Under the pieces are notes generated by a model. The model was not told the DNA's origin, made no database searches, and saw only the letters and a program-made list of their open reading frames with translations. The position numbers and the translations under genes are program-made. From Dysidea avara (taxonomy: Eukaryota; Porifera; Demospongiae; Dictyoceratida; Dysideidae), in assembly GCF_963678975.1 (NCBI RefSeq), contig NC_089272.1:18489399-18553398 (forward strand): a stretch of 64,000 bases of DNA. Direction: 5' to 3'. The first letter of the stretch is position 1, and every line of letters begins with the position of its first letter. This document shows positions 1 through 64,000 of the stretch, one piece after another.

Positions 1-1115
1 AGGAGTTCTACAGATTCCCATACATGACTAAAGACTGCTAACTACAGCAACAAAAGTTCATTCGCCCATGCACATTTTATTAGCTATAATGCCACAATTT
101 GCAGAAATATTCTTTCCTCAATAAAAATCTAAAGCAATAAAGTCCCTTTAGTATAGCTACTTTCACATGAATGCTCTATAGAGTTACTTGACTGCTCTAT
201 TAGAGTATATAGGTGACTGCTCTGTTAGAGTATCTCGATCTTTCCTGGAGCTAAACAGCAGCACTATGTTTTCAGTAGTTAGCTAATACGAATATTATTG
301 GAGAACACCACGGTAATCACGATATCACGATAATATCATTTCCAAGAATTTTTGATGATACTCGTATTGTTACATCAAAATATCGAAGTTTTACGATATA
401 ACCGAGATACCGCCCACCCCTAGTACTACTGTACTGTTTGATACACTTTGGTAGTGTTTGAAAATCCATGAAAATTTTTAATTAGGTAACATTGCTCAAC
501 CTCAAAAATTTTGTGCTTCTAAATATTTAGGCTATACAGTATTGTGCTGTAAAGTCCAACCTTTATATTGGCATGATGACCTTTATCAAGCATTTTCTAT
601 TGGTTATTCCCTTTTCCACTTTTGTTCCTGTCTCGCTCCCATTTTCCTAGAATTCTACTTACCCAGTGTAGATGGCCTCTTGCTATTATCCCCACTAAAT
701 TTCTAATCTTTTTTATATTTGTAGTAGTATTAATGTAGCACATGAGTAGTTATAGCATACAAAAGTTAACACACAAGGACAAAAAAATACAGTATTATTA
801 GATTTTTTTGTGTATCATATGCAATAATTATATTGTATATTGTACAATTACTGATCTTCACCTGATCATTGGGAGTGACTTATAAATATTATATTATATA
901 TTTGGTGATCCTAATTTACTATACATATGCTGCCTCTACTTCTTTGCTCACCATCAGTTCATTATTTTGTTGGATGTGTCTGTGTGTAATATTTTCTAGC
1001 CTTTCAGATTTCTCATTTGTAATACAAAATTACATTAATTTTTGCAATCGTATGGTAAATTATCTGCAGTGTTGATTTGTAGCATTAATATTATATTTTT
1101 CTATCCATTGAATAG
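1..1115. other. 5' flank or intron before the first Ig exon
   Basis: No convincing exon is seen here. Two copies of the dispersed palindromic motif CTCTAWTAGAG lie at about 194-229. The stretch 290-421 ends in CACCCCTAG and is rich in ATATCG words, which resembles a worn hAT-type MITE, but I see no clear left end. The last 40 bases form a weak pyrimidine tract before the acceptor AG at 1114-1115. The rest is AT-rich and unremarkable. Confidence 0.5.
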
Positions 1116-1757
1116 TATCTAATCCCAGTTTAACTATACCTAATCCAAACACTCAGATAGTTGGTCAGTCATTAACACTTGAGTGTATTGTGACTACTGT
1201 GAGAGGTATCACCAGTAGAGTGAATATTGTGTGGAGTAGAAGTGATGGAATACTTGAGACTATTACTGGAGTTGACTCAAACTTTTCAAGTGATAATTAT
1301 ACAGTGTATTTGACTTTCTATGCCATCCCATTATTGAGTACAACTGATGATGGTAGAGCATACCAGTGTGAGATAGTGATCAATGCCAGTCCACCAGTTA
1401 TGGCTACTGGTAGTGTCACACTGGATGTTACAGTTCCTACTCCTACAGTCAGTATAACACCATCTGGTTCTACACAAGGAGCTATGGTAGGTAGTCCTCA
1501 AGATATCCAGTGTATAGTGAGTACAGTTAGTGGAGTGGAGTTGAGTTCAGTAATGATAAGTTGGATGGGACCTGGAGGAGACACTATTACAAATGATAGT
1601 AGAGTGACCATCAGTCCAACCAGTGGTAGTGGTAACAATTACACTAGTAGTCTCCAGTTTAAGTACCTGATGGAGGGAGATGAGGGTGCATATGAGTGTA
1701 ATGTGATGATACTGGAAACTACTGCATCAACAAATGTTGAGATAGAAATGCTTATAA
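1116..1757 (+). CDS. Ig-domain exon pair alpha-1 (fused A+B), internal exon of large Ig gene
   Basis: A 642 bp phase 1-1 exon (214 codons) encodes two Ig-like domains of an extracellular adhesion or recognition protein. The acceptor AG is at 1114-1115 and the donor GTAAGC starts at 1758. Domain A (about residues 1-104) has Cys24, Trp40 and Cys85 in TTDDGRAYQC, the canonical strand B, C and F residues. Domain B (about 105-214) has Cys133, Trp150 and Cys195 in EGDEGAYEC. The A-B junction reads straight through D-V-T-V-P-T-P-T at the place where the beta and gamma pairs carry a small intron. The variable block after Trp40 contains S-R-S-D-G-I-L-E-T. It opens the first alpha-beta-gamma cassette, and upstream exons lie outside the window. 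Domain class is secure; function is inferred. Confidence 0.9.
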
Positions 1758-2926
1758 GTAAGCTGCATATTTAATAAAACTAATACATGCATTCACCTTA
1801 AATATAAGCTAGAAAGATGTAGTACAAAACATGTAGTTTAAAATGAATCATATTGCCAATGGCAAAAGACATTGCTGCTCATGAATAGACTGACTGTTGA
1901 CTGGCTGTACATGAACAGACTATTGAAAAACTTAGCTTGTCCACACTGTAAGATTGCTTTTGCAAGCTCTATGGTAAGCCATATAGGCAGTCTAAGACTT
2001 TGATTAAAGTCTGTCCAACATGTATATTAATGTAATATAGTGCAGGTTGTACAAATACATTGTATTATTATACTTTTGTGAGTGAACTAGCACACAAGTG
2101 CTCATGCCCAACTGTACTTTGTTTTTGCACAAATTGTTAAATTCATGCTCCATAAAATTTGCTCTCATTTCTCTTGTTGTATGTCACTCACTGCATTTGG
2201 TGAAAGTCCACTGCAAAAAGAACTTGAGTATGAAAAGGGCATATACTCGAAAGTAAATATAACTGGTGACTAAAAGAGCTGAGATTAGTGGTTAAGGATC
2301 ACTGTTAATGTAACTAACTGCACTTGTGACCAAGTTTTATAAAACTGATCATCTGACAAAACCAAACTAACACCATCAGTGGGTAGCTACACTGCCATAC
2401 TACTTGTTTTAAGACTTACTATTACTGAAACAAGATTAGGTTAGTTTTACGAGCCCCTATTTAGGGTGGTGTGACAAGCTTTAATGGCAATTATGGCCTT
2501 GGAAAGGACCATCTTGATGAGAACCAGTAGTACACTCGTGGATGGCTTACTAATTTTGGCCATATGTTAGCTGTGTTGATTCTGTTACATATCAGCCACG
2601 AAGAAACCAGCACAACCATACACCTTTGTGCCTGGGCTTCAGTTAATGTTCTTGCTTATTTTGAAGTCTGTCTTCCACCCCACCACCCCTACCCTCCACT
2701 CCTTTGTAAGCATTTGTGATACTGCAAAACTAGTCAATATTTTAATCTTGTTTGTTACTTTCATGAACACAACTATTTTTACAGCCAAACTGTTTTATCA
2801 TCAGTATAACATTTACAGAAACTAATTCAAGAAAATACATTGTAAGCTTCTATAGTAGAATTTGACAAATTTATTTCATAGAACAACTCAACTAATGATC
2901 TGCTGCTTGATACTCGCTATTACAAT

Positions 2927-3524
2927 AGACAAATTCCATAATAAGGCTTTATTGCATATAGAAATAACTGTTGTCACTAGCAACCTGAATTTCCCATTAT
3001 TTTTAGGTGATAACGTCTAAAGTAACGTCTCCAAATTTTGAAAGGATAGCATATATATGTCATAAGATATGATAATTTGAAATTTTCAGTTTTCCCATAC
3101 ATATCTATGTGAGAGGGCTACAGTTGCCCCTTCTGGGCAGTCACAAAAATGAGGTATTTCAACATATTCAAAAACCATAAATTTAAAAGTACATATATCT
3201 CAAAATTACATAATTTGTAGGTGTGAATGTCAACAATAATCTCTCCAAGTTTTAAATGGATAGTGTATATAGGTCATAAGATATGGCATTCTTTGAATCC
3301 CATGATTTGTGTGATTACCGAGAAGGGGCAACTGTTGCCCCTCTCATTGACAATGTATGCAAAAATTGCAACTTCAAAATGTCATATCTCATGGCTTATA
3401 TATGCTATCCTTTTAAAATTTGGAGAGGTGACTTAAGACATTGACGCCTACAAATAATGTAAAATTTAGGTTGCTAAGGGCAACGGTTGATTTTTTCATT
3501 ATTATGAAATTTGTCCATTATGTA
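2927..3524. repeat. Foldback (long inverted repeat) element
   Basis: The left half (about 2927-3130) pairs with the reverse complement of the right half (about 3330-3524). Shared words include TAGCAACCT near the ends, GTCTCCAAATTTT/CTCTCCAAATTTT and GGATAGCATATATA. The two arms flank a centre with short GGGCAACTGTTGCCCC-type palindromes. It is probably a non-autonomous DNA transposon. No open reading frame of interest and no target duplication were resolved. Confidence 0.6.
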
Positions 3525-3752
3525 TAGCCAGATAGTCTAGCAGGAAAAGTTCTGTATTATTATTCAGAGCCAGAGCCCAGAGATTTTGAGTGGTCAGGCC
3601 ATGCAATGCATAGAGATCATAGTCATGCATACTACTTTTTAATGATCTGATACAATATTAAAATCAGCAATTATAATACCGCATGCATGTGCTAAGCAGA
3701 TGCATGCGGTATACATTGACATGCTAAGCTAGTGGCTAAGCTAGTAGCTAAG

Positions 3753-4600
3753 TAGGCATGAGGCTATTATGCTCCAAAAATTGAGCATTATGCTTTTGAG
3801 CAGTGCTCAAAAAATTACCTATTATGCTTTTGAGAATTGCCCATTATTCCCAAAATTATGCCACTATAATTGGCTATTAATGCCAGTTAATTGCTGTATC
3901 AGACCATTTTCATTGATGTTTAAGCTTCAAATATTCTTGCATTCTTTAGCTGGTTGTTTTATTAGAGTATTTTGTTTCAGTATGACTGCTTTGTTACAGT
4001 AAATATTCAGTGACTGCAGGGGCGGAGGAAGCGTCTACATGTTGGGTAGGCAACTGTAAGATCATACTTCTATGACCATCACCAGCATCATAGTTGTGCA
4101 ATCACAACCAGCATTTGCAACATGCTTAGGCCAGCTCCAGAAATTTTTTGAAAAATTGCTTTCTGCGATTGAATCTGGAGACAATTTCACATCTATAAAA
4201 TAATGCATAGCTAATATAGTCTAATGGAATGAATAGTCACTGACTGCTCTATTAGGGTATCGATGACTAATCTATTAGAGTATCTCGAGTGATAATAACC
4301 AAAAGCGATCCTAAAAAATCAGAGCAACCAGACTGCTTTCTATGGACTTGGAACATGGCTCAATAGTTGCCACTAAAAGTTGGGTAGGCAACTACCCGGT
4401 TCCGCCGCCCCTGGACTGTTCTATTAGAGTTTCTGACTGCTCTATTAGAGTACCTCGATTTTTTTTTAACGGAATTGTGCAATTTGCATATTTTCCTACT
4501 GTTAAAGCTTTATATTCACTTCAGAATGCTAGCATAATTCCTGATTCCCACACATACCTATTATTCCCGGAATTATGCCAGCATAATCGCCGCATCCCTA
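3753..4600. mobile_element. hAT-like non-autonomous element (family B) with nested insertion
   Basis: The ends TAGGCATGAGGCTATTATGC and, inverted, TAGGGATGCGGCGATTATGC are terminal inverted repeats. An exact 8 bp target duplication TAGCTAAG flanks them (3745-3752 and 4601-4608), the size expected for hAT. A second copy without the inner insertion is at 42518-42909. The interior carries the CTCTATTAGAG motif. It is interrupted at 4017-4413 by a different element. Confidence 0.8.
4017..4413. mobile_element. CAGGGGCGG-TIR MITE nested in family B element
   Basis: It starts CAGGGGCGGAGGAAGC and ends GTTCCGCCGCCCCTG, an inverted pair. The flanks repeat GACTG (4012-4016 and 4414-4418). The sister family B copy at about 42735 reads straight through GTGACTGTTCT, which shows the empty site and confirms a 5 bp duplication. 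The termini look hAT-like although the duplication is 5 bp rather than 8 bp. Confidence 0.8.
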
Positions 4601-5930
4601 TAGCTAAGCTAGCATGCTCCCCCCAAAAAAATTGGAAATAGTGAAATGGCATCTGGAGGCCATTTTACATAGCTACAAAGTCTCTTTCTCTAATATTTTC
4701 TCTAATGTCAATGATATATCCTGGTAATTTTGTGCTATAGTACCAAATGATTTAATTTCACTGGAACTTTTAAAAAGTAAAAGTTTATGACAATCAACAT
4801 AGATGTAATGGTTTAGACCAAGCAGTGTAATTAGAACAATGTATATTATATGCTAAATTCTCTATCAGAATATATGTAATGACTGCTCTATTAGAGTATC
4901 TCATTATTTTTACAAATTCAAAGTGGTCCAGCCAATTCCAGAATGGCCAGACTGTGGGTTCCGGCCTCTGCAATTACAAGAAGAACATTTAAATAAGAAC
5001 CATAGAAATAAAAGTAATAAGATAAGGTAGGGTGCTTACATGTTCAGCTATATATACCAGTATATACACATTTAATTCCTATACTTCTGAATCAGTCATA
5101 CATGCATATGTATAGTTAGTGACCATGACTGAAGTAAGGATTAAATGTCCACCACAGTATAGCTACACATATACGTTTCTTACTTTGTTTTATTACATGT
5201 TATTCTATGTTCCCTACTTGAAATTAAAATTCCAAGTAAACTTTTCCTGCAACACAATTTGTGACAGTTTGACAGTTTGTGACAGTTTGATTTTTCACAA
5301 AGCTACAGAATCAACAAGGCTTGAGTGATCTGCTTTTGCTGGCTGCTTTTTCCAAGCCCACTGGCAAGCCATACAAGCAGCCTGGAGCATTAATGGAGCT
5401 CTGGCCAACCTGGAGATGACTATGTAACTGTACAATTCCTTGGTGTGATGTTGAATAGAGACTTGTGCTGCAAATTTCCTTTCATTTTAGCCAGTTTTTG
5501 TACCTGAATTCCCCATAATTTATTCCTATGCATTCCTATTTCATTTTGTAAATAATCTCTTGCCTTCTCCACCCTCTGGCTTGCCTGATACAGTCAACCT
5601 CGAGTTAAAAACTATCTAAAATGGTAGGAAACTTAACTGTTGGCTACATGTACAGTGAATTTTCTGAAAGGTAAGGAATGGTGTAAAATGTGTAAAAATT
5701 TGGTATAATTAGCTTAACTATTAACAAGCCACAACACACCAAATACTTAAAACCAGAATTTAAGCAATAAGACTGATTTTCCCAGACATAGTCACATTTA
5801 TGACTGGTGAACCTGCACATGCTATAAGGGAAGAATGGTACCAGACATTTTAAAAGTTTGCATCTGAATGAGTGCCCTGCAAACAATTACTGAATTGTTA
5901 AGTAAGCATTTCAATTCATTTTCATCATCT

Positions 5931-6420
5931 GTGTTCACTTGCTATATAAAGTACTACAAACAAATAATGGTGTGAAAAGCATCTCTGCTATCACTCCAAT
6001 CAATACGGACAATATAGATAATTCCTGGGTTTTAATGTGATAGTAATCCATAGATACTGTCTAGTAACATTACCGTGAATCAAAACCTATGCTGTATAGT
6101 AGAGAAAGAAATGGGACATACTGAAGGACAAAGGTTAGTCCATGATGCATGCATTGTAGCTGCTACAGTACATAAAAAAGACACTTCTCAGGCCGAGCAG
6201 TGAAGATATCAAGCTTATAATGGTAATTATACTGTAGTTGGTTGTGATTAACTAAAGGCATCAGTTAGTTAGTTAGTTGTTCCGAAGAAATTTCAGTTAA
6301 TTAATGTTTTAAAGTTCTATAGTGACTTATTGAAAGCATTTTGGAAGGCATGTGTTAGCTTAATTATACACCAATTCTGCCAAGCTGTCATGAAGGATAA
6401 TTAATGCTGGTTTTAGAGTG
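5931..6420. repeat. Family-A dispersed repeat, partial copy
   Basis: It shares ordered blocks with 42050-42500 and 63470-63900: GCTATATAAAG-type start, GGACAAAGGTTAGTCCATGA, AAAGGCATCAGTTAGTTAG and a run ending TTTGGAAGGCATG. On the minus strand it keeps pieces of the conserved peptide H-G-L-T-F-V-L and E-L-S-I-L-S-V described at 40410-40800, now with stops. It is a decayed copy. Confidence 0.55.
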
Positions 6421-6514
6421 GTATTTTTGCAGATACAATAAGTGCAAACTTTCATGACCCAGTACAGTATTATATTATATCTGTAATTTCTTTATGTTTG
6501 ACTGAAGACATCAA

Positions 6515-6702
6515 TAGAGATGTACCAATAATCAGATTGGTGATCGGATCGGTTGCTGATATGGCAATTTCTACTATATTAGTAATTGGCACAAATGCTC
6601 TAAGTATACAATAATTGGATCGGTATAATCAGTATCGCCTCTTTTAGGTACAGATTAATCGGTTATTGATACAATTGAAAAAATCTTATCGGTACATCAC
6701 TA
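6515..6702. mobile_element. Short hAT MITE
   Basis: The ends TAGAGATGTACC and, inverted, TAGTGATGTACC match. The flanking octamers GACATCAA (6507-6514) and GGCATCAA (6703-6710) agree at 7 of 8 bases, as expected for a worn hAT duplication. The inside is only GATCGG/ATCGGT-rich sequence with no coding capacity. Confidence 0.75.
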
Positions 6703-6853
6703 GGCATCAATATACAATAGATACCCATTTGAAATACACCTTCATTATAATTATTTCTAACCACCAATGGGGAAAGTTTAGTGCCATTTAAAATGTTTCT
6801 AGCATTGTACTTCTTGCTGCTCTTACAGCATATGCACTTAACATCTTCACTTT

Positions 6854-6942
6854 GCATAGAAAGGAACTGTCTAAGAATTGTTGCGATATTGCAACATAGC
6901 ATAGAAAGGAACTGTCTAAGAATTGTTGCGATATTGCAACAA
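6854..6942. repeat. Tandem duplication of a 45 bp unit
   Basis: The word CATAGAAAGGAACTGTCTAA followed by GAATTGTTGCGATATTGCAAC occurs twice in tandem, starting near 6855 and 6900. The core GTTGCGATATTGCAAC is itself palindromic. The copies look identical, which suggests a recent slip duplication. Confidence 0.85.
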
Positions 6943-7263
6943 ACATTGAATCATACAGTGATGTTATCAATTCATGTGAGTAGCAATATAATTATGGCAA
7001 TAAAGAAGTTTACCACACATATCTATTTTCCTTACTCTTGCAACTATAGCTAACTAAGCAATAATGAAAGAGGTACTGGCTATAAATTTACCAGTAATTG
7101 TCACAACAGAATTGTTTATCTTAATTTCCTTATTGAACTGTTTTAAGGAGAAAGCTACACACTTTCAAGTACAAAAATCTAATATTCATTTTCACAAATT
7201 TAGTCAGAACTGATTTGCACAAAGTGCCATTAATTATAAAAATTTACTTCAATCTTTTTATAG

Positions 7264-7584
7264 TTCCAATAACAAGAGTTAATCTAACTACTCCCAACAC
7301 TCAGATAGTTGGTCAGTCACTAACACTGGAGTGTAGTGTGATTACTGTGAGAGGTATCACCAGTAGAGTGGATATTGTGTGGAGTAGTGATGATGGCTAT
7401 CAACTGAAAAGAAATGAAGGAGTCAGTTTTAACTACATCATGGACAACTCAGTAGTTTATACAACTAGATATACTATCCCACAGTTAAGCACAACTGATG
7501 AAAATAGAGCATACCAGTGTGAAGTAGTGATCAACAGTAATTCATCAATTTCATCTAGTGGTAATGTTATTCTGAATGTTACTG
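7264..7584 (+). CDS. Ig-domain exon, A domain of pair beta-1
   Basis: A 321 bp phase 1-1 exon (107 codons) for one Ig-like domain: acceptor TTTTTATAG before 7264, donor GTAGGT at 7585. Cys24, Trp40 and Cys86 are in place; the F-strand motif reads TTDENRAYQC, with Asn replacing the usual Gly. The ATG at 7215 lies in the intron, so the hydrophobic stretch it would encode is the polypyrimidine tract and not a signal peptide. The end G-N-V-I-L-N-V-T-G is followed by an intron of 15 kb before the next Ig exon at 22579, whereas sister pairs have an A-B intron of 54-60 bp. Confidence 0.88.
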
Positions 7585-7842
7585 GTAGGTTTCAGTTAAT
7601 GTAATTTATTGCAACACAATAAAAAATGAAGTTAACATGCTTAATGAGTTTATAAACTTAATTGTATTGGAAGACCTATTTGCTTTGCTGTCAATTGTTT
7701 TAATTCATGGTACGTTAAATGCAAAGTTTGTATATAATTTGGTTTATGCAGTACCTTATTATGGTAACCCATCATTTCCTCAGTTGTCTTTCCCAAAAGA
7801 AATGTATGTAACTGGGAGGCAAAAAATTGTAAATTTAAACAA

Positions 7843-8139
7843 GTAGAATAAGGATTGAAGTTGTGATTCTTAAAAAAAAACTGCGTAAACAAGAAATCAT
7901 AGGGATGGTGATTCACAATACTACTTAATACATCAATACAAGCCAAGTAGCTTGATTTGTGTACATTGAATTTAAGATTCTTATTTCGACTGTTCAATAA
8001 AAAGCCGAAATAGGAATCTTAAATTCAATGTACACAAATCAAGCTGCTTGGCTTGTATTGATGTATTGTGAATCACCATCCCTATTACTTTTTGTTTATG
8101 CAATTTTTTTCAGAATCACAACTTCAATCCCTATTCTAC
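7843..8139. repeat. Near-perfect foldback (about 140 bp arms)
   Basis: GTAGAATAAGGATTGAAGTT at the left returns inverted as AACTTCAATCCCTATTCTAC at the right, and the arms keep pairing inward through AATTCAATGTACACAAATC to a small loop near 7990-8005. The arms differ at only a few bases, so the element is young. It has no coding content and would fold into a long hairpin if transcribed with the intron. Confidence 0.85.
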
Positions 8140-8394
8140 TTCATTACATTTACGGTTTTTTGCTCCCCTAGTTTCTGAAATTTTTTCATGTCGATGGCAA
8201 CACAATTTTATGGCAGGTGTGCACTGCATGCAGTAACACTGTATAGTACTGCTGCATGGATTTCATGATGTAACTTGTCCATACACACACTGAAAATAGC
8301 AAATCAAATTTACCATACACCAGGTGTAAATAAAATTTGACAAATTCACACTCACTGGTCTTAATAAAATAAATGTTAAAAAGCAAGCAGTTGC

Positions 8395-9052
8395 CAGTGT
8401 CGAGAATAACGCGCTACAAAAGTAACGCATTGCATAATAGTTGTTACATTTTGTGATTTCAGGTAATATAACACGCTACTATTCATAGTCTAGTAATATA
8501 ACTTAAGTTACTTTCAAGGAACCCATTGTTCGTTATATTAGTAATAAAAGTAACGTGTTATTACTACGTAACGAGTTACTATTACAGTTCGTTAGAAACG
8601 TGTAGCGATATTCATAACACATTACCAGGTCCATTACTAACCAATTAGTGTTACTCAGCAGTTTAGTAGCTGCAGTAATCTACTGTCCCGATCCCATATC
8701 AATAAAATCATCCATATTAGTTCACACCTCAGACAACTGGTCACGTGATTTGCCAGCAAGGTTTAGGTATGGCTTAAGTAGTAAAAATAATGAACATCTC
8801 TAGATTCTCTACACAGATGCAAGAAGCCAGTAGCTATATTTAGAGGAGTGTTTACTATATGCTAGCTCAATAACTAACATGCAAGATGTAAAGGAAAGGT
8901 GTATGGTCAGAGCAAAAGTAACTTAATGTAATATATTAAGTTACCTTTCATTTGGATCATGGAGTAATATGTAACTGTAACTTATTACATTGCCCAAAAG
9001 TAAAGAGTAATATGTAATATATTACACTGACAAAGGAACTTTCCCAACACTG
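8395..9052. mobile_element. hAT element of the CAGTGTTGGG type
   Basis: It starts CAGTGTCGAGAATAACGCG and ends TTCCCAACACTG. The exact 8 bp duplication GCAGTTGC flanks it at 8387-8394 and 9053-9060. The interior is full of GTAACGC/GTTACTTT/TAATATGTAA words, typical of this widespread non-autonomous hAT group. No open frame for a transposase is present. Confidence 0.85.
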
Positions 9053-9360
9053 GCAGTTGCATAGACTCCACATCACTGGCTTTTGAGGTGCTTATTTACA
9101 GGGCCGGCTCTGGGAAAATTGGGTTGGGTGGGCCATTCATGTTCAGTGGTAGGTAGTGTGTGAAGCACACTCAGCATGCTCCTGTTAGGGGGTCCGGGGA
9201 GCGTGCTCCCCCAGGAAAAAAATTTAATAATCAACTAGGAAATACCATCTAGAAGCATATTTAACCTAATTTCAGTTGGGCATAGTTATCCGATATTACA
9301 ATCAATAACTACATTGAATTCATTCATTACCAGCTGCATGTATAAGCATTCAATCTATAA

Positions 9361-9745
9361 GGCCACTCCAAATAAATTCTCTGCTTCCGGTCCACCGCCC
9401 GCATCTGGTTATTGTCAGCTCTAAATTATTTCATCATTCCGTATTCTTTCATTATTTTCTGGTTATTCTTGCATACTGACAGGCCTATCTTGAATTAGTG
9501 TCGGCTCATGTGTCAGTAGTTCGGCACGGACTTCACGTTTGTGCTATTTTGCAACTTAAAAAGGAAAAAAACAAGCTTAAGCATGCTTTTATGCAGCTTT
9601 TTATGGTTTTTCCAATTGCCATGCAGGCAAATAATGACTTGAAAATATGTCAATACTATAACGAAATAATGGAAATGAACCGCCCGCCCGCATGCAAATA
9701 TGCCTGAGTCCAGGACGGGAAACAGAGAATTTATTTGGAGTGGCC
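9361..9745. mobile_element. PIF/Harbinger-type MITE, copy 1
   Basis: The terminal repeats begin GGCCACTCCAAATAAATTC and the element sits between TAA and TAA, a TWA-type 3 bp duplication typical of PIF/Harbinger. Subterminal GCGGGCGG tracts are present. A copy in opposite orientation is at 28340-28723. Both copies can encode the same short C-terminal peptide NEIMEM-(N/Y)-RPPACKYA, but the upstream frame differs, so I do not call a gene. Confidence 0.82.
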
Positions 9746-10067
9746 TAATCTTATTGGCCAGTTGCTAGATGAATAATGAGCACAGTACTGTTAGCTACTG
9801 TAATAGTGATGTGGCCTAATTTGTACTACATAAACAATAAGGCACCCACAAATATGCTCTGCTAAGACTTTTCCGTAATACTCCGTGTTTGAGAGACTGA
9901 TACACTTGTAGTACAGTATCTAAGTCCTCTAACCTACTTATGCAGTACAGACTGGTGCTTAGTATAATTTACAAGAAGTTTTGGTAGGTTCGAGTGTAAG
10001 CTTTACTAAAATAGCAGCACTTGCACGCGTATTTGTATGGCTTCTCGTACTGTTAGTCTATTTTGAT

Positions 10068-10640
10068 TATTATTATTATTATAAAAATACACACACAGTT
10101 TATTAATGACTAATTATATAAACTGGTAAGAGTCAGTTTCAGCTCGAACACTATCCAGTACCTGAGAGCTGTAGCGCCTGGTGAAAGATTGAAGCTGTAC
10201 CAAACATAGGCGGTGGAAGGGGGGGGGGGGGGGGGGGGGGTAGGGGGCTTAGCCCCCCCTCAGAATGATATCACATCGAAATTATCCTTCTTGGAGTGGG
10301 GCTGAAACCGTGATAAAGATCGAGATACTCTAAAGTCTAATAGAGCAGTCGCTCTAATAGAGCAATGAGTATGTAGCGAGCTATGTAATGATTTTTATGT
10401 AGTTTATCAGCTATAAATACGTAGCTGGTGAGGTGGAAAGCTATTGACAGGTGGTTGTGGCCTTTTTTTTTTTTGGTCTCACTTTACCAAACCAGAGATA
10501 AGTCTGGGTCAGCCCAGCCCCCCCTCATATCAACTACTTCCTCGCCCCTGGTACCAAGTAGAACAAGCCTTTGCAGATGGAAATATTTGACGTCGTGTAA
10601 ATCGAGTAAGTCAACGTACTGGGAAAAATTCTTATATATT
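10068..10640 (-). pseudogene. Non-LTR retrotransposon reverse-transcriptase tail, copy 1
   Basis: On the minus strand the frame reads Y-V-D-L-L-D-L-H-D-V, then L-Q-R-L-V-L-L-G-T-A-S-I, then L-Q-L-S-G-T-G and stop. This matches copy 2 at 10683-10990 (L-Q-K-T-A-L-L-G-T-A-T-I). It is the extreme C-terminus of a reverse-transcriptase polyprotein common in marine invertebrate non-LTR elements. A MITE at 10205-10550 splits the L-G-T-A motif. Upstream parts are missing, so it is a 5'-truncated dead copy. Confidence 0.65.
10205..10550. mobile_element. hAT MITE (GGCGG-ended), copy 1
   Basis: It starts CATAGGCGGTGGAAGG and ends CTTCCTCGCCCCTG. The flanks GTACCAAA and GTACCAAG give an 8 bp duplication with one mismatch. 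Inside are a run of about 24 G, the CTCTAATAGAG motif, and a T tract followed by GGTCT. It is closely related to 12515-12871. Confidence 0.82.
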
Positions 10641-10682
10641 ATTATTAAATTAATCATAGAAACATGTAAAATACATACATGA

Positions 10683-10990
10683 ACTGGTAAAAGCGTTTAT
10701 AGCTCAGAGTGCTACCCACACCCTGAGAGCTGAAGAACTTTTCTTAAGATGGTTGCGGTTCCCAATAGAGCTGTCTTCTGTAATAAGTAGAAGGTAAGAT
10801 TCAAAAGTTCCAAAAAACCCTGAAATCTCTTAGAAATAGAGCCAATAGCTCCAATTACTACAGGAACCATCAATGTTTTCTTTTACCATAATCTTTCTAG
10901 TTCGACTCTTAAGTCCTGGTATTTAGAGAGCTTTTCCTCTTCCTTACCAGATAGATGCTTGTCAGCAGGAATAGATACATCAATCATCAT
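10683..10990 (-). pseudogene. Non-LTR retrotransposon reverse-transcriptase tail, copy 2
   Basis: The minus strand reads D-V-S-I-P-A-D-K, then KYQDLRVELERLW followed by a stop where a Lys or Trp codon would be expected, then VVPVVIGAIGSISKRF and L-L-G-T-A-T-I-L-R-K-V-L. These are hallmarks of a retrotransposon polyprotein C-terminus I recognise from cnidarian and sponge genomes. Truncated upstream near 10990 by CAT/ATT microsatellites. It has at least one in-frame stop. Confidence 0.7.
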
Positions 10991-11135
10991 CATCATCATC
11001 ATTATTATTTTTATTTATTTATTTTTTTATTAACAACATATATATACTTTAAAGCATACATACAGGAGATTCAAATCAATGTCACTCGAGTTCAACTATT
11101 ATTATTGTTATTATTATTATTATTATTATTAGACT
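10982..11135. repeat. CAT and ATT microsatellites
   Basis: (CAT)n at about 10982-11002 runs into ATT-rich sequence, and a clean (ATT)n tract lies at about 11095-11132. These mark the junction between two retrotransposon fragments and probably arose at their 3' tails. Confidence 0.85.
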
Positions 11136-11372
11136 TTACAGTATATACAAGGGTGAAGTGACACAAGGAAGGAGATACAAAAAGAAAAGGGTGTATGCTG
11201 ATGGTCTGGTAGCAACCTGTGCTGCCAGCCATAAGATTAACTACAATTAATTACATAACTATACTTACAAAACAGAAAACAAAAGTTTTACTTACAGAAA
11301 AAAGAAAGAAGAAAACGAAGCTACTTAAACTACTTATTAAAAATTACAGGAGTTATAATTATAGCACATTTA

Positions 11373-12130
11373 TTACAAGGACACAAATAAGAAAAAAGTA
11401 CAGGGATTATCAGGGTTGAAATGATGAATAAAATTGTTGTATAAGTGTTTGTAAATTATTTGCTTGTTTGTTGAAACGGAAAGGGTGCAATCAACTGGGG
11501 GTAGGAAGTTCCAGAGCTGAGCTAGTCTGTAAAAGTATGAATGGCTAGTAACATTGTTTAAGGCAGATTTGTGGCCTTTGTGCTCTAACTTGTTGAATGT
11601 TGATGACTGAGTAGGACCTGTAGCAAATATAATATAGTTGTGAATATTAAAACGTGTAGATGGTAACTTCAAAGACTTCAAGCAAAATACAATATCAAAA
11701 AGCTCTAAGATGTACATCAGTGGCAGTATTTGAAGTTTAACTAGGCGATCGAAAATAAGAAGAGTGATAATCATTTAATATAAATTTGCTAGACCTTCTT
11801 TGAACCTGTTCTAATATAAGTATGTCTGTTGATAGGTGAGACCTCTAAACTGCATGGTGAAGAATAAGATAACTGTGACCTGACCTAAGTTAAATAGAGC
11901 TTTTTCTTAGCCATAGGGTTATTCAAACTACTAAAGGTCTGTCAAAACTTTTGTATGCTGTAGCAGTTATGTAAGAAATGTGAGAAGTCCGTGTCAGGTC
12001 TGAAGATATAAGGACTCCTAGGTCCTTTTGTAATTGCTTTATAGGAATATCAGGACCATCTAGGTGATACTGAGCATGAAACTTACATTTAAAACTCAAG
12101 TAGTTACTTTTTATGGTGATCTAGTCAAGT
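11373..12130 (-). pseudogene. Non-LTR retrotransposon reverse-transcriptase tail, different family
   Basis: Minus-strand sequence reads KDLGVLISSDLTRTSHI near 12010-12060, a reverse-transcriptase thumb-region motif, then decays with stops. From 11774 to 11373 it stays open: L-P-L-M-Y-I-L-E-L-F-D, a Ser/Asn/Lys-rich stretch, Y-R-L-A-Q-L-W-N-F-L-P-P and F-N-P-D-N-P-C-T-F. This is the C-terminal domain of CR1/L2-like elements. The 5' part is missing. Confidence 0.72.
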
Positions 12131-12271
12131 TAACTGTATAGTTGGGAAAATGTTGGGTGGGCCATGGCCTACTCCACAGCTGGCCTTGTATTGACATTTG
12201 ACAAATTTAATGAATATGTTCATCAAATTTCAAAACATGCAATACATTTTAATTATGCTGTGCCTAGAGTC

Positions 12272-12320
12272 ACGGCACCGTGACTGGACATTTTGCTGCT
12301 AAAGTCACAGCACAGTCATC
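12272..12320. repeat. Perfect 8 bp-arm palindrome and imperfect repeat
   Basis: AGTCACGG-CA-CCGTGACT is an exact inverted repeat with a 2 bp centre. AGTCACAGCACAGTCA follows about 30 bp later. It could be a protein-binding site or the tip of an unrecognised element; nothing else supports either. Confidence 0.5.
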
Positions 12321-12481
12321 CAGAATTCACACACTAGTTGTATGAAGGTAAGTGTTTGTTGAGTTTGAGGCGAGCTAGGGTTGGCAGGAGTCTAGTATTC
12401 CCCGAGTATTCGACTTGAGGGCACGTGCCTAGTAGTATACCCCAAGCATTCGACTTTAGGGGATGCTCCTTGTACTTTTAG

Positions 12482-12506
12482 AGTTAGGGTTAGGGTTAGG
12501 GTAAGG
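12482..12506. repeat. Interstitial telomere-like repeat
   Basis: About three and a half units of TTAGGG, then a variant TAAGGG, lie just left of the hAT MITE at 12515. TTAGGG is the usual metazoan telomere unit. A short interstitial tract may reflect break repair or retrotransposon-linked addition. Confidence 0.8.
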
Positions 12507-12514
12507 GTTCAGGT

Positions 12515-12871
12515 CATAGGCGGCGGAAGGGGGGGGGCTAGGGGGCTAAAGCCCCCTTCGGTCTGCTGAGGGGGGGGCTAAAATGATATCACACCGAAAT
12601 TATCTTTCTTGAAGTGGGGCTGAAAACCGTGATAAAGATCGAGATACTCTAATAGAGCAGTCACTCTAATAAAGTAGTCAGTGTGTAGCGAGCTATGAAA
12701 GGATTTTTATGTAGTTTATCAGCTAGAAATGGTAGCTGGTGAGGTAGAAAGCTCTTGTCAGTTGGTTGTGACCTTTTTTTTTTTTTTTTTGGTCTTACCT
12801 TACCAAACTATAGAAATAAGTCTGAGTCAGCCCAGCCCCCCCCCTCATATCAACTACTTCCTCCGCCACTG
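12515..12871. mobile_element. hAT MITE (GGCGG-ended), copy 2
   Basis: It starts CATAGGCGGCGGAAGG and ends CTTCCTCCGCCACTG. An exact 8 bp duplication GTTCAGGT flanks it (12507-12514 and 12872-12879). The interior matches 10205-10550 block for block: G tract, GATATCACA, CTCTAATAGAG, GTAGCGAGCTATG, T tract and GGTCTTAC. No coding capacity. Confidence 0.9.
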
Positions 12872-12964
12872 GTTCAGGTTTAGTTTCTTTTTTACTTGGT
12901 GTCATTTATATAGGCTTCTTCGTAAATGACATATATAAGGTACAAACTAAGGGAGTAGGGTAGT

Positions 12965-13130
12965 TGGGACCGCAGTGATACAGTGGTAGAGCGCTGGGCT
13001 AGAGTATGGGACCTCACGGGTTTGAGCCTCGCTTTAGCAAAAAAAAAATTTTTTTTAGGTTTTTTGTTTAAGTTTTTTTCATTCAGGTGATTGCCATGAC
13101 TCTAGGCACAGCCTTTTAATTAAGATACAT
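12965..13130 (+). repeat. tRNA-like (SINE-type) module, copy 1
   Basis: GTGGTAGAGCGCTGG resembles an A box and GGGTTTGAGCCTC a B box, about 40 bp apart, followed by A and T runs and a tail GCCATGACTCTAGGCACAG. The tail recurs after a similar module at 20152. No full cloverleaf is formed, so I read it as a SINE head rather than a tRNA gene. Confidence 0.6.
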
Positions 13131-14957
13131 ATACTGGAAGGCTATAGAGTGACTCACCTAATATCGGACGGGTTCGAAAATCGGGCGCGATAACTCGAGC
13201 TACAACAGGAATTTTCAAACAACTTGTATGTCTTTAGATAGCTCAAGGCTGTGGGACTTGCACACCAAATATCAGCCTCCTCGACTTCTTTGTCTGGTAG
13301 CAGCAGACTGCAAAGTCATTTCCAATTAATATGTATGATCTAGAAAAATGGTCGATTCACGGACACCCACAGTTTACAAATCAAACTTACATTTATTCAA
13401 CGGTTTTGTATCTTTACTTATAGAGTACCGTAAGTGGAGAAAGTTACGCGTGGGAAAAGTTTTACGATTGCAGTAGCTATCGCAAGGGAATTGGTAAAAC
13501 CGGGAGGGGAGCGGGAGCGGGAGATTGCTTGGTAAAATCAGGAACCGGGAATCGGGAGATCACGTGCGACTTCTCCTAAATATCTCACTTGTAATCACGT
13601 GCAAACTAAATCTCTCACTTGCTACGAACGGCAGGCGTGATTTTGCAAGTATAGCGTTGCAAGTATAGAGTTGCACGTAGCTATAGTGCGGCCGCGCATG
13701 CACAATGGAGGAAGATGTGCTATGTGTTCCTGCAGTAGAAGACGCTGTCAATAACTTGACATCTGCGGAGGCGCATAATTACTTCTCGAAAGCTATCAGT
13801 GGAAAGCTACAGATTAGTGTAGGTCCTCCTGTTCAGCCAAAAGGCGGCAGCTTGTATATCTACAACCTCGGGCCTGATTCGGACAAATGGGAACAAGAGA
13901 AGAAAAAGCTAAGGTTAGGTCTAGATATTAAAGAGTATAGTTACAATATAGCTAGCTAGCTTGTCTCAGTTTAACAAAACAAGTTTACATAACTATATTT
14001 CTAGAGTCATACAGTAATTAAATAAATTGTACATCGCAATTATTATAGGTGCGATCAATACAGATGGGTACATGTAGGATCTTACAGTGTCAAACATGGA
14101 GGATGTGAATTCAAGAAAAAAAGTAGTACCATTGATCTTGATTCTGTGGATAAAAAGGGTGATAACCGATTCAGAAGATTTGAGTTCTGGGGTATCGGGA
14201 AACATTTTATGCTACACTACGTTGGGGATGACACCTTATATCAAGGATTTAGCCATCGGAACAGTAAGAATAATTCCAAGTCTTTTGTGAGATCAGCACC
14301 ACATTTGAAGGATAAGGTGAGCAAAAAAAGTCTTGTGAATCAACTCACATTTATAAGCTATAGTAGTTTGCATTGTAAAGACCGTCTGAGTGTAATGTGC
14401 ATAGTATAATTGATAAGGTATATAGCTATACCTATCAATAGCTATATACCTTATAGGTTTGGTATATGTATATGTTACCAAACCTATAAAGGAGGCAACA
14501 TGGACATAAAATTTGCCTACCTTTTATGACACATAAATTTTCTGCAAGAAGGTTATGTCATGAAATTCCAGTACTTTTACAAATTTGAATGGCCTATGTT
14601 ATAGAATGCAAATGTTATTTGAGTGGTGAGATTTGTTTTAAAGACAAATCGTGCGTATGATCATATGCAATATGCTTTTTAGATATTACAGAAAGATTCA
14701 ATGAAGCCACATCGAACTGTTTATCAAGAATTAGTCAATGAAAGCAGCGGTGGACCTCAACATGCAGTGCTCACACCTAGAGATCAAAATCAAGTTAGAA
14801 ATTTTCGTAAGGAAGTGGATAGACATACCAGACTATCCCATGACGCAATGTTTAACACGTACCACTTGTGTCATCAACTAAAGTTTAACAATCGAAAAGG
14901 TGAACCCCTTGATTTCATACGAAAATTCTCTGTGCACCCTAATGTAATTGTCAACCA

Positions 14958-15133
14958 GAATAATTTGAAATATGATTGTTTTGAAATATGATTGTTTTGG
15001 TGGTGAATAATTTGAAATAATGAGAATAATTTGAAATATGATTGTTTTGGTGGTGAGAATAATTTGGTGGAGAATAATTGTTTTGGTGGAGAATAATTTG
15101 AAATATGATTGTTTTGGTGGTGAGAATAATAGG
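14958..15133. repeat. Degenerate tandem array inside the transposon gene
   Basis: The words AATAATTTGAAATATGATTG and TTTTGGTGGTGAGAATAATT alternate in incomplete copies. The array sits exactly between the N-terminal and C-terminal coding parts of the transposon gene and may be the scar of an internal deletion. Confidence 0.8.
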
Positions 15134-15617
15134 TGTCTTTGCTTGTTCACACATATCTGGAAACTGGTAATTAAACTTAAATGTACCTCTGAGCATTGCC
15201 CTAATCATAACACGGAGGTAACAAAATACCCTTCTACGTTTTCCTTCAGCTCTGGATTAGATAACTTTAATGAAATTTTTCCTATAGCTGGAGATATGGT
15301 TGGTTACTGTGGTGCAGAATTTCATTGCCAACCACCAAATGAATCTCTCCATGCAGTTACTGACCGATTAAATTTAACTGGCAGAAACAGAGAAACATTT
15401 TATGAGTGCCGTGGTGTACCACAGGTAATGGCATCGTCATTTCTTAATCGAGTGCCTTGGATGATCCCGATTGATATCCAGTCCTTGACTGGTAGATCAA
15501 TATTGACAATTCCAAAAGTTTTAACTATATATGGTCATGGATATCAACTAGCTGGCTGCAGTGTTTGTAGTGACAATCATTTTACTGCAGTTTGCTTCTG
15601 GTATGGTCAAACATTAT

Positions 15618-15870
15618 ATGTGACCGGGCCTGCGAAAATAGGGCATGTGGGCACAAACTACACCCCATCACTCTACTGATCATATCTCGGTGCTGGAAAA
15701 CTATATTTCCGATCTGTAACTTGCATCATGATGCCAATTAAATGCTTACTAAGAGCTGAAAATTGCAATGCCATACCATAATGGTGCAAAACGTTATGAG
15801 TGATGGAAGTGTGAAAAAGTAGGCAAAAATCATGTGCCCACATGCCCTATTATCGCAGGCCCAGTCACAT
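15618..15870. mobile_element. MITE inside the transposon gene
   Basis: The ends ATGTGACCGGGCCTGCG and, inverted, ATGTGACTGGGCCTGCG match, and the pairing continues through AGGGCATGTGGGCAC for about 37 bp. ATTAT occurs on both sides (15613-15617, 15871-15875), a likely 5 bp duplication, although a 3 bp TTA or TAT is not excluded. It breaks the conserved Q-T-Y-Y-D-G-M-R region of the host frame. Confidence 0.8.
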
Positions 15871-16763
15871 ATTATGATGGCATGAGAAGCCACAGAATTC
15901 AACCTTTTAAACTTAATGATTTCCAGAACAAAACTGGTTCATATGCATATTACTTTAGGCAGCTTTGATTTTACATACTGTATGTTGTAGCTAATTAACA
16001 CTTTATGATTTATTAATGTGTTTTGTATACTCAGAGAATAATTATGCTTGGTGTACTGTACTTCAGTCTATCCATTGAAAGTCTGCTGGCAATGATGGGA
16101 AGTCTAATCACGTTTAGTTGAATGGATTTTAGATTGGTAGGGTGCATGAACTTTAGTATAGACTGGGGCAGAACCATGTAGCTAGGACTGGAGGCCTGTT
16201 GCTCATCATTCATTATTGTAAGACAATCCAATATGCCAAATAACTGCTGCATGTATTCACTGAAATTACCTTTCAGAAATATTATGTCCACTAAAATAGC
16301 CACTTTGTGAATTACTGTGCTAAAAACCCACACAATACAATTTTATGCATTCACTGCTAATAACTATAAAGCTCTAATGAAAGCCTTTAATATACGGCCA
16401 TCATGCAAACTTTATCTAGCTATAGCTATTTTTCCCCTCAAGCTCATAATTTACTAGTTTATATTAGTTTCTTCGTCACAGCACAGCAGGCGCTCTAGCT
16501 ACGTATGTGTGTTACTTGTGACAGCAAAGATTGACACGTGATCTCCCGATTCCCGGTTCCTGATTTTACCAAGCAATCTCCCGCTCCCGCTCCCCTCCCG
16601 GTTTTACCAATACCGTATCGCAAAACCTTTACGCCGATTAGCTTTTACATGTTTGTATTTGTACAGTAAAAATCAGCATCGCGAAACTTTTACGCCGGTA
16701 TACAATGTAGAGTGCCATTCGCGAAACTTTTCCCACGTGTAACTTTCCCCGCCTACGGTAACT

Positions 16764-17069
16764 CATCTACTTTCTAATTATCCCCAGTCTATTTAATCTA
16801 ATCCTTTAAATCACGAATTACAAATCAAATCAAATGAGACATCACTGGAGTAATAATCGCCCCAGTATATGGAAATTCGATTAAGTATACGTTGTTTGAG
16901 ATAAGTTTACGGAAAATATGTACCGTATACTTTTACAAACATCGTATACTTCTGTACACTTAAATTTATTGTGCGATTATTACTTTAGTGAAGTCTCATT
17001 TTATTTGATTTGTAATTCGTGATTTAAAAGATTAGATTAAATAAACTGGGAATATTTAGAAAGTAGATG
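16764..17069. repeat. Foldback element in the nest
   Basis: CATCTACTTTCTAATTATCC at the left returns inverted at the right (GAAAGTAGATG), and pairing runs inward through TTTAATCTAATCCTTTAAATC and ACAAATCAAATCAAATGAGA. Each arm is about 100 bp. It directly abuts the gene-bearing transposon. No coding content. Confidence 0.75.
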
Positions 17070-18123
17070 TCGAGTTGCTCTTCAAGTCAGAGATATAAAA
17101 CTGTTGATTAAATGTAAGTGTAATTTGTAAACTGTAGGTGACCGTGAATCGACTTTTTCTCCGGATTATACGTATTAATCGGAAATGACTTTGCAGGTCT
17201 GCTGCCACCAGATAAAGAACAGGGGCGGATCCAGGGGGGTTCAAAGGGTTCCATGAATCCCCCTTTTGAAAGAGCCTCTCTTACTCGAGATACTCTAATA
17301 GCGCAGTCAAATCGAGATACTCTAATACTATAATAGAGCAGTCACAGTAGTCTTTTGAGGAGCAGTGTAGCGAGTTATGTATCTAGTCTACTTTAGCGAT
17401 TCCGGGAGAATTTTAAAATTTATGGAAACAATTTCTATTTAGCACAGGCTTGTGCAACGCTCCCCAAGGATCTCACAAACACTTAGTTTTTAAAAATCCA
17501 TCAATGGATGATGGAGTTATAAGCAATTTTATCCTTTAAAAATGGTAAAATTTTCTCCACTTTCCATTGAAAAAGTCCCCAAAAATGGCACAATTGAACA
17601 AATTTTTTTAACTGAGGTTTGCAAAAACATTTTCAACTTCTGTTTCCTGATATAAATACCTCAGTACATGGACTATAGTGCAACCATCATTATAAGACCC
17701 TCTCAGTAAAGGTCACCTCTGTAGAAGGCCACCTAACAGTTGCATGAACTTAGCATATTACAAATGGCATAACAACCTGTACTTGGTCTGAATGCAAACA
17801 CTCTGTACTAGTCACCTTCACCCAAAATGCAATGTGCATGCAAAACAAGGACTTGCACTGTTCATTTATAGCTGTTTATACAGTTATTTTTACTGTTACT
17901 TTTTAGCTCCTTGATAGCTACCAAAGTGATGCACAAGACAACTTGGTTATTTATGTTGCAAATTTGCTGACTTTTTGCATACTAATAATGAAAACTACTT
18001 GGACAAAAATGTTGCACTTGGTGCAACTAACATGTGCTGGGTCGTTTCTTGCAAAGACAACGTTATATTGTGGTAAATATATTGAAAGACAATCTTAGAA
18101 TTGGCATAAAACACCACACAAAC

Positions 18124-18887
18124 CAGGGCAGGTGTAAGCACTACGGTCACTACGGCCACTGCCGTAGCAGATTTTTACAGTCCAACCCAGTCATGCGAGC
18201 GCATGCCTAGCTAAGCTAATATAGCTGCACACTAATAAGGTAGCTCCGTATAGTAGTTATGTCGTCATGACATACACTAATTTATATGTTTCTAGACAGA
18301 CACTAACCATTCTAACCTTTAATGCAGTAAAAGGATATGTAACCGACTTCACGTTACCACTCGCTTATCCTCTATTATATTCGTGCGTCTAATGATCGAA
18401 GCACGTAATGACCAGTGCGGTGGTCATTCTTCCAGCTCTGCTGTTAATATTATTATTGGGGGTACAGGTAAGAAGGCAAAGCCTGTAAAAACCTGATCAA
18501 TTGTATAAACGAAATTAGACTTTACAACATATAGAAAGGTAGTGTGACAGCTACAGTGCCTAACTGGTAAAGTAGATAATAACAATAACAATAACAACAA
18601 CAACAACAGCTAGGGAAGTTATAAAAGTCAGTATATGTACGAAGCAATATCCTAAAATCAACTCTTGTAAATTGCTAAAATTTCTTCAGAATGTGGTTTA
18701 CAAACACTAAAAATTCGAAATTTTCCTGGAGGGGGGCATGCCCCCAGACTCCCCTTGAGGGGCACGCTTCGCATGCCAGAGTACTTCGCGGCACAGTCAT
18801 TCATCGTGCTTCACACACTCATCACAATCCCTGAATCAAAACCTGGTTTGTTGCCTGACCAGCCAGTAAGAGCTTCCACCGGCCCTG
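18124..18887. mobile_element. CAGGGC-TIR element nested at second level
   Basis: It starts CAGGGCAGGTGTAAGC and ends GCTTCCACCGGCCCTG, inverted copies. CAAAC flanks both sides, another 5 bp duplication. The inside holds GGGGGGCATGCCCCC, a palindrome common in hAT relatives, and a CAA/CAG-rich tract at 18575-18610. No transposase frame. Confidence 0.72.
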
Positions 18888-19038
18888 CAAACACATTTAT
18901 AGCAGGAAACTAACAGCACCATCGTGTTCCTCGTCCCAAGAAACCCTAGAAACAATGTAATTGTTTGATCAAACACTCGTACGGCAACGAATCGATTGTG
19001 CCATCTTCCCAATCAAGGGGTAGTCATCTTCATACCAC

Positions 19039-19304
19039 CAATTGATGCACTTGCGACCGGGATCAAGACTTAATCAAGTGATCAAGGGGAATTTTTGCAG
19101 TGAATCAAGCAATCAAGGCATCCGCAAAAGTGGCAATCAAGCACCTTTGGAAAGCTAACTTTGGGCAACACGAGAATTTACTAAGCTTTTACGGTTGACG
19201 ATCAAGAATCAAGGCTCTTGGAAATATGAAATCAAGTGATCAAGGCAATATTTTGGCGATCAAACTTTTTTATCCCAGTCGCGAGCGCATCAATTAGCGA
19301 TGTG
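19039..19304. mobile_element. Small TIR element rich in ATCAAG words
   Basis: AATTGATGCACTTGCGACC at the left pairs with the inverse of GAGCGCATCAATT at the right. Between them ATCAAG occurs about a dozen times with irregular spacing. Ends are approximate and no target duplication was resolved. Confidence 0.5.
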
Positions 19305-19889
19305 GAAGTGACTATCCCTTGCCAATGGAGGATTCACGGAGAAAATTTTATGCAGAATTTACGGAATTCCGGAATTGCTACAATTTAGTTATATGGGCAG
19401 CTATTGTAAGAAGGTGATGACCTTTCTTTTTTTTTTTTGGTCTTCAACTTAAAGCTAGGCTGAAGTTGCATTTCCAAACCCCTTTTTAAAAGTCTGGATC
19501 CGCCCCTGAAGAAGTTGAGGAAGTTTGTACCTGGTGTGCAAAATCCCACAACCTTGAACTATCTAAAGACATATAAATTGTTTGAAATTTCCTGAGTAAT
19601 TGCGTCCAATTTTGGAACCTGTCCGATATTAGGTGAGTTACTCTACTGTTTTCTTACACAAATTCACCTGGCGTAAATTCTTTCCCCCAAAGCCTCGGAG
19701 CTGCCCTTAATTTTCAATCGCGTAAAAGGGGACACACCCCTTTTCGATTCGAAGGGTTACGCTATTTCTGATAGCTTACAAGGCTTGTTACGTCGATTCT
19801 TGACTGATAAACGCTGTAGCAGCAGTGCCTGGAAAGCTCTTACTCTTACTCTCTCTCTTACTGCACTCAGTCTTACTGTGTTCCTAGGA

Positions 19890-20045
19890 TTAGTAAAAGC
19901 ACCCCTAGTGTTAGAAAACGCCCCTAGGATTAGAAACAGCTCCCTTATGATTAGGACAGTGCCCTTGGAGTTAGGAACAGCGCCGTTGGGATTAAGAATA
20001 GCACCTTTAGGATTAGGAGGAAGCGCGAGTAGGATTAGGACAATG
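19890..20045. repeat. Degenerate CCTAGGATTAG minisatellite
   Basis: Units of roughly 27 bp of the form (A/T)GGATTAGNANNNGCNCC repeat six or seven times with mutations. The unit loosely resembles a degenerate TTAGGG-type repeat. An open frame crosses it by chance because the period is near a multiple of three; I do not call it a gene. Confidence 0.65.
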
Positions 20046-20151
20046 TTTTAAAACATTAGGTTAAGTTAGGGTAATATGGATTAGATATTATAGTGATTTA
20101 CATTTGTGACATTTAAATATGGCAAAAATAAGTACTTGGGAGCTTGCAGCT

Positions 20152-20350
20152 AGCACCGCGGTGGTACAGTGGTAATGAACACTGCTCTTCAGGCTGGAGG
20201 TATGTGGTTCAAGTGCGTGTTGTGAAATTTTAAAAAAAATAATTTTTTTAACCTTTTGGTGTCATAAGTTATAATGGTAACATACTGTACCTAACGGCTT
20301 TTGTGAATGGCGTCTCAAAGCCATGACTCTTGTGGCTCTATATCTCGCAA
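20152..20350 (+). repeat. tRNA-like (SINE-type) module, copy 2
   Basis: GTGGTACAGTGGTAATGAAC is A-box-like and GTGGTTCAAGTGC B-box-like, followed by A and T runs and AAAGCCATGACTCTTGTGGC, which parallels the tail of copy 1 at 13094. It ends close to the target duplication of the next element. Confidence 0.55.
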
Positions 20351-20360
20351 TCACCTTAGA

Positions 20361-21847
20361 TAGGGTCCGCAATCCGAAAAATCAACCTCTACAAATCAAT
20401 CCCCCTACCATTGTGGGATGTTCATTGTAGTATCCCATTGCTTGATCCACCATGAAACCGGAGGCACGATAGTTGTCTTCACAGAAAGATTGTTTTCAGT
20501 ATCTCGCAAGATGCAAAATTTATTTTTAAAATTTCGTGCTCCACACAAAGGATCGGATGAAACTTGCTACTTAGCCAAATCGTATCCAGAGATGATGTAG
20601 TTGAAAAGTACGCACAAAAATAAGTAAATGATTTGCTGGGTGCCCAGCACAGGGTTGCTTTCTTTGAAAAACAGACAAAGAGATACGAAGTTTCGAATTC
20701 AAACTGCCCTACCACCCAGGGCGAGAGAAGCCAACTCTTCCTCATAGTGTTTTGATACAGTTGGGTGCATAGTCTGTCTATGCTGTTAGTTTGGAAAAGA
20801 TCTGAGACTTCTCACCATCTGGGTGACGAGCGTCAAAATTTTCTGCAGCATCAAAGAATTATGCCGCGCTTTCTAGCCATTTCCAGCGCTTCTGTAGCCA
20901 CAGCAACCATCAATTATAAACTAAAACTATGGTAAAAGATGTCCCTGAACGTTTGGTAGCAGCAGTTCTCAATTATTATTTCATCCACGGCTTCCACGCT
21001 TCGCTTTAAGGTATGCATCAAGGAGGCAGCAAAATCGTCCAAATTTGACTTCACCTCTCACACTCCACAGCAGCTTCAAATCTTTACTAGATCATTCTAC
21101 ATCACCATTATGCTGCAAAACATCCAAAACCAAACTGAAAAAAGCACAAAATCTTTCATTTTTGATTCGAGCTGGGTGGAGCTCCTGGTGAGCTGCTGGT
21201 ATACTGCATCATATGAAATCACAGAAACACCAACTACTACTACTACCAAACGTTTTGATCCATCATTTATCATCATTCTAAACAAAATTAAGTGACCAGT
21301 GTGGCATCAGAAGTACTGGAAAGCACTTTGGTACCATTGAGAGAATCCCTTGAAAGGACGCACGAAAATTTTGACGTTCTTCACCCAGATGGTGAGAAGT
21401 CTCAGATCCTTTCCAGACTAACAGCATAGACAGACTATGCATCCAACCTTATCACATCACTATGAGGAAGAGTTGGCTTTTCTTGTCTTGGCTGGTAGGG
21501 CAGTTTGAATTCGAAAATTTGTGTTTCGTTTTCTGCTTTTTGAGAGAAAGCAACCCTGTGCCTAGAACCCAGTGAGTTATTTGCTTATTACTGTGCGTAC
21601 TTTTTAACTACATCAACTCTAGATAATATCTAGCTAAGCAGCAAGTTCTATCCTGTTCTTTGTGTGGAGCACGAAATTTTAAAAATAATTTTTGCTTCTC
21701 ACGAAATATTAAAATCGATATTTCTGTGAAGACAACAATCGTGCCTCCGATTTCATGGTGTATCTAGCAATGGGATACCACAATGAACATCCCACAATGG
21801 TAGGGGGATCGATTTGTAAAAGTTGAATTTTCGGATTGCGGACCCTA
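20361..21847. mobile_element. Long-TIR transposon with 7 bp target duplication
   Basis: The ends TAGGGTCCGCAATCCGAAAA and the inverse flank arms of about 500 bp that pair throughout, for example GGATGTTCATTGTAGTATCCC, GAAGACAACTATCG-type and CTATGCATCCAAC-type blocks. CCTTAGA lies on both sides (20354-20360 and 21848-21854). The 400 bp centre has no clear coding frame. Long arms plus a 7 bp duplication suggest a foldback or Mutator-like element; the superfamily is open. Confidence 0.8.
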
Positions 21848-22578
21848 CCTTAGAAAGCAAAGATTGTAATATCACACAGACCTGGGTAGTTTAAAATACG
21901 CCATACATTTTTTGTGCTAATAACTACTTCCTGTGGGCTGTAGACACGCGAAACAAGAAGAAAAAGAAGATGGAGATTTGGGGTGATTTTGGAAATTTTT
22001 TAAATCTCCCAAAACCACTTTCTTTGTATTTTATACTTCCATCTCGTTCTTTACAACACTAGAGGAAGGTCTGGAAGGTTTTTGAAATACATCCAAAGCC
22101 TGGAAGGCTGCTTTTGGCGTGTGTTATATTAGAGTGTATTGAAAATTTTAGCCCCGATCCCTGTTCATGGTAATATTTACACGAGTACTTAATTGTTTTC
22201 ACAGTAAATGAAACTAACATACTTTAGGAATAAAACACAAACCAATCAGTTTTGTGATTTATCATAGCACAATGAATTAAAGTCAACATGCTTGATATAG
22301 ATTTAAGTGTTGTTACGTACACTTTGGGGTGGTATGTAAAAATAACTACATGGTTAGAATTAAGGGAAAAGTAGGTAATAAAGCATGATGCAGTGAAAGG
22401 GTGGTATGTATAGCTACTGAAGAAAACTATATTAGTCATGTTGTGTTTTCATCATGGTAAGTGGTGGTCTTGTCCGTAGGCTATGCACTGCTTGAATATG
22501 CCAGTTGCATACAGCTCGGGGTGTTGCCACACTGATTAACATGTTAAAGCAGTTATAACTTTTAATCTTCTTTTGCAG

Positions 22579-22902
22579 TTCCCACCTTCGATGTATCAAT
22601 AGTCCCATTTGGTCCAATTGATGATGGTGTGGTAGGTAGTCCTAAGGAGATACATTGTACAGTGAGTACAGTTAGTGGAGTGGAGTTGAGTTCAGTAATG
22701 ATAAGTTGGATGGGACCTGGAGGAGACACTGTTAGAAATGATAGTAGGGTGACTATTAGCCCAACTGCTTCACTTATTAATGATTACATCAGCACTCTTG
22801 AGTTTGCCTACCTGATGGAGGGAGATGAGGGTATATATACTTGTGATGTGATGATACTGGAAACGCCAGGATCAGATTTTATAGAAATAAGTAATCTAAC
22901 AG
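22579..22902 (+). CDS. Ig-domain exon, B domain of pair beta-1
   Basis: A 324 bp phase 1-1 exon (108 codons): acceptor TTTTGCAG before 22579, donor GTGAAC at 22903. Cys27, Trp44 and Cys89 are in place with EGDEGIYTCD. It opens V-P-T-F-D-V-S-I-V-P-F, the beta signature shared with 50521 and 56771, and differs from alpha/gamma B domains by D-Y-I-S-T-L-E-F in strand E. Its natural A partner is 15 kb upstream at 7264. Confidence 0.9.
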
Positions 22903-22933
22903 GTGAACAAATGTAATTGTGAATGTAGAATAT

Positions 22934-24716
22934 ATCTAATTCAAAACAACCAAGCTGCAAAAAAAGAGTGCGGCCCTCAAAAAGGCTATGGTGAAAAAAA
23001 GATGTGAAATCCAAGGTAGCGGCCAAGAAATGGCTGTGATGGTAGGTTAATGGTAAAAATTTTAATAACAACAAATCAGGTGAATTTTGGTGCTGCTTGG
23101 TCTTGGCACAAATTCACCTGAATTGTTGTTATTAAAATTTTTACAATTAACTTACCTTCACAACCATTTCTTTGCCGCCACCTTGGATTTCACATCTTTT
23201 TTCATGGTAGCCTTGGGCTGCACTCTTTTAATACAGCTTGGATTAGATTTCACTTCTTTTTGTATTTGTATACCCCAAAGCTGGCCTATGGCTAGCATTG
23301 GGGCTTTTTTAACCTATATTGTTTTTCTTTCTTTACCACAGGAAGAAGAAATTATGAAGCAGATGTTAAATACTTTAAATATTTATAATTTTATCAGTAA
23401 ACATACAAATTATAATATATATATATATATAATACATATATTTATTACGGAACTCTCTACATGGTGGTTTCTTTGTAACTGAACACTCTACAAGGTAACT
23501 TCTTCTAGCTGATCTCTCTACAGGGTGAATTGTTTGTAGCTGAACTACCTACAAGGTAACTTCTTCTACAGTAGCTGATCTCTCTACAGCATGATTTGTT
23601 TATAGCTGAATTCTGTACAGGTGATTTGTTTGCAGCTGAACTCTCTACATGATGGTTTCTTTGTAGCTGAACACTCTACAAGGTAACTTCGTCTAGGTGA
23701 TCTCTCTACAGGGTGATTTGTTTGTAGCTGAATTCTTTACAGGGTGATTTGTTTGCAGCCGAACTCTCTACATGGTGGTTTCTTTGTAGCTGAACTCTCT
23801 ACAGGGTGACTTCTACTAGCTAAACTATCTACAGGATGATCTTTTCATAGATGAACTCTTTACAGGTGATTTGTTTGCAGCTGAACTCTCTACATGGTGG
23901 TTTCTTTGTAACTGAACTCTCTACAAGGTGACTTCTTCTTCTAGCTGTTGTCTCCACAAGGTGATTTGTTTTTAGCTGAACTCTCCACAAGGTAATTTCT
24001 TCTAGCTGATCTCTGTACAGGGCAAATTGTTTGCAGCTGAACTCTCTACAGGTGATTTGTTTGTAGCTGGTCTCTATACAGGTTATTTGTTTCTAGCTGA
24101 TCTCTTGAATTCCTTTCAGGGTGACTGCTCTATTAGGATGACTACTCTGTTAGAGTATCTCGATCTCACACTTGCTACACCAAGTTTGATTTCGTGATAA
24201 CTCAGTGGCTTTAAATCTGATTCTTCTACACCATTGAAGAGCCTTTCTAAGATGATTACTCCATCTGTACAGCGAATTTCAAAGCATTACCCCAAGCGGT
24301 TTTTTTGTTAGGCGTGGCAAGTATATAATCGTTTTTTATTAGCTAATCTCGATTGCATAATTGTTACTCAGTGTCGGTTTTTTCGTTGAATCTTCCTGGT
24401 TTTTAGCTCGATTTCTTTCAAACCACAACAGGTTGGAGGTTCAATAGTTAACCTATTCACCCACCGATTTTCAGTTTCTTCCCATAAGCAGTTTATCCTG
24501 TAGGCGTGACAAAATATTGGTGTTATTTTTCGTTAATAATCGCTAATAACTCTTTGCTTGTTCATTGTATCCCAGCCAAAGTTGGTACAGAGATGCGCCT
24601 TTATACCCACTTCTGTGTGCCAAATTTTGAGGCAATCAGATATGGCGTTCGTATTTTATAGCAGTTTTTGTAAGTATGTAAAAAGAAGAAAAATAAGAAG
24701 ATAAAAACAAAGAAAC
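22934..24716 (+). mobile_element. Composite foldback-minisatellite element, copy F1
   Basis: Head 22934-23250 is an inverted repeat (AAAACAACCAAGCTGC to ACAGCTTGGATTAGA, arms about 140 bp). A linker with TTTACCACAGGAAGAAGAAA and ATATATTTATTAC follows, then a minisatellite (23449-24105), the CTCTATTAGAG motif and a conserved body (CACCCACCGATTTTCAG, GTAGGCGTGACAAAATA, GCAATCAGATATGGCGTTCG). The distal tail seen in F2 and F3 is absent, and F2 begins 6 bp later. Confidence 0.78.
23449..24105. repeat. Minisatellite array 1 (~31 bp units)
   Basis: About 21 units of the type GTAGCTGAACTCTCTACA plus GGGTGATTTGTTT. Two subtypes alternate: CTGATCTCTCTACAGGGTG and CTGAACTATCTACAAGGTAAC. Spacing varies by deletions of a few bases. 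No spacers or leader, so it is not CRISPR-like. Confidence 0.9.
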
Positions 24717-24722
24717 TAAGCC

Positions 24723-26692
24723 AATCTAATCCAAAACAGCCAAGCTGTAAAAAAAGAGTGTGGCCCTAAAGAGGCTATGGTGAAAAAAGATGTGAAATTC
24801 AAGGTGGCGGCCAAGAAATGGCTGTGATGATAGGTTTATGGTAAAAAATTTAATAACGACAATTCAGGTGAATTTTGGTGCCGCTTGGTCTTGGCACAAA
24901 ATTCACCTGAATTGTCGTTATTAAAATTTTTACCATTAACCTACCATCACAGCCATTTCTTCGCCGCCACCTTGGATTTCACATCTTTTTTCACCATTAC
25001 CTTTTTGAGGGCTGCACTCTTTTTTTACAGTTTAGCTGTTTTGGATTAGATTTCACTTCTTTTTGTATTTGTATACCCCATATAGGCCGGCTTTGGGGCT
25101 TTTTCAACCTATCTTTTTTTACCACAGGAAGAAGAAAAGATGAAGCAGATGTTAAATACTTTAAATATTTCTAATTTTATCATTAAATGTACAAATTATA
25201 TATGTAATACATATATTTATCACAGAATTCTCTACAAGGTGCCTGAAGGTGGTTTTTTTTTGTAACTGAACACTCTACAAGGTGACTTCTTCTAGCTGAT
25301 CTCTCTACAGGGTGATTTGTTTGTAGCTGAACTATCTACAAGGCAACTTCTTCTAGCTGATCACTCTACAGGGTGATTTGTTTGTAGCGAAATTCTGTAC
25401 AGGTGATTTGTTTGCAGCTGAGCTCTTTATAGAATGGTTTCTTTGTAGCTGAACTCTCTACAAGGTAGCTGATCTTTCTACAGGGTGATGTGTTTGTATA
25501 GTTGAATTTTCTACAGGGTGCTTTGTTTGCAGCTGAACTATCTACATGGTGGTTTCTTTGTAGCTGAACTCACTACAAACTGATCTCTTGTAGCTGAAGT
25601 CACTACAGGATGATCCTTTCGTAGCTGAACTCTCTAGAGGCAATTTGTTTGCAGCTGAACTCTCTACATGATGGTCCCTTTGTAACTGAACTCTCTACGA
25701 GGTGACTTATTCCAGCTGAGATCTCTAAAGGATGATTTGTATGTAGCTGAACTCTCTACAGGATGATTTTTTTGCAGCTGATCTGTATATAGGTTACTTG
25801 TTTCTAGCTGATCTCTTGAATTCTTTTCAGGGTGTTTGCTCTATTAGGATGATTGCTCTATTAGAGTATCTCCATTTCACACTTGCTACATCAAATTGAT
25901 ATCATGTTATAACTCCGTGGCTTTAAGTCTGATTCTTTTACAACATTGAAGAGCCTTTCTAAGATGATTATTCCATCTGTACTTTTTAACTCAATTTCTT
26001 TCAAACCACAAAAGGTTTGAGGTTCAATAGTTAACCTATTCACCCACCGATTTTCAGCTTCTTCCCATAAGCGGTTTACCCTGTAGGGGTGACAACATAG
26101 TGGTGTTATTTTTCCTGCACAATCGCTGCCTGTTTATCGTATTCCAGCCAAAGTTGGTACCGAGATGTGCCTTTATACCCCCCCTTCTGTGTGCCAAATT
26201 TCAAGGCAATCGGATATGGCATTCACGTTTATAGCAGTTTTTGTAAGTGTGCGAAAAGAGGAAGAAAAATAAGAAAAAAACGAAGAAACGAAGCCAATTT
26301 TTGAAGTCACATATCTTGGGAACACTTGATGCAATTTTGCTCAAATTTGATATGTGGAGTACTAAAGTTGGTGGGCGTGTCCACAGCAAAAAATCGTCTT
26401 GTTTCATCAAGGTAGCACAGAGCTACGGAGGTGCGAAAATTGCGTTTTCGTTCTACCTATCAACGTACTCACAGGTGTTGCATGCTGGCTTCTTGGGCTG
26501 CATGACACACTACTGTGTCTTGATATTTGAAGTCACATATATCAGGAACTCTTGAAGTGATTTCCATCAAATTTGGAATGTAGAGTACTGAAGTTTTAGA
26601 TTGTGTCCACAGCAAGAATCATCTTGTTTCATCAAGGCAGCACAGAGCTACAGAGGTGAGAAAATTGCATTTTCGTTCTTCCTGTCAATATA
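24723..26692 (+). mobile_element. Composite foldback-minisatellite element, copy F2
   Basis: Head 24723-25050, array 25221-25818, motif CTCTATTAGAG near 25858, body to about 26280, then a tail containing GAAGTCACATATCTTGGGAA, CAGCACAGAGCTACGGAGGT and ACACACTACTGTGTCTTGAT. Part of the tail (from GAAGTCACATAT) is repeated at about 26527-26690, so the tail itself is duplicated in tandem. Confidence 0.78.
25221..25818. repeat. Minisatellite array 2 (~31 bp units)
   Basis: Same unit family as 23449-24105, about 19 units, with more point changes and several units shortened. Confidence 0.88.
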
Positions 26693-27171
26693 ATCTAATC
26701 CAAAACAGCCAAGCTGTAAAAAAAGAGTGCAGCCCCCAAAAAGGTTATGGTGAAAAAAGATGCGAAATCCAAGGTGGCAGCCAAGAAATGGCTGTGATGG
26801 TAGGTTAATGGTAAAAATTTTAATAACAACAATTCAGGTGAGTTTTGGTGCCGCTTGGACCAAAACTCACCTGAATTGTTGTTATTAAAATTTTTACCAT
26901 TAACCTACCATCACAGCCATTTCTTGGCCGCCACCTTGGATTTCACATCTTTTTTCAGCATAGCCTTTTTGGGGGCTGCACTCTTTTATTACAGGTTGGC
27001 TGTTTTGGATTAGATTTCACTTCTTTTTGTATTTGTATACAAGGTTTTTTAAACCTATCTTTTTTTCTTTACCACAGGAAGAAGAAAAAGATGAAATAAA
27101 TGTTGAATACTTTAAATATTTCTGATTTTATCAGTGAATGTACATTTTATATATGTAATACATATATTTAT

Positions 27172-28143
27172 TACAGAACTCTCCATGGTGATTTCTTTGT
27201 AACTGAACACTCTACAAGGTAACTTCTTCTAGCTGATCTCTCTACAGGGTGAATTGTTTGTAGCTGAACGATCTACAGGTAACTTCTTCTACCTGATCTC
27301 TCTAAGGGTGATTTGTTTGTAGCTGAACTCTCTACAAGGAAACCTCTTCTAACTGAGCTCTGTACAGGGTGAATTGTTTGTAGCTGAACTATCTACAAGG
27401 TAACTTCTTCTAGCTGATCTCTCTACAGGGTGATTTGTTTGTAGATGAATTCTGTATAGGTGATTTGTTTGCAGCTGAGCTCTTTACAGAATGGTTTCTT
27501 TGTAGCTACAAGGTAACTTCTTCTAGCTGATGTATCTACAGGGTCACTAGTTTGTAGCTGAATTCTCTACATGGTAGTTTCTTTGTAACTGAATTATCTA
27601 CAAGGTGACTTCTTCTAGCTGATCTTTCTACAGGGTTATTTGTTTGTAACTGAACTCTGTACAAGAAAACTTCTTCTAACTGATCTCTGAACAGGGTGAA
27701 TTGTTTGTAGCTGAACACTCTACAAGGTAACTTCTTCCAGCTGATGTCTCTACAAGGTCACCAGTTTGTAGCTGAACTCTCTACATGGTGGTTTCTTTGT
27801 AACTGAACTCCCTACAAGGTGACTTCTTCTAGCTGATCTCTCTACAGTGAGATTTGTTTGTAGCTGAACTCTCTACAGGTGATTTGTTTGCAGCTGAACT
27901 TTCTACATGATGGTTTCTTTGTAGCTGAACTCTCTACAAGTTAACTTCTTCTAGCTGATCTCTCTACAGGACGATTTGTTTGTAGCTGAACTCTCTACAT
28001 GATGGTTTCTTTGTAGCTGAACTCTCTACAAGGTGATTTCTTCTATAGCTGATCTTTCTACAGGGTGAATTGTTTGTAGCTGAACTCTCTACAGGGTGAT
28101 TTTTTTGTAGCTGATCTCTATACAGGTTACTTGTTTCTAACTG
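27172..28143. repeat. Minisatellite array 3 (~31 bp units)
   Basis: The longest of the three arrays, about 970 bp or 31 units. Repeated blocks of several units (for example CTTCTTCTAACTGA-containing blocks at about 27350 and 27675) show internal higher-order duplication. Confidence 0.88.
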
Positions 28144-28339
28144 ATCTATTGAATTCTGTTCAGGGTGACTGCTCTATTAGGATGACTGCTCTATTAGAGT
28201 ATCTCGATCTCGCACTTGCTACACCAAGTTGGATTCCGTGTTATAATTCCGTGGCTTTAAGTCTGATTCTTCTACACCATTAATTGAAGAGCCTTTCTAA
28301 GATGATTACTCCATATGTACAGCGAATTTCAAAGCATTA

Positions 28340-28723
28340 GGCCACTCCAAATAAATTCTCTGTTTCCCGTCCTGGATTCAAGCATATTTGCATGCGGGCG
28401 GGCGGTACATTTCCATTATTTCATTACAAGATTGGCAGCTTTTCAAACCATTATTTTCCTGGCACAACCATAAAAAGCTGCATAAAGGCATGCTTAAGCT
28501 TGTTCCTTCCCTTTTAAGCTGCAAAAATAACACAAACGTGAAGTTTGTGCCGACTTGATAGCACTGCTGACACATGAGCTGACCCTGTTTCGAGATGGCT
28601 TTTACTGAGCCGGTCAGTATGCAAGAATAACCGGAAAATAATGGAATAATACGGAATATTTATGGCTGACAGTAACTAGATGCGGGCGGTGGACGGGAAA
28701 CAGAGAATTTATTTGGAGTGGCC
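28340..28723. mobile_element. PIF/Harbinger-type MITE, copy 2 (inverted)
   Basis: The ends GGCCACTCCAAATAAATTC and the inverse match copy 1 at 9361. It is inserted in F3 between GCATTA and TTACCCC; F1 at about 24285 reads GCATTACCCC. The 3 bp TTA duplication is therefore seen directly against an empty site. Confidence 0.9.
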
Positions 28724-29109
28724 TTACCCCAAACGGTTTATCTGGTAGGCGTGGCAAGTAGTCGTTTTTTATTAGCTAATCTCAATTGCGTAATTGTTAC
28801 ACACTGTTGGTTTTTTCGTTGTATCTTCCTGGTTTTTAACTCGATTTCTTTATTAGTTAACCTATTCACCCACCGATTTTAAGCTTCTTCCCATATGCGG
28901 TTTACCCTGTAGGCGTGACAACATATTGGTGTTATTTTTCGTGAATAATCGCTCATAACTCTTTGCCTGTTTATGGTATTCCAGCCACAGTTGGTACCGA
29001 AATGCGTCTTTATACCCCCCTTCTGTGTGCCAAATTTCAAGGCAATCGGATAAGGCGTTCGCGTTTTATAGCAGTTTTTGTAAGTGTGCAAAAAGAGGAA
29101 GAAAAGTAA

Positions 29110-29565
29110 GGCCCCTATTCGGTGATTATTAATTTCTCATCCAGCCTTTCTAATTATTATGATGCAGGCGGGAGGGTATTACCATTATGCCATTATTTTA
29201 TAATTTTAACACACTGATGTACAGACCTTGTCCAAATTGTCTTTCTTTCTTACTACAAACATTTCCTTCACCAGCTGATTCTACTTTCGTGATCGCCAAC
29301 TGTTTTTCGACAGTGAACTGAAAGCCTGCTTTGATGAAGTCGATAGAGCACGATTGCAACTGGCACTGCAGCAATTTGCTAAAGAAAACAACAGTTCTCC
29401 TGGCGATATAGCGCATTGTAGCGTTCATCAACAAAAAATTATAACAGTTTGGTATCACGAGTTCTTCTGAGCATGCACATGCAGAGTAAATAATGGCTTA
29501 CCATGCGGTAGCTTAAGAAGGATGCGGGCGGTGGATGAGAAACTAATAATCACCAAATAGGGGCC
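29110..29565. mobile_element. Second PIF/Harbinger-type MITE family
   Basis: The ends GGCCCCTATTCGGTGATTAT and, inverted, GGCCCCTATTTGGTGATTAT are flanked by TAA on each side. The sister sequence at about 26260 (GAAGAAAAATAAGAAAAAAA) approximates the empty site. It shares subterminal GCGGGCGGTGGA with the 9361/28340 family, so the two are probably related. An 86-codon minus-strand frame lies inside; unrecognised. Confidence 0.85.
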
Positions 29566-29937
29566 TAAGAAGAAGAAAAAAAACGAAGAAACTAAGCCAA
29601 TTTTTGAAGTTGCTTATCTCGGGAACGCCTGAAGCGATTTCGCTCAAATTTGGAATATGGAGTACTGAAGTTAGAGGGAGTGTCCACAGCAAAAATCGTC
29701 TTGTTTCATCAAGGCAGCACAGAGCTACGGAGGTGCGAAAATTGCATTTTCTTTCTTCCTGTCAATATACTCACGGGTGTTGCGCGCCGACTTCTTGGGC
29801 CGCACGACACACTTGATCACGGGTGTTGCACGCCCGATTCTTGGGCCGCACGACACACTACCGTGTGTCTCGATTTTCTACTAAAGGTAAATGAATACTT
29901 TCATTTGTTAACTTGTTTTTATTGTTTGTAACTTTAG

Positions 29938-30258
29938 TGCCTACAACATATAATTTAAGCCTCATTGCACATCATATTCAGAAAGTTGGTCAACCTTTAA
30001 CACTGGAATGTAGATTGATGGCAGTGAGAGGCATCACTAGTAGAGTTGATTTTGTTTGGAGTAGAGATGGTGCTAAGCTCCAGAAAAGCAAAAAGTTTGG
30101 CAGAGACTTTACAATATTAAACTTAGATATCTACACTGACACTTATACCATTTCTCCACTGAGTGTATCTGATGATGGTAACACGTATCAGTGTGAGGTG
30201 GTAATTAGCATCTATCCACCTCTAAAAGAATTTGTTAATGTCACATTGGATGTCACTG
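29938..30258 (+). CDS. Ig-domain exon, A domain of pair gamma-1
   Basis: A 321 bp phase 1-1 exon: acceptor TTTAG before 29938, donor GTATAG at 30259. It opens V-P-T-T-Y-N-L-S-L-I-A-H-H, the gamma signature also found at 50938 and 58931. The F strand reads S-V-S-D-D-G-N-T-Y-Q-C. It is the most diverged gamma A domain (L-M-A-V-R-G instead of V-T-T-V-R-G). Variable block: S-R-D-G-A-K-L-Q-K-S-K-K. The ATG at 29913 is in the intron. Confidence 0.9.
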
Positions 30259-30313
30259 GTATAGAATGAACTATTTTCATGTATTGCTGTTATGTATGTA
30301 AACATTTCTGCAG

Positions 30314-30637
30314 TTCCTACTCCTACAGTCAGTATAACACCATATAGTCCTATACAAGGAGCTATGGTAGGTAGTCCTCAAGATATCCAGTGCACAGTGA
30401 GTACAGTTAGTGGAGTGGAGTTGAGTTCAGTAATGATAAGTTGGATGGGACCTGGAGGAGACACTATCACAAATGATAGTAGAGTGACCATCAGTCCAAC
30501 CAGTGGTAGTGGTAACAATTACACGAGTAGTCTCCAGTTTATGTACCTGATGGAGGGAGATGAGGGTACATATGAGTGTAATGTGATTATACTGGAAACA
30601 ACAGCATCTGATTTTGTAGAAATGGATGTCATTAGTG
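30314..30637 (+). CDS. Ig-domain exon, B domain of pair gamma-1
   Basis: A 324 bp phase 1-1 exon after a 55 bp intron: acceptor TTTCTGCAG, donor GTGAGC at 30638. From P-T-P-T-V-S-I-T-P to C-N-V-I-I-L-E it is nearly identical in DNA to alpha B domains and to 59307, although its A partner belongs to a different subtype. The tail (T-T-A-S-D-F-V-E-M-D-V-I-S-G) is its own. N-glycosylation sequons N-D-S and N-Y-T are present. It closes the first cassette. Confidence 0.92.
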
Positions 30638-31575
30638 GTGAGCATATGTGTCTGAATTTTTGAAAAAGAAAATTGACACTTTAAATATTAAGTTCTTAAA
30701 TAGAGCATTTATTGTTGACTTTCTACTCATTTATGGGTAGAATAAACCATATCAATACCTTGAAATACAAAAAATAGTTTGAGCAGTATTTTCTGCTGTT
30801 GATAGCATTAATATGAAAATTGTTTGTGCATGGCTATATTAGTCTCATGCTCAGACCCCATCAACTGCATTAGACAGGGCCTGGTGACTTTTGGACACTC
30901 CACCATATTGATGAGCCATGTTTTCAGTTGGCCATCTTTGTCACTCTAGCCTATTAAATCATGTTGTAGCTGAATTGGAGCATCACATTAGTCAGAAAAT
31001 AAAAATGGCATAGGGCCCAAAACTTCAACATTGTCATCAGACCTTACCTAATGGTCTGGGCATGAAACTGTAGACCACATGGGTAATTTTCCAAAATTTG
31101 AGCACATATAGCTACCTTTCACAAATTGCACAGATATACTGTAATTATATGGAGCATACATACAGTACCTGGGTTGAAGGTACTGTACATACACTATTTT
31201 TGCTAGTGTTATATACAACTAAAGTGTAATTAATGCTGGTATCAGTAAGTAGGGATGTGGGGTAGGTGCCCAAAGAGTTTTGGGAATAGTGAAATGGATC
31301 CAGGTGTTTTGAAGCATTTAAGAGCATAAAATAATGGCATAATATACAACTTTCATAGTTGAGATCTAGATACTCTAGTAGAACAATCACTATCTCTAAT
31401 ACAGCAACAGATTATAAATATTGCAAAAGCCGTTAAAGTCGACTTAAATATGGGATAGAGAAATCATGAACATTGTGAGCATAATTCCAGAGGACTTATA
31501 AATAAGTATGCAAGTAAATTCCTTACTGATTCAGTAGTTTTAATGGGAACTTTGCTACAGTAAGTAAGTATCCAC

Positions 31576-32803
31576 ACAAAAACAGCCAGTAAGTAAGTAG
31601 CCATTATTAAATTTTTTAGCATTAACATCATTGCAGCCATTTCTTGGCTGCCACTTTTGATTTCACAACTTTTTTCACCCAGGCTTTTTAAGGCTGCACC
31701 ATTTTTTCACAGCTTGGCTATTTTTGTGTGGATTTTACACCTTTTCATACTTTATAAAGCCCCAAAACCAGCCTTTGAGGTTTGTTTTTACTCACATTTC
31801 TTCTTTTCTATGTAGATACAATGATGATTATTGAAGACAGACTTATAAATGTATTTCATTGCATGATTTAATTCAATATTATTATAATACTCTAATAAAG
31901 TGCACATTTTTGAGAACTTCTAATAGAACATACACAGAATGTTCTAGAACAATCTAGCACTTCTATTGGTAGATCTATGAAATTACAAAGGTTTGATTAT
32001 AAGCAGATTTCAACTAGAAATTTCATTTATAAAGCAGAATTAAGTGAGGTGATCAGCCAAGGTAGCAGTGGTTCAGTGGTTAAGGATGCAAGTGTTAGGT
32101 ATGGAGGTCCCTGGTTTGAACTCCGGTAAATTTTTTTGACAGTTTTGCACACCTTTTTACCGCACGGTGACTGCTCTATTAGAGTATCTCAATCCCACAA
32201 TTTTACTCTTGCTTGATTTTTTGCTTTATAACTTTGTTACTGTAACTCTATTGCTATTCAAACTATAGAAAGACACTGCTACGATGATCAGCCCATCTAC
32301 ACACCAATTTTCAAGTTATTTCTATACTCGGTTTACCCTGTAGCCATGACAGAAGTTTGATCTTTTTTACATGAATAAATGCTCGTAACTCTTTGAATAT
32401 CCCTCAGATTCACAACAAACTTGGTACATGAATCCACCATTATACGCTCTTCATTTGTGCCAAAGATTAAGGCAATCGAGTTACATATTTGCAATATTTG
32501 CAAAGTGTGCGTAAAGAAATCGAAGCCCCCATAGCCCCCATACAGCATAAGAAGAAAAAACAAAGAAATTAAAACGAAACTCTGAATGCTCATATCTCAC
32601 AAATGGCTGTTGCGAATTTAATCAAATTTGCTGTGTGGTATGCCCTACTTGGGTGATAGCTATAATGCAAAAATGGTGTACTTTGAAGAAGGGGTCATGG
32701 AGCTATGCACAAATGAAAAAGTTGTTTTCTTTCTTCCTGTCAATATACTTACGGTGTGGTTGCCAGCTTTCTTGGTCGCACGACACACTACCATGTGTCT
32801 TGA
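31576..32803 (+). mobile_element. Composite element with tRNA-like module, copy F4
   Basis: Only the right arm of the foldback head is recognisable (ATTTCTTGGCTGCCAC, TTCACAGCTTGGCT; 31620-31735). Then come TCTAGAACAATCTAGCACTT, a tRNA-like block (32061-32127), CTCTATTAGAG and a body and tail homologous to F1-F3 (GGTTTACCCTGTAG, GGCAATCGAG, CTTCCTGTCAATATACTTACG, ACACACTACCATGTGTCTTGA). It uses a tRNA-like block where F1-F3 have minisatellites. Confidence 0.72.
32061..32127 (+). repeat. tRNA-like module in F4
   Basis: GTTCAGTGGTTAAGGATGC fits an A box and CTGGTTTGAACTCC a B box at normal tRNA spacing. The acceptor stem does not close. Relatives are at 32930-32997 and, inverted, at about 54190, 55790 and 60503. 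Confidence 0.65.
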
Positions 32804-32929
32804 TGTTCTAGAACAATCTAGTACTTCTATTGGTAGATATATGAAATTAATTTAAAACGTTTGATTATAAGCAGATTTCAACCAGAAATTTCATTTATAA
32901 AGCAGAAATTAAGTGAGGTGATCAGCCAA

Positions 32930-32997
32930 GTTAGTAGTGGTTCAGTGGTTAAGGATGCAGATGTTAGGTATGGAGGTCCCTGGTTTGAATTCTGGTA
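32930..32997 (+). repeat. tRNA-like module in F5
   Basis: Same block as 32061-32127 with A box GTTCAGTGGTTAAGGATGC and a slightly worn B box CTGGTTTGAATTCTGG. Confidence 0.6.
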
Positions 32998-33235
32998 AGG
33001 TTTTTTTGGACATTTTTTGCACATCTTTTTTACCTCACGGTGACTGCTCTATTATAGTATCTCAATCCCACGATTTTACACTTACTTGGTTTTTGCTTTA
33101 TAACTTTGTATAACTAACTCTATTGCTATTGAGGCAGTATAAAAAAAACAACACACTGTAAATGGCTCAGCAAGGAATAAAGAAAATTATAACATACACA
33201 TGTGAGCTAAAACAATAATTATACTAATTATACAG

Positions 33236-33968
33236 TCAAGTTGGAAGGGAGATGCTGGGCATAGTGGGGAAGGATGAATACAGGTTAAAGGGGGAAAAGT
33301 GGGAACTGGTAGGTACTAGTGGATTAAGTGAAGAGATGAATGGATGGTAATCATTGGAATAGTGTGTAACATTAAAGTCAGAAGTCAGTTCATAAACAGA
33401 CAGATCTGGTCCGGAAAGTGCTAAAGGTCTACTACTAACTGTGGGCGGATGATAAAAGGGCAATTCTAATGGGTAGTGAGCTCGATAACTAGAGTGCCTC
33501 AAATCATGTGGTTGCCCATCACACAGAGCATCAGAAGCAATTCCATCAGCAACAACTAAAGGAGAGTTCACAGTATCTGGGGGTGCTGAAGTGTGAAGTG
33601 TTCTGCTCTGCAACAGCAGCAATAGCCTCCTCAAGCAATTCAAAATCAGTTGGCCCAATGTTCTCAGTCATAACAGCTCCTTGAGATGATGCAAAAGTGA
33701 ACTGAAAGTGTAAATCTTCAATACCAACATCTTGAGGAACCACATCTTCGGGGTCCAATGAAACATATTCAACAGAGAGCGATGAAAACCTATTGGTGAC
33801 AGGAAACACAGAAGGAAAGTTATTATCAGACACTGTGTTGTCTCTGCAGAGGCCAGATGATACTTCTGTCCAACTTTGTTCACTCACATTGGCACAGGGC
33901 TGGCTGTCATCTCCCTCGACAACATCTTGGGGTAAATCCCCATCCTCCACCATCAAACAACACTGCAT
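33236..33968 (-). other. Two overlapping unidentified frames 3' of the RT remnant
   Basis: Two minus-strand frames of 140 codons each (33968-33546 and 33658-33236) overlap by 113 bp in different phases. The first is acidic (E-D-G-D-L-P-Q-D-V-V-E-G-D-D) with N-R-F-S-S-L-S; the second is Ser/Pro/Leu-rich. A single frameshift could make them one protein. They may be part of the retrotransposon or a passenger; I do not recognise them. Confidence 0.35.
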
Positions 33969-34004
33969 CCTCAGAGTGGGGGTGAAGTGCCCAAAAATGT
34001 AAAA

Positions 34005-35406
34005 TCATTTTGGCATTATAACAGTATAATTGGACACTCAGTCATTCAACAAGGTGATAAAAAGCTTTGCCTGTGGACAGCCCATTCCACACAGTGGAAA
34101 TCCGAGCAATTGAGCGAAGAATCTCTACACTTGAAGGTGTCCAAATACTACTACTAAGGGTAAAAATTCATCTCCTGCTGCTTCTGCCAGTGCCGTGTGC
34201 TTAGCATCTTTCTCCATCTCTCCTCTGAGAGCTGCGAACCCAGGAGTGATGGCTGAATGTGACAGAATTCTAGAATGGAGGGCACTTCAAACAGAAACAT
34301 CGAAGTAGGTTGGATGACCATTGTAAAAATCCAGATGAAAAATATCACCAGGTCTAGCAGCAGATTCCCCAGACACCTTCTGTTCCTTCTGGACATCCGA
34401 ATTGTCCTCCAAAAGTGCATAATAAATAAGGTCACACAAAGCATTATGTCATCTTATGCGAAGTGGACCATGTCTACATCCTATCAGGTGATCTCCAAAT
34501 TGATCAACCATTTGTCCACAAACACACAATGGTGAATCTGCATCAGAGAAAACTGGAATACCCAGCCAAAGCCGAAGAGCAACAACAAACTCAGCTGGTG
34601 GAATTGCTAACCCAAGTTGGGGGCAAGGTATCACTTGAAGCCAAGCACAAGCCAAACCAGAGGAATCTGATAAAGCTAGTAAACAAGCCCTAGCACGTAT
34701 ACTCTGTTGAAGCAAAACTTCAGAGTAAAAATGCTCATCAATATGTAGCTGCAGATCTTTTTGTGAAGCAGGGGAGAAGCTGTAAGAGGATGGAAGTAGA
34801 CCAATCAAATTTTGCTGCGCTTTAGCTTCTCCCACCAACATGAAATCGCTATCTCTCTGGATGCCCAATAATTGACCAACTAAGTCCTTGAAGTCTGAAC
34901 AACCGTCAAGGTAAGCTGCATAGACCAATGCCATGTCTGAGGCTTGACAAATGCCCAAGCCTCCCAACCTCATAGGAAGAGTAGCTTGTTGCCAAGTGAG
35001 ATCTGAAAGTGAATGGCAAACAGCACAAGAAAGGTTTGGTTGTCGATATCTGAAAGGTGGCTCAGCAAAATAACGTGGAGGCACTGTGCAAAGGATATGA
35101 ACAATTTTACAGCAACTTAGACACTGATGCAGAAGTTGAAGCTCCACATGAGGGTCTTCCAACCTAGGTAGTAAGTCTTGTAAACAATGAGCCTTGTCAA
35201 AAAGGGAATCAGTAAAATCATCAAAGAACTTGGAACTGCTGAAAATAGGGGATCCCAGCAGCTCAACACTATCCAAAATTTGCAATGGACGGCTTACCTC
35301 CTGAGAAAATGTAGGAAAAGATGGATCTCCACTTGGCCAAAAAACTTCACTTTTTTTCAGTTTAAGAGTGAGTCCTAAGGATGGGCCTTGTGTTGCTAAG
35401 AAGTCC
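34005..35406 (-). pseudogene. Reverse-transcriptase C-terminus and restriction-like endonuclease remnant
   Basis: A 319-residue open part (35408-34449) has G-L-T-L-K-L-K-K-S-E near its start, a primer-grip/thumb-region motif, L-P-M-R-L-G-G-L-G-I in the middle and a C-x-C-x7-F-G-D-H-x3-C-x-H zinc-type motif near its end. The frame then meets a TGA stop, continues through P-G-D-I-F-H-L-D-F and Y-F-D-V-S-V (an endonuclease-like core), meets a second TGA, and shifts frame near 34145 before S-S-V-E-I-L-R-S-I-A. I recognise this layout from marine invertebrate retrotransposons. The catalytic reverse-transcriptase palm (Y-x-D-D) is missing. It is dead. Confidence 0.72.
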
Positions 35407-36417
35407 ATTGTTATTCAAACTACCAAAAGGCACTGCTATAATGATCAGCCTATCTACACACCAATTTTCAAGTTATTTCTATACATGTACTCAGTTTACC
35501 CTGTAGCTGTGACAGAAGTTTGATCTTTTTTACGTGAATAAATGCTCATAACTCCTTGAATATTCCTCAGATTCACAGCAAATGTGGTACATGAATCCAC
35601 CATTTACATGCTCTCCATTTGTGCCAACAATCAAGGAAATCGAGTTACACATTTGTATTTTATAGCAATTTTTGCATAGTGCGCGAAAAGATATTGAAGC
35701 CCCCATAGCCCCCCCCGTACAGCATAAGAAGAAAAATAATGAAGAAATTAAATGAAACTTTGAATGCCCATATCTCGCAAATGGCTGTTGCGAATTTAAT
35801 CAAATTTGCTGTGTGGCGTACCCTACTTGGGGGACAGCTATAATGCATAAAATGGTGTGCTTTGGAGAAGGGATCATGGAGCTATGCATGCATGAAGAAG
35901 CTGTTTTCTTTCTTCCTGTCAATATACTCATGGTGTGGTCACTGGCTTTCTTGGCCACATGACACACTACCGTGTGTCTTGATCCTAACTAATGAAGTAA
36001 AGTTACATTATACATTAGAAAGATAATTATTGGATAAAATCAATTACAGAGTAGGAGATGACTATTATCATAATTGAACAGTCTGTAGGTGTAGCATACA
36101 CGGAGGGGCCCCTATTGATTGATCTTAATTTATAAAAACAATCTAAATACTGTAGTAAAACAATTAGTTTTCTCTCTGACCAACTTTTTTTAGAGAATGT
36201 ATTATAGATACTAAAGCTAGCTATCTTTGTATAATAGCTCTAAAAAACAGCTACCTATAGTGTACATACACTGACAAAGATAAAGAATTTATTAAAACCT
36301 TCTTTTGAGTAGTTCATGTTTTCATAATTTTTTAAGCCTTACTAGTGCTTAGTCAGAACTGCTAAACAGAAGCCCAGAATGTTAGTGTAAAGTCAGGTTT
36401 TACTCTTCAACCAAATA

Positions 36418-36659
36418 CAGCAGAATCTCAGTTATCTGATCTGAAACCCTTGGGACCAGGGGTGGTCCATAAGTCTGAATAGTTCATATCTATGAAATGT
36501 ATAAATAACCTTAAAATAGTATTAAAAACAATTTTAAAGATATCAATTTTTATCAACCACCCTAATAGAACAGTCACCACTCTGATAGAGCAGTCAATTC
36601 TGTAGTTTGGTTAACCGAGAATCTGGATAAGTGGGTTTCAGATAACTGAGGTTCCACTG
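36418..36659. mobile_element. TA-target MITE with CAGTGGAACC-type ends
   Basis: The ends CAGCAGAATCTCAGTTATC and, inverted, CAGTGGAACCTCAGTTATC lie between TA dinucleotides. This is a common pogo/Tc1-type MITE design. The CTCTAATAGAAC/CTCTGATAGAGCAGTCA motif occurs twice inside. Confidence 0.78.
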
Positions 36660-36778
36660 TATTTTGCTTTGAGAAAGTTTCAGTAATTATAATTTGTTGA
36701 AAAGTTTGTTCTGCAAACTTTGTGTATTGTAGTATGCATGTAATTATGTAGATGTGTCATTACAACATTTTTCTGTAG

Positions 36779-37417
36779 CTCCTGTACCCAATGTTTATTT
36801 AACTGCTCCTAACACTCAGATAGTTGGCCAATCACTAACACCGGAGTGTAGTGTGACCACTGTGAGAGGTATCACCAGTAGAGTGGATATTGTGTGGAAG
36901 ACTGGAAATTCGATATTAGAGGCAATTGAAGGGACAAATGTCTCATCTAATGAGAGTCATGTCACATATTTATTTTCATATATCATTCCACTACTGAGCA
37001 CAACTGATGATGGTAGAGTGTACCAGTGTGAGGTTGTGATCAACACTAGTCCACCAGTTATGGCTACTGGTAGTGTCACACTGGATGTTACAGTTCCTAC
37101 TCCTACAGTCAGTATAACACCATCTGGTCCTACACAAGGAGCTATGGTAGGTAGTCCTCAAGATATCCAGTGTACAGTGAGTACAGTTAGTGGAGTGGAG
37201 TTGAGTTCAGTAATGATAAGTTGGATGGGACCTAGAGGAGACACTATTACAAATGATAGTAGAGTGACCATCAGCCCAACCAGTGGTAGTGGTAACAATT
37301 ACACTAGTAGTCTCCAGTTTATGTACCTGATGGAGGGAGATGAGGGTACATATGAGTGTAATGTGATGATATTGGAAACTAATAGATCAAATTTTGTTAA
37401 CCTGAACAACCTCACTT
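36779..37417 (+). CDS. Ig-domain exon pair alpha-2 (fused A+B)
   Basis: A 639 bp phase 1-1 exon (213 codons): acceptor TTTTTCTGTAG before 36779, donor GTAAGT at 37418. Both domains keep the Cys-Trp-Cys core. Changes from consensus: S-L-T-P-E-C (Leu to Pro just before the first Cys) and W-M-G-P-R-G-G. Variable block: W-K-T-G-N-S-I-L-E-A-I-E-G. Tail: T-N-R-S-N-F-V-N-L-N-N-L-T. From the second half of A to C-N-V-M it differs from 52832 by only a handful of bases. It opens the second cassette. Confidence 0.92.
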
Positions 37418-38527
37418 GTAAGTTATTGTCACTGTAAATCCTGTGTAAAAGTGGTTAATATCCATTAAACTCTCGACACTGCAGATACTCCTCCCTTATT
37501 ATTAGTTTAACACAAATGTAATTAATTTTTTTAATGCAGCATTAAGTCTGATTAATGTCAATTGTGTTTACATGTACGGACTGCATGATTAGTGATTGGG
37601 TAGTGAATGAAGAGTTTTTATAAGAGGTCCTGGAATAGTTGATGAAGCTCACATATGACAACTACCGTATTAGTATAGATATAGTATATTTGAAAACATG
37701 TATACTGGCTCTATCATCAGTCTCTGTTTTGGGTTGATTGGGGGAGTCCATGGCCTGGGCACAGCAAGAAAAGCTGCATTTCAGGTATTCGGAAATTCCT
37801 AGTAACTGTACAGAAACTCCATGTTTCTGTACATTTCCGGTGTTCATGAAATTTGCACATTTCCTTGACATTTCCTGAAGTAGTATAGGGCACAATTTTC
37901 ATGACATTTCCTAAAAGCAGTATTGATGGTATTTCTTTACATTTCCTAATGCAGGATAGATGAAATTTACTTACATTTCTGAAACACAGAAAATATCAAA
38001 TTTTCATAAATTTCTTTACATTTCCTGCACTCAGGATAGGCAGTGTCAAAATGCAAATTTCCTGTCTAGGAAATGTCAGGAAATGTCAGTAAATGTCATG
38101 TGTCAACACATTTCCTAAACGCAGTATAGATGGGGGACAGTATGGTGCCAAGTGTGCATTACCCTCTCCACCATTTCAGGACACATGAAATTTCATGACA
38201 TTTATGGACATTTCCTAAGTGGCAAGGAACAGACAGCATTAGTACATTACAACTATAGCTAGCTTACGTATAGCTACTTTAATAGAGTTTGCAAAATGTA
38301 TAAGAAACCTATATTACCAAGGTATTATTTCATTGTGGGTTTGGGTTACCACATTTCTTGTTATGTAGGAAATGTCCAGTAAATATGATATTTCTTGAAA
38401 TTTACATGACATGTCCTTGGCCTCTATAATGTACCATATATATTTCATTTAGGTTACACTGAGACCTTATCCTAATCTGTAAAGTGTTTTAGTAGTCAGG
38501 TATGACAGCAGCTGGATTGACAATCTC

Positions 38528-38985
38528 GGACTAAAATTTCACTACATGCCATGTGTCCTTGACTTAGGAAATCTCATTGAAATTTCTGAATAGTACAGGA
38601 AATCTCACTTCATGCCATGTGTCCTTGAATAAGGAAATCTCATGTAAATGTCAAATTTATGAATAGTGTAGGAAATGTCACTGCACGCCATGTGTCCTTG
38701 ACTTAGGAAATATAATGTAAATGTCAAATTTCTAAATAGTGTAGGAAATTTCACTGCACGCCATGTGTCCTTGACTAAGGAAATCTCATGTAAATATCAA
38801 ATTTCTGAATAGTGTAGGAAATGTCACTGCACGCCATGTGTCCTTGACTTAGGAAATCTCATGTAAATGTCAAATTATGGATAGTGTAGGAAATGTCAAC
38901 GCATGTCATGTGTCCTTGACTAAAGAAATCTCAGATAAATGTCAAATTTCTGAATACATGCAGGAAATCTAACCACACGTCAAGT
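38528..38985. repeat. Tandem repeat, ~73 bp unit
   Basis: Six copies of a unit with CCATGTGTCCTTGACTTAGG, AAATCTCATGTAAATGTC and GAATAGTGTAGGAAATG. The anchor CATGTGTCC recurs near 38550, 38616, 38689, 38762, 38835 and 38907, so the central copies are 73 bp apart and the outer ones vary. The AGGAAATGTCA word is also scattered over 37850-39120. Confidence 0.88.
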
Positions 38986-39295
38986 TTTTTGCAAAGGAAA
39001 TGTACAGACACATGAAATTTCCAATGTTTTCTGACATTTATGGTATACAGGTTTACTCCAGGTTTGATATAGTAAATTCAACAGTTACATTTCCTGTACA
39101 TTTCCATGCAGATTTTTGGTCTGGAAACATCACTTTTTTTTCCTGTGGGGACCTCTCCAGGTGGACAGGTTATCAGAATCTGAGAGAAACTATTACATGA
39201 TAAGTTTTTATAACATAGAAAAAAAAGATAGCACTAAACAGGTTACCACATTAAAAAAAATGAAAAAAAGAAAGAAAGAAAGAAAGTAAGAAAAA

Positions 39296-39371
39296 GATCA
39301 CCAAATGCAATCGAACTCAGACCTTAAAGTTATGAGGGACGTGCCTTGACCATATAGCTAAACCTCTGGCA
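39296..39371 (-). repeat. tRNA-Met-like block with CTTTCTTTC tail
   Basis: On the minus strand: TTAGCTATATGGTCAAGGCAC (A-box region), CCCTCATAACTTTAAGGTC (an anticodon arm with CAT as in tRNA-Met) and GAGTTCGATTGC (B box). The acceptor stem does not pair well, and downstream is a CTTT-rich tail (plus strand GAAAGAAAGAAAG at 39272). Best read as a SINE or tRNA pseudogene. Confidence 0.55.
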
Positions 39372-40409
39372 TTAGTGGGAAGTTATTAACAACTGTCTTA
39401 TAAAGGCATGTATGCATTGATTAATATAGGTGTAACTTGAGGTTTGCATGTGGTTTACAGAAATAATTCAAGCAAATTTTTGTCTGCACCTTGTACTAAT
39501 CATGCTGTAAATGATGAATGACAGCAGTTAGAAACTTCATGTAAAAGCGAGGTAATTTGTACATAATGAGCGCTTCGTTTGGCACAAAACAATGCCGTGA
39601 TATGTGCATCAGCTGGCAAGAAAATTGTTAGATGCCAAAGGAATGAAGACAGATGGACGGCTTTTCAGCTTTATGTCTACAGATTACATATGCAAGCATT
39701 AATAGCACTAGCGCTGTGCAAAAGGAACAGGTAATAGTTATGTATAACACACCATGAGGTTGGTATCTGATTTGTAAGCACTAACCTTTGTTCTGCTCAC
39801 ACACCACATCATAACAAAACTTCTATATGTAGCATAAAGTGAAAGTTAACTAGAGTAACCAGAGTTAATTGAGGGAGGTCATGGAGCAGTACTTACGGTT
39901 ATCCACACTCCAAGCCCCACAGCACTTTCAACCTAGAATTTTGGCAAGTAATTTGAGCGTGTACCTCACTGAGGCATTGACTATCAGAGTCTTGAACTCA
40001 CCCACCTCTGCAACATTCTTGTCTGAATGTGTGCCATTTTATTATCACTCTCAGTATAAATTCTTTGACATCATCATACAGTATGGCAGATTAGGGATCA
40101 CGGAGATTTGGGTTTTTCTGGCCAAAAAAAATCACCCAAAAACCAGCTCACAATACCATCTGGTATTGGTTAGGTATAATAAATCCTAAAAGTGCCTTCA
40201 GTACAACCCTAAATGTTTCCAATACATTAATTGTTTGTTTAATAAAAAATTATTCAGTGGAATTTTCTACTACCTGCCTAGCATAACTCAATAACAGCTA
40301 CTGTAAGGCTATGGGCTTTTTTTTTCTTTCTTTTTACTTTTCGACATTGCTTCATCCCAAGACATGCTTTTTGGCATATCACAGTATATGTATGATACAT
40401 GCATCATGG

Positions 40410-40640
40410 ACTTACCTTTGTCCTCATTTGTGTCCCATTTCTTTTTTTGCTGATCATGACTGCCCAAGGTGTTGATTCACAGTAGTATGTTGTATGGTTT
40501 CCCTACATTTGTAAACAGGAATTGTCCATATTTTTCGTGGTGAATAGATTGATTGCAGAGGCACTTCTGATACTGTTCTTTGTTTGCAATGCTGTTGAAA
40601 ATAGCTAGGTAAAAATGAAGAGTAATGGCTAGTTTACTTT
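40410..40640 (+). pseudogene. Conserved peptide block in family-A left arm
   Basis: The plus strand reads H-H-G-L-T-F-V-L-I-C-V-P-F, a stop, then Y-I-C-K-Q-E-L-S-I-F-F-V-V-N-R-L-I-A-E-A-L-L. The minus-strand frame at 42068-42283 reads H-G-L-T-F-V-L-L-C-V-P-S and E-L-S-V-F-S-V-V-N-G-L-I-A-E-V-L-L. The shared residues suggest a captured or ancestral coding segment with hydrophobic stretches. I do not recognise the protein. Confidence 0.45.
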
Positions 40641-40903
40641 TGAGTCACTATTTGATAGATGAGGTACACAAATCATCTGTACTTTTCACAATGACTGGAT
40701 TGATTGCAGAGGCATTTCTCCTACTGTTCTACATTGTGTAATGGGTTGAGCATAGCTGAAAGCAAAGTGTAATGACCACTTCACTTACAAGTCAGTAATT
40801 GATAGCTGGGGTGTGTGTTCAGACAAAAACATAAACTCTGGCGCCATCCTTTTCTTTGATGCCGTATGCGTAGGGTCACCAATCAACAAAAAAAGTAACA
40901 AAC

Positions 40904-41145
40904 AAGTATCAGGAAAATTAGGTATTTTATATTCGAATATGGACCATAGAAAAGTAGGGAAACAAGGGAGGTTGCCTACACCTGCAGATATACTAGTAAA
41001 TATTTAATCCCTAATTCAGTCATGGGTATAGGGATTAAATGTTCACTAGTATATCTGCATGTGTAGGCGACCTCCCTTGTTTCCCGAATTGTTTCTATAA
41101 TCCGTAATTAAATTTAAAATTCCTGATATTTATTTGTCTTATAAT
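40904..41145. repeat. Foldback element
   Basis: GGGAAACAAGGGAGGTTGCC and TAGTAAATATTTAATCCCTA at the left return inverted as GGGATTAAATGTTCACTAGT and GGCGACCTCCCTTGTTTCCC. Arms are about 105 bp with an 11 bp loop near 41020. Fragments of the same arm occur near 5125-5165 and 57980-58020. Confidence 0.8.
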
Positions 41146-42067
41146 ACGTTTGTATGGAAATAAGGGCAGGTACCATTACTGTAGAACAGGTACCATTGCT
41201 GTAAGGCAAGTATATATTGATGCTACGTACATTACATTTCTTTTTGGTATCAGCTAAATGTCACATAGAATCTGTTTATTACATGTATGGCCTGCATGAC
41301 AGGTACTACTATTATAATTACATCTACACCTGTGTGGTAATACAGGTGTTGATGTAATTTATAATAGTCAGGTACTACCTTAGCTAGCTACACACAGCTC
41401 TGCTATTAAATTTACCTGCCTGCACATTGTGTTACATCATTTCAGTGTGCCTGCAGGATGCAGCTTCATGTTTAATGTGACATCACCATGCATGCTACGT
41501 ATCTATATACATTAATGGTACTGATTCAGAAGTTTAATGCTTGGTATACAGTTAATGTGGAGAGAGTACGCATAGGGCAATTTTAAACTTAATGTGTAGC
41601 TTATGCATGTACAATACAACAAGTCTTGCACTGTAGGGCAAGTACTAATGCTATGGTCTGATGTTAGTGAGTTAAAAGTCGTTGAATGATGTTACAGGTA
41701 TTGCGTGCATAATATAGGACAGATACATGTACACACCTGTGTGCTGAACATATACACATTACTATAGTACTACTATGTAACATTTCAGTATATTACTTGC
41801 AGGCTCTTGTACTTTAAAACATGCATGCTGTGTGAATGCATACTTTAGTTAGTGTGGACATGGCCCTGAAGGTAGGACAGGTACCGATGCTAGTAGCAGT
41901 ATAATTATAACAAATAAGAATTGAGAATCAGCCATCCAGTATGCATGCATATTTAAGGAGTGGTTCAGTGCACAATACTTGTACTTTACATCAATGCATG
42001 TATTCCTCTATTTGACTCATAGTAATTTTGTGCTATGTAGATGTTATGCTGAAAAGTGAAGTGGCCA

Positions 42068-42283
42068 TTATGCTTCACTTTTATGTTCAGCCTGTTTCAC
42101 AATGTCACCAATGAAGACCATTAGGAGAAGCACCTCTGCAATCAATCCATTTACCACAGAAAATACAGACAATTCTCTTTTATAAATGTAGGAAGCCATT
42201 GTACCACCACAAATCGACACATTGGATGGGACACAAAGAAGGACAAAGGTAAGTCCATGAAGGGAGCATTGTACATACTTCAT
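42068..42283 (-). pseudogene. Conserved peptide block in family-A right arm
   Basis: A 71-codon minus-strand frame with two hydrophobic stretches and the motifs listed for 40410-40640. It is the only uninterrupted version in the window; copies at 5931-6200 and 63480-63640 have stops. It has no exon borders that I can defend. Confidence 0.4.
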
Positions 42284-42517
42284 GGTATGCCAAAAGGCAC
42301 CTGTTGGGTTGAAGTGACATCGAACAGTGATAAAATCAACTTAATTATTATTGCGTTATGCTTGTATGAAGGCATCAGGCAGGCAGGCAGCAGACAGTTA
42401 GTCAGTTAGTAGAAAATTTCATTAAATGAAATTCTTTAGCAATCCATTGGGAGCATTTAGGGTCATGCTGAAGGCACTTTTTGGCTTGGTTATACCTAAC
42501 CAATGCTGCTAAGGTAC

Positions 42518-42909
42518 TAGAAATAAGGCTATTATGCTCCAAAAATTGAGCATTATGCTCCTGAACAGTGCTAAAAAAGCCACGTATTATGTTTCCTATT
42601 ATTTTTGTCCAATAATGTCTATATCATTTAACTGATGTTTCAACTTCAAATAGTTTTTCTTTTATCTGGTTGCTAATTTCATTACTATGTGACTGCTTTA
42701 TTAGAGTAGTAATATTTGGTGACTGTTCTATTAGAGTTTTTGACTGCTCTATTAGACATCTCAATCTTTTTTAGTGGAATTGTGCAATTTGTAGATTTTC
42801 GAATGTAGAGTTAAGGTTTTATAATTGCTTTAAACTGCTAGCACAATTTCTGATTCCCACACATACCTATTATGCTTGAAATCATGCCAGCATAATCGCT
42901 GCATGCCTA
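42518..42909. mobile_element. hAT-like family B element, copy 2
   Basis: Homologous to 3753-4600 without the inner MITE. Its right end GCATGCCTA matches the TAGGCATG end. The flanks TAAGGTAC and CAAGGCAC agree at 6 of 8 bases. Three CTCTATTAGA motifs lie at 42700-42760. It is nested in the family-A right arm. Confidence 0.78.
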
Positions 42910-42947
42910 CAAGGCACCAGGATGGTATTATGAAGCTGATTTTTAGG

Positions 42948-43499
42948 CAAAGTTGGGGTAATACATTACAAATGTAACACATAACATAATAATATTACTT
43001 TTACAGTGACGAGCAGTATAATGCGTTACATGACAAAGTAGCGAGTAATGTATAACACATATTGCATCCGGAAATTGTAACGAAAGTAATGCATTACTTC
43101 CTTTTAAGGCGCATTGTATCCAGGCATGTGATTGATTGCATTTTGGGTCCAGACAAGACTGGAGATAGCATTATAGGCATGGACAAAGAATGAAAGTGTA
43201 TAGAGAGTGCCGTTGAGGCCAAGATACAACTATGTATGTATTTGTGGCTGAACTACACCTTGTGTCACTTGTAGTTGTAGGCTGGTAGCTTGTACTTAGA
43301 AGGTTGGACTTACTTTATAGTTTGTAAGGGAAAATGTAATATGTAATATTACTACTAGTTACAGCCCTCAGAGTAGCGAGTAATATGTAACTCGTTACTT
43401 TTTTCAGTAAGTAATATGTAACTGTAGTATGCTACATCACGTAAAAGTAACAAGTAATATATAACTAATTACAGTTTTTGAGTAATGACCCCAGCTCTG
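42948..43499. mobile_element. hAT element nested in family A
   Basis: It starts CAAAGTTGGGGTAATACATT and ends AATGACCCCAGCTCTG. An exact 8 bp duplication TTTTTAGG flanks it (42940-42947, 43500-43507), and the family-A left arm near 40135 (CCCAAAAACCAGCTC on the complement of the site) agrees with an unoccupied target. Interior is GTAACGA/GTAATATGTAAC-rich like 8395-9052. Confidence 0.88.
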
Positions 43500-44564
43500 T
43501 TTTTAGGTGATATTTTTGGCCAGAAAAACCCAAACCCCCATGATCCCTAATATACAACACTACCATTCTGTGTGATTATGAGTTCAAGCTGTTATGTATT
43601 ATTTGCAATTGGTCTATTAAACGTTTCTCATGCCACATACACATGCATACACACACATGGATGGATAAATTTATTCTTATGTATTGACTTACTTTTTAAT
43701 AGCTGAAAACAACATCTATACTCCTTCTCATAGCATATATGTACATTCGACTTGTACACGATTGCAGTATGTGACTGAGTCCAGGAAACCCAGTTTTATC
43801 ATCCATGACAGCAGGTTTAATTTTTTATCATAAACACGAAGCTACATATGATATATAACACCATCAAATTTGACTGTCAAAAATTAACCAAAGTAAATGG
43901 CCTGCATTTTAGTGACTAGTTTTCCCAAGCTGGGTGGTGAGGGACATAAATTGTCTGAGGAATTGATGGAGTTCTGGCCAACCTGGGATGGCTGGATGTA
44001 ACTGTGCAGCTCTGTGGTGTTTGACAAAGACTTGTACTGCAAATTTCCTGTATTTAAGCTGGTTTCAACATTGGAAAGAAAACATATAACCTCATGAAAT
44101 ACGGAACCCTGGATATTTAATGCCGGCATTTCTCAATACTTGTAATAGGCAGTAAGACTGGTTTCCCTCAGACAGTCACACAAGTATATAGCTGCAATAT
44201 CATTAGAAAAATAGCAGGTCTTTATTACAAAGGTATTGAGAAGTTAATGTTTAAATGCATAGATCTCAGATCCCGGCTGTTATGGTTCCTTGGCGCATGC
44301 CTAGACTGCATGTTGCTGGGGATCAAGTCACTACTGGGTCTGGATTTTTCTGCATTCTTCACGTTTTAGTTAAATGTTCTAACACCCTGAATTCACATGC
44401 GTTAACCCTTCTGAAAAGTCCCTAGGGGATAGCATTCACAGAACAAAATTATATTAGGAAATTTTTATAAATCTGTTACTGTAAATATTGTTCAATATTT
44501 TGCATAAGCCTAAAATAAAAGTCATCCAGTTTATACACTTTCATACTTCTTTATGATTTCCTAG

Positions 44565-45209
44565 TAACCACTCCTTACAACACCAGTGTAACTGTTCTCA
44601 ACAGTCAGCTAGTTGGTCAGTCACTAAAACTGGAGTGTAGTGCGACTATTGTGAGAGGTATCACCAGTAGAGTGGATATTGTGTGGATAAATAATGGTTC
44701 AAATTTGGACATGATTAAGCATGTGAACATTTCTTTGTTAAGAGGAAATACTGCAATATATTCAGCTTTCTACACACTTCCATTACTGAGAACAACTGAT
44801 AATGGCAGAGTGTTCCAGTGTGAGGTAGTGATCAACACTAATCCGCCAGTTATGGCTACTGGTAGTGTCACACTGGATGTTACAGTTCCTAATCCTACAG
44901 TCAGTATAACACCATCTGGTCCTATACAAGGAGCTATGGTAGGTAGTCCTCAAGATATCCAGTGTACAGCGAGTACAGTTAGTGGAGTGGAGTTGAATTC
45001 AGTAATGATAAGTTGGATAGGACCTGGAGGAGACACTATTACAAATGGTAGTAGAGTGACCATCAGCCCAACCAGTGGTAGTGGTAACAATTACACTAGT
45101 AGTCTCCAGTTTATGTATCTGATGGAGGGAGATGAGGGTACATATGAGTGCAGTGTGATGATACTTGATAATGCCACATCATCTACAACTGAAGTAGAAG
45201 ATATGTTAG
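44565..45209 (+). CDS. Ig-domain exon pair alpha-3 (fused A+B)
   Basis: A 645 bp phase 1-1 exon (215 codons): acceptor TTTCCTAG before 44565, donor GTAATT at 45210. It opens V-T-T-P-Y-N-T-S-V-T-V-L-N-S-Q-L-V, the most diverged alpha linker. A-domain F strand is T-T-D-N-G-R-V-F-Q-C. Variable block: W-I-N-N-G-S-N-L-D-M-I-K-H. B differs by T-A-S-T-V-S, L-N-S and N-G-S (a sequon in place of N-D-S). Tail: L-D-N-A-T-S-S-T-T-E-V-E-D-M-L-G. Confidence 0.92.
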
Positions 45210-46225
45210 GTAATTTGAATACTTAATTAAAATTTTTGTAAGCATGTCTTGCATATACGTACATAACTTTACATTTCATTAACAATTAGACATCACTATA
45301 CTTCTTCCAAGATGTTATTTAATTCTGATGTACGAAATTTTTCAAAATGTTTGTGTGCAATGTGTATCACTAGTAAGGTGTCTAAGTGTGGTGTTAAGAT
45401 GTAGGGAAATCTTGATTCATTTTGTCCTTTATTAGAGTATCTGAAGTGAGCCTCTGGTACAGTACCTACGTTATATTTCAATAGGTGTACCTGACATGCC
45501 TTGTTTTTTTCACTGTGCTGTTACTATGGGTACAGCTAGACCAATAGGGGCATGGTTTCTGTAATTGATTGCTATAGGTACCACTGGATCATCATTACCA
45601 TGTAGTCTTGTCCTCAGACTTATTTCCTTTATGTGGTACGTATAGACTGATAAGCACCACCTCTGAGGAAATAGGGTCTGGGTACGAGACTAGTTACTGT
45701 GTTCAAGTGATTAGACCACTAAGAGATGTGGTCTCTGTGTTCAATCTTTAGTAGTCCAGCTTGATTGGTAAGGGATGTAGTTGAACGTACAGTATCATGC
45801 AGCTACTGGGTGCCCAAAAGAGGGTATCTGTTTGACATCACAAGACAATCACAGGTTATTTTCATGCATGTGTGAGGCAAGAACAAGTTATGAGTTGTAG
45901 AGTGCTGGACCAAAAAGGAAACTATAGTAGAGTATGAAGTTTTAAAAAGTTTGCTTCAAGCAGCTGATTATTGCTTTAATTTGTTAGGGAGCTCATCACT
46001 ACTTGACTATTCTGACTGCTCTATTGCAGTATCTCAAAGCCAAAACAATCATGGGATTAACTTTTCATTTCTAAAGTTTTATAGCTATTTCAAGATGTCA
46101 ACATAATTTAATTCCAGATTAGCACACATACCTACATCTTTTCCTCGAATAATGCTCACAGGCAGTAATTCCTGTACCTCTAACAATTGTGCTATTAAGT
46201 CACTCTTGTTTTCTATGCATTGTAG
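45210..46225 (+). other. Intron between alpha-3 and alpha-4
   Basis: A 1 kb intron. A small TIR element lies at 45603-45692 and a CTCTATTGCAG motif near 46019. The 61-codon minus frame at 45296-45481 is unsupported by anything else. Confidence 0.7.
45603..45692. mobile_element. 90 bp TAGTCT-ended MITE
   Basis: TAGTCTTGTCCTCAGACTTA and, inverted, TAGTCTCGTACCCAGACCCT are matching ends, and pairing continues through TATTTCC. The centre is a few dozen bases. It is a very short hairpin-forming MITE. Confidence 0.72.
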
Positions 46226-46873
46226 TTTCCACTCCTAATATGAATTTAACTGCTCCCAGCAATCAGATAGTTGGTCAGTCACTAACACTGGAGTGTAGTG
46301 TGACTACTGTGAGAGGTATCACCAGTAGATTGGATATCGTGTGGAGTAGTGGTGGTGTAGAATTACAAAGAATATCAGAAATGAATGTTAGTTTTACAAA
46401 TAACAATTCTGCTACCTATATATCTACTTACACCATCCCACAACTGAATACAACTGATGATGGTAGAGTGTACCAGTGTGAGGTAGTGATCAACACTAGT
46501 CCACCAGTTATGGCTACTGGTAGTGTCACACTGGATGTTACAGTTCCTACTCCTACAGTCAGTATAACACCATCTGGTCCTATACAAGGAGCTATGGTAG
46601 GTAGTCCTCAAGATATCCAGTGTACAGTGAATACAGTTAGTGGAGTGGAGTTGAGTTCAGTAATGATAAGTTGGATGGGACCTGGAGGAGATAATATTAC
46701 AAATGATAGTAGAGTGACCATCAGCCCAACCAGCGGTAGTGGTAATGGTAACAATTACACTAGTAGTCTCCAGTTTATGTACCTGATGGAGGGAGATGAG
46801 GGTACATATGAGTGTAATGTGATGATACTGGAAACCAATCAATCACACTCTACCAAACTAAGCAACTTAACAG
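46226..46873 (+). CDS. Ig-domain exon pair alpha-4 (fused A+B)
   Basis: A 648 bp phase 1-1 exon (216 codons): acceptor CATTGTAG before 46226, donor GTAAGG at 46874. The apparent leader encoded from the ATG at 46189 crosses the acceptor and is not a signal peptide. B carries a two-residue insertion (S-G-S-G-N-G-N-N) from a 6 bp slip, and G-D-N-I-T-N-D gives an extra sequon. Variable block: W-S-S-G-G-V-E-L-Q-R-I-S-E. Tail: T-N-Q-S-H-S-T-K-L-S-N-L-T. Confidence 0.92.
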
Positions 46874-47882
46874 GTAAGGGGAATTATAATGTTATGCATG
46901 TGCATCAAATAATGTTTAATGAATTGTTAATAGTTAAATAGTGTAAAACAGATAACTATTAGTTTTACTTAACTATAGTGTATTTAGCATTGCTTAAAAT
47001 TAAAGTAGCACTGCAAGAAATTGAAAGTTGTAAAACAACTCATGAGAACATAACTGAGAAAGTTGGATTGATTGCCTATTTGGAGAAAAGCTGGCTTTAA
47101 ATACTTAATGAGTTATAAGTAGCTTGCCAATGGTTGAACTATGTGTACCAAATGTTCACCCAATTCCTTATCTTTCAAAGCATCCACTGTATAAGCAGCT
47201 AATGAATGTTTCCTGCCATTTTAGATAGTTTTTTTTGCAATTCTGACTGTACCAGAGTGGCTCCAATAGGAGTTGTGGACAGGGGTGGTGAGGCTTGTTT
47301 TCAAAGTAAAAAGGAATGCGTAGGAATAAATTAGGCTGAGTTATGAGCTATTCAAGACTCAAATAGGCCTGTTACCAGGATTTCTTAAGGGAATTCTACT
47401 TTGGCACGGTGGATGATTACTGCAGCTGGGATCTGGGGGCACAACTCTCAGCCACTGACAACATTTTAAATTTCATCTAACCTGAAATTGAATACGCACA
47501 CTAATGACTTCATTTAGCTAGTGTATGTATTACTAGGAGCCCATGGCACCTTGCAGCACTTATGGGCCCATAATATTACTCTGACCCTCAAACATTATCA
47601 CTTAAAATCTGACCACAATGTACTACTGAACTCACTTCTCAACTTCAGTATAAATAAACAATATTACAAGTTAAATTTCACTTATACCTAACAACATGAG
47701 TGACATCATTTTCTAATTAGCAGAATTTTAATTGACTTGTGCTTTTCAATCATGAGTCTGCATGAGTAAGATTGAGACTGGTCAGTTTAATAAGGTTTTA
47801 GGAGTAGCTAATAGAATATCTCAGAATACATTAAAGTATTGAGGTACTATATGTAAGAGTGTTCAGACAGAATTTTTAATAC

Positions 47883-48432
47883 ACCGTATAGCTGGTAATT
47901 TTCGAAAGGTTTTTATTTTCAGATATTTCGAAGAGGCCCTTCTCTTCGAAAATTAATTCCTACGTCCGGTTGTTCTTCGAAAATAAATTCCCACAAGTGA
48001 AAGCAACTATCCAACTTTCGGTGATTCGCTTGTGTATTCCTCAAGTTTTAGCTCAGTATTGCTGATGATAATTCTGTAAACTGTATCATTACTGTGCCAA
48101 TAACCAGAAAACAAGGTGATCCAGAATGGGAATTGATGCTGTCTGCTCTAGAATCTATGCTAGCTACGATCAAGCATGATCGAGCCAACAAATTTACTCC
48201 ACTCGGAACTCCCTCAGTTTTCTCTCCAGTGCACAGGGATGGGGGTTATTCCAGCAGTAAGTCAGTTTTTGGCAAACATTCACGCATCTTCATAATTTGT
48301 GATATGAATTTCCGTTTATTTGAAATCCATCCAGACTTTAAAATATACACTCTTTGAAATTAAAATCCTTCAAAACTCAGATTTTGCTTCTTGTGTGAAA
48401 TTTTCTGCTTTGAAGATAACCCGCTATACGGT
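47883..48432. mobile_element. ACCGTATAGC-TIR element carrying an exon-like segment
   Basis: The ends ACCGTATAGCTGGTAATTTT and, inverted, ACCGTATAGCGGGTTATCTT match for about 26 bp with changes. Ends resemble the CCGTA ends of 13428-16758. Inside, 48094-48256 is non-repetitive and exon-like. No exact target duplication was found. Confidence 0.65.
48109..48256 (+). pseudogene. Possible captured exon fragment
   Basis: An acceptor-like AACCAG before 48109 and a strong donor GTAAGT at 48257 bracket an open segment reading G-D-P-E-W-E-L-M-L-S-A-L-E-S-M-L and H-D-R-A-N-K-F-T-P-L-G-T-P-S. Its composition is protein-like, unlike the flanking sequence. It lies between terminal inverted repeats, as expected for gene-fragment capture. 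The source protein is not recognised. Confidence 0.4.
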
Positions 48433-49178
48433 AGCAGTCATGCATGCAGGGATGATATGCAGGCATCTGCTTGAAGCATGCCTGAGATGAAATAATCTTA
48501 TATGTGTACAGTATCTCAATCTCACTGCTAAACTTGACTGAGCATCTGGTAGTGGATTAGAGGTACATGTGTCTTACATGATCGATCAATAGGAGGTGTT
48601 ATTGTTATTGTTATTAGAGCTTTACAGTGGCTAGCACTGAAGGTTTGACATCAAAATGTGCTGCAGCCTGTATCTGTTGTGCCCTATGTACTGTAGTTAA
48701 AATAATTGTTATAAGTAAGCCAGATCATTAAGGAGTAAAATCACTGTGCTCTATTTTACTCATCATTAAAGGGTGCGTGGTCACCATGCTTTGTTCTCTA
48801 GTAAATGGATCATTACATCTACAATAGTTCAAGTGCTGCAAATGATTTTGTAATACTCAGCAATGTACATGCTTGCAAGGAAAGTGTTGATACAAACCTT
48901 GATACGGTTTCCTTGTTGCTGCCCTTGCATGAAGTAGCTAGTTAAATGTGATGAAAAGTCTGACAAAAATTGTTGCTTCTGCTGGCATAGCATCAGGAGC
49001 AGGCTAAAAGTAGATAGGTGGAGCTTATGTAAAACTTAAAGCATACAACAGACAAACGGATGCCATCCTGAGTGTCTGGGGGCATGCCCCCAGGAAAAGT
49101 TCAGGTCTTAACATACTGAGATATGATGTTGGTACAGTTGAACTAAGTAACTTAAAATACCAAATGCGACAGTTCCAC

Positions 49179-49757
49179 AGTGGAACATATCTATAATGGT
49201 CACCTTGGGACCAGATATACCTGGCCTTTATATACAGGTGGCTGTTATAGAGAAAACCTGCATAAGGTGGTCAGAAGCATTTTAGTGGCTACATGTATGA
49301 CTGTTATAAATGAGTAATTATTATTAAGAGGCTCGCACCAACCATAATGCAGTAATATTTTACTAGTTGTAAGTCAGAAAGGACAAAGTGAGCTTGTTAT
49401 GGATGTTGGTTATAGCTATTGAATACATTTCAGCAATGAACCTAATAGATTATGTAGCATTCATTGAAAGGCAGGAAGTGTGATAATTGTGCATTAATTG
49501 AAATGGTGCCATGGTGCCAGACAGTTGGCTTAACAAGTCACCATAAAAGGTAGTGACCACTTTACAAATGATGAAGTTATGTATACAGTGATTCATAGGT
49601 GAATTCTTGGTTGGCCGTTATACACGTTAGAACAGTGACCGTTTAATGCAAACCACAATGCATACTTTTGTATGGGAAAATATTTGGGACCTTGTGACCA
49701 TGGCCATTATGCAAAGGTGACTACTTAATCCAGGTGACCATAACACAGGTTCCACTG
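49179..49757. mobile_element. TA-target element with CAGTGGAAC ends
   Basis: CAGTGGAACATATCTATAATG and, inverted, CAGTGGAACCTGTGTTATGG followed by GTCACC mark the ends. The right flank is TA and the left CA, a worn TA. Same end type as 36418-36659, compatible with pogo/Tc1-like MITEs. No transposase frame. Confidence 0.65.
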
Positions 49758-50136
49758 TATTAGGGTAGTTGACTGCTCTATTAGAGTGTTTCAACTTAAA
49801 CCTTTGAAAATCAATTCAAAATCTCCCTGAATATACTTGACTAGTTTTAGAACCCACCCTGAATCTGCCCCTGTTGTAAGACTCTTCAGTAAGCGTGCTT
49901 TTTATTGCATAATTAATATGATTTACGTACCTATAATACTTAGTGTTTTGGTGGGTGCCCTTTATTTTGAGGAATCCCTACTATGCAGTACTACTGTACT
50001 ACAAAATAAAAATTTTTTTGGTGTATGTAGCATTCAATATGCAATATGCATTCACAATTATTTGTTATTGATAGTAAGAATGCTCCTATATGAGTATTTT
50101 GTACCTTGTGTATAATGTGTTATATCTGAAATGCAG

Positions 50137-50460
50137 TACCTTCAAAGCCTTACAATATCAGTGTAGTAAATTTCACTGATCAGATAGTTGGTCAGTCACT
50201 AACACTGGAGTGTAGTGTGACTACTGTGAGAGGTATCACCAGTAGAGTGGATATTGTGTGGAGTAGTGGTAGCTTGGAAATACAAAGAATTAATGAAAGT
50301 GATGCTATTGTCTCCAATGAGAACTCTACAGTGTACAGAACTGTATATACCATACCACTATTGAGCACAACTGATGATGGTAGAGTGTACCAGTGTGAGG
50401 TAGTGATCAACACTAGTCCACCAATTTTAGCCAGCAGTAATATCACTATAAACACCACAG
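50137..50460 (+). CDS. Ig-domain exon, A domain of pair beta-2
   Basis: A 324 bp phase 1-1 exon: acceptor ATGCAG before 50137, donor GTCTGT at 50461. It opens V-P-S-K-P-Y-N-I-S-V-V-N, shared with 56393. Core Cys-Trp-Cys intact with STTDDGRVYQC. It ends S-S-N-I-T-I-N-T-T-G, with two sequons. Variable block: W-S-S-G-S-L-E-I-Q-R-I-N-E. Confidence 0.92.
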
Positions 50461-50520
50461 GTCTGTTTGTTATTCACTATTCACAATTAACAACATTATG
50501 TTTGCATTGATTTGTTTCAG

Positions 50521-50844
50521 TTCCCATTCCTGGTGTTTCAGTGATACCATTTGAATCAATTCAAGGAGCTATGGTAGGTAGTCCTCAAGAAATACTCTGT
50601 ACAGTGAGTACAGTTAGTGGAGTGGAGTTGAGTTCAATAATGATAAATTGGATTGGACCTGGAGGAGGCACTATTACAAATGATAGTAGAGTGACCATCA
50701 GCCCAACCATTTCGGTGAATAATGATTACATCAGTACTCTAGAGTTTACCTACCTGACGGAAGGAGATGAGGGTGCATATACTTGTGCTGTGATGTTACT
50801 GGAAACTACTGCAGCTAAAATTATTGAAATAAGGAATCTTACAA
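50521..50844 (+). CDS. Ig-domain exon, B domain of pair beta-2
   Basis: A 324 bp phase 1-1 exon after a 60 bp intron: acceptor TTTGTTTCAG, donor GTAGGT at 50845. It opens V-P-I-P-G-V-S-V-I-P-F. Trp lies in M-I-N-W-I-G-P-G-G-G; F strand reads EGDEGAYTCA. Tail: T-T-A-A-K-I-I-E-I-R-N-L-T. Only 93 bp separate it from the next A exon, the most compact part of the gene. Confidence 0.92.
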
Positions 50845-50937
50845 GTAGGTGTATGCAATTGTATTAGAGCAAGAAACAAAACTATTGCATGTATATAGAT
50901 AGCATTATACACTATAACCACTTTCCTTGTTATTTAG

Positions 50938-51258
50938 TACCTGCAACTTATGGCTTGAGTCTCATAGCACATCATGTTCAGATAGTTGGTCAGTCACTAA
51001 CACTGGAGTGCAGTGTGACTACTGTGAGAGGTATCACCAGTAGGGTGACTTTCATATGGAGTAATGATAGAACCATTCTGAAGGAGGAAGAAACAGATAT
51101 CCAAAGTTTTGATATCCAAAACTTGAAGTTATACTCAAACAGTTATACCATTTCACAATTAAGCACTACTGATGACGGTAAGACATACCAGTGTGAGGTA
51201 GTGATTGATGCTAGTCCACCGATTATGGACTCTGGAAATGTTACACTGGATGTCACAG
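50938..51258 (+). CDS. Ig-domain exon, A domain of pair gamma-2
   Basis: A 321 bp phase 1-1 exon: acceptor TATTTAG before 50938, donor GTAAGC at 51259. It opens V-P-A-T-Y-G-L-S-L-I-A-H-H-V. Strand C reads V-T-F-I-W instead of V-D-I-V-W. Variable block: S-N-D-R-T-I-L-K-E-E-E-T-D. F strand TTDDGKTYQC. Confidence 0.92.
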
Positions 51259-51312
51259 GTAAGCAGTAGCGTTTTAAAAACATTTCTTTACATTGACACC
51301 ATGCATCTGTAG

Positions 51313-51636
51313 TTCCTACTCCTACAGTCCATATAACACCATCTGGTCCTATACAAGGAGCTATGGTAGGTAGTCCTCAAGATATCCAGTGTACAGTGAG
51401 TACAGTTAGTGGAGTGGAGTTGAGTTCAGTAATGATAAGTTGGATGGTACATGGTGGAGACACTATTAGAAATGATAGTAGAGTGGCCATCAGTCCAACC
51501 AGTGGTAGTGGTAACAATTACACTAGTACTCTCAAGTTTGCACACCTAATGGAGGGAGATGAGGGCATTTATGTTTGTAATGTCATGATATTGGAAATTA
51601 TTGCTAAGGCCTTTGTGGAAATACACAGGATTTCTG
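51313..51636 (+). CDS. Ig-domain exon, B domain of pair gamma-2
   Basis: A 324 bp phase 1-1 exon after a 54 bp intron: acceptor CATCTGTAG, donor GTAAGT at 51637. It has W-M-V-H-G-G-D-T-I-R-N where all other gamma and alpha B domains have W-M-G-P-G-G-D-T-I-T-N, so the C-C' turn is altered. F strand EGDEGIYVCN. Tail: I-I-A-K-A-F-V-E-I-H-R-I-S-G. It closes the second cassette. Confidence 0.92.
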
Positions 51637-52831
51637 GTAAGTAAAATTTGTATTCTGTTGAACAGAGGTGTGTAAAATGTGCAAACGCTTTGAGAAACTA
51701 TTCACTAAAAGATCCTAAGATCAACATTTACATTGTGTGGCCCAAGAAGCTGGTCACCAGTGAGGCACACCACCAGTGGGTTATTAACAGGAAGCTAAGT
51801 GTTCTTCTTTCTCTGCATAAAACAATTTTAAACTAGTTTTTATACCTGGTTGTGCAGTATACTATAAATTTCAAGTCCTCTCAGCCATTCCAAAGATACT
51901 TGTAACCAAAATTTTACTTAATTTTTGTTGTGTGTTTTAGCACTACAAAAACTGCCATAAAATTAAAACTCATCGTCTGATTGTTTATGCATAAAGGTGG
52001 TCTAAGGGCAAATAAAAGCAGTAAGCTTCTTGCTTCGTATGGAAATAAGTCAAAAATTAGCTTGTAGATACCGTTGAACAACCATTGCTGGTGTATTTTG
52101 GTAATTTAGAAAAATAAGTGGAGTAAAGGAGTCCTAAAACCATGTGGTTTATAATGCTAAGCATAATCAAAACATTGAACAGAAAAGTCACACAAAAATA
52201 CGTAAGAGAAAACCTGCACAATTCCTCCGTGGATTAAAAGTCACACCTAAGACCAGGGCCATAACCACCAACCACCACTGCCAGCTATCCATCTCTCTTA
52301 CTTTCTACCCTACAAATGAACTTTCGAGTTTTCTAGAAATTATATTTCAGTGTGGAATTAGAATGCATAAATGCTCTATAATTTAAAATCTAGATCAGTT
52401 TGACTCCCATAATAAAATACAAATTAACAATAAAAAGCCGTACCGCAAGTCCTAGAAAAAGGTTGACTAATGATTTTGTGGTTTATAGTTTACATCATCC
52501 TAAACTATTTTAGCATTACTAACCTTGCCATAAACTCTGTAAATCCTCTTTCTGGTGTCAAGTTGCAAAGACATTTTGAGGTATGGTGATAAATTATTGC
52601 CCTTGGAAGGAATCTGGTGGGGCACACCACTTTTCATCATATAAACATATAAGTGCTTTACATGTTGGTGTGTCTTTGGTAATTTGGATATCTAAAATGT
52701 GTAATAGTATGCAGCTACATTCTTCTGGCAGTAGTGAGTGTAAAAGTGCTACCAACTGTATTGTAAAATATTCAGCATTTATAATATAATACACATTAAA
52801 CATGCATCTTATAGTTTTTTGTGCATTCCAG
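51637..52831 (+). other. Intron between gamma-2 and alpha-5
   Basis: A 1.2 kb intron. 51740-52390 holds a badly worn minus-strand copy of the F body and tail (CCCAAGAAGCTGGTCACCAG, CCTACAAATGAA). 52390-52831 has nothing recognisable before the acceptor GTGCATTCCAG. Confidence 0.55.
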
Positions 52832-53473
52832 TTCGCATTGCAAATGTCAGTGTAACTGCTCCCAACACTCAGATAGTTGGTCAGTCACTTACACTGGAGT
52901 GTAGTGTGACTACTGTGAGAGCCATCACCAGTCGAGTGGATGTTACATGGATTACTGATGGCTCTGAATTACAAAGAATAAATGGAATTAATGCAAGTTT
53001 CACAAGTAACAATTCTGCGATGTATGTATCCACTTACACTATTCCACTACTGAGCACAACTGATGATAGTAGAGTGTACCAGTGTGAGGTAGTGATCAAC
53101 ACTAGTCCACCAGTTATGGCTACTGGTAGTGTCACACTGGATGTTACAGTTCCTACTCCTACAGTCAGTATAACACCATCTGGTCCTATACAAGGAGCTA
53201 TGGTAGGTAGTCCTCAAGATATCCAATGTACAGTGAGTACAGTTAGTGGAGTGGAGTTGAGTTCAGTAATGATAAGTTGGATGGGACCTGGAGGAGACAC
53301 TATTACAAATGATAGTAGAGTGACCATCAACCCAACCAGTGGTAGTGGTAACAATTACACTAGTAGTCTCCAGTTTATGTACCTGATGGAGGGAGATGAG
53401 GGTACATATGAGTGTAATGTGATGATACTGGAAACTAATAGATATGTTTCTATTGAATTAACCACTTTAACTG
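52832..53473 (+). CDS. Ig-domain exon pair alpha-5 (fused A+B)
   Basis: A 642 bp phase 1-1 exon (214 codons), donor GTAAGA at 53474. It opens V-R-I-A-N-V-S-V-T-A-P-N-T. A reads T-T-V-R-A-I-T-S-R-V-D-V-T-W, with Ala and Thr changes around strand C; F strand TTDDSRVYQC lacks the usual Gly. Variable block: I-T-D-G-S-E-L-Q-R-I-N-G. Tail T-N-R-Y-V-S-I-E-L-T-T-L-T. It opens the third cassette. Confidence 0.92.
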
Positions 53474-53615
53474 GTAAGATTTTATAACAGTATGATGAAA
53501 CATAATACAATCTATTGCACACAGCTACTTTATTGTATGTGTGGTAATCAAATATTTAGCAAGTGTATGATTGATCAGTTTTAAACCACTTTGGTATCCT
53601 TACTGTTTTATAATC

Positions 53616-55140
53616 AAGACACACAGTAGTGTGTTATGCAGCCAAGAAAGGAGGCACAGCACACCATGGGTATATTGTCAGGAAGAAAGAAAACGTATTT
53701 TTCATATATGAATAGGTCCATTGTCATTTCAGGAAAGTGCGTTACAGCTTACAGCTACCAGTCTCCTTTGATACCTCACATTCCAAATTTCAGCAAAATC
53801 ACTTTATGCATTTGTGAAATACAAATTAGGCTCAGGTTGTTTTTTTTAGGGGCCTAATGTTTCTACTTCATTATGCATAATTTACAAAAACCAATATAAA
53901 ACACAAATGTGCAAGTCAATTGCCATGAAATATGGTATACATTACGGACATATTTTTAAAAGACTGATTTTGTCATGCCTACAGAGTAAACAGCCTAAGG
54001 AAATAGCTTGAAACATCAGTAGACGTATAGATTAACCATCATAGCTCAAATGTTTTGTGGTTTTAAAGGAATTGCAGTGATAGCTACAAAGTTACAAGGA
54101 AAAGCCTTGATAATGTAAAATCGCTGGACTCAAAATACCAGTCACCAAGCAGCAAAAAGGTGCACAAAAAACATTGACCATAAAGTTATCCGAAGCCTGA
54201 ACCAGGGACCCCCATGCCTAACTCCCAAGCCTTTAACCACTGAATCATTGTTGTCAGCTACTCAGCACACTTACCTAATTTCTACCTTATAAATGAAGAT
54301 TTAAATCTAGCTTAAAGTTCATAATGTCATAGATCTACCAATGAAAAGTCTAGATTGTTCTAGAATATTGTGTTTGTTCTATAAGAAGTCCTTCAAAAAG
54401 ATGTTTACTCTATTAGGATACTGCAAAGGTCAGATAAAATCTACTTTACTATACTATTATAACTTCTGTCTTCCAGAGTCATCATCATAATCATTGGCCT
54501 GTGGATAAGAAGAAATTCGGTAAAAACAAGCAGTTTATGGCTGGATTTGGAATATTTAAAAGACAAAATCCATGTAAAAAAAACAGCTAAGCTGTAAAAA
54601 AGGGGTGCAATCTTCAAAAGCCAGGGTGAAAAAGTTGTGAACTCAAAGGTGGTGGCCAAGAAATGGCTGCACTGAATGATGTTGATACCAATAAATTTTA
54701 ATAATGGCCATGGATGTATTATTAAATCCAATCAGGGGCATGGTTAGGCTTTTGGTGATGCCAAGGCCTAGCTACATAACATTGTAGCCTAGCTAGAAGA
54801 GCAATAAAAATAACTGCCTGTTTGCAATATCAACCTTCAACAAAATTACTGGTGTAGTGCATAAAAGTCCTTATTTTTAACTGCATAATTTGCTACAGTG
54901 CTTCTATAAATAGTGTGACTGCTTTATTAGAGTGATTGACTGTTCTATTAGAATACCTTAATCTTGATATTTAAATAATATTGATGCCCGGACCTGGGCT
55001 TGAGTTTTGGCTACACCTCTGAATTTGATTGGCATTAACATCATTGCAGCAATTTCTTGGCTACCACCTTTTGATTTTACTTCTTTTTCACTCAGGCCAC
55101 ACCCCTTTTTACAGCTTAGCTGTTTTGCATGGATCAAGAC
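53616..55140 (-). mobile_element. Composite element with tRNA-like module, minus strand, copy F6
   Basis: Reading the minus strand: foldback head (about 54583-55140, ACAGCTTAGCTGTTTTGCAT to AAACAGCTAAGCTGTAAAA, widened by about 330 bp of centre), TCTAGACTTTTCATTGG-type block, tRNA-like module near 54190-54260, body, and tail ending in GCACACCATGGGTATATTGTCAGG-type sequence near 53640. Same module order as F4 and F5. Confidence 0.65.
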
Positions 55141-55239
55141 ATGATAATGTGTAGTGTGGCCAAGTATAGCCGGTGTGGGAACATGATAGGTCATAGGTAC
55201 CAAGAAAATGTGCATCCATAGCTCAATAGTGCCTGATCA

Positions 55240-56320
55240 GAAATTAACTATTTTTGCTGTGGACACTCCCTATGGGTGGTGCACCTCCCATTTCAAATTT
55301 GACACCAAGTAATCACTGGGATATGTGCCTTCAATGTCCATCTTAGTTTCTTCATCATTTTATTTCTTCTTCTTATAACTTATTCTTTTCGCAACGCTTA
55401 GAAAAATTGCTATAACTCACACATGCTTAAGTTGATTTTCAGCAAATTGGAGGGCAGTAAGAACATAATGCAGCATATTTACAGTCCAAATTTTGTACAC
55501 ATCAGATAAAGAACAAGGGAGTTATATGCGATTTATGAAAAATGTGATAGCTATTTATTTGTCATGGCCACAGGGTGTTTACACTGCTAGAAGGAATGGC
55601 TTGAAAATCAATGTATACATGGGGTAATCATTGTAGTGCAAATATTTTCTGGTTTGAAAGAAATTATACTAACAGTCATGGAGTTATAACAAAAATGCCA
55701 ACCATGTTTGTAAAATCATGGGATTGAGATACTCCAATAGAGCAGTCATTGCAGGGTAAAAAAGTGCACAAAATATCAAAAAAAACTTACTACAGGGATC
55801 TCTATACCTAACACCCACATCCTTATAACCACTGAACCGCTGCTATCTTGGCTGATCACCTTCTACTATAAAAATGAAAATTCTAGTTTAATCTGCTTAT
55901 AAATAAACATTTGTAATTTTATAGATCTACCAATAGAAGTACTAGAACATTCTATGTATGTTCTATTAGAAGTCCTCAAAAAATGTGCACTCTATTAGAG
56001 TATTACAATAATAAACCCTAAAGTTAGCCATAAGCTGGTTTCAGGGTCTTACAAAGTACAGAAAGCATACAAAAACAGCCAAGCTGTAAACAAATGGTGT
56101 GGCCTTAAAAATCCTGGGTGAAAAAGTTGTGAAATCAAAGGTGGTGGCCAAGAAGATGTTAATACTAATAATGGCTGTGCATCGCTAAAATTTATAGACA
56201 TTAACATACTTGCAGCCATTTCTTTACCGCCACTTTTGATTTCACAACTTTTTCACCTGGGCTTTTTAAGGCCACACCATTTTCACAGCTTGGCTGTTTT
56301 GTGTGGATTATTGCTTGCAC
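55240..56320 (-). mobile_element. Composite element with tRNA-like module, minus strand, copy F7
   Basis: Head at about 56075-56318 (CAGCCAAGCTGTAAAC to CAGCTTGGCTGTTTTG, compact), TCTAGAACATTCTATG-type block, worn tRNA-like module near 55788-55850, CTCCAATAGAGCAGTCA motif at about 55732, then body toward 55240. The distal tail is missing or unrecognisable. Confidence 0.65.
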
Positions 56321-56392
56321 ATATATTTTAACAAAAATGCATTCTTAATAGTATAAAGATTAGTTGTTATATTGTGTATGTCTGAAACACAG

Positions 56393-56716
56393 TACCTTTG
56401 AAGCCTTACAATATCAGTGTGGTAAACTCCACTTCTCAGATAGTTGGTCAGTCACTAACACTGGAGTGTAGTGTCACTACTGTGAGAGGTATCACCAGTA
56501 GAGTAGATATTGTGTGGAACAGAAGTGATCAGATGCTTATCACTGTTTCTGGGGTCAATATAAGTTTTTCAAGCAACAATATTACTATATATTCATCTTC
56601 TTATACTATCCCACAATTGAGCACAACTGATGATGGCAGAGTGTACCAGTGTGAGGCAGTGATCAACACTAGTCCATCAATTTCAGTCAGCAGTAATATC
56701 ACTCTACTTAATATAG
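56393..56716 (+). CDS. Ig-domain exon, A domain of pair beta-3
   Basis: A 324 bp phase 1-1 exon: acceptor ACACAG before 56393, donor GTCTGT at 56717. It opens V-P-L-K-P-Y-N-I-S-V-V-N-S-T-S-Q. Core intact with STTDDGRVYQCEA. Variable block: W-N-R-S-D-Q-M-L-I-T-V-S-G-V-N-I-S, close to alpha-1 in its first residues. It ends S-S-N-I-T-L-L-N-I-G. Confidence 0.92.
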
Positions 56717-56770
56717 GTCTGTGTTTTTCTTCATAACTAGATTTTTTCATGATTATATGAATTTCTTTAG

Positions 56771-57094
56771 TTCCTATTCCTGATGTTTCAGTGATACCAT
56801 TTGGATCAATAGAAGATGGTATGATAGGTAGTCCTCAAGAAATACACTGTATAGTGAGTACAGTTAGTGGTGTGGAGGAGAGTTCAGTAATGATCAGTTG
56901 GTTGGGACCTGGAGGAGACACTATTAAAAATGGCAGTAGAATGATCATCAGCCCAATTACTTCAGTTGACAATGATTACTTTAACACTCTTGAGTTTACT
57001 TACCTGATGGAGGGAGATGAGGGTATATACACTTGTGATGTGAATATATTGGATACCACTGCATCCAAGATTACTGAAATAGGAAATCTCACTG
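56771..57094 (+). CDS. Ig-domain exon, B domain of pair beta-3
   Basis: A 324 bp phase 1-1 exon after a 54 bp intron: acceptor ATTTCTTTAG, donor GTAAGC at 57095. It opens V-P-I-P-D-V-S-V-I-P-F-G-S-I-E-D-G. S-G-V-E-E-S-S replaces S-G-V-E-L-S-S. F strand EGDEGIYTCD. Tail: T-T-A-S-K-I-T-E-I-G-N-L-T-G. Confidence 0.92.
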
Positions 57095-58930
57095 GTAAGC
57101 TATTGTATATGAACACAGCTAAGCTGTGAAAAACTGGTGCAATCTCGAGGTAAATAGGAAAAGGCTAGGGTAGTATATAACCTGCCAATTATGCTGGCAG
57201 CCTGAAAGCATTGAGAATAATGCTAGCATAATAGGCTGAACACTTGAGCTATACCATTAATCGTTGCTCATCAAAATACATATCACAGAAAAAGATTGAT
57301 ATACTCTAATAGAACAGTCAGTAACTCTAGTAGAACAGTCAGGTTGTTGACTGTTGTATTAGAGTATGTCGATCTTTCTGTGAAATGCATTTTGAAAAGT
57401 AAGGATTTATAATCTGTACTTCAGCTACTTACCCATAAAGTGCAAATTTATTAGCAAAACATGGAAACTGAGGCATAAATATTGCGCACAATATTTAGGC
57501 AGAAAAGGGCATGATCAGTAGGTTCCTAGTAATAAAGTCAAATCAAAGCTAGTGGCCAAGGAATGGCTGCATGTTGTTAATGAAACTTTTTTTTGTAATG
57601 ACAGCATCAAAGTGTAGATCTTAAAAATTAATTTAGTGTAGCCATTTCTTAGCTACCATCCAGACATCACAACTTTACTAGGCTTTTTTTAAGGCTGCAC
57701 TCTTTTCACAACCTGACTGTTTCTGCTGTATTTTGCTAGTAGAAATTTCATCCCTGCATCAGTCATGGTTATAATTATATTGACAAGCTACCATAACTCA
57801 CTTTATTTTCGTGCAAAAAAAATTTCATGGTAAAAAAAATTGTGTAAAATTTTTTTGTATGATTTACATGAATGAATGCTCTATTATATAAAAAATTTAG
57901 TGTAAGAAAGTTTCATACATGTTTTTGCATATAAAAATTGCTTTACAACAACAACAAAAAAATAAATTACAGCATATGACTGAAGTATAGGAATTAAATA
58001 TGTCACTAGTATAGCTGCACATGGACAGCTCCAGGAATTGAAGCTGGTTTCCAACCCAGACTTTTTGTGATGTCAGTGCATAGCAGTGTAACTAAAATTA
58101 TGTAGAAAGAAAGGCATACACCTGTACTTTAGTGTGAGAGGTACACTAACATGACAACCATGTCAATCTAGGGGGGCTGGAAGCATGCATCCCGAGGAAA
58201 TTGCTGAAGGTTTGATCCTCTGAAGTTGAATCAGAACATTTCCAACAAAATACAATAAATGCCTGAGTGTTTTATTCGAGTGACTGGTCTATTAGTGTGA
58301 TAGGTGTAGGCAATATTCCTCATTTAGTTGACTGCCATACTAGATATTTAATAGAGCACTTTGATCTTTCCAAGAACACGATGTATGCATGCATTAATGG
58401 TAAAACTATGGAGTATTTTGCTAAAAGAGTGGTTCATCCTCACCTACAGGACTTCAATTAATGATCTAGTCAAGAGGCATTGATGCAGCTATATAATTAT
58501 ATAGTGTCAGGAAAACGTTTCATGTGATGCTTTGTTGCATCTCATATTGATGCTTCAGTATAGTCCAGCAGAAGCATCAAAAATCATGGTGAGAACAGCA
58601 TAGCATATCTACTGTATCTGCAAAGAACAAAAGTATGGAAAAGATAAACCCATACATTAAAAAACATATTCATACAGTGTAATGGTACGTGTATGATACA
58701 TACCATACAGGTGTGGGATGAAAATGTTACCATACACATATGGTATGAAATACATAAATGCTCCAGAACAATAACACAATAATGTTCATTGCCAGCTTTT
58801 TAGTTGCTTAACATAGAGCGTGGCTTAATATTATGAATGCAAATACTTTTAAATGAGAAACAGACCTATACTGCATACATATATAAGCATTGCTATGATT
58901 TAATCTATTAATAGTTACTGTCTTTTTTAG
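57095..58930 (+). other. Intron between beta-3 and gamma-3
   Basis: 1.8 kb. A composite-element head (57112-57725) is split at about 57175-57540 by sequence related to family B (GCATAATAGGC, three CTCTAATAGAAC motifs near 57302-57365). 57725-58930 is AT-rich with a worn foldback fragment near 57980 and no clear element. Confidence 0.6.
57112..57725. repeat. Interrupted foldback head of the composite family
   Basis: ACACAGCTAAGCTGTGAAAA (57113) pairs with ACAACCTGACTGTTTCTG (57708), and GTGGCCAAGGAATGGCTGCA with TAGCCATTTCTTAGCTACCA. The insertion between 57175 and 57540 carries the family B terminus TTATGCTGGCA. Confidence 0.55.
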
Positions 58931-59251
58931 TGCCCACAACATATGGCTTAACTCTCATAGCACATCATGTTCAGATAGTTGGTCAGTCACTAACACTGGA
59001 GTGTAGTGTGACTACTGTGAGAGGTATCACCAGTAGAATGAGTTTTATTTGGAGTAGTAATGGTACTGTTCTCAAAGTGGAAGAAGTGAACATCCAAGAT
59101 TATACTTTACAAAACTTAAATATATACTCCAGCACTTACACTATTGCACTACTGGGTACTGAAGATGATAGAAAGTCATACCAATGTAAAGTATTGATTG
59201 ATGCTCATCCACAAATTATAGAGTTTGGGAATGTAACATTGGATGTGACAG
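58931..59251 (+). CDS. Ig-domain exon, A domain of pair gamma-3
   Basis: A 321 bp phase 1-1 exon: acceptor TCTTTTTTAG before 58931, donor GTATGT at 59252. It opens V-P-T-T-Y-G-L-T-L-I-A-H-H-V. The F strand is G-T-E-D-D-R-K-S-Y-Q-C-K, with Arg in the usual Gly place. Strand C is M-S-F-I-W. Variable block: S-S-N-G-T-V-L-K-V-E-E-V-N. Confidence 0.92.
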
Positions 59252-59306
59252 GTATGTAGTAGATTTTCTCATAGTATAACTTTGCATTAATAATTTATTT
59301 TTGTAG

Positions 59307-59630
59307 TTCCTACTCCTACAGTCAGTATAACACCATCTGGTCCTATACAAGGAGCTATGGTAGGTAGTCCTCAAGATATCCAGTGTACAGTAAGTACAGT
59401 TAGTGGAGTGGAGTTGAGTTCAGTAATGATCAGTTGGATGGGACCTGGAGGAGACACTATTACAAATGATAGTAGAGTGACCATCAGCCCAACTAGTGGT
59501 AGTGGTAACAATTACACTAGTAGTCTCCAGTTTATGTACCTGATGGAGGGAGATGAGGGTACATATGAGTGCAATGTGACGATATTGGAAACTTTTGTAT
59601 CATTTGCAACCACAATAAACAGTGTAATAG
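59307..59630 (+). CDS. Ig-domain exon, B domain of pair gamma-3 (last Ig exon in window)
   Basis: A 324 bp phase 1-1 exon after a 55 bp intron: acceptor TTTTTGTAG, donor GTAAGA at 59631. The core is almost identical in DNA to alpha B domains and to 30314. Tail: T-F-V-S-F-A-T-T-I-N-S-V-I-G, unique. The good donor with phase 1 shows the gene continues beyond it; no further Ig exon, membrane segment or stop-ending last exon was found up to 64000. Confidence 0.92.
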
Positions 59631-59834
59631 GTAAGATAATTGAAAAATAATGCAAAAGCAGATAGTTGTACTAACATCACTAATGCATAGTATCATAATT
59701 CTGATTGCCACTACTTTTACTTTTAGACTAGTTGTAATCAATGAACTATTACTTCATTGTGTCTATGTTAAAATGTTGGATAGACTTTATTACTAGTCCT
59801 TTATTGCTTTAATTGATGCTATTCCACTAAATTT

Positions 59835-60760
59835 ATGTTGCATAAATCAGGGCACAAGATAGTGTGTCATGCTGTCAAGGAAAGCCAATGCATTCGGGTG
59901 TGCTACAAACAACTGTGTATTTTACAGGAACCAAGAAAATACTATTTCACATCTTTGTACCACAGTAATGGCTACACTCCCTCAGGACACTCCCTCAGGG
60001 TGGGATATCTTTTGTTCCAAATTTGAGCTAAATCAATTAAGTGGTTATTGAGATACTCGCCTTCTATGTTTGTCTTATTTCTTATTCTTCTGCAGTTAAT
60101 TTTCTTTTCGCAGCACTTACAAAAATTGCCATAACTCATGCAAGCCTTATTAGATTTTTTCAAATTTGGAGGATGTTAAAGAGCATTTTAATGCATGTGT
60201 GTCTTCTTCCCATTTGTGTACAGATTAGTAGAAATAGAGCAAAGTTACAAACAATTTTCCAAAATTGCAAGTGCAATTTTTTGTCATGTCTGCAGGGTAA
60301 ACTACTGACAGAAACAACTTAAGAATCAATATTCAGATAGGCTAGCCTTGGTAGTATGGCCTTTCTGTGATTTGAAAATACTGAGAGTATTAGCTAAGGA
60401 GATAATATAAATCAACAACCAAACACATGATCAAAATACTCTAATAGAACAGTCACCATAAAGTTTTTAAAAAACCATGCCCAAAAAGCATCAAAAATGT
60501 TCGGGTTCAAACCAGGGACCTCCACACCTATACACACAATGCCTTTACCACTCTGCGAATGTTGTCAGTTGATCATTTAACTTGATTTCTGCACCCTGTA
60601 CCTTATAAATGGAAGTTCTAGTTTACTCCACCAGAATATAATTTCAATGATCTATCCATGGAAATCTAGATTGTTCTAGAACATTCTATGTGCATTGTAT
60701 TAGACATGCTCAGAAAATTGTGGACTTTACTAGAGTAGCTACTAACTTTTCTTAAAAATA
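59835..60760 (-). mobile_element. Composite element with tRNA-like module, minus strand, copy F8
   Basis: The plus strand starts with GCACAAGATAGTGTGTCATGC (tail hairpin remnant), runs through the body (CTTTTCGCAGCACTTACAAAA, CATGTCTGCAGGGTAAACTAC), CTCTAATAGAACAGTCACC at 60431, the tRNA-like module (60503-60568) and TCTAGATTGTTCTAGAACATT near 60665. The foldback head is not seen. Confidence 0.62.
60503..60568 (-). repeat. tRNA-like module in F8
   Basis: On the minus strand GAGTGGTAAAGGCATTG is A-box-like and CCTGGTTTGAACCCG is a good B box. Same family as 32061-32127. Confidence 0.6.
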
Positions 60761-60914
60761 AATAGCCTGGCTACATACCAAACTTACATATATGCTTTAT
60801 TGTTATATTATGATTGCTAAAGCTCATGTGTATGAGTGTAGTGCAATGCCAAATCATTTATAGTTAACTAATAAATAATCAGAATAGAGTCAATTGTCTC
60901 TGCTGCTACAACTA

Positions 60915-61560
60915 GAGCTAGAAATTTGTTCTATGTAGAAATGGTACAGGTGTAGTTGGAAAAAAGCTATATTTGTAAGTGTCATTTCTGATGGACAGTT
61001 TATACTCATGACCTCTGGTAGTGCTGGAATTGTAAATAATGTAATTTGGTAATTGTAGCTCAACTACAGTACTGCCCAGAAGTAACGTTACACTCTTGAG
61101 CAGTTGACACTCGTGTAGCCAATTTTTGACCCGAGATTTCTTTGACATATTTGTGCTAACTAACTCAACATGACATGTGAGCTCCCTCAGGTGGCTGCTC
61201 CAGTAATGATGTACCTTCGGATGTGATGTATTGCAGTCATGCATTGCGTCAAGTCTTGGCCTGGATTTGAGCACTTGCGAGGGATTGTAACGTTACCTCT
61301 GGGTGGTACTGTAAGTTGTGTAGGATCTTAAACAACATTTCTAATTTCAGTATGTTTCTTCTGTGATGTAACATCTCCCATTTTAGGTTGGATAGCATAG
61401 TAGTAACACTGCTGTAAGTTGAAAAATCTGCCATAAAAAATCTTACTGCTCAACGTTGAATAGCTTCAAGCTTATTGATGTTCCTCTGAGTGTGGGGAGC
61501 CCATGCTGTCACTGCTTATCCTACTATGGCCTTACATAAATTTCATAAGCATCTGTTTTG
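60915..61560 (-). pseudogene. Non-LTR retrotransposon RT tail split by a MITE
   Basis: Minus strand: W-A-P-H-T-Q-R-N-I-N-K-L-E-A-I-Q-R, a stop, A-V-R-F-F-M-A-D-F-S-T-Y-S-S-V-T-T-M-L, L-K-W-E and L-E-M-L-F-K-I-L-H-N-L, then after the MITE at 61067-61311 the frame continues with L-Q-L-P-N-Y-I-I-Y, S-T-T-R-G-H and Y-K-Y-S-F-F-P. These are C-terminal motifs of jockey/CR1-type reverse transcriptases. 5'-truncated, with stops. Confidence 0.72.
61067..61311. mobile_element. TA-target MITE in the RT remnant
   Basis: The ends CAGTACTGCCCAGAAGTAAC and, inverted, CAGTACCACCCAGAGGTAAC, followed by GTTACA in both, lie between TA dinucleotides. Removing it brings L-H-N-L next to L-Q-L-P-N-Y in the reverse-transcriptase tail, so its boundaries are supported by the host frame. 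Confidence 0.85.
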
Positions 61561-61849
61561 ACCTTCCTTTGGAAATGGTATGAATTTTGTCTGTATGTAT
61601 ACACAAGAGACACACAAGCAAGGTACTCTAATAGAGCAGTCAGCTTCACTGCAATTTGCTGTCATGTCTACCAGCTAAACTACTTATGCAAACTGGTTGA
61701 ATCTTCTTGCAAGTGTCAGGTAACTATAAACCTTCCATATTGTAATGGAAATCTGTGTAAATATCAATGAGTTGTAATATGAAAACCAACCATACATGCA
61801 TGTACAGAGCGTGTTTCAAGATCCCTTTATGTATTTTTTAAAATTATAA

Positions 61850-62230
61850 TTATGATTAAAGTATCTGGTAAAGGCAGAGCCTGTATACCAGAAGGCCTTA
61901 TAAAGGCCTAAGATGTTTATATTAACTGCACTAAGTATGTTTGAAAAGTAGGAGAAAGAAGAAAAAATCCATGACTGGACCTGGGCAGCCTCGAACCTGC
62001 AGCCATCCGAACGCTCGAACGCTTACAGGAGTCTGCCAGGCGGTCAGGATATTTTCTTCTGACTATTTTCATGTATTTGTATCCATAGGAACCCTGGAGA
62101 GTGACTTATTATCTCCAAGTACCCCAAGTGGAACCGAATGGACATTGTTTTATTATGATTAAAGTACCTGGTAAAGGCAGAGCGTGTATACCAGAAGGCC
62201 TTATAAAGGCCTAAGATGTTTATGTATGTG
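61850..62230. repeat. Direct repeat bracketing a tRNA-like block
   Basis: ATGATTAAAGTATCTGGTAA plus AGGCAGAGC and the palindrome AGGCCTTATAAAGGCCT occur at 61852-61925 and again at 62155-62228 with a few changes. Between them, on the minus strand, GCAGGTTCGAGGCTGCC is a B-box-like block near 61990. Layout could be a SINE between long flanking repeats or a partial tandem duplication. Confidence 0.6.
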
Positions 62231-62361
62231 ATGATCACCAACTAGCTAATAAAATTTGCACAAAATTTCAAAATAATACAGGTGTCTTAAAATCTACTGT
62301 AGTTCTTCTGTTTACCTGTAGGAAAAGAAGACTAATGTCAAAAAGCTATACAAATACGATA

Positions 62362-62536
62362 TCTAATCTAACTGTGAAAAGGTGCAGCTTTCCAAAAAAT
62401 AAGCTAGTATGAAAAAGATATGGTATTGTTACAAATTAAGTGAAATTATAATATCATCTACCTTTGATATCACATCTTTTTAATACTAGCCTATTTTTGA
62501 AAGGCCACACCCTGTTTCATAGCTTGACTGTTTTAG
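62362..62536. repeat. Small worn foldback head
   Basis: CTAATCTAACTGTGAAAAGG pairs with CATAGCTTGACTGTTTTAGG, and AAGCTAGTATGAAAAAGATAT with ATCTTTTTAATACTAGC. It is a short copy of the composite-family head without the other modules. Confidence 0.6.
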
Positions 62537-62920
62537 GTTAGATTAAGAACATTGTTATTTAACAACATTGCTATTAGTTAACTCTTTGTAAGTCTACAGT
62601 GAATACTTAGTTTCATACAATTTGGTGCCTCATAAACTAATCTAGTTCCCATTTACATTTTCTTGATGCAGAAATTTGTTTACTCCTGTTAAACAAAATG
62701 ATTTATGATATATATTTAAGTGACCTACATTACACATGGATGTCTATATCTGTGATCATTGTTGATATCCAAATTCAAGTGCACAAGGTAACAGAATGAC
62801 TGGAATAACTAGGCTGATTCCCTAGTTGAGGAAGCAGGTGGTAAATATGATCTTGGTTGTTCCTCTAATTCTGGATTGTGCCTACTTATTGACACAAGGC
62901 TTGGGTTATATTTTATAGTT

Positions 62921-63014
62921 GTAACATGGGCACAAGTGATTTTCCTGATATGTATGCCCAAAGCCTGGGGACTGTGGGCATACATATTACTCAAATCACG
63001 AGTGCCCATGTTAC
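62921..63014. mobile_element. 94 bp hairpin MITE
   Basis: GTAACATGGGCACAAGTGAT and, inverted, GTAACATGGGCACTCGTGAT start both arms, and ATATGTATGCCC pairs inward to a GC-rich loop. It would form a near-perfect stem of about 40 bp. Confidence 0.75.
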
Positions 63015-63469
63015 AGCTGATATGTAACGCTTTTGTTTCAGGCTGATAGCCTTAATGCAATATGCGTGTAACCACTGGATTCATTTTATATGCATGCCTG
63101 AAAGATTCGATTATGGTTAGGCAGTAAGTAACGTTGTAGCTGTGGTTGTTATAATAAATGGACAAGTCCTACGGATATCATGGAAAAGTCGATTAGGGAA
63201 AATTTCTGGGAATTCACAAGTGGTTTAATGCTTTCACGTTGTTTAAAGACTAATCACAGCGAACACTAAAGACCTTAAGGAGTAAGCTTCGTTATAGAGT
63301 GGTTAACTCATGTCCTCCATATAATGTGGGTGTGTCTGCATTAAAAAAAACATGTTGAAATGCTTGTGAATGTACTGTAAGACTAGTTCTCACCTTTAAG
63401 AAATATTTCCCAACTTGTAGAATGGCAAGGATACTGAAATGATTTTATTTCAGTGCTTCTTCTGGTAAC

Positions 63470-64000
63470 GCTTCAATTTTTGCTAATAATCATGTGAATG
63501 GAAAACTCAGACAATTCCCATTACAAATGTAGGGAAGCCACCATGTGGCACTACCATGAATCAGCAACTTGTGCTGTCAGCAAAAATAAATTGGTCACAA
63601 AGGAAGACACAGGTTAGTTAATGAGGCATGCATTGTACATACTGCAATATGCCAAAAGGAACCTGTCGGGCTGAAGTGACATCGAACAGTGAAAAAATCA
63701 ACCACATAGGCTTAGCTGCTATCGAGTTATGCTTGTTTGAAGGAATCATTCAGGCAGTTAGTCAGGCAGTCAGACAACAGAAAATTCCACTAAATAAAAT
63801 AAATTTAAAAATTGTACCTATTTTTTGGAAGTGTTTTTGGTCACACTGAAGGCACTTTTAGGCTTAGCTATACCTAACCTATACTACCAAGGCACCTTGA
63901 AGGTATTGTGAGGCTGGGTTAGGGTGATGTTTTGGCAAGAAAACCCGAACCTTCATGATCCCTAGTATACAGTACTGTCATACTGTATGATATCTTAGTT
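63470..64000. repeat. Family-A right-arm copy running off the window
   Basis: It shares GACAATTCCCATTACAAATG, CACAAAGGAAGACACAGGTTAG, GTGACATCGAACAGTGA, GCTATACCTAACC and the end CATGATCCCTAGTATAC with 42050-43550. The two hAT insertions of that copy are absent here (CAAGGCACCTTGAAGG and GGCTGGGTTAGGGTGAT are continuous), so it shows the empty sites. Confidence 0.7.

Follow-up and report, generated by a model that had tools for sequence, protein, structure and literature searches.

The locus analysed here is most likely that of a giant adhesion or recognition receptor. The window, a stretch of 64,000 nucleotides of DNA of the demosponge Dysidea avara (C1:18489399-18553398, where C1 is NC_089272.1 of assembly GCF_963678975.1), lies in the interior of one apparent gene. 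We propose that this gene probably encodes a single giant type I transmembrane receptor, in which pairs of Ig domains (A and B) follow one another in series and have frameworks kept alike by ectopic gene conversion.

The window contains 17 open Ig exons (Table 1), five with fused A and B domains and 12 with single domains, which together give 11 A and 11 B domains. Each of the 17 is bounded by AG/GT, is in phase 1-1 and lacks stops; joined, they give an open reading of 2363 aa. The eleven phase 1-1 pairs and the extent of the array (first exon start at 1116, last exon end at 59630) are exactly those proposed by an earlier sequence-only reading. Pair 2 is divided by a 15-kb intron, and its B exon scores 198 against a profile of the B domain made from all 11 copies in the window, P2B itself included. 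A search against Rfam gave zero window matches at gathering scores.

Table 1. Ig exons of the window (positions count from the first nucleotide of the window)
Feature	Position	Strand	Basis or remark
P1 fused A+B Ig exon	1116..1757	+	phase 1-1; Pfam Ig_3 and ig above cut-off
P2A Ig A exon	7264..7584	+	phase 1-1; Pfam ig above cut-off
P2B Ig B exon	22579..22902	+	phase 1-1; all Pfam Ig-type families below cut-offs
P3A Ig A exon, type 2, 'IAHH'	29938..30258	+	splice/frame analysis
P3B Ig B exon	30314..30637	+	55-bp intron after P3A
P4 fused A+B Ig exon	36779..37417	+	splice/frame analysis
P5 fused A+B Ig exon	44565..45209	+	splice/frame analysis
P6 fused A+B Ig exon	46226..46873	+	splice/frame analysis
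P7A Ig A exon, type 1, 'PYNISV'	50137..50460	+	Pfam ig above cut-off
P7B Ig B exon, type 1	50521..50844	+	splice/frame analysis
P8A Ig A exon, type 2	50938..51258	+	splice/frame analysis
P8B Ig B exon, type 2	51313..51636	+	splice/frame analysis
P9 fused A+B Ig exon	52832..53473	+	splice/frame analysis
P10A Ig A exon, type 1	56393..56716	+	splice/frame analysis
P10B Ig B exon, type 1	56771..57094	+	splice/frame analysis
P11A Ig A exon, type 2	58931..59251	+	splice/frame analysis
P11B Ig B exon, type 2	59307..59630	+	Pfam Ig families just below cut-offs

Along the apparent gene, three VWD-C8-TIL units are followed by 33 exons that encode 39 Ig domains (18 A-B pairs, two extra A domains and a stalk Ig), then by a second Ig, five FN3-like pieces, a TM exon (C1 18603848-18604012) and a short tail, so that the array lies between a single VWD head and a single FN3-TM tail. 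With several Ig domains, then FN3 repeats and a single TM, the gene has the DSCAM/RPTP-like backbone of an Ig-FN3 transmembrane cell adhesion receptor. A single open frame holds both the last TIL unit and, 82 bp further on, the first Ig A exon. The tail contains the tyrosine sites NPYA and EAIYSSV, and its last 63-aa stretch ends in a stop. One of the five FN3-like pieces was scanned with Pfam and scored 24.4 bits for fn3, just under the cut-off of 25; the remaining four were assigned by similarity to the D. avara RefSeq model P0129, which has five fn3 stretches. A simple scan for signal peptides gave weak candidates only, among them an ATG leader at C1:18481165. This in-frame ATG with its hydrophobic leader lies directly before the first Ig exon and would be an alternative start, without the VWD head. 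No RefSeq model of the gene was among the matches listed (proteins of approximately 116-369, 354-1127 and 1770-5633 aa were searched), and a 644-aa query against metagenome proteins gave 7 matches, none of which was recognisable as a spliced transcript of this array.

The array might instead consist of many separate small receptor genes with one pair each, and three small RefSeq proteins (P0124, P0126 and P0121, the last located on C1) do combine two to four such Ig domains with a TM. However, the + strand of the window gave no splice-compatible TM exon, either between the pairs or elsewhere. Every Ig border in the array is phase 1-1, the joined frame stays open over 33 exons, and the gene has a single tail, with a stop, at its 3' end. 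We therefore regard single-pair genes as very unlikely.

A Dscam-like cassette array, in which the pairs would be mutually exclusive or combinatorial exon sets and one gene would yield many receptors, is less remote but still unlikely. Combinatorial inclusion is possible in principle given the phase 1-1 borders, which would allow any pair to be skipped in frame, and a single head and a single tail surround the array. The A and B exons travel together, because 10 of the 13 A-to-B introns (one of the 13 being A to stalk) are only 46-60 bp long, and those that separate one pair from the next are 93 bp to 9 kb long. Furthermore, the variable C'-E region of domain A includes the C'-D loop, which in the relevant part of a Dscam study forms part of epitope II (PMC3236188). 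On the other hand, the same part of that study finds gene conversion absent from Dscam arrays 4 and 6, whereas it appears strong in the D. avara array, and the only sister-gene model of RefSeq that could be placed, P0129 ('cell adhesion molecule DSCAM-like isoform X2', same chromosome), joins A-B-A-B-A in series, albeit over only about 2.5 pairs.

Returning to a serially joined gene, we considered how its exons vary. Three framework 20-mers occur 10, 11 and 11 times in the window with at most 3 mismatches, against 0.00, 0.01 and 0.02 times in dinucleotide shuffles, the first being missing from P3A; the near-identical frameworks described earlier are thus real. The three variable blocks likewise lie where they had been placed: the 5' linker of the exon, the C'-E region of domain A and the stretch after the F-strand Cys of domain B are all seen in the alignment of the 11 A and 11 B window domains. 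The same pattern was found in 106 pairs, namely five window pairs and 101 of 120 listed homologues (19 that were window-encoded or short were left out). Mean column entropy in these pairs was 1.92 (N-term), 0.59 (FW1), 2.31 (VAR), 0.71 (FW2) and 0.62 bits (C-term) in domain A, and 0.45 (core) and 2.46 bits (C-term) in domain B. Only the C'-E block of domain A is internal; the other two blocks are located at the ends of exons.

Silent divergence was clearly unequal between frameworks and blocks, at about 0.05-0.22 in homogenised frameworks against 0.55-0.74 in the A and B blocks; the equality that would have counted against the sequence-only reading was thus not observed. The larger DNA set comprised 59 A and 55 B copies, minus-strand loci included, with a profile score of at least 100 (and at least 95 residues for fetched domains), a set that thus leaves out divergent copies. 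In the 59 A copies pS was 0.166 in FW1 and 0.656 in VAR, and in the 55 B copies it was 0.167 in the core and 0.548 in VAR. The contrast between fused exons (26 of the 54 B copies classified) and split exons was marked: pS of the A C-term was 0.052 in fused but 0.543 in split exons, and that of the first B codons was 0.006 and 0.365, respectively, so that fused exons show a valley of silent divergence at the site of the lost A-B intron. In split exons the A FW2 and A C-term both have pS of about 0.54-0.59; therefore, the sharp borders between frozen and variable DNA that had been described hold in fused exons, but the border after the A block is not sharp in split ones.

Linkage along the exon was then considered with Mantel tests (21 in all, P values uncorrected). 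Distances in the A N-term and VAR were correlated (r=0.57, P=0.001), whereas those in FW1, which lies between them, were decoupled from both (r=0.01 and 0.15), and only 19 of 59 copies had their nearest VAR partner also among the nearest in FW1. Other parts are still linked (A VAR-FW2, r=0.41; A C-term-B core, r=0.56; FW1-B VAR, r=0.34, P=0.033). The introns beside six fused exons could not be aligned (upstream 0.720 against 0.706 shuffled, downstream 0.739 against 0.731). In type 1 and type 2 A exons of the split kind, the flanks on the upstream side were likewise close to the shuffled level (0.755 against 0.730 and 0.691 against 0.717), but the 100 bp downstream exceeded it (0.818 against 0.718 and 0.782 against 0.708) because the short A-B intron brings the B exon into this stretch. 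A runs test confined to silent codons fell short of significance (P=0.087, from 17 sites in five exons). With every polymorphic codon included it was significant (P=0.0005), but there the variable blocks themselves are a confounder. Gene conversion as the process that homogenised the frameworks, one of two causes offered by the sequence-only reading, is supported: silent divergence is unequal, linkage is broken across FW1, fused exons have a valley where the intron was lost, and the diverged introns beside them point the same way. The silent divergence is equal within and between genes, which segmental duplication of old arrays would also fit, and the fused copies could be one clade. GC-biased conversion was set aside, as GC3 differences between blocks were modest and inconsistent.

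It is also conceivable, though improbable, that constraint on silent sites or on the RNA (splice enhancers, selector pairing) keeps the framework DNA alike without conversion. FW1 is frozen in fused and split exons alike over only about 80 bp, and a homogenised tract of this length is short for conversion, so some silent-site constraint is possible. However, constraint would not be expected to freeze a set of codons where the A-B intron is lost yet leave that set diverged where it is present, or to break the linkage across FW1. In addition, RNA folding was normal in four stretches from two pairs (z of 0.31, 0.44, -0.31 and 0.71), and RNA structure as a cause of silent conservation was dropped on this zero signal.

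The other cause that had been offered, diversifying selection on the loops, fared less well. We compared positional homologues (12 A and 11 B pairs); an initial set of 55 A pairs picked by VAR identity of at least 60% was biased towards low pN and was replaced by these. The pN/pS of A VAR was 0.55 (95% bootstrap 0.39-0.76), against 0.3 in comparison, and that of B VAR was 0.87 (0.56-1.29, an interval that includes 1); both intervals are too narrow because similarity, not order, was used to match g2 partners L003 and L021, and one g3 copy recurs in several pairs. Values in the blocks are 1.8-2.5 times those of the framework, and single comparisons exceed 1, as in g3_18573781 against g4_18644587 (11.5/72 N against 0.5/18 S) and in the A N-term, at the exon end, of P9 against P6 (dN/dS 2.25, with 9 silent sites). 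Moreover, an effect of exon edges leaves the internal A block unexplained. Nevertheless, the pooled values show no dN/dS above 1 of the kind expected in binding loops under diversifying selection: pN/pS is below 1 for A VAR and not above 1 for B VAR. A value above 1 also occurs outside the blocks (1.27 in the A C-term of P7 against P10), so small samples mislead. Because silent divergence is raised too, to near saturation in paralogue comparisons, block divergence would mostly reflect age without conversion. The contrast between fused and split exons predicts divergence at exon ends without selection, and that of the two blocks there may partly be such an edge effect. Positive or balancing selection as the main cause of all three blocks is therefore doubtful.

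Based on conversion acting on a serially joined array, we suggest the following course of events. The 11 pairs would be consecutive coding modules of one giant gene, whose array probably grew as single pairs, and also six-Ig blocks (type 1, type 2, fused), were duplicated. Thereafter, ectopic gene conversion would have kept the exon centres alike and spread the intron-less A-B junction to many copies. It would fail close to the ends of the exons, where the introns have lost their match, and also in the C'-E region of domain A, an internal island that had diverged beforehand. With the exons mostly joined in series, the protein would have approximately 6,000 residues and form a heavily N-glycosylated adhesion or recognition rod reaching far from the cell. 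Sequons number 120 in the 4173-aa array against 59 in shuffled sequence, and 1.36 per A VAR against 0.79 (sd 0.10). From Ig topology, the C'-E block of domain A is presumably an exposed, glycan-bearing patch that would differ by position along the rod, and the tail may couple to SH2/PTB-type signalling.

The locus is a good, though unproven, candidate for cell or microbe recognition. A germline-diversified system for self/non-self or symbiont recognition, with exchangeable frameworks, a glycan-bearing C'-E patch of its own in each pair and differences between individuals, is a tentative possibility that we consider rather unlikely. If it were true, some ten giant receptor genes would be involved, of which nine are neighbours, and individuals would vary in patch set, pair number or exon choice. 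Sugars on the moving sites might then belong to the recognition surface, and the intron loss spread through the array via conversion would be a by-product. No second haplotype of the array was recovered from the one assembly searched.

Sponges are central to the origin of animal cell recognition, and to our knowledge the genes behind their self/non-self recognition are still unsettled. The present locus offers a concrete candidate, with about ten giant receptor genes on one chromosome, defined variable patches, a defined tail and positions that can be resequenced. In addition, its fused and split exons provide a natural contrast for measuring how gene conversion comes to a stop at introns and diverged islands. 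A limited search of titles and abstract openings gave no description of these arrays, and neither did the passages seen of PMC12909245, PMC11999971, PMC6208332, PMC11229196 and PMC3236188. The first of these, on the D. avara genome, gives numbers of I-set and V-set genes in the part consulted, and a term search of its main text as accessible returned no 'DSCAM', 'von Willebrand', 'gene conversion', 'tandem' or 'hypervariab'.

Copies of the stalk Ig with 85-100% identity were found in at least 10 places, all on C1 (150 of 559 candidates scored). The ten close copies, nine of which lie at 17.8-19.5 Mb, mark sister genes on the same chromosome, and VWD units occur 5' of five arrays. P0129 resembles the window's gene in its A and B domains, stalk Ig (90% identity), second Ig, five FN3, TM and Tyr tail, but starts with a VWA and an Ig domain instead of VWD-C8-TIL. 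P0128, an RPTP delta-like (LAR-type) protein of D. avara, shares A/B domains, the stalk Ig (56%), the second Ig and five FN3, but has six N-terminal Sushi repeats and two cytoplasmic PTP domains; the window's gene, which stops after the 63-aa tail stretch, is not a LAR-type receptor tyrosine phosphatase.

Among known systems, hemicentin joins an N-terminal VWA to a long Ig array; VWA was seen in the sister model P0129, and the head found 5' of the window's array is VWD-C8-TIL. Sponge aggregation factors are secreted proteoglycans with Calx-beta/Wreath domains and glycans as the recognition surface, unlike this Ig-FN3-TM receptor. Hydractinia Alr genes are small and separate, with proven allelic recognition, whereas those of D. 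avara are giant; both are clustered IgSF receptors in an early-branching animal. Arthropod Dscam has an FN3-TM backbone. According to the parts consulted of a review, aggregation factors serve sponge cell adhesion and 41 Alr members have been reported (PMC11999971). As far as the passages on Dscam go, its arrays share with that of D. avara the tandem Ig exons, C'-D variability and a raised dN/dS below 1 (PMC3236188). However, in those passages Dscam combines mutually exclusive splicing with paralogous exons that diverge without gene conversion, whereas the D. avara array is distinguished by strong conversion, a serial sister model and a VWD head.

We searched an assembly of 550.8 Mb in 108 contigs, in which contig C1 has 65,135,833 bases; the published D. 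avara genome (PMC12909245) has 575 Mb, 162 scaffolds and 15 chromosomes. The window, C1:18489399-18553398, contains 17 Ig exons, all on the plus strand, with 11 A and 11 B domains. Five of them, in pairs P1, P4, P5, P6 and P9, are fused (A and B in one exon), and the others encode single domains. Every one has AG/GT borders, phase 1-1 and an open frame, and when joined they give 2363 residues without a stop. The quoted framework words occur 10-11 times, with practically none expected. These counts bear out the sequence-only reading of eleven A-B pairs with phase 1-1 exons and recurring framework words. All five exon translations tested fell within Ig families of Pfam, three of them above a cut-off, and a profile of 106 pairs found only weak relatives among solved structures, namely PECAM-1 and NCAM (four sequences, best E-value 8e-5). 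From P7 to P11 and in the pairs beyond window position 64000, the array order also shows a higher-order repeat whose unit comprises six Ig domains (a type 1 and a type 2 split pair, with A and B in separate exons, and a fused pair).

The limits of the array were traced after adding 100 kb on either side of the window. The whole array encodes 4173 residues with zero stops, and its first Ig exon shares an open frame with the last TIL, 82 bp away. The plus strand of the window yielded no splice-compatible TM exon, and no convincing signal peptide was found for the window's gene, for which there is one weak candidate. The neighbouring array gene is a mirror image on the opposite strand, tail to tail with the window's gene. 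Among the intron sequences, the 31/61-bp repeat blocks are perhaps a mobile or satellite element, and the minus-strand frames presumably resemble retroelement remains.

Features in and around the window's gene
Feature	Position	Remark
Three VWD-C8-TIL units	C1:18465780-18481134	5' of array; one VWD-C8 and one TIL Pfam-confirmed
Weak signal-peptide candidate (ATG)	C1:18481165	hydrophobic leader directly before first Ig exon
Whole array	C1:18481217-18589560	20 A and 18 B domains plus stalk Ig (39 Ig domains) in 33 exons
Intron splitting pair 2	window 7585-22578	15 kb, several open frames
Frames in pair-2 intron	window 13687-13956, 15035-15676	no Pfam match, two tested
31/61-bp tandem repeats	window 23450-24105, 25255-25816, 27179-28144	three blocks in one intron, repeated flanks
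Long open frames, minus strand	window 33236-35414	up to 321 aa; no Pfam match in three tested
73-bp tandem repeat array	window 38534-38979	about 5 copies, 88% matches
Hydrophobic ORF	window 49831-50112	rejected as TM exon, phases incompatible
Divergent stalk Ig, split Ig, five FN3-like domains, TM exon, tail		3' of array
Stop codon of tail	C1:18604251	
Tail-to-tail array genes	C1:18603848-18619088	about 14 kb apart; identical membrane-proximal Ig order
L021, a sister-gene A copy	near C1:18290118	F-strand Cys lost (QFEV vs QCEV), new Cys nearby
A domain of P0129	C1:19488712-19489029	100% match; adjoining B match and stalk match

Silent divergence (pS) among the 11 window copies was 0.20-0.22 in the first framework block of A (FW1) and the B core versus 0.57-0.74 in the variable blocks (VAR) of A and B, and the B core of the five fused copies gave only 0.066. 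In a larger set from seven arrays, the pS values of 59 A copies were 0.563 (N-terminal block), 0.166 (FW1), 0.656 (VAR, the C'-E block), 0.488 (FW2) and 0.384 (C-terminal block), and those of 55 B copies were 0.167 (core) and 0.548 (VAR). The proposed contrast between low divergence (here in FW1 and the B core) and high divergence (in the variable blocks) is found in both sets. The pooled dN/dS was 0.28-0.61; the few two-sequence subsets above 1 rest on some 9-12 silent sites. Six fused exons are 88.6% identical, and the introns beside them score about as shuffled sequence does (0.720 versus 0.706 upstream, 0.739 versus 0.731 downstream). Given this unequal silent divergence and the unalignable introns beside near-identical exons, the copies look old, with their frameworks overwritten.

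We also compared block distances in 16 A-B couples. Those of the A N-terminal block and A VAR correlate (r=0.57, P=0.001), with the intervening FW1 linked to neither (r=0.01, P=0.48 and r=0.15, P=0.08, respectively), and B core and B VAR are unlinked (r=-0.16). Linkage was seen between A VAR and FW2 (r=0.41) and between the A C-terminal block and B core (r=0.56), among 21 uncorrected tests. The nearest VAR relative was among the nearest FW1 relatives in only 19 of 59 copies. A runs test on all polymorphic codons gave P=0.0005, a value confounded by the variable blocks themselves, and was not significant on the 17 silent codons (P=0.087). Silent divergence within genes equals that between genes, and therefore this test does not tell the reach of conversion.

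Fused and split copies differ where split copies have their intron. The pS was 0.052 in the A C-terminal block of 26 fused A copies versus 0.543 in 32 split ones, and 0.006 in the first codons of 26 fused B copies versus 0.365 in 28 split ones (one A and one B without context were excluded). Fused exons have a valley of silent divergence at the lost intron, rising to both ends and to A VAR. We read this valley as conversion stopping where homology stops, and the intron-less junction as spread by conversion. A merely young clade of fused copies is hard to square with the unalignable introns and diverged blocks. Together, the unequal pS, broken FW1 linkage, diverged introns and fused/split contrast support the earlier suggestion of framework homogenisation by gene conversion. 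If conversion does stop in this way, edge effects at exon ends would account at least in part for two of the three hypervariable blocks. Another cause is needed for the A C'-E block, which lies inside its exon: either a self-sustaining diverged island or selection keeping the block different.

Selection was assessed on positional homologues between duplicated genes (12 A and 11 B, in pairs not fully independent). The pN/pS was 0.55 (0.39-0.76) in A VAR versus 0.30 in FW1 and 0.29 in FW2, and 0.87 (0.56-1.29) in B VAR versus 0.35. Positive selection on the blocks, as earlier envisaged, is not supported by this test, with A VAR below 1 and the B VAR interval including 1. The raised ratios point to a relaxation of constraint, to which a degree of adaptive change may have been added.

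A VAR is enriched in N-glycosylation sequons, with 1.36 per block versus 0.79 (sd 0.10) after shuffling residues within the block, and 49 of 59 copies have at least one; in the 106 pairs, the values were 1.46 versus 0.83, with sequons in 95. Their positions in A VAR vary from copy to copy, and common sequons lie at residues 88 (84/106), 158 (94/106) and 173 (98/106) in P4 numbering. Such enrichment extends beyond A VAR: the A N-terminal, A C-terminal, B core and B VAR blocks also exceed shuffling; FW1 and FW2 showed no excess. The whole array has 120 sequons versus 59 shuffled. Given its enrichment, A VAR looks like an exposed surface that may bear sugars.

A genome search with the B domain gave 649 candidates, and all of the 150 that were scored matched; 115 lie within C1:17.7-19.5 Mb and the others on C1 at 15.3 and 50.2 Mb, C5, C7, C13 and C15. 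Counting each stalk Ig as one gene, and scoring 150 of 559 candidates, we found at least 10 copies with an identity of 85-100%, every one of them on C1 (nine at 17.84-19.48 Mb, one at 15.35 Mb), and at least eight at 57-60% on C5, C7 and C10. Five arrays, at about 17.88, 18.13, 18.25, 18.48 and 18.71 Mb, have VWD units immediately 5' of them; that near 18.25 Mb has a single unit, whose matched stretch contains a stop. Among the 140 matches listed from 200 candidates, no adjoining VWD was found for two other arrays, at about 18.90 and 19.31 Mb. A and B domains are shuffled modules across related D. avara proteins: the DSCAM-like P0129, in which the RefSeq gene model joins A-B-A-B-A-stalk in series; the RPTP P0128, with stalk and FN3s as in the window's gene; the small TM receptors P0121, P0124 and P0126; and P0127, a RefSeq adhesion GPCR L3-like protein from a contig of 39,469,004 bases, with an A-B pair in its ectodomain.

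Beyond the gene anatomy, family, homogenisation and glycosylation-site enrichment observed in the DNA, we suggest that the Ig exons would be spliced in series, that the product may be a long glycosylated rod with patches specific to position along it, and that signalling would proceed via tail tyrosines. The Ig-FN3-TM backbone points to a putative function in adhesion or recognition; that the gene is a recognition system, as the sequence-only reading favoured, seems improbable to us. This kind of gene, the giant Ig-FN3 receptor, is already known, and the window's gene is a novel variant. According to PMC3236188, epitope II of arthropod Dscam behaves alike in dN/dS, and the Dscam exons are described as being without gene conversion, unlike the window's array.
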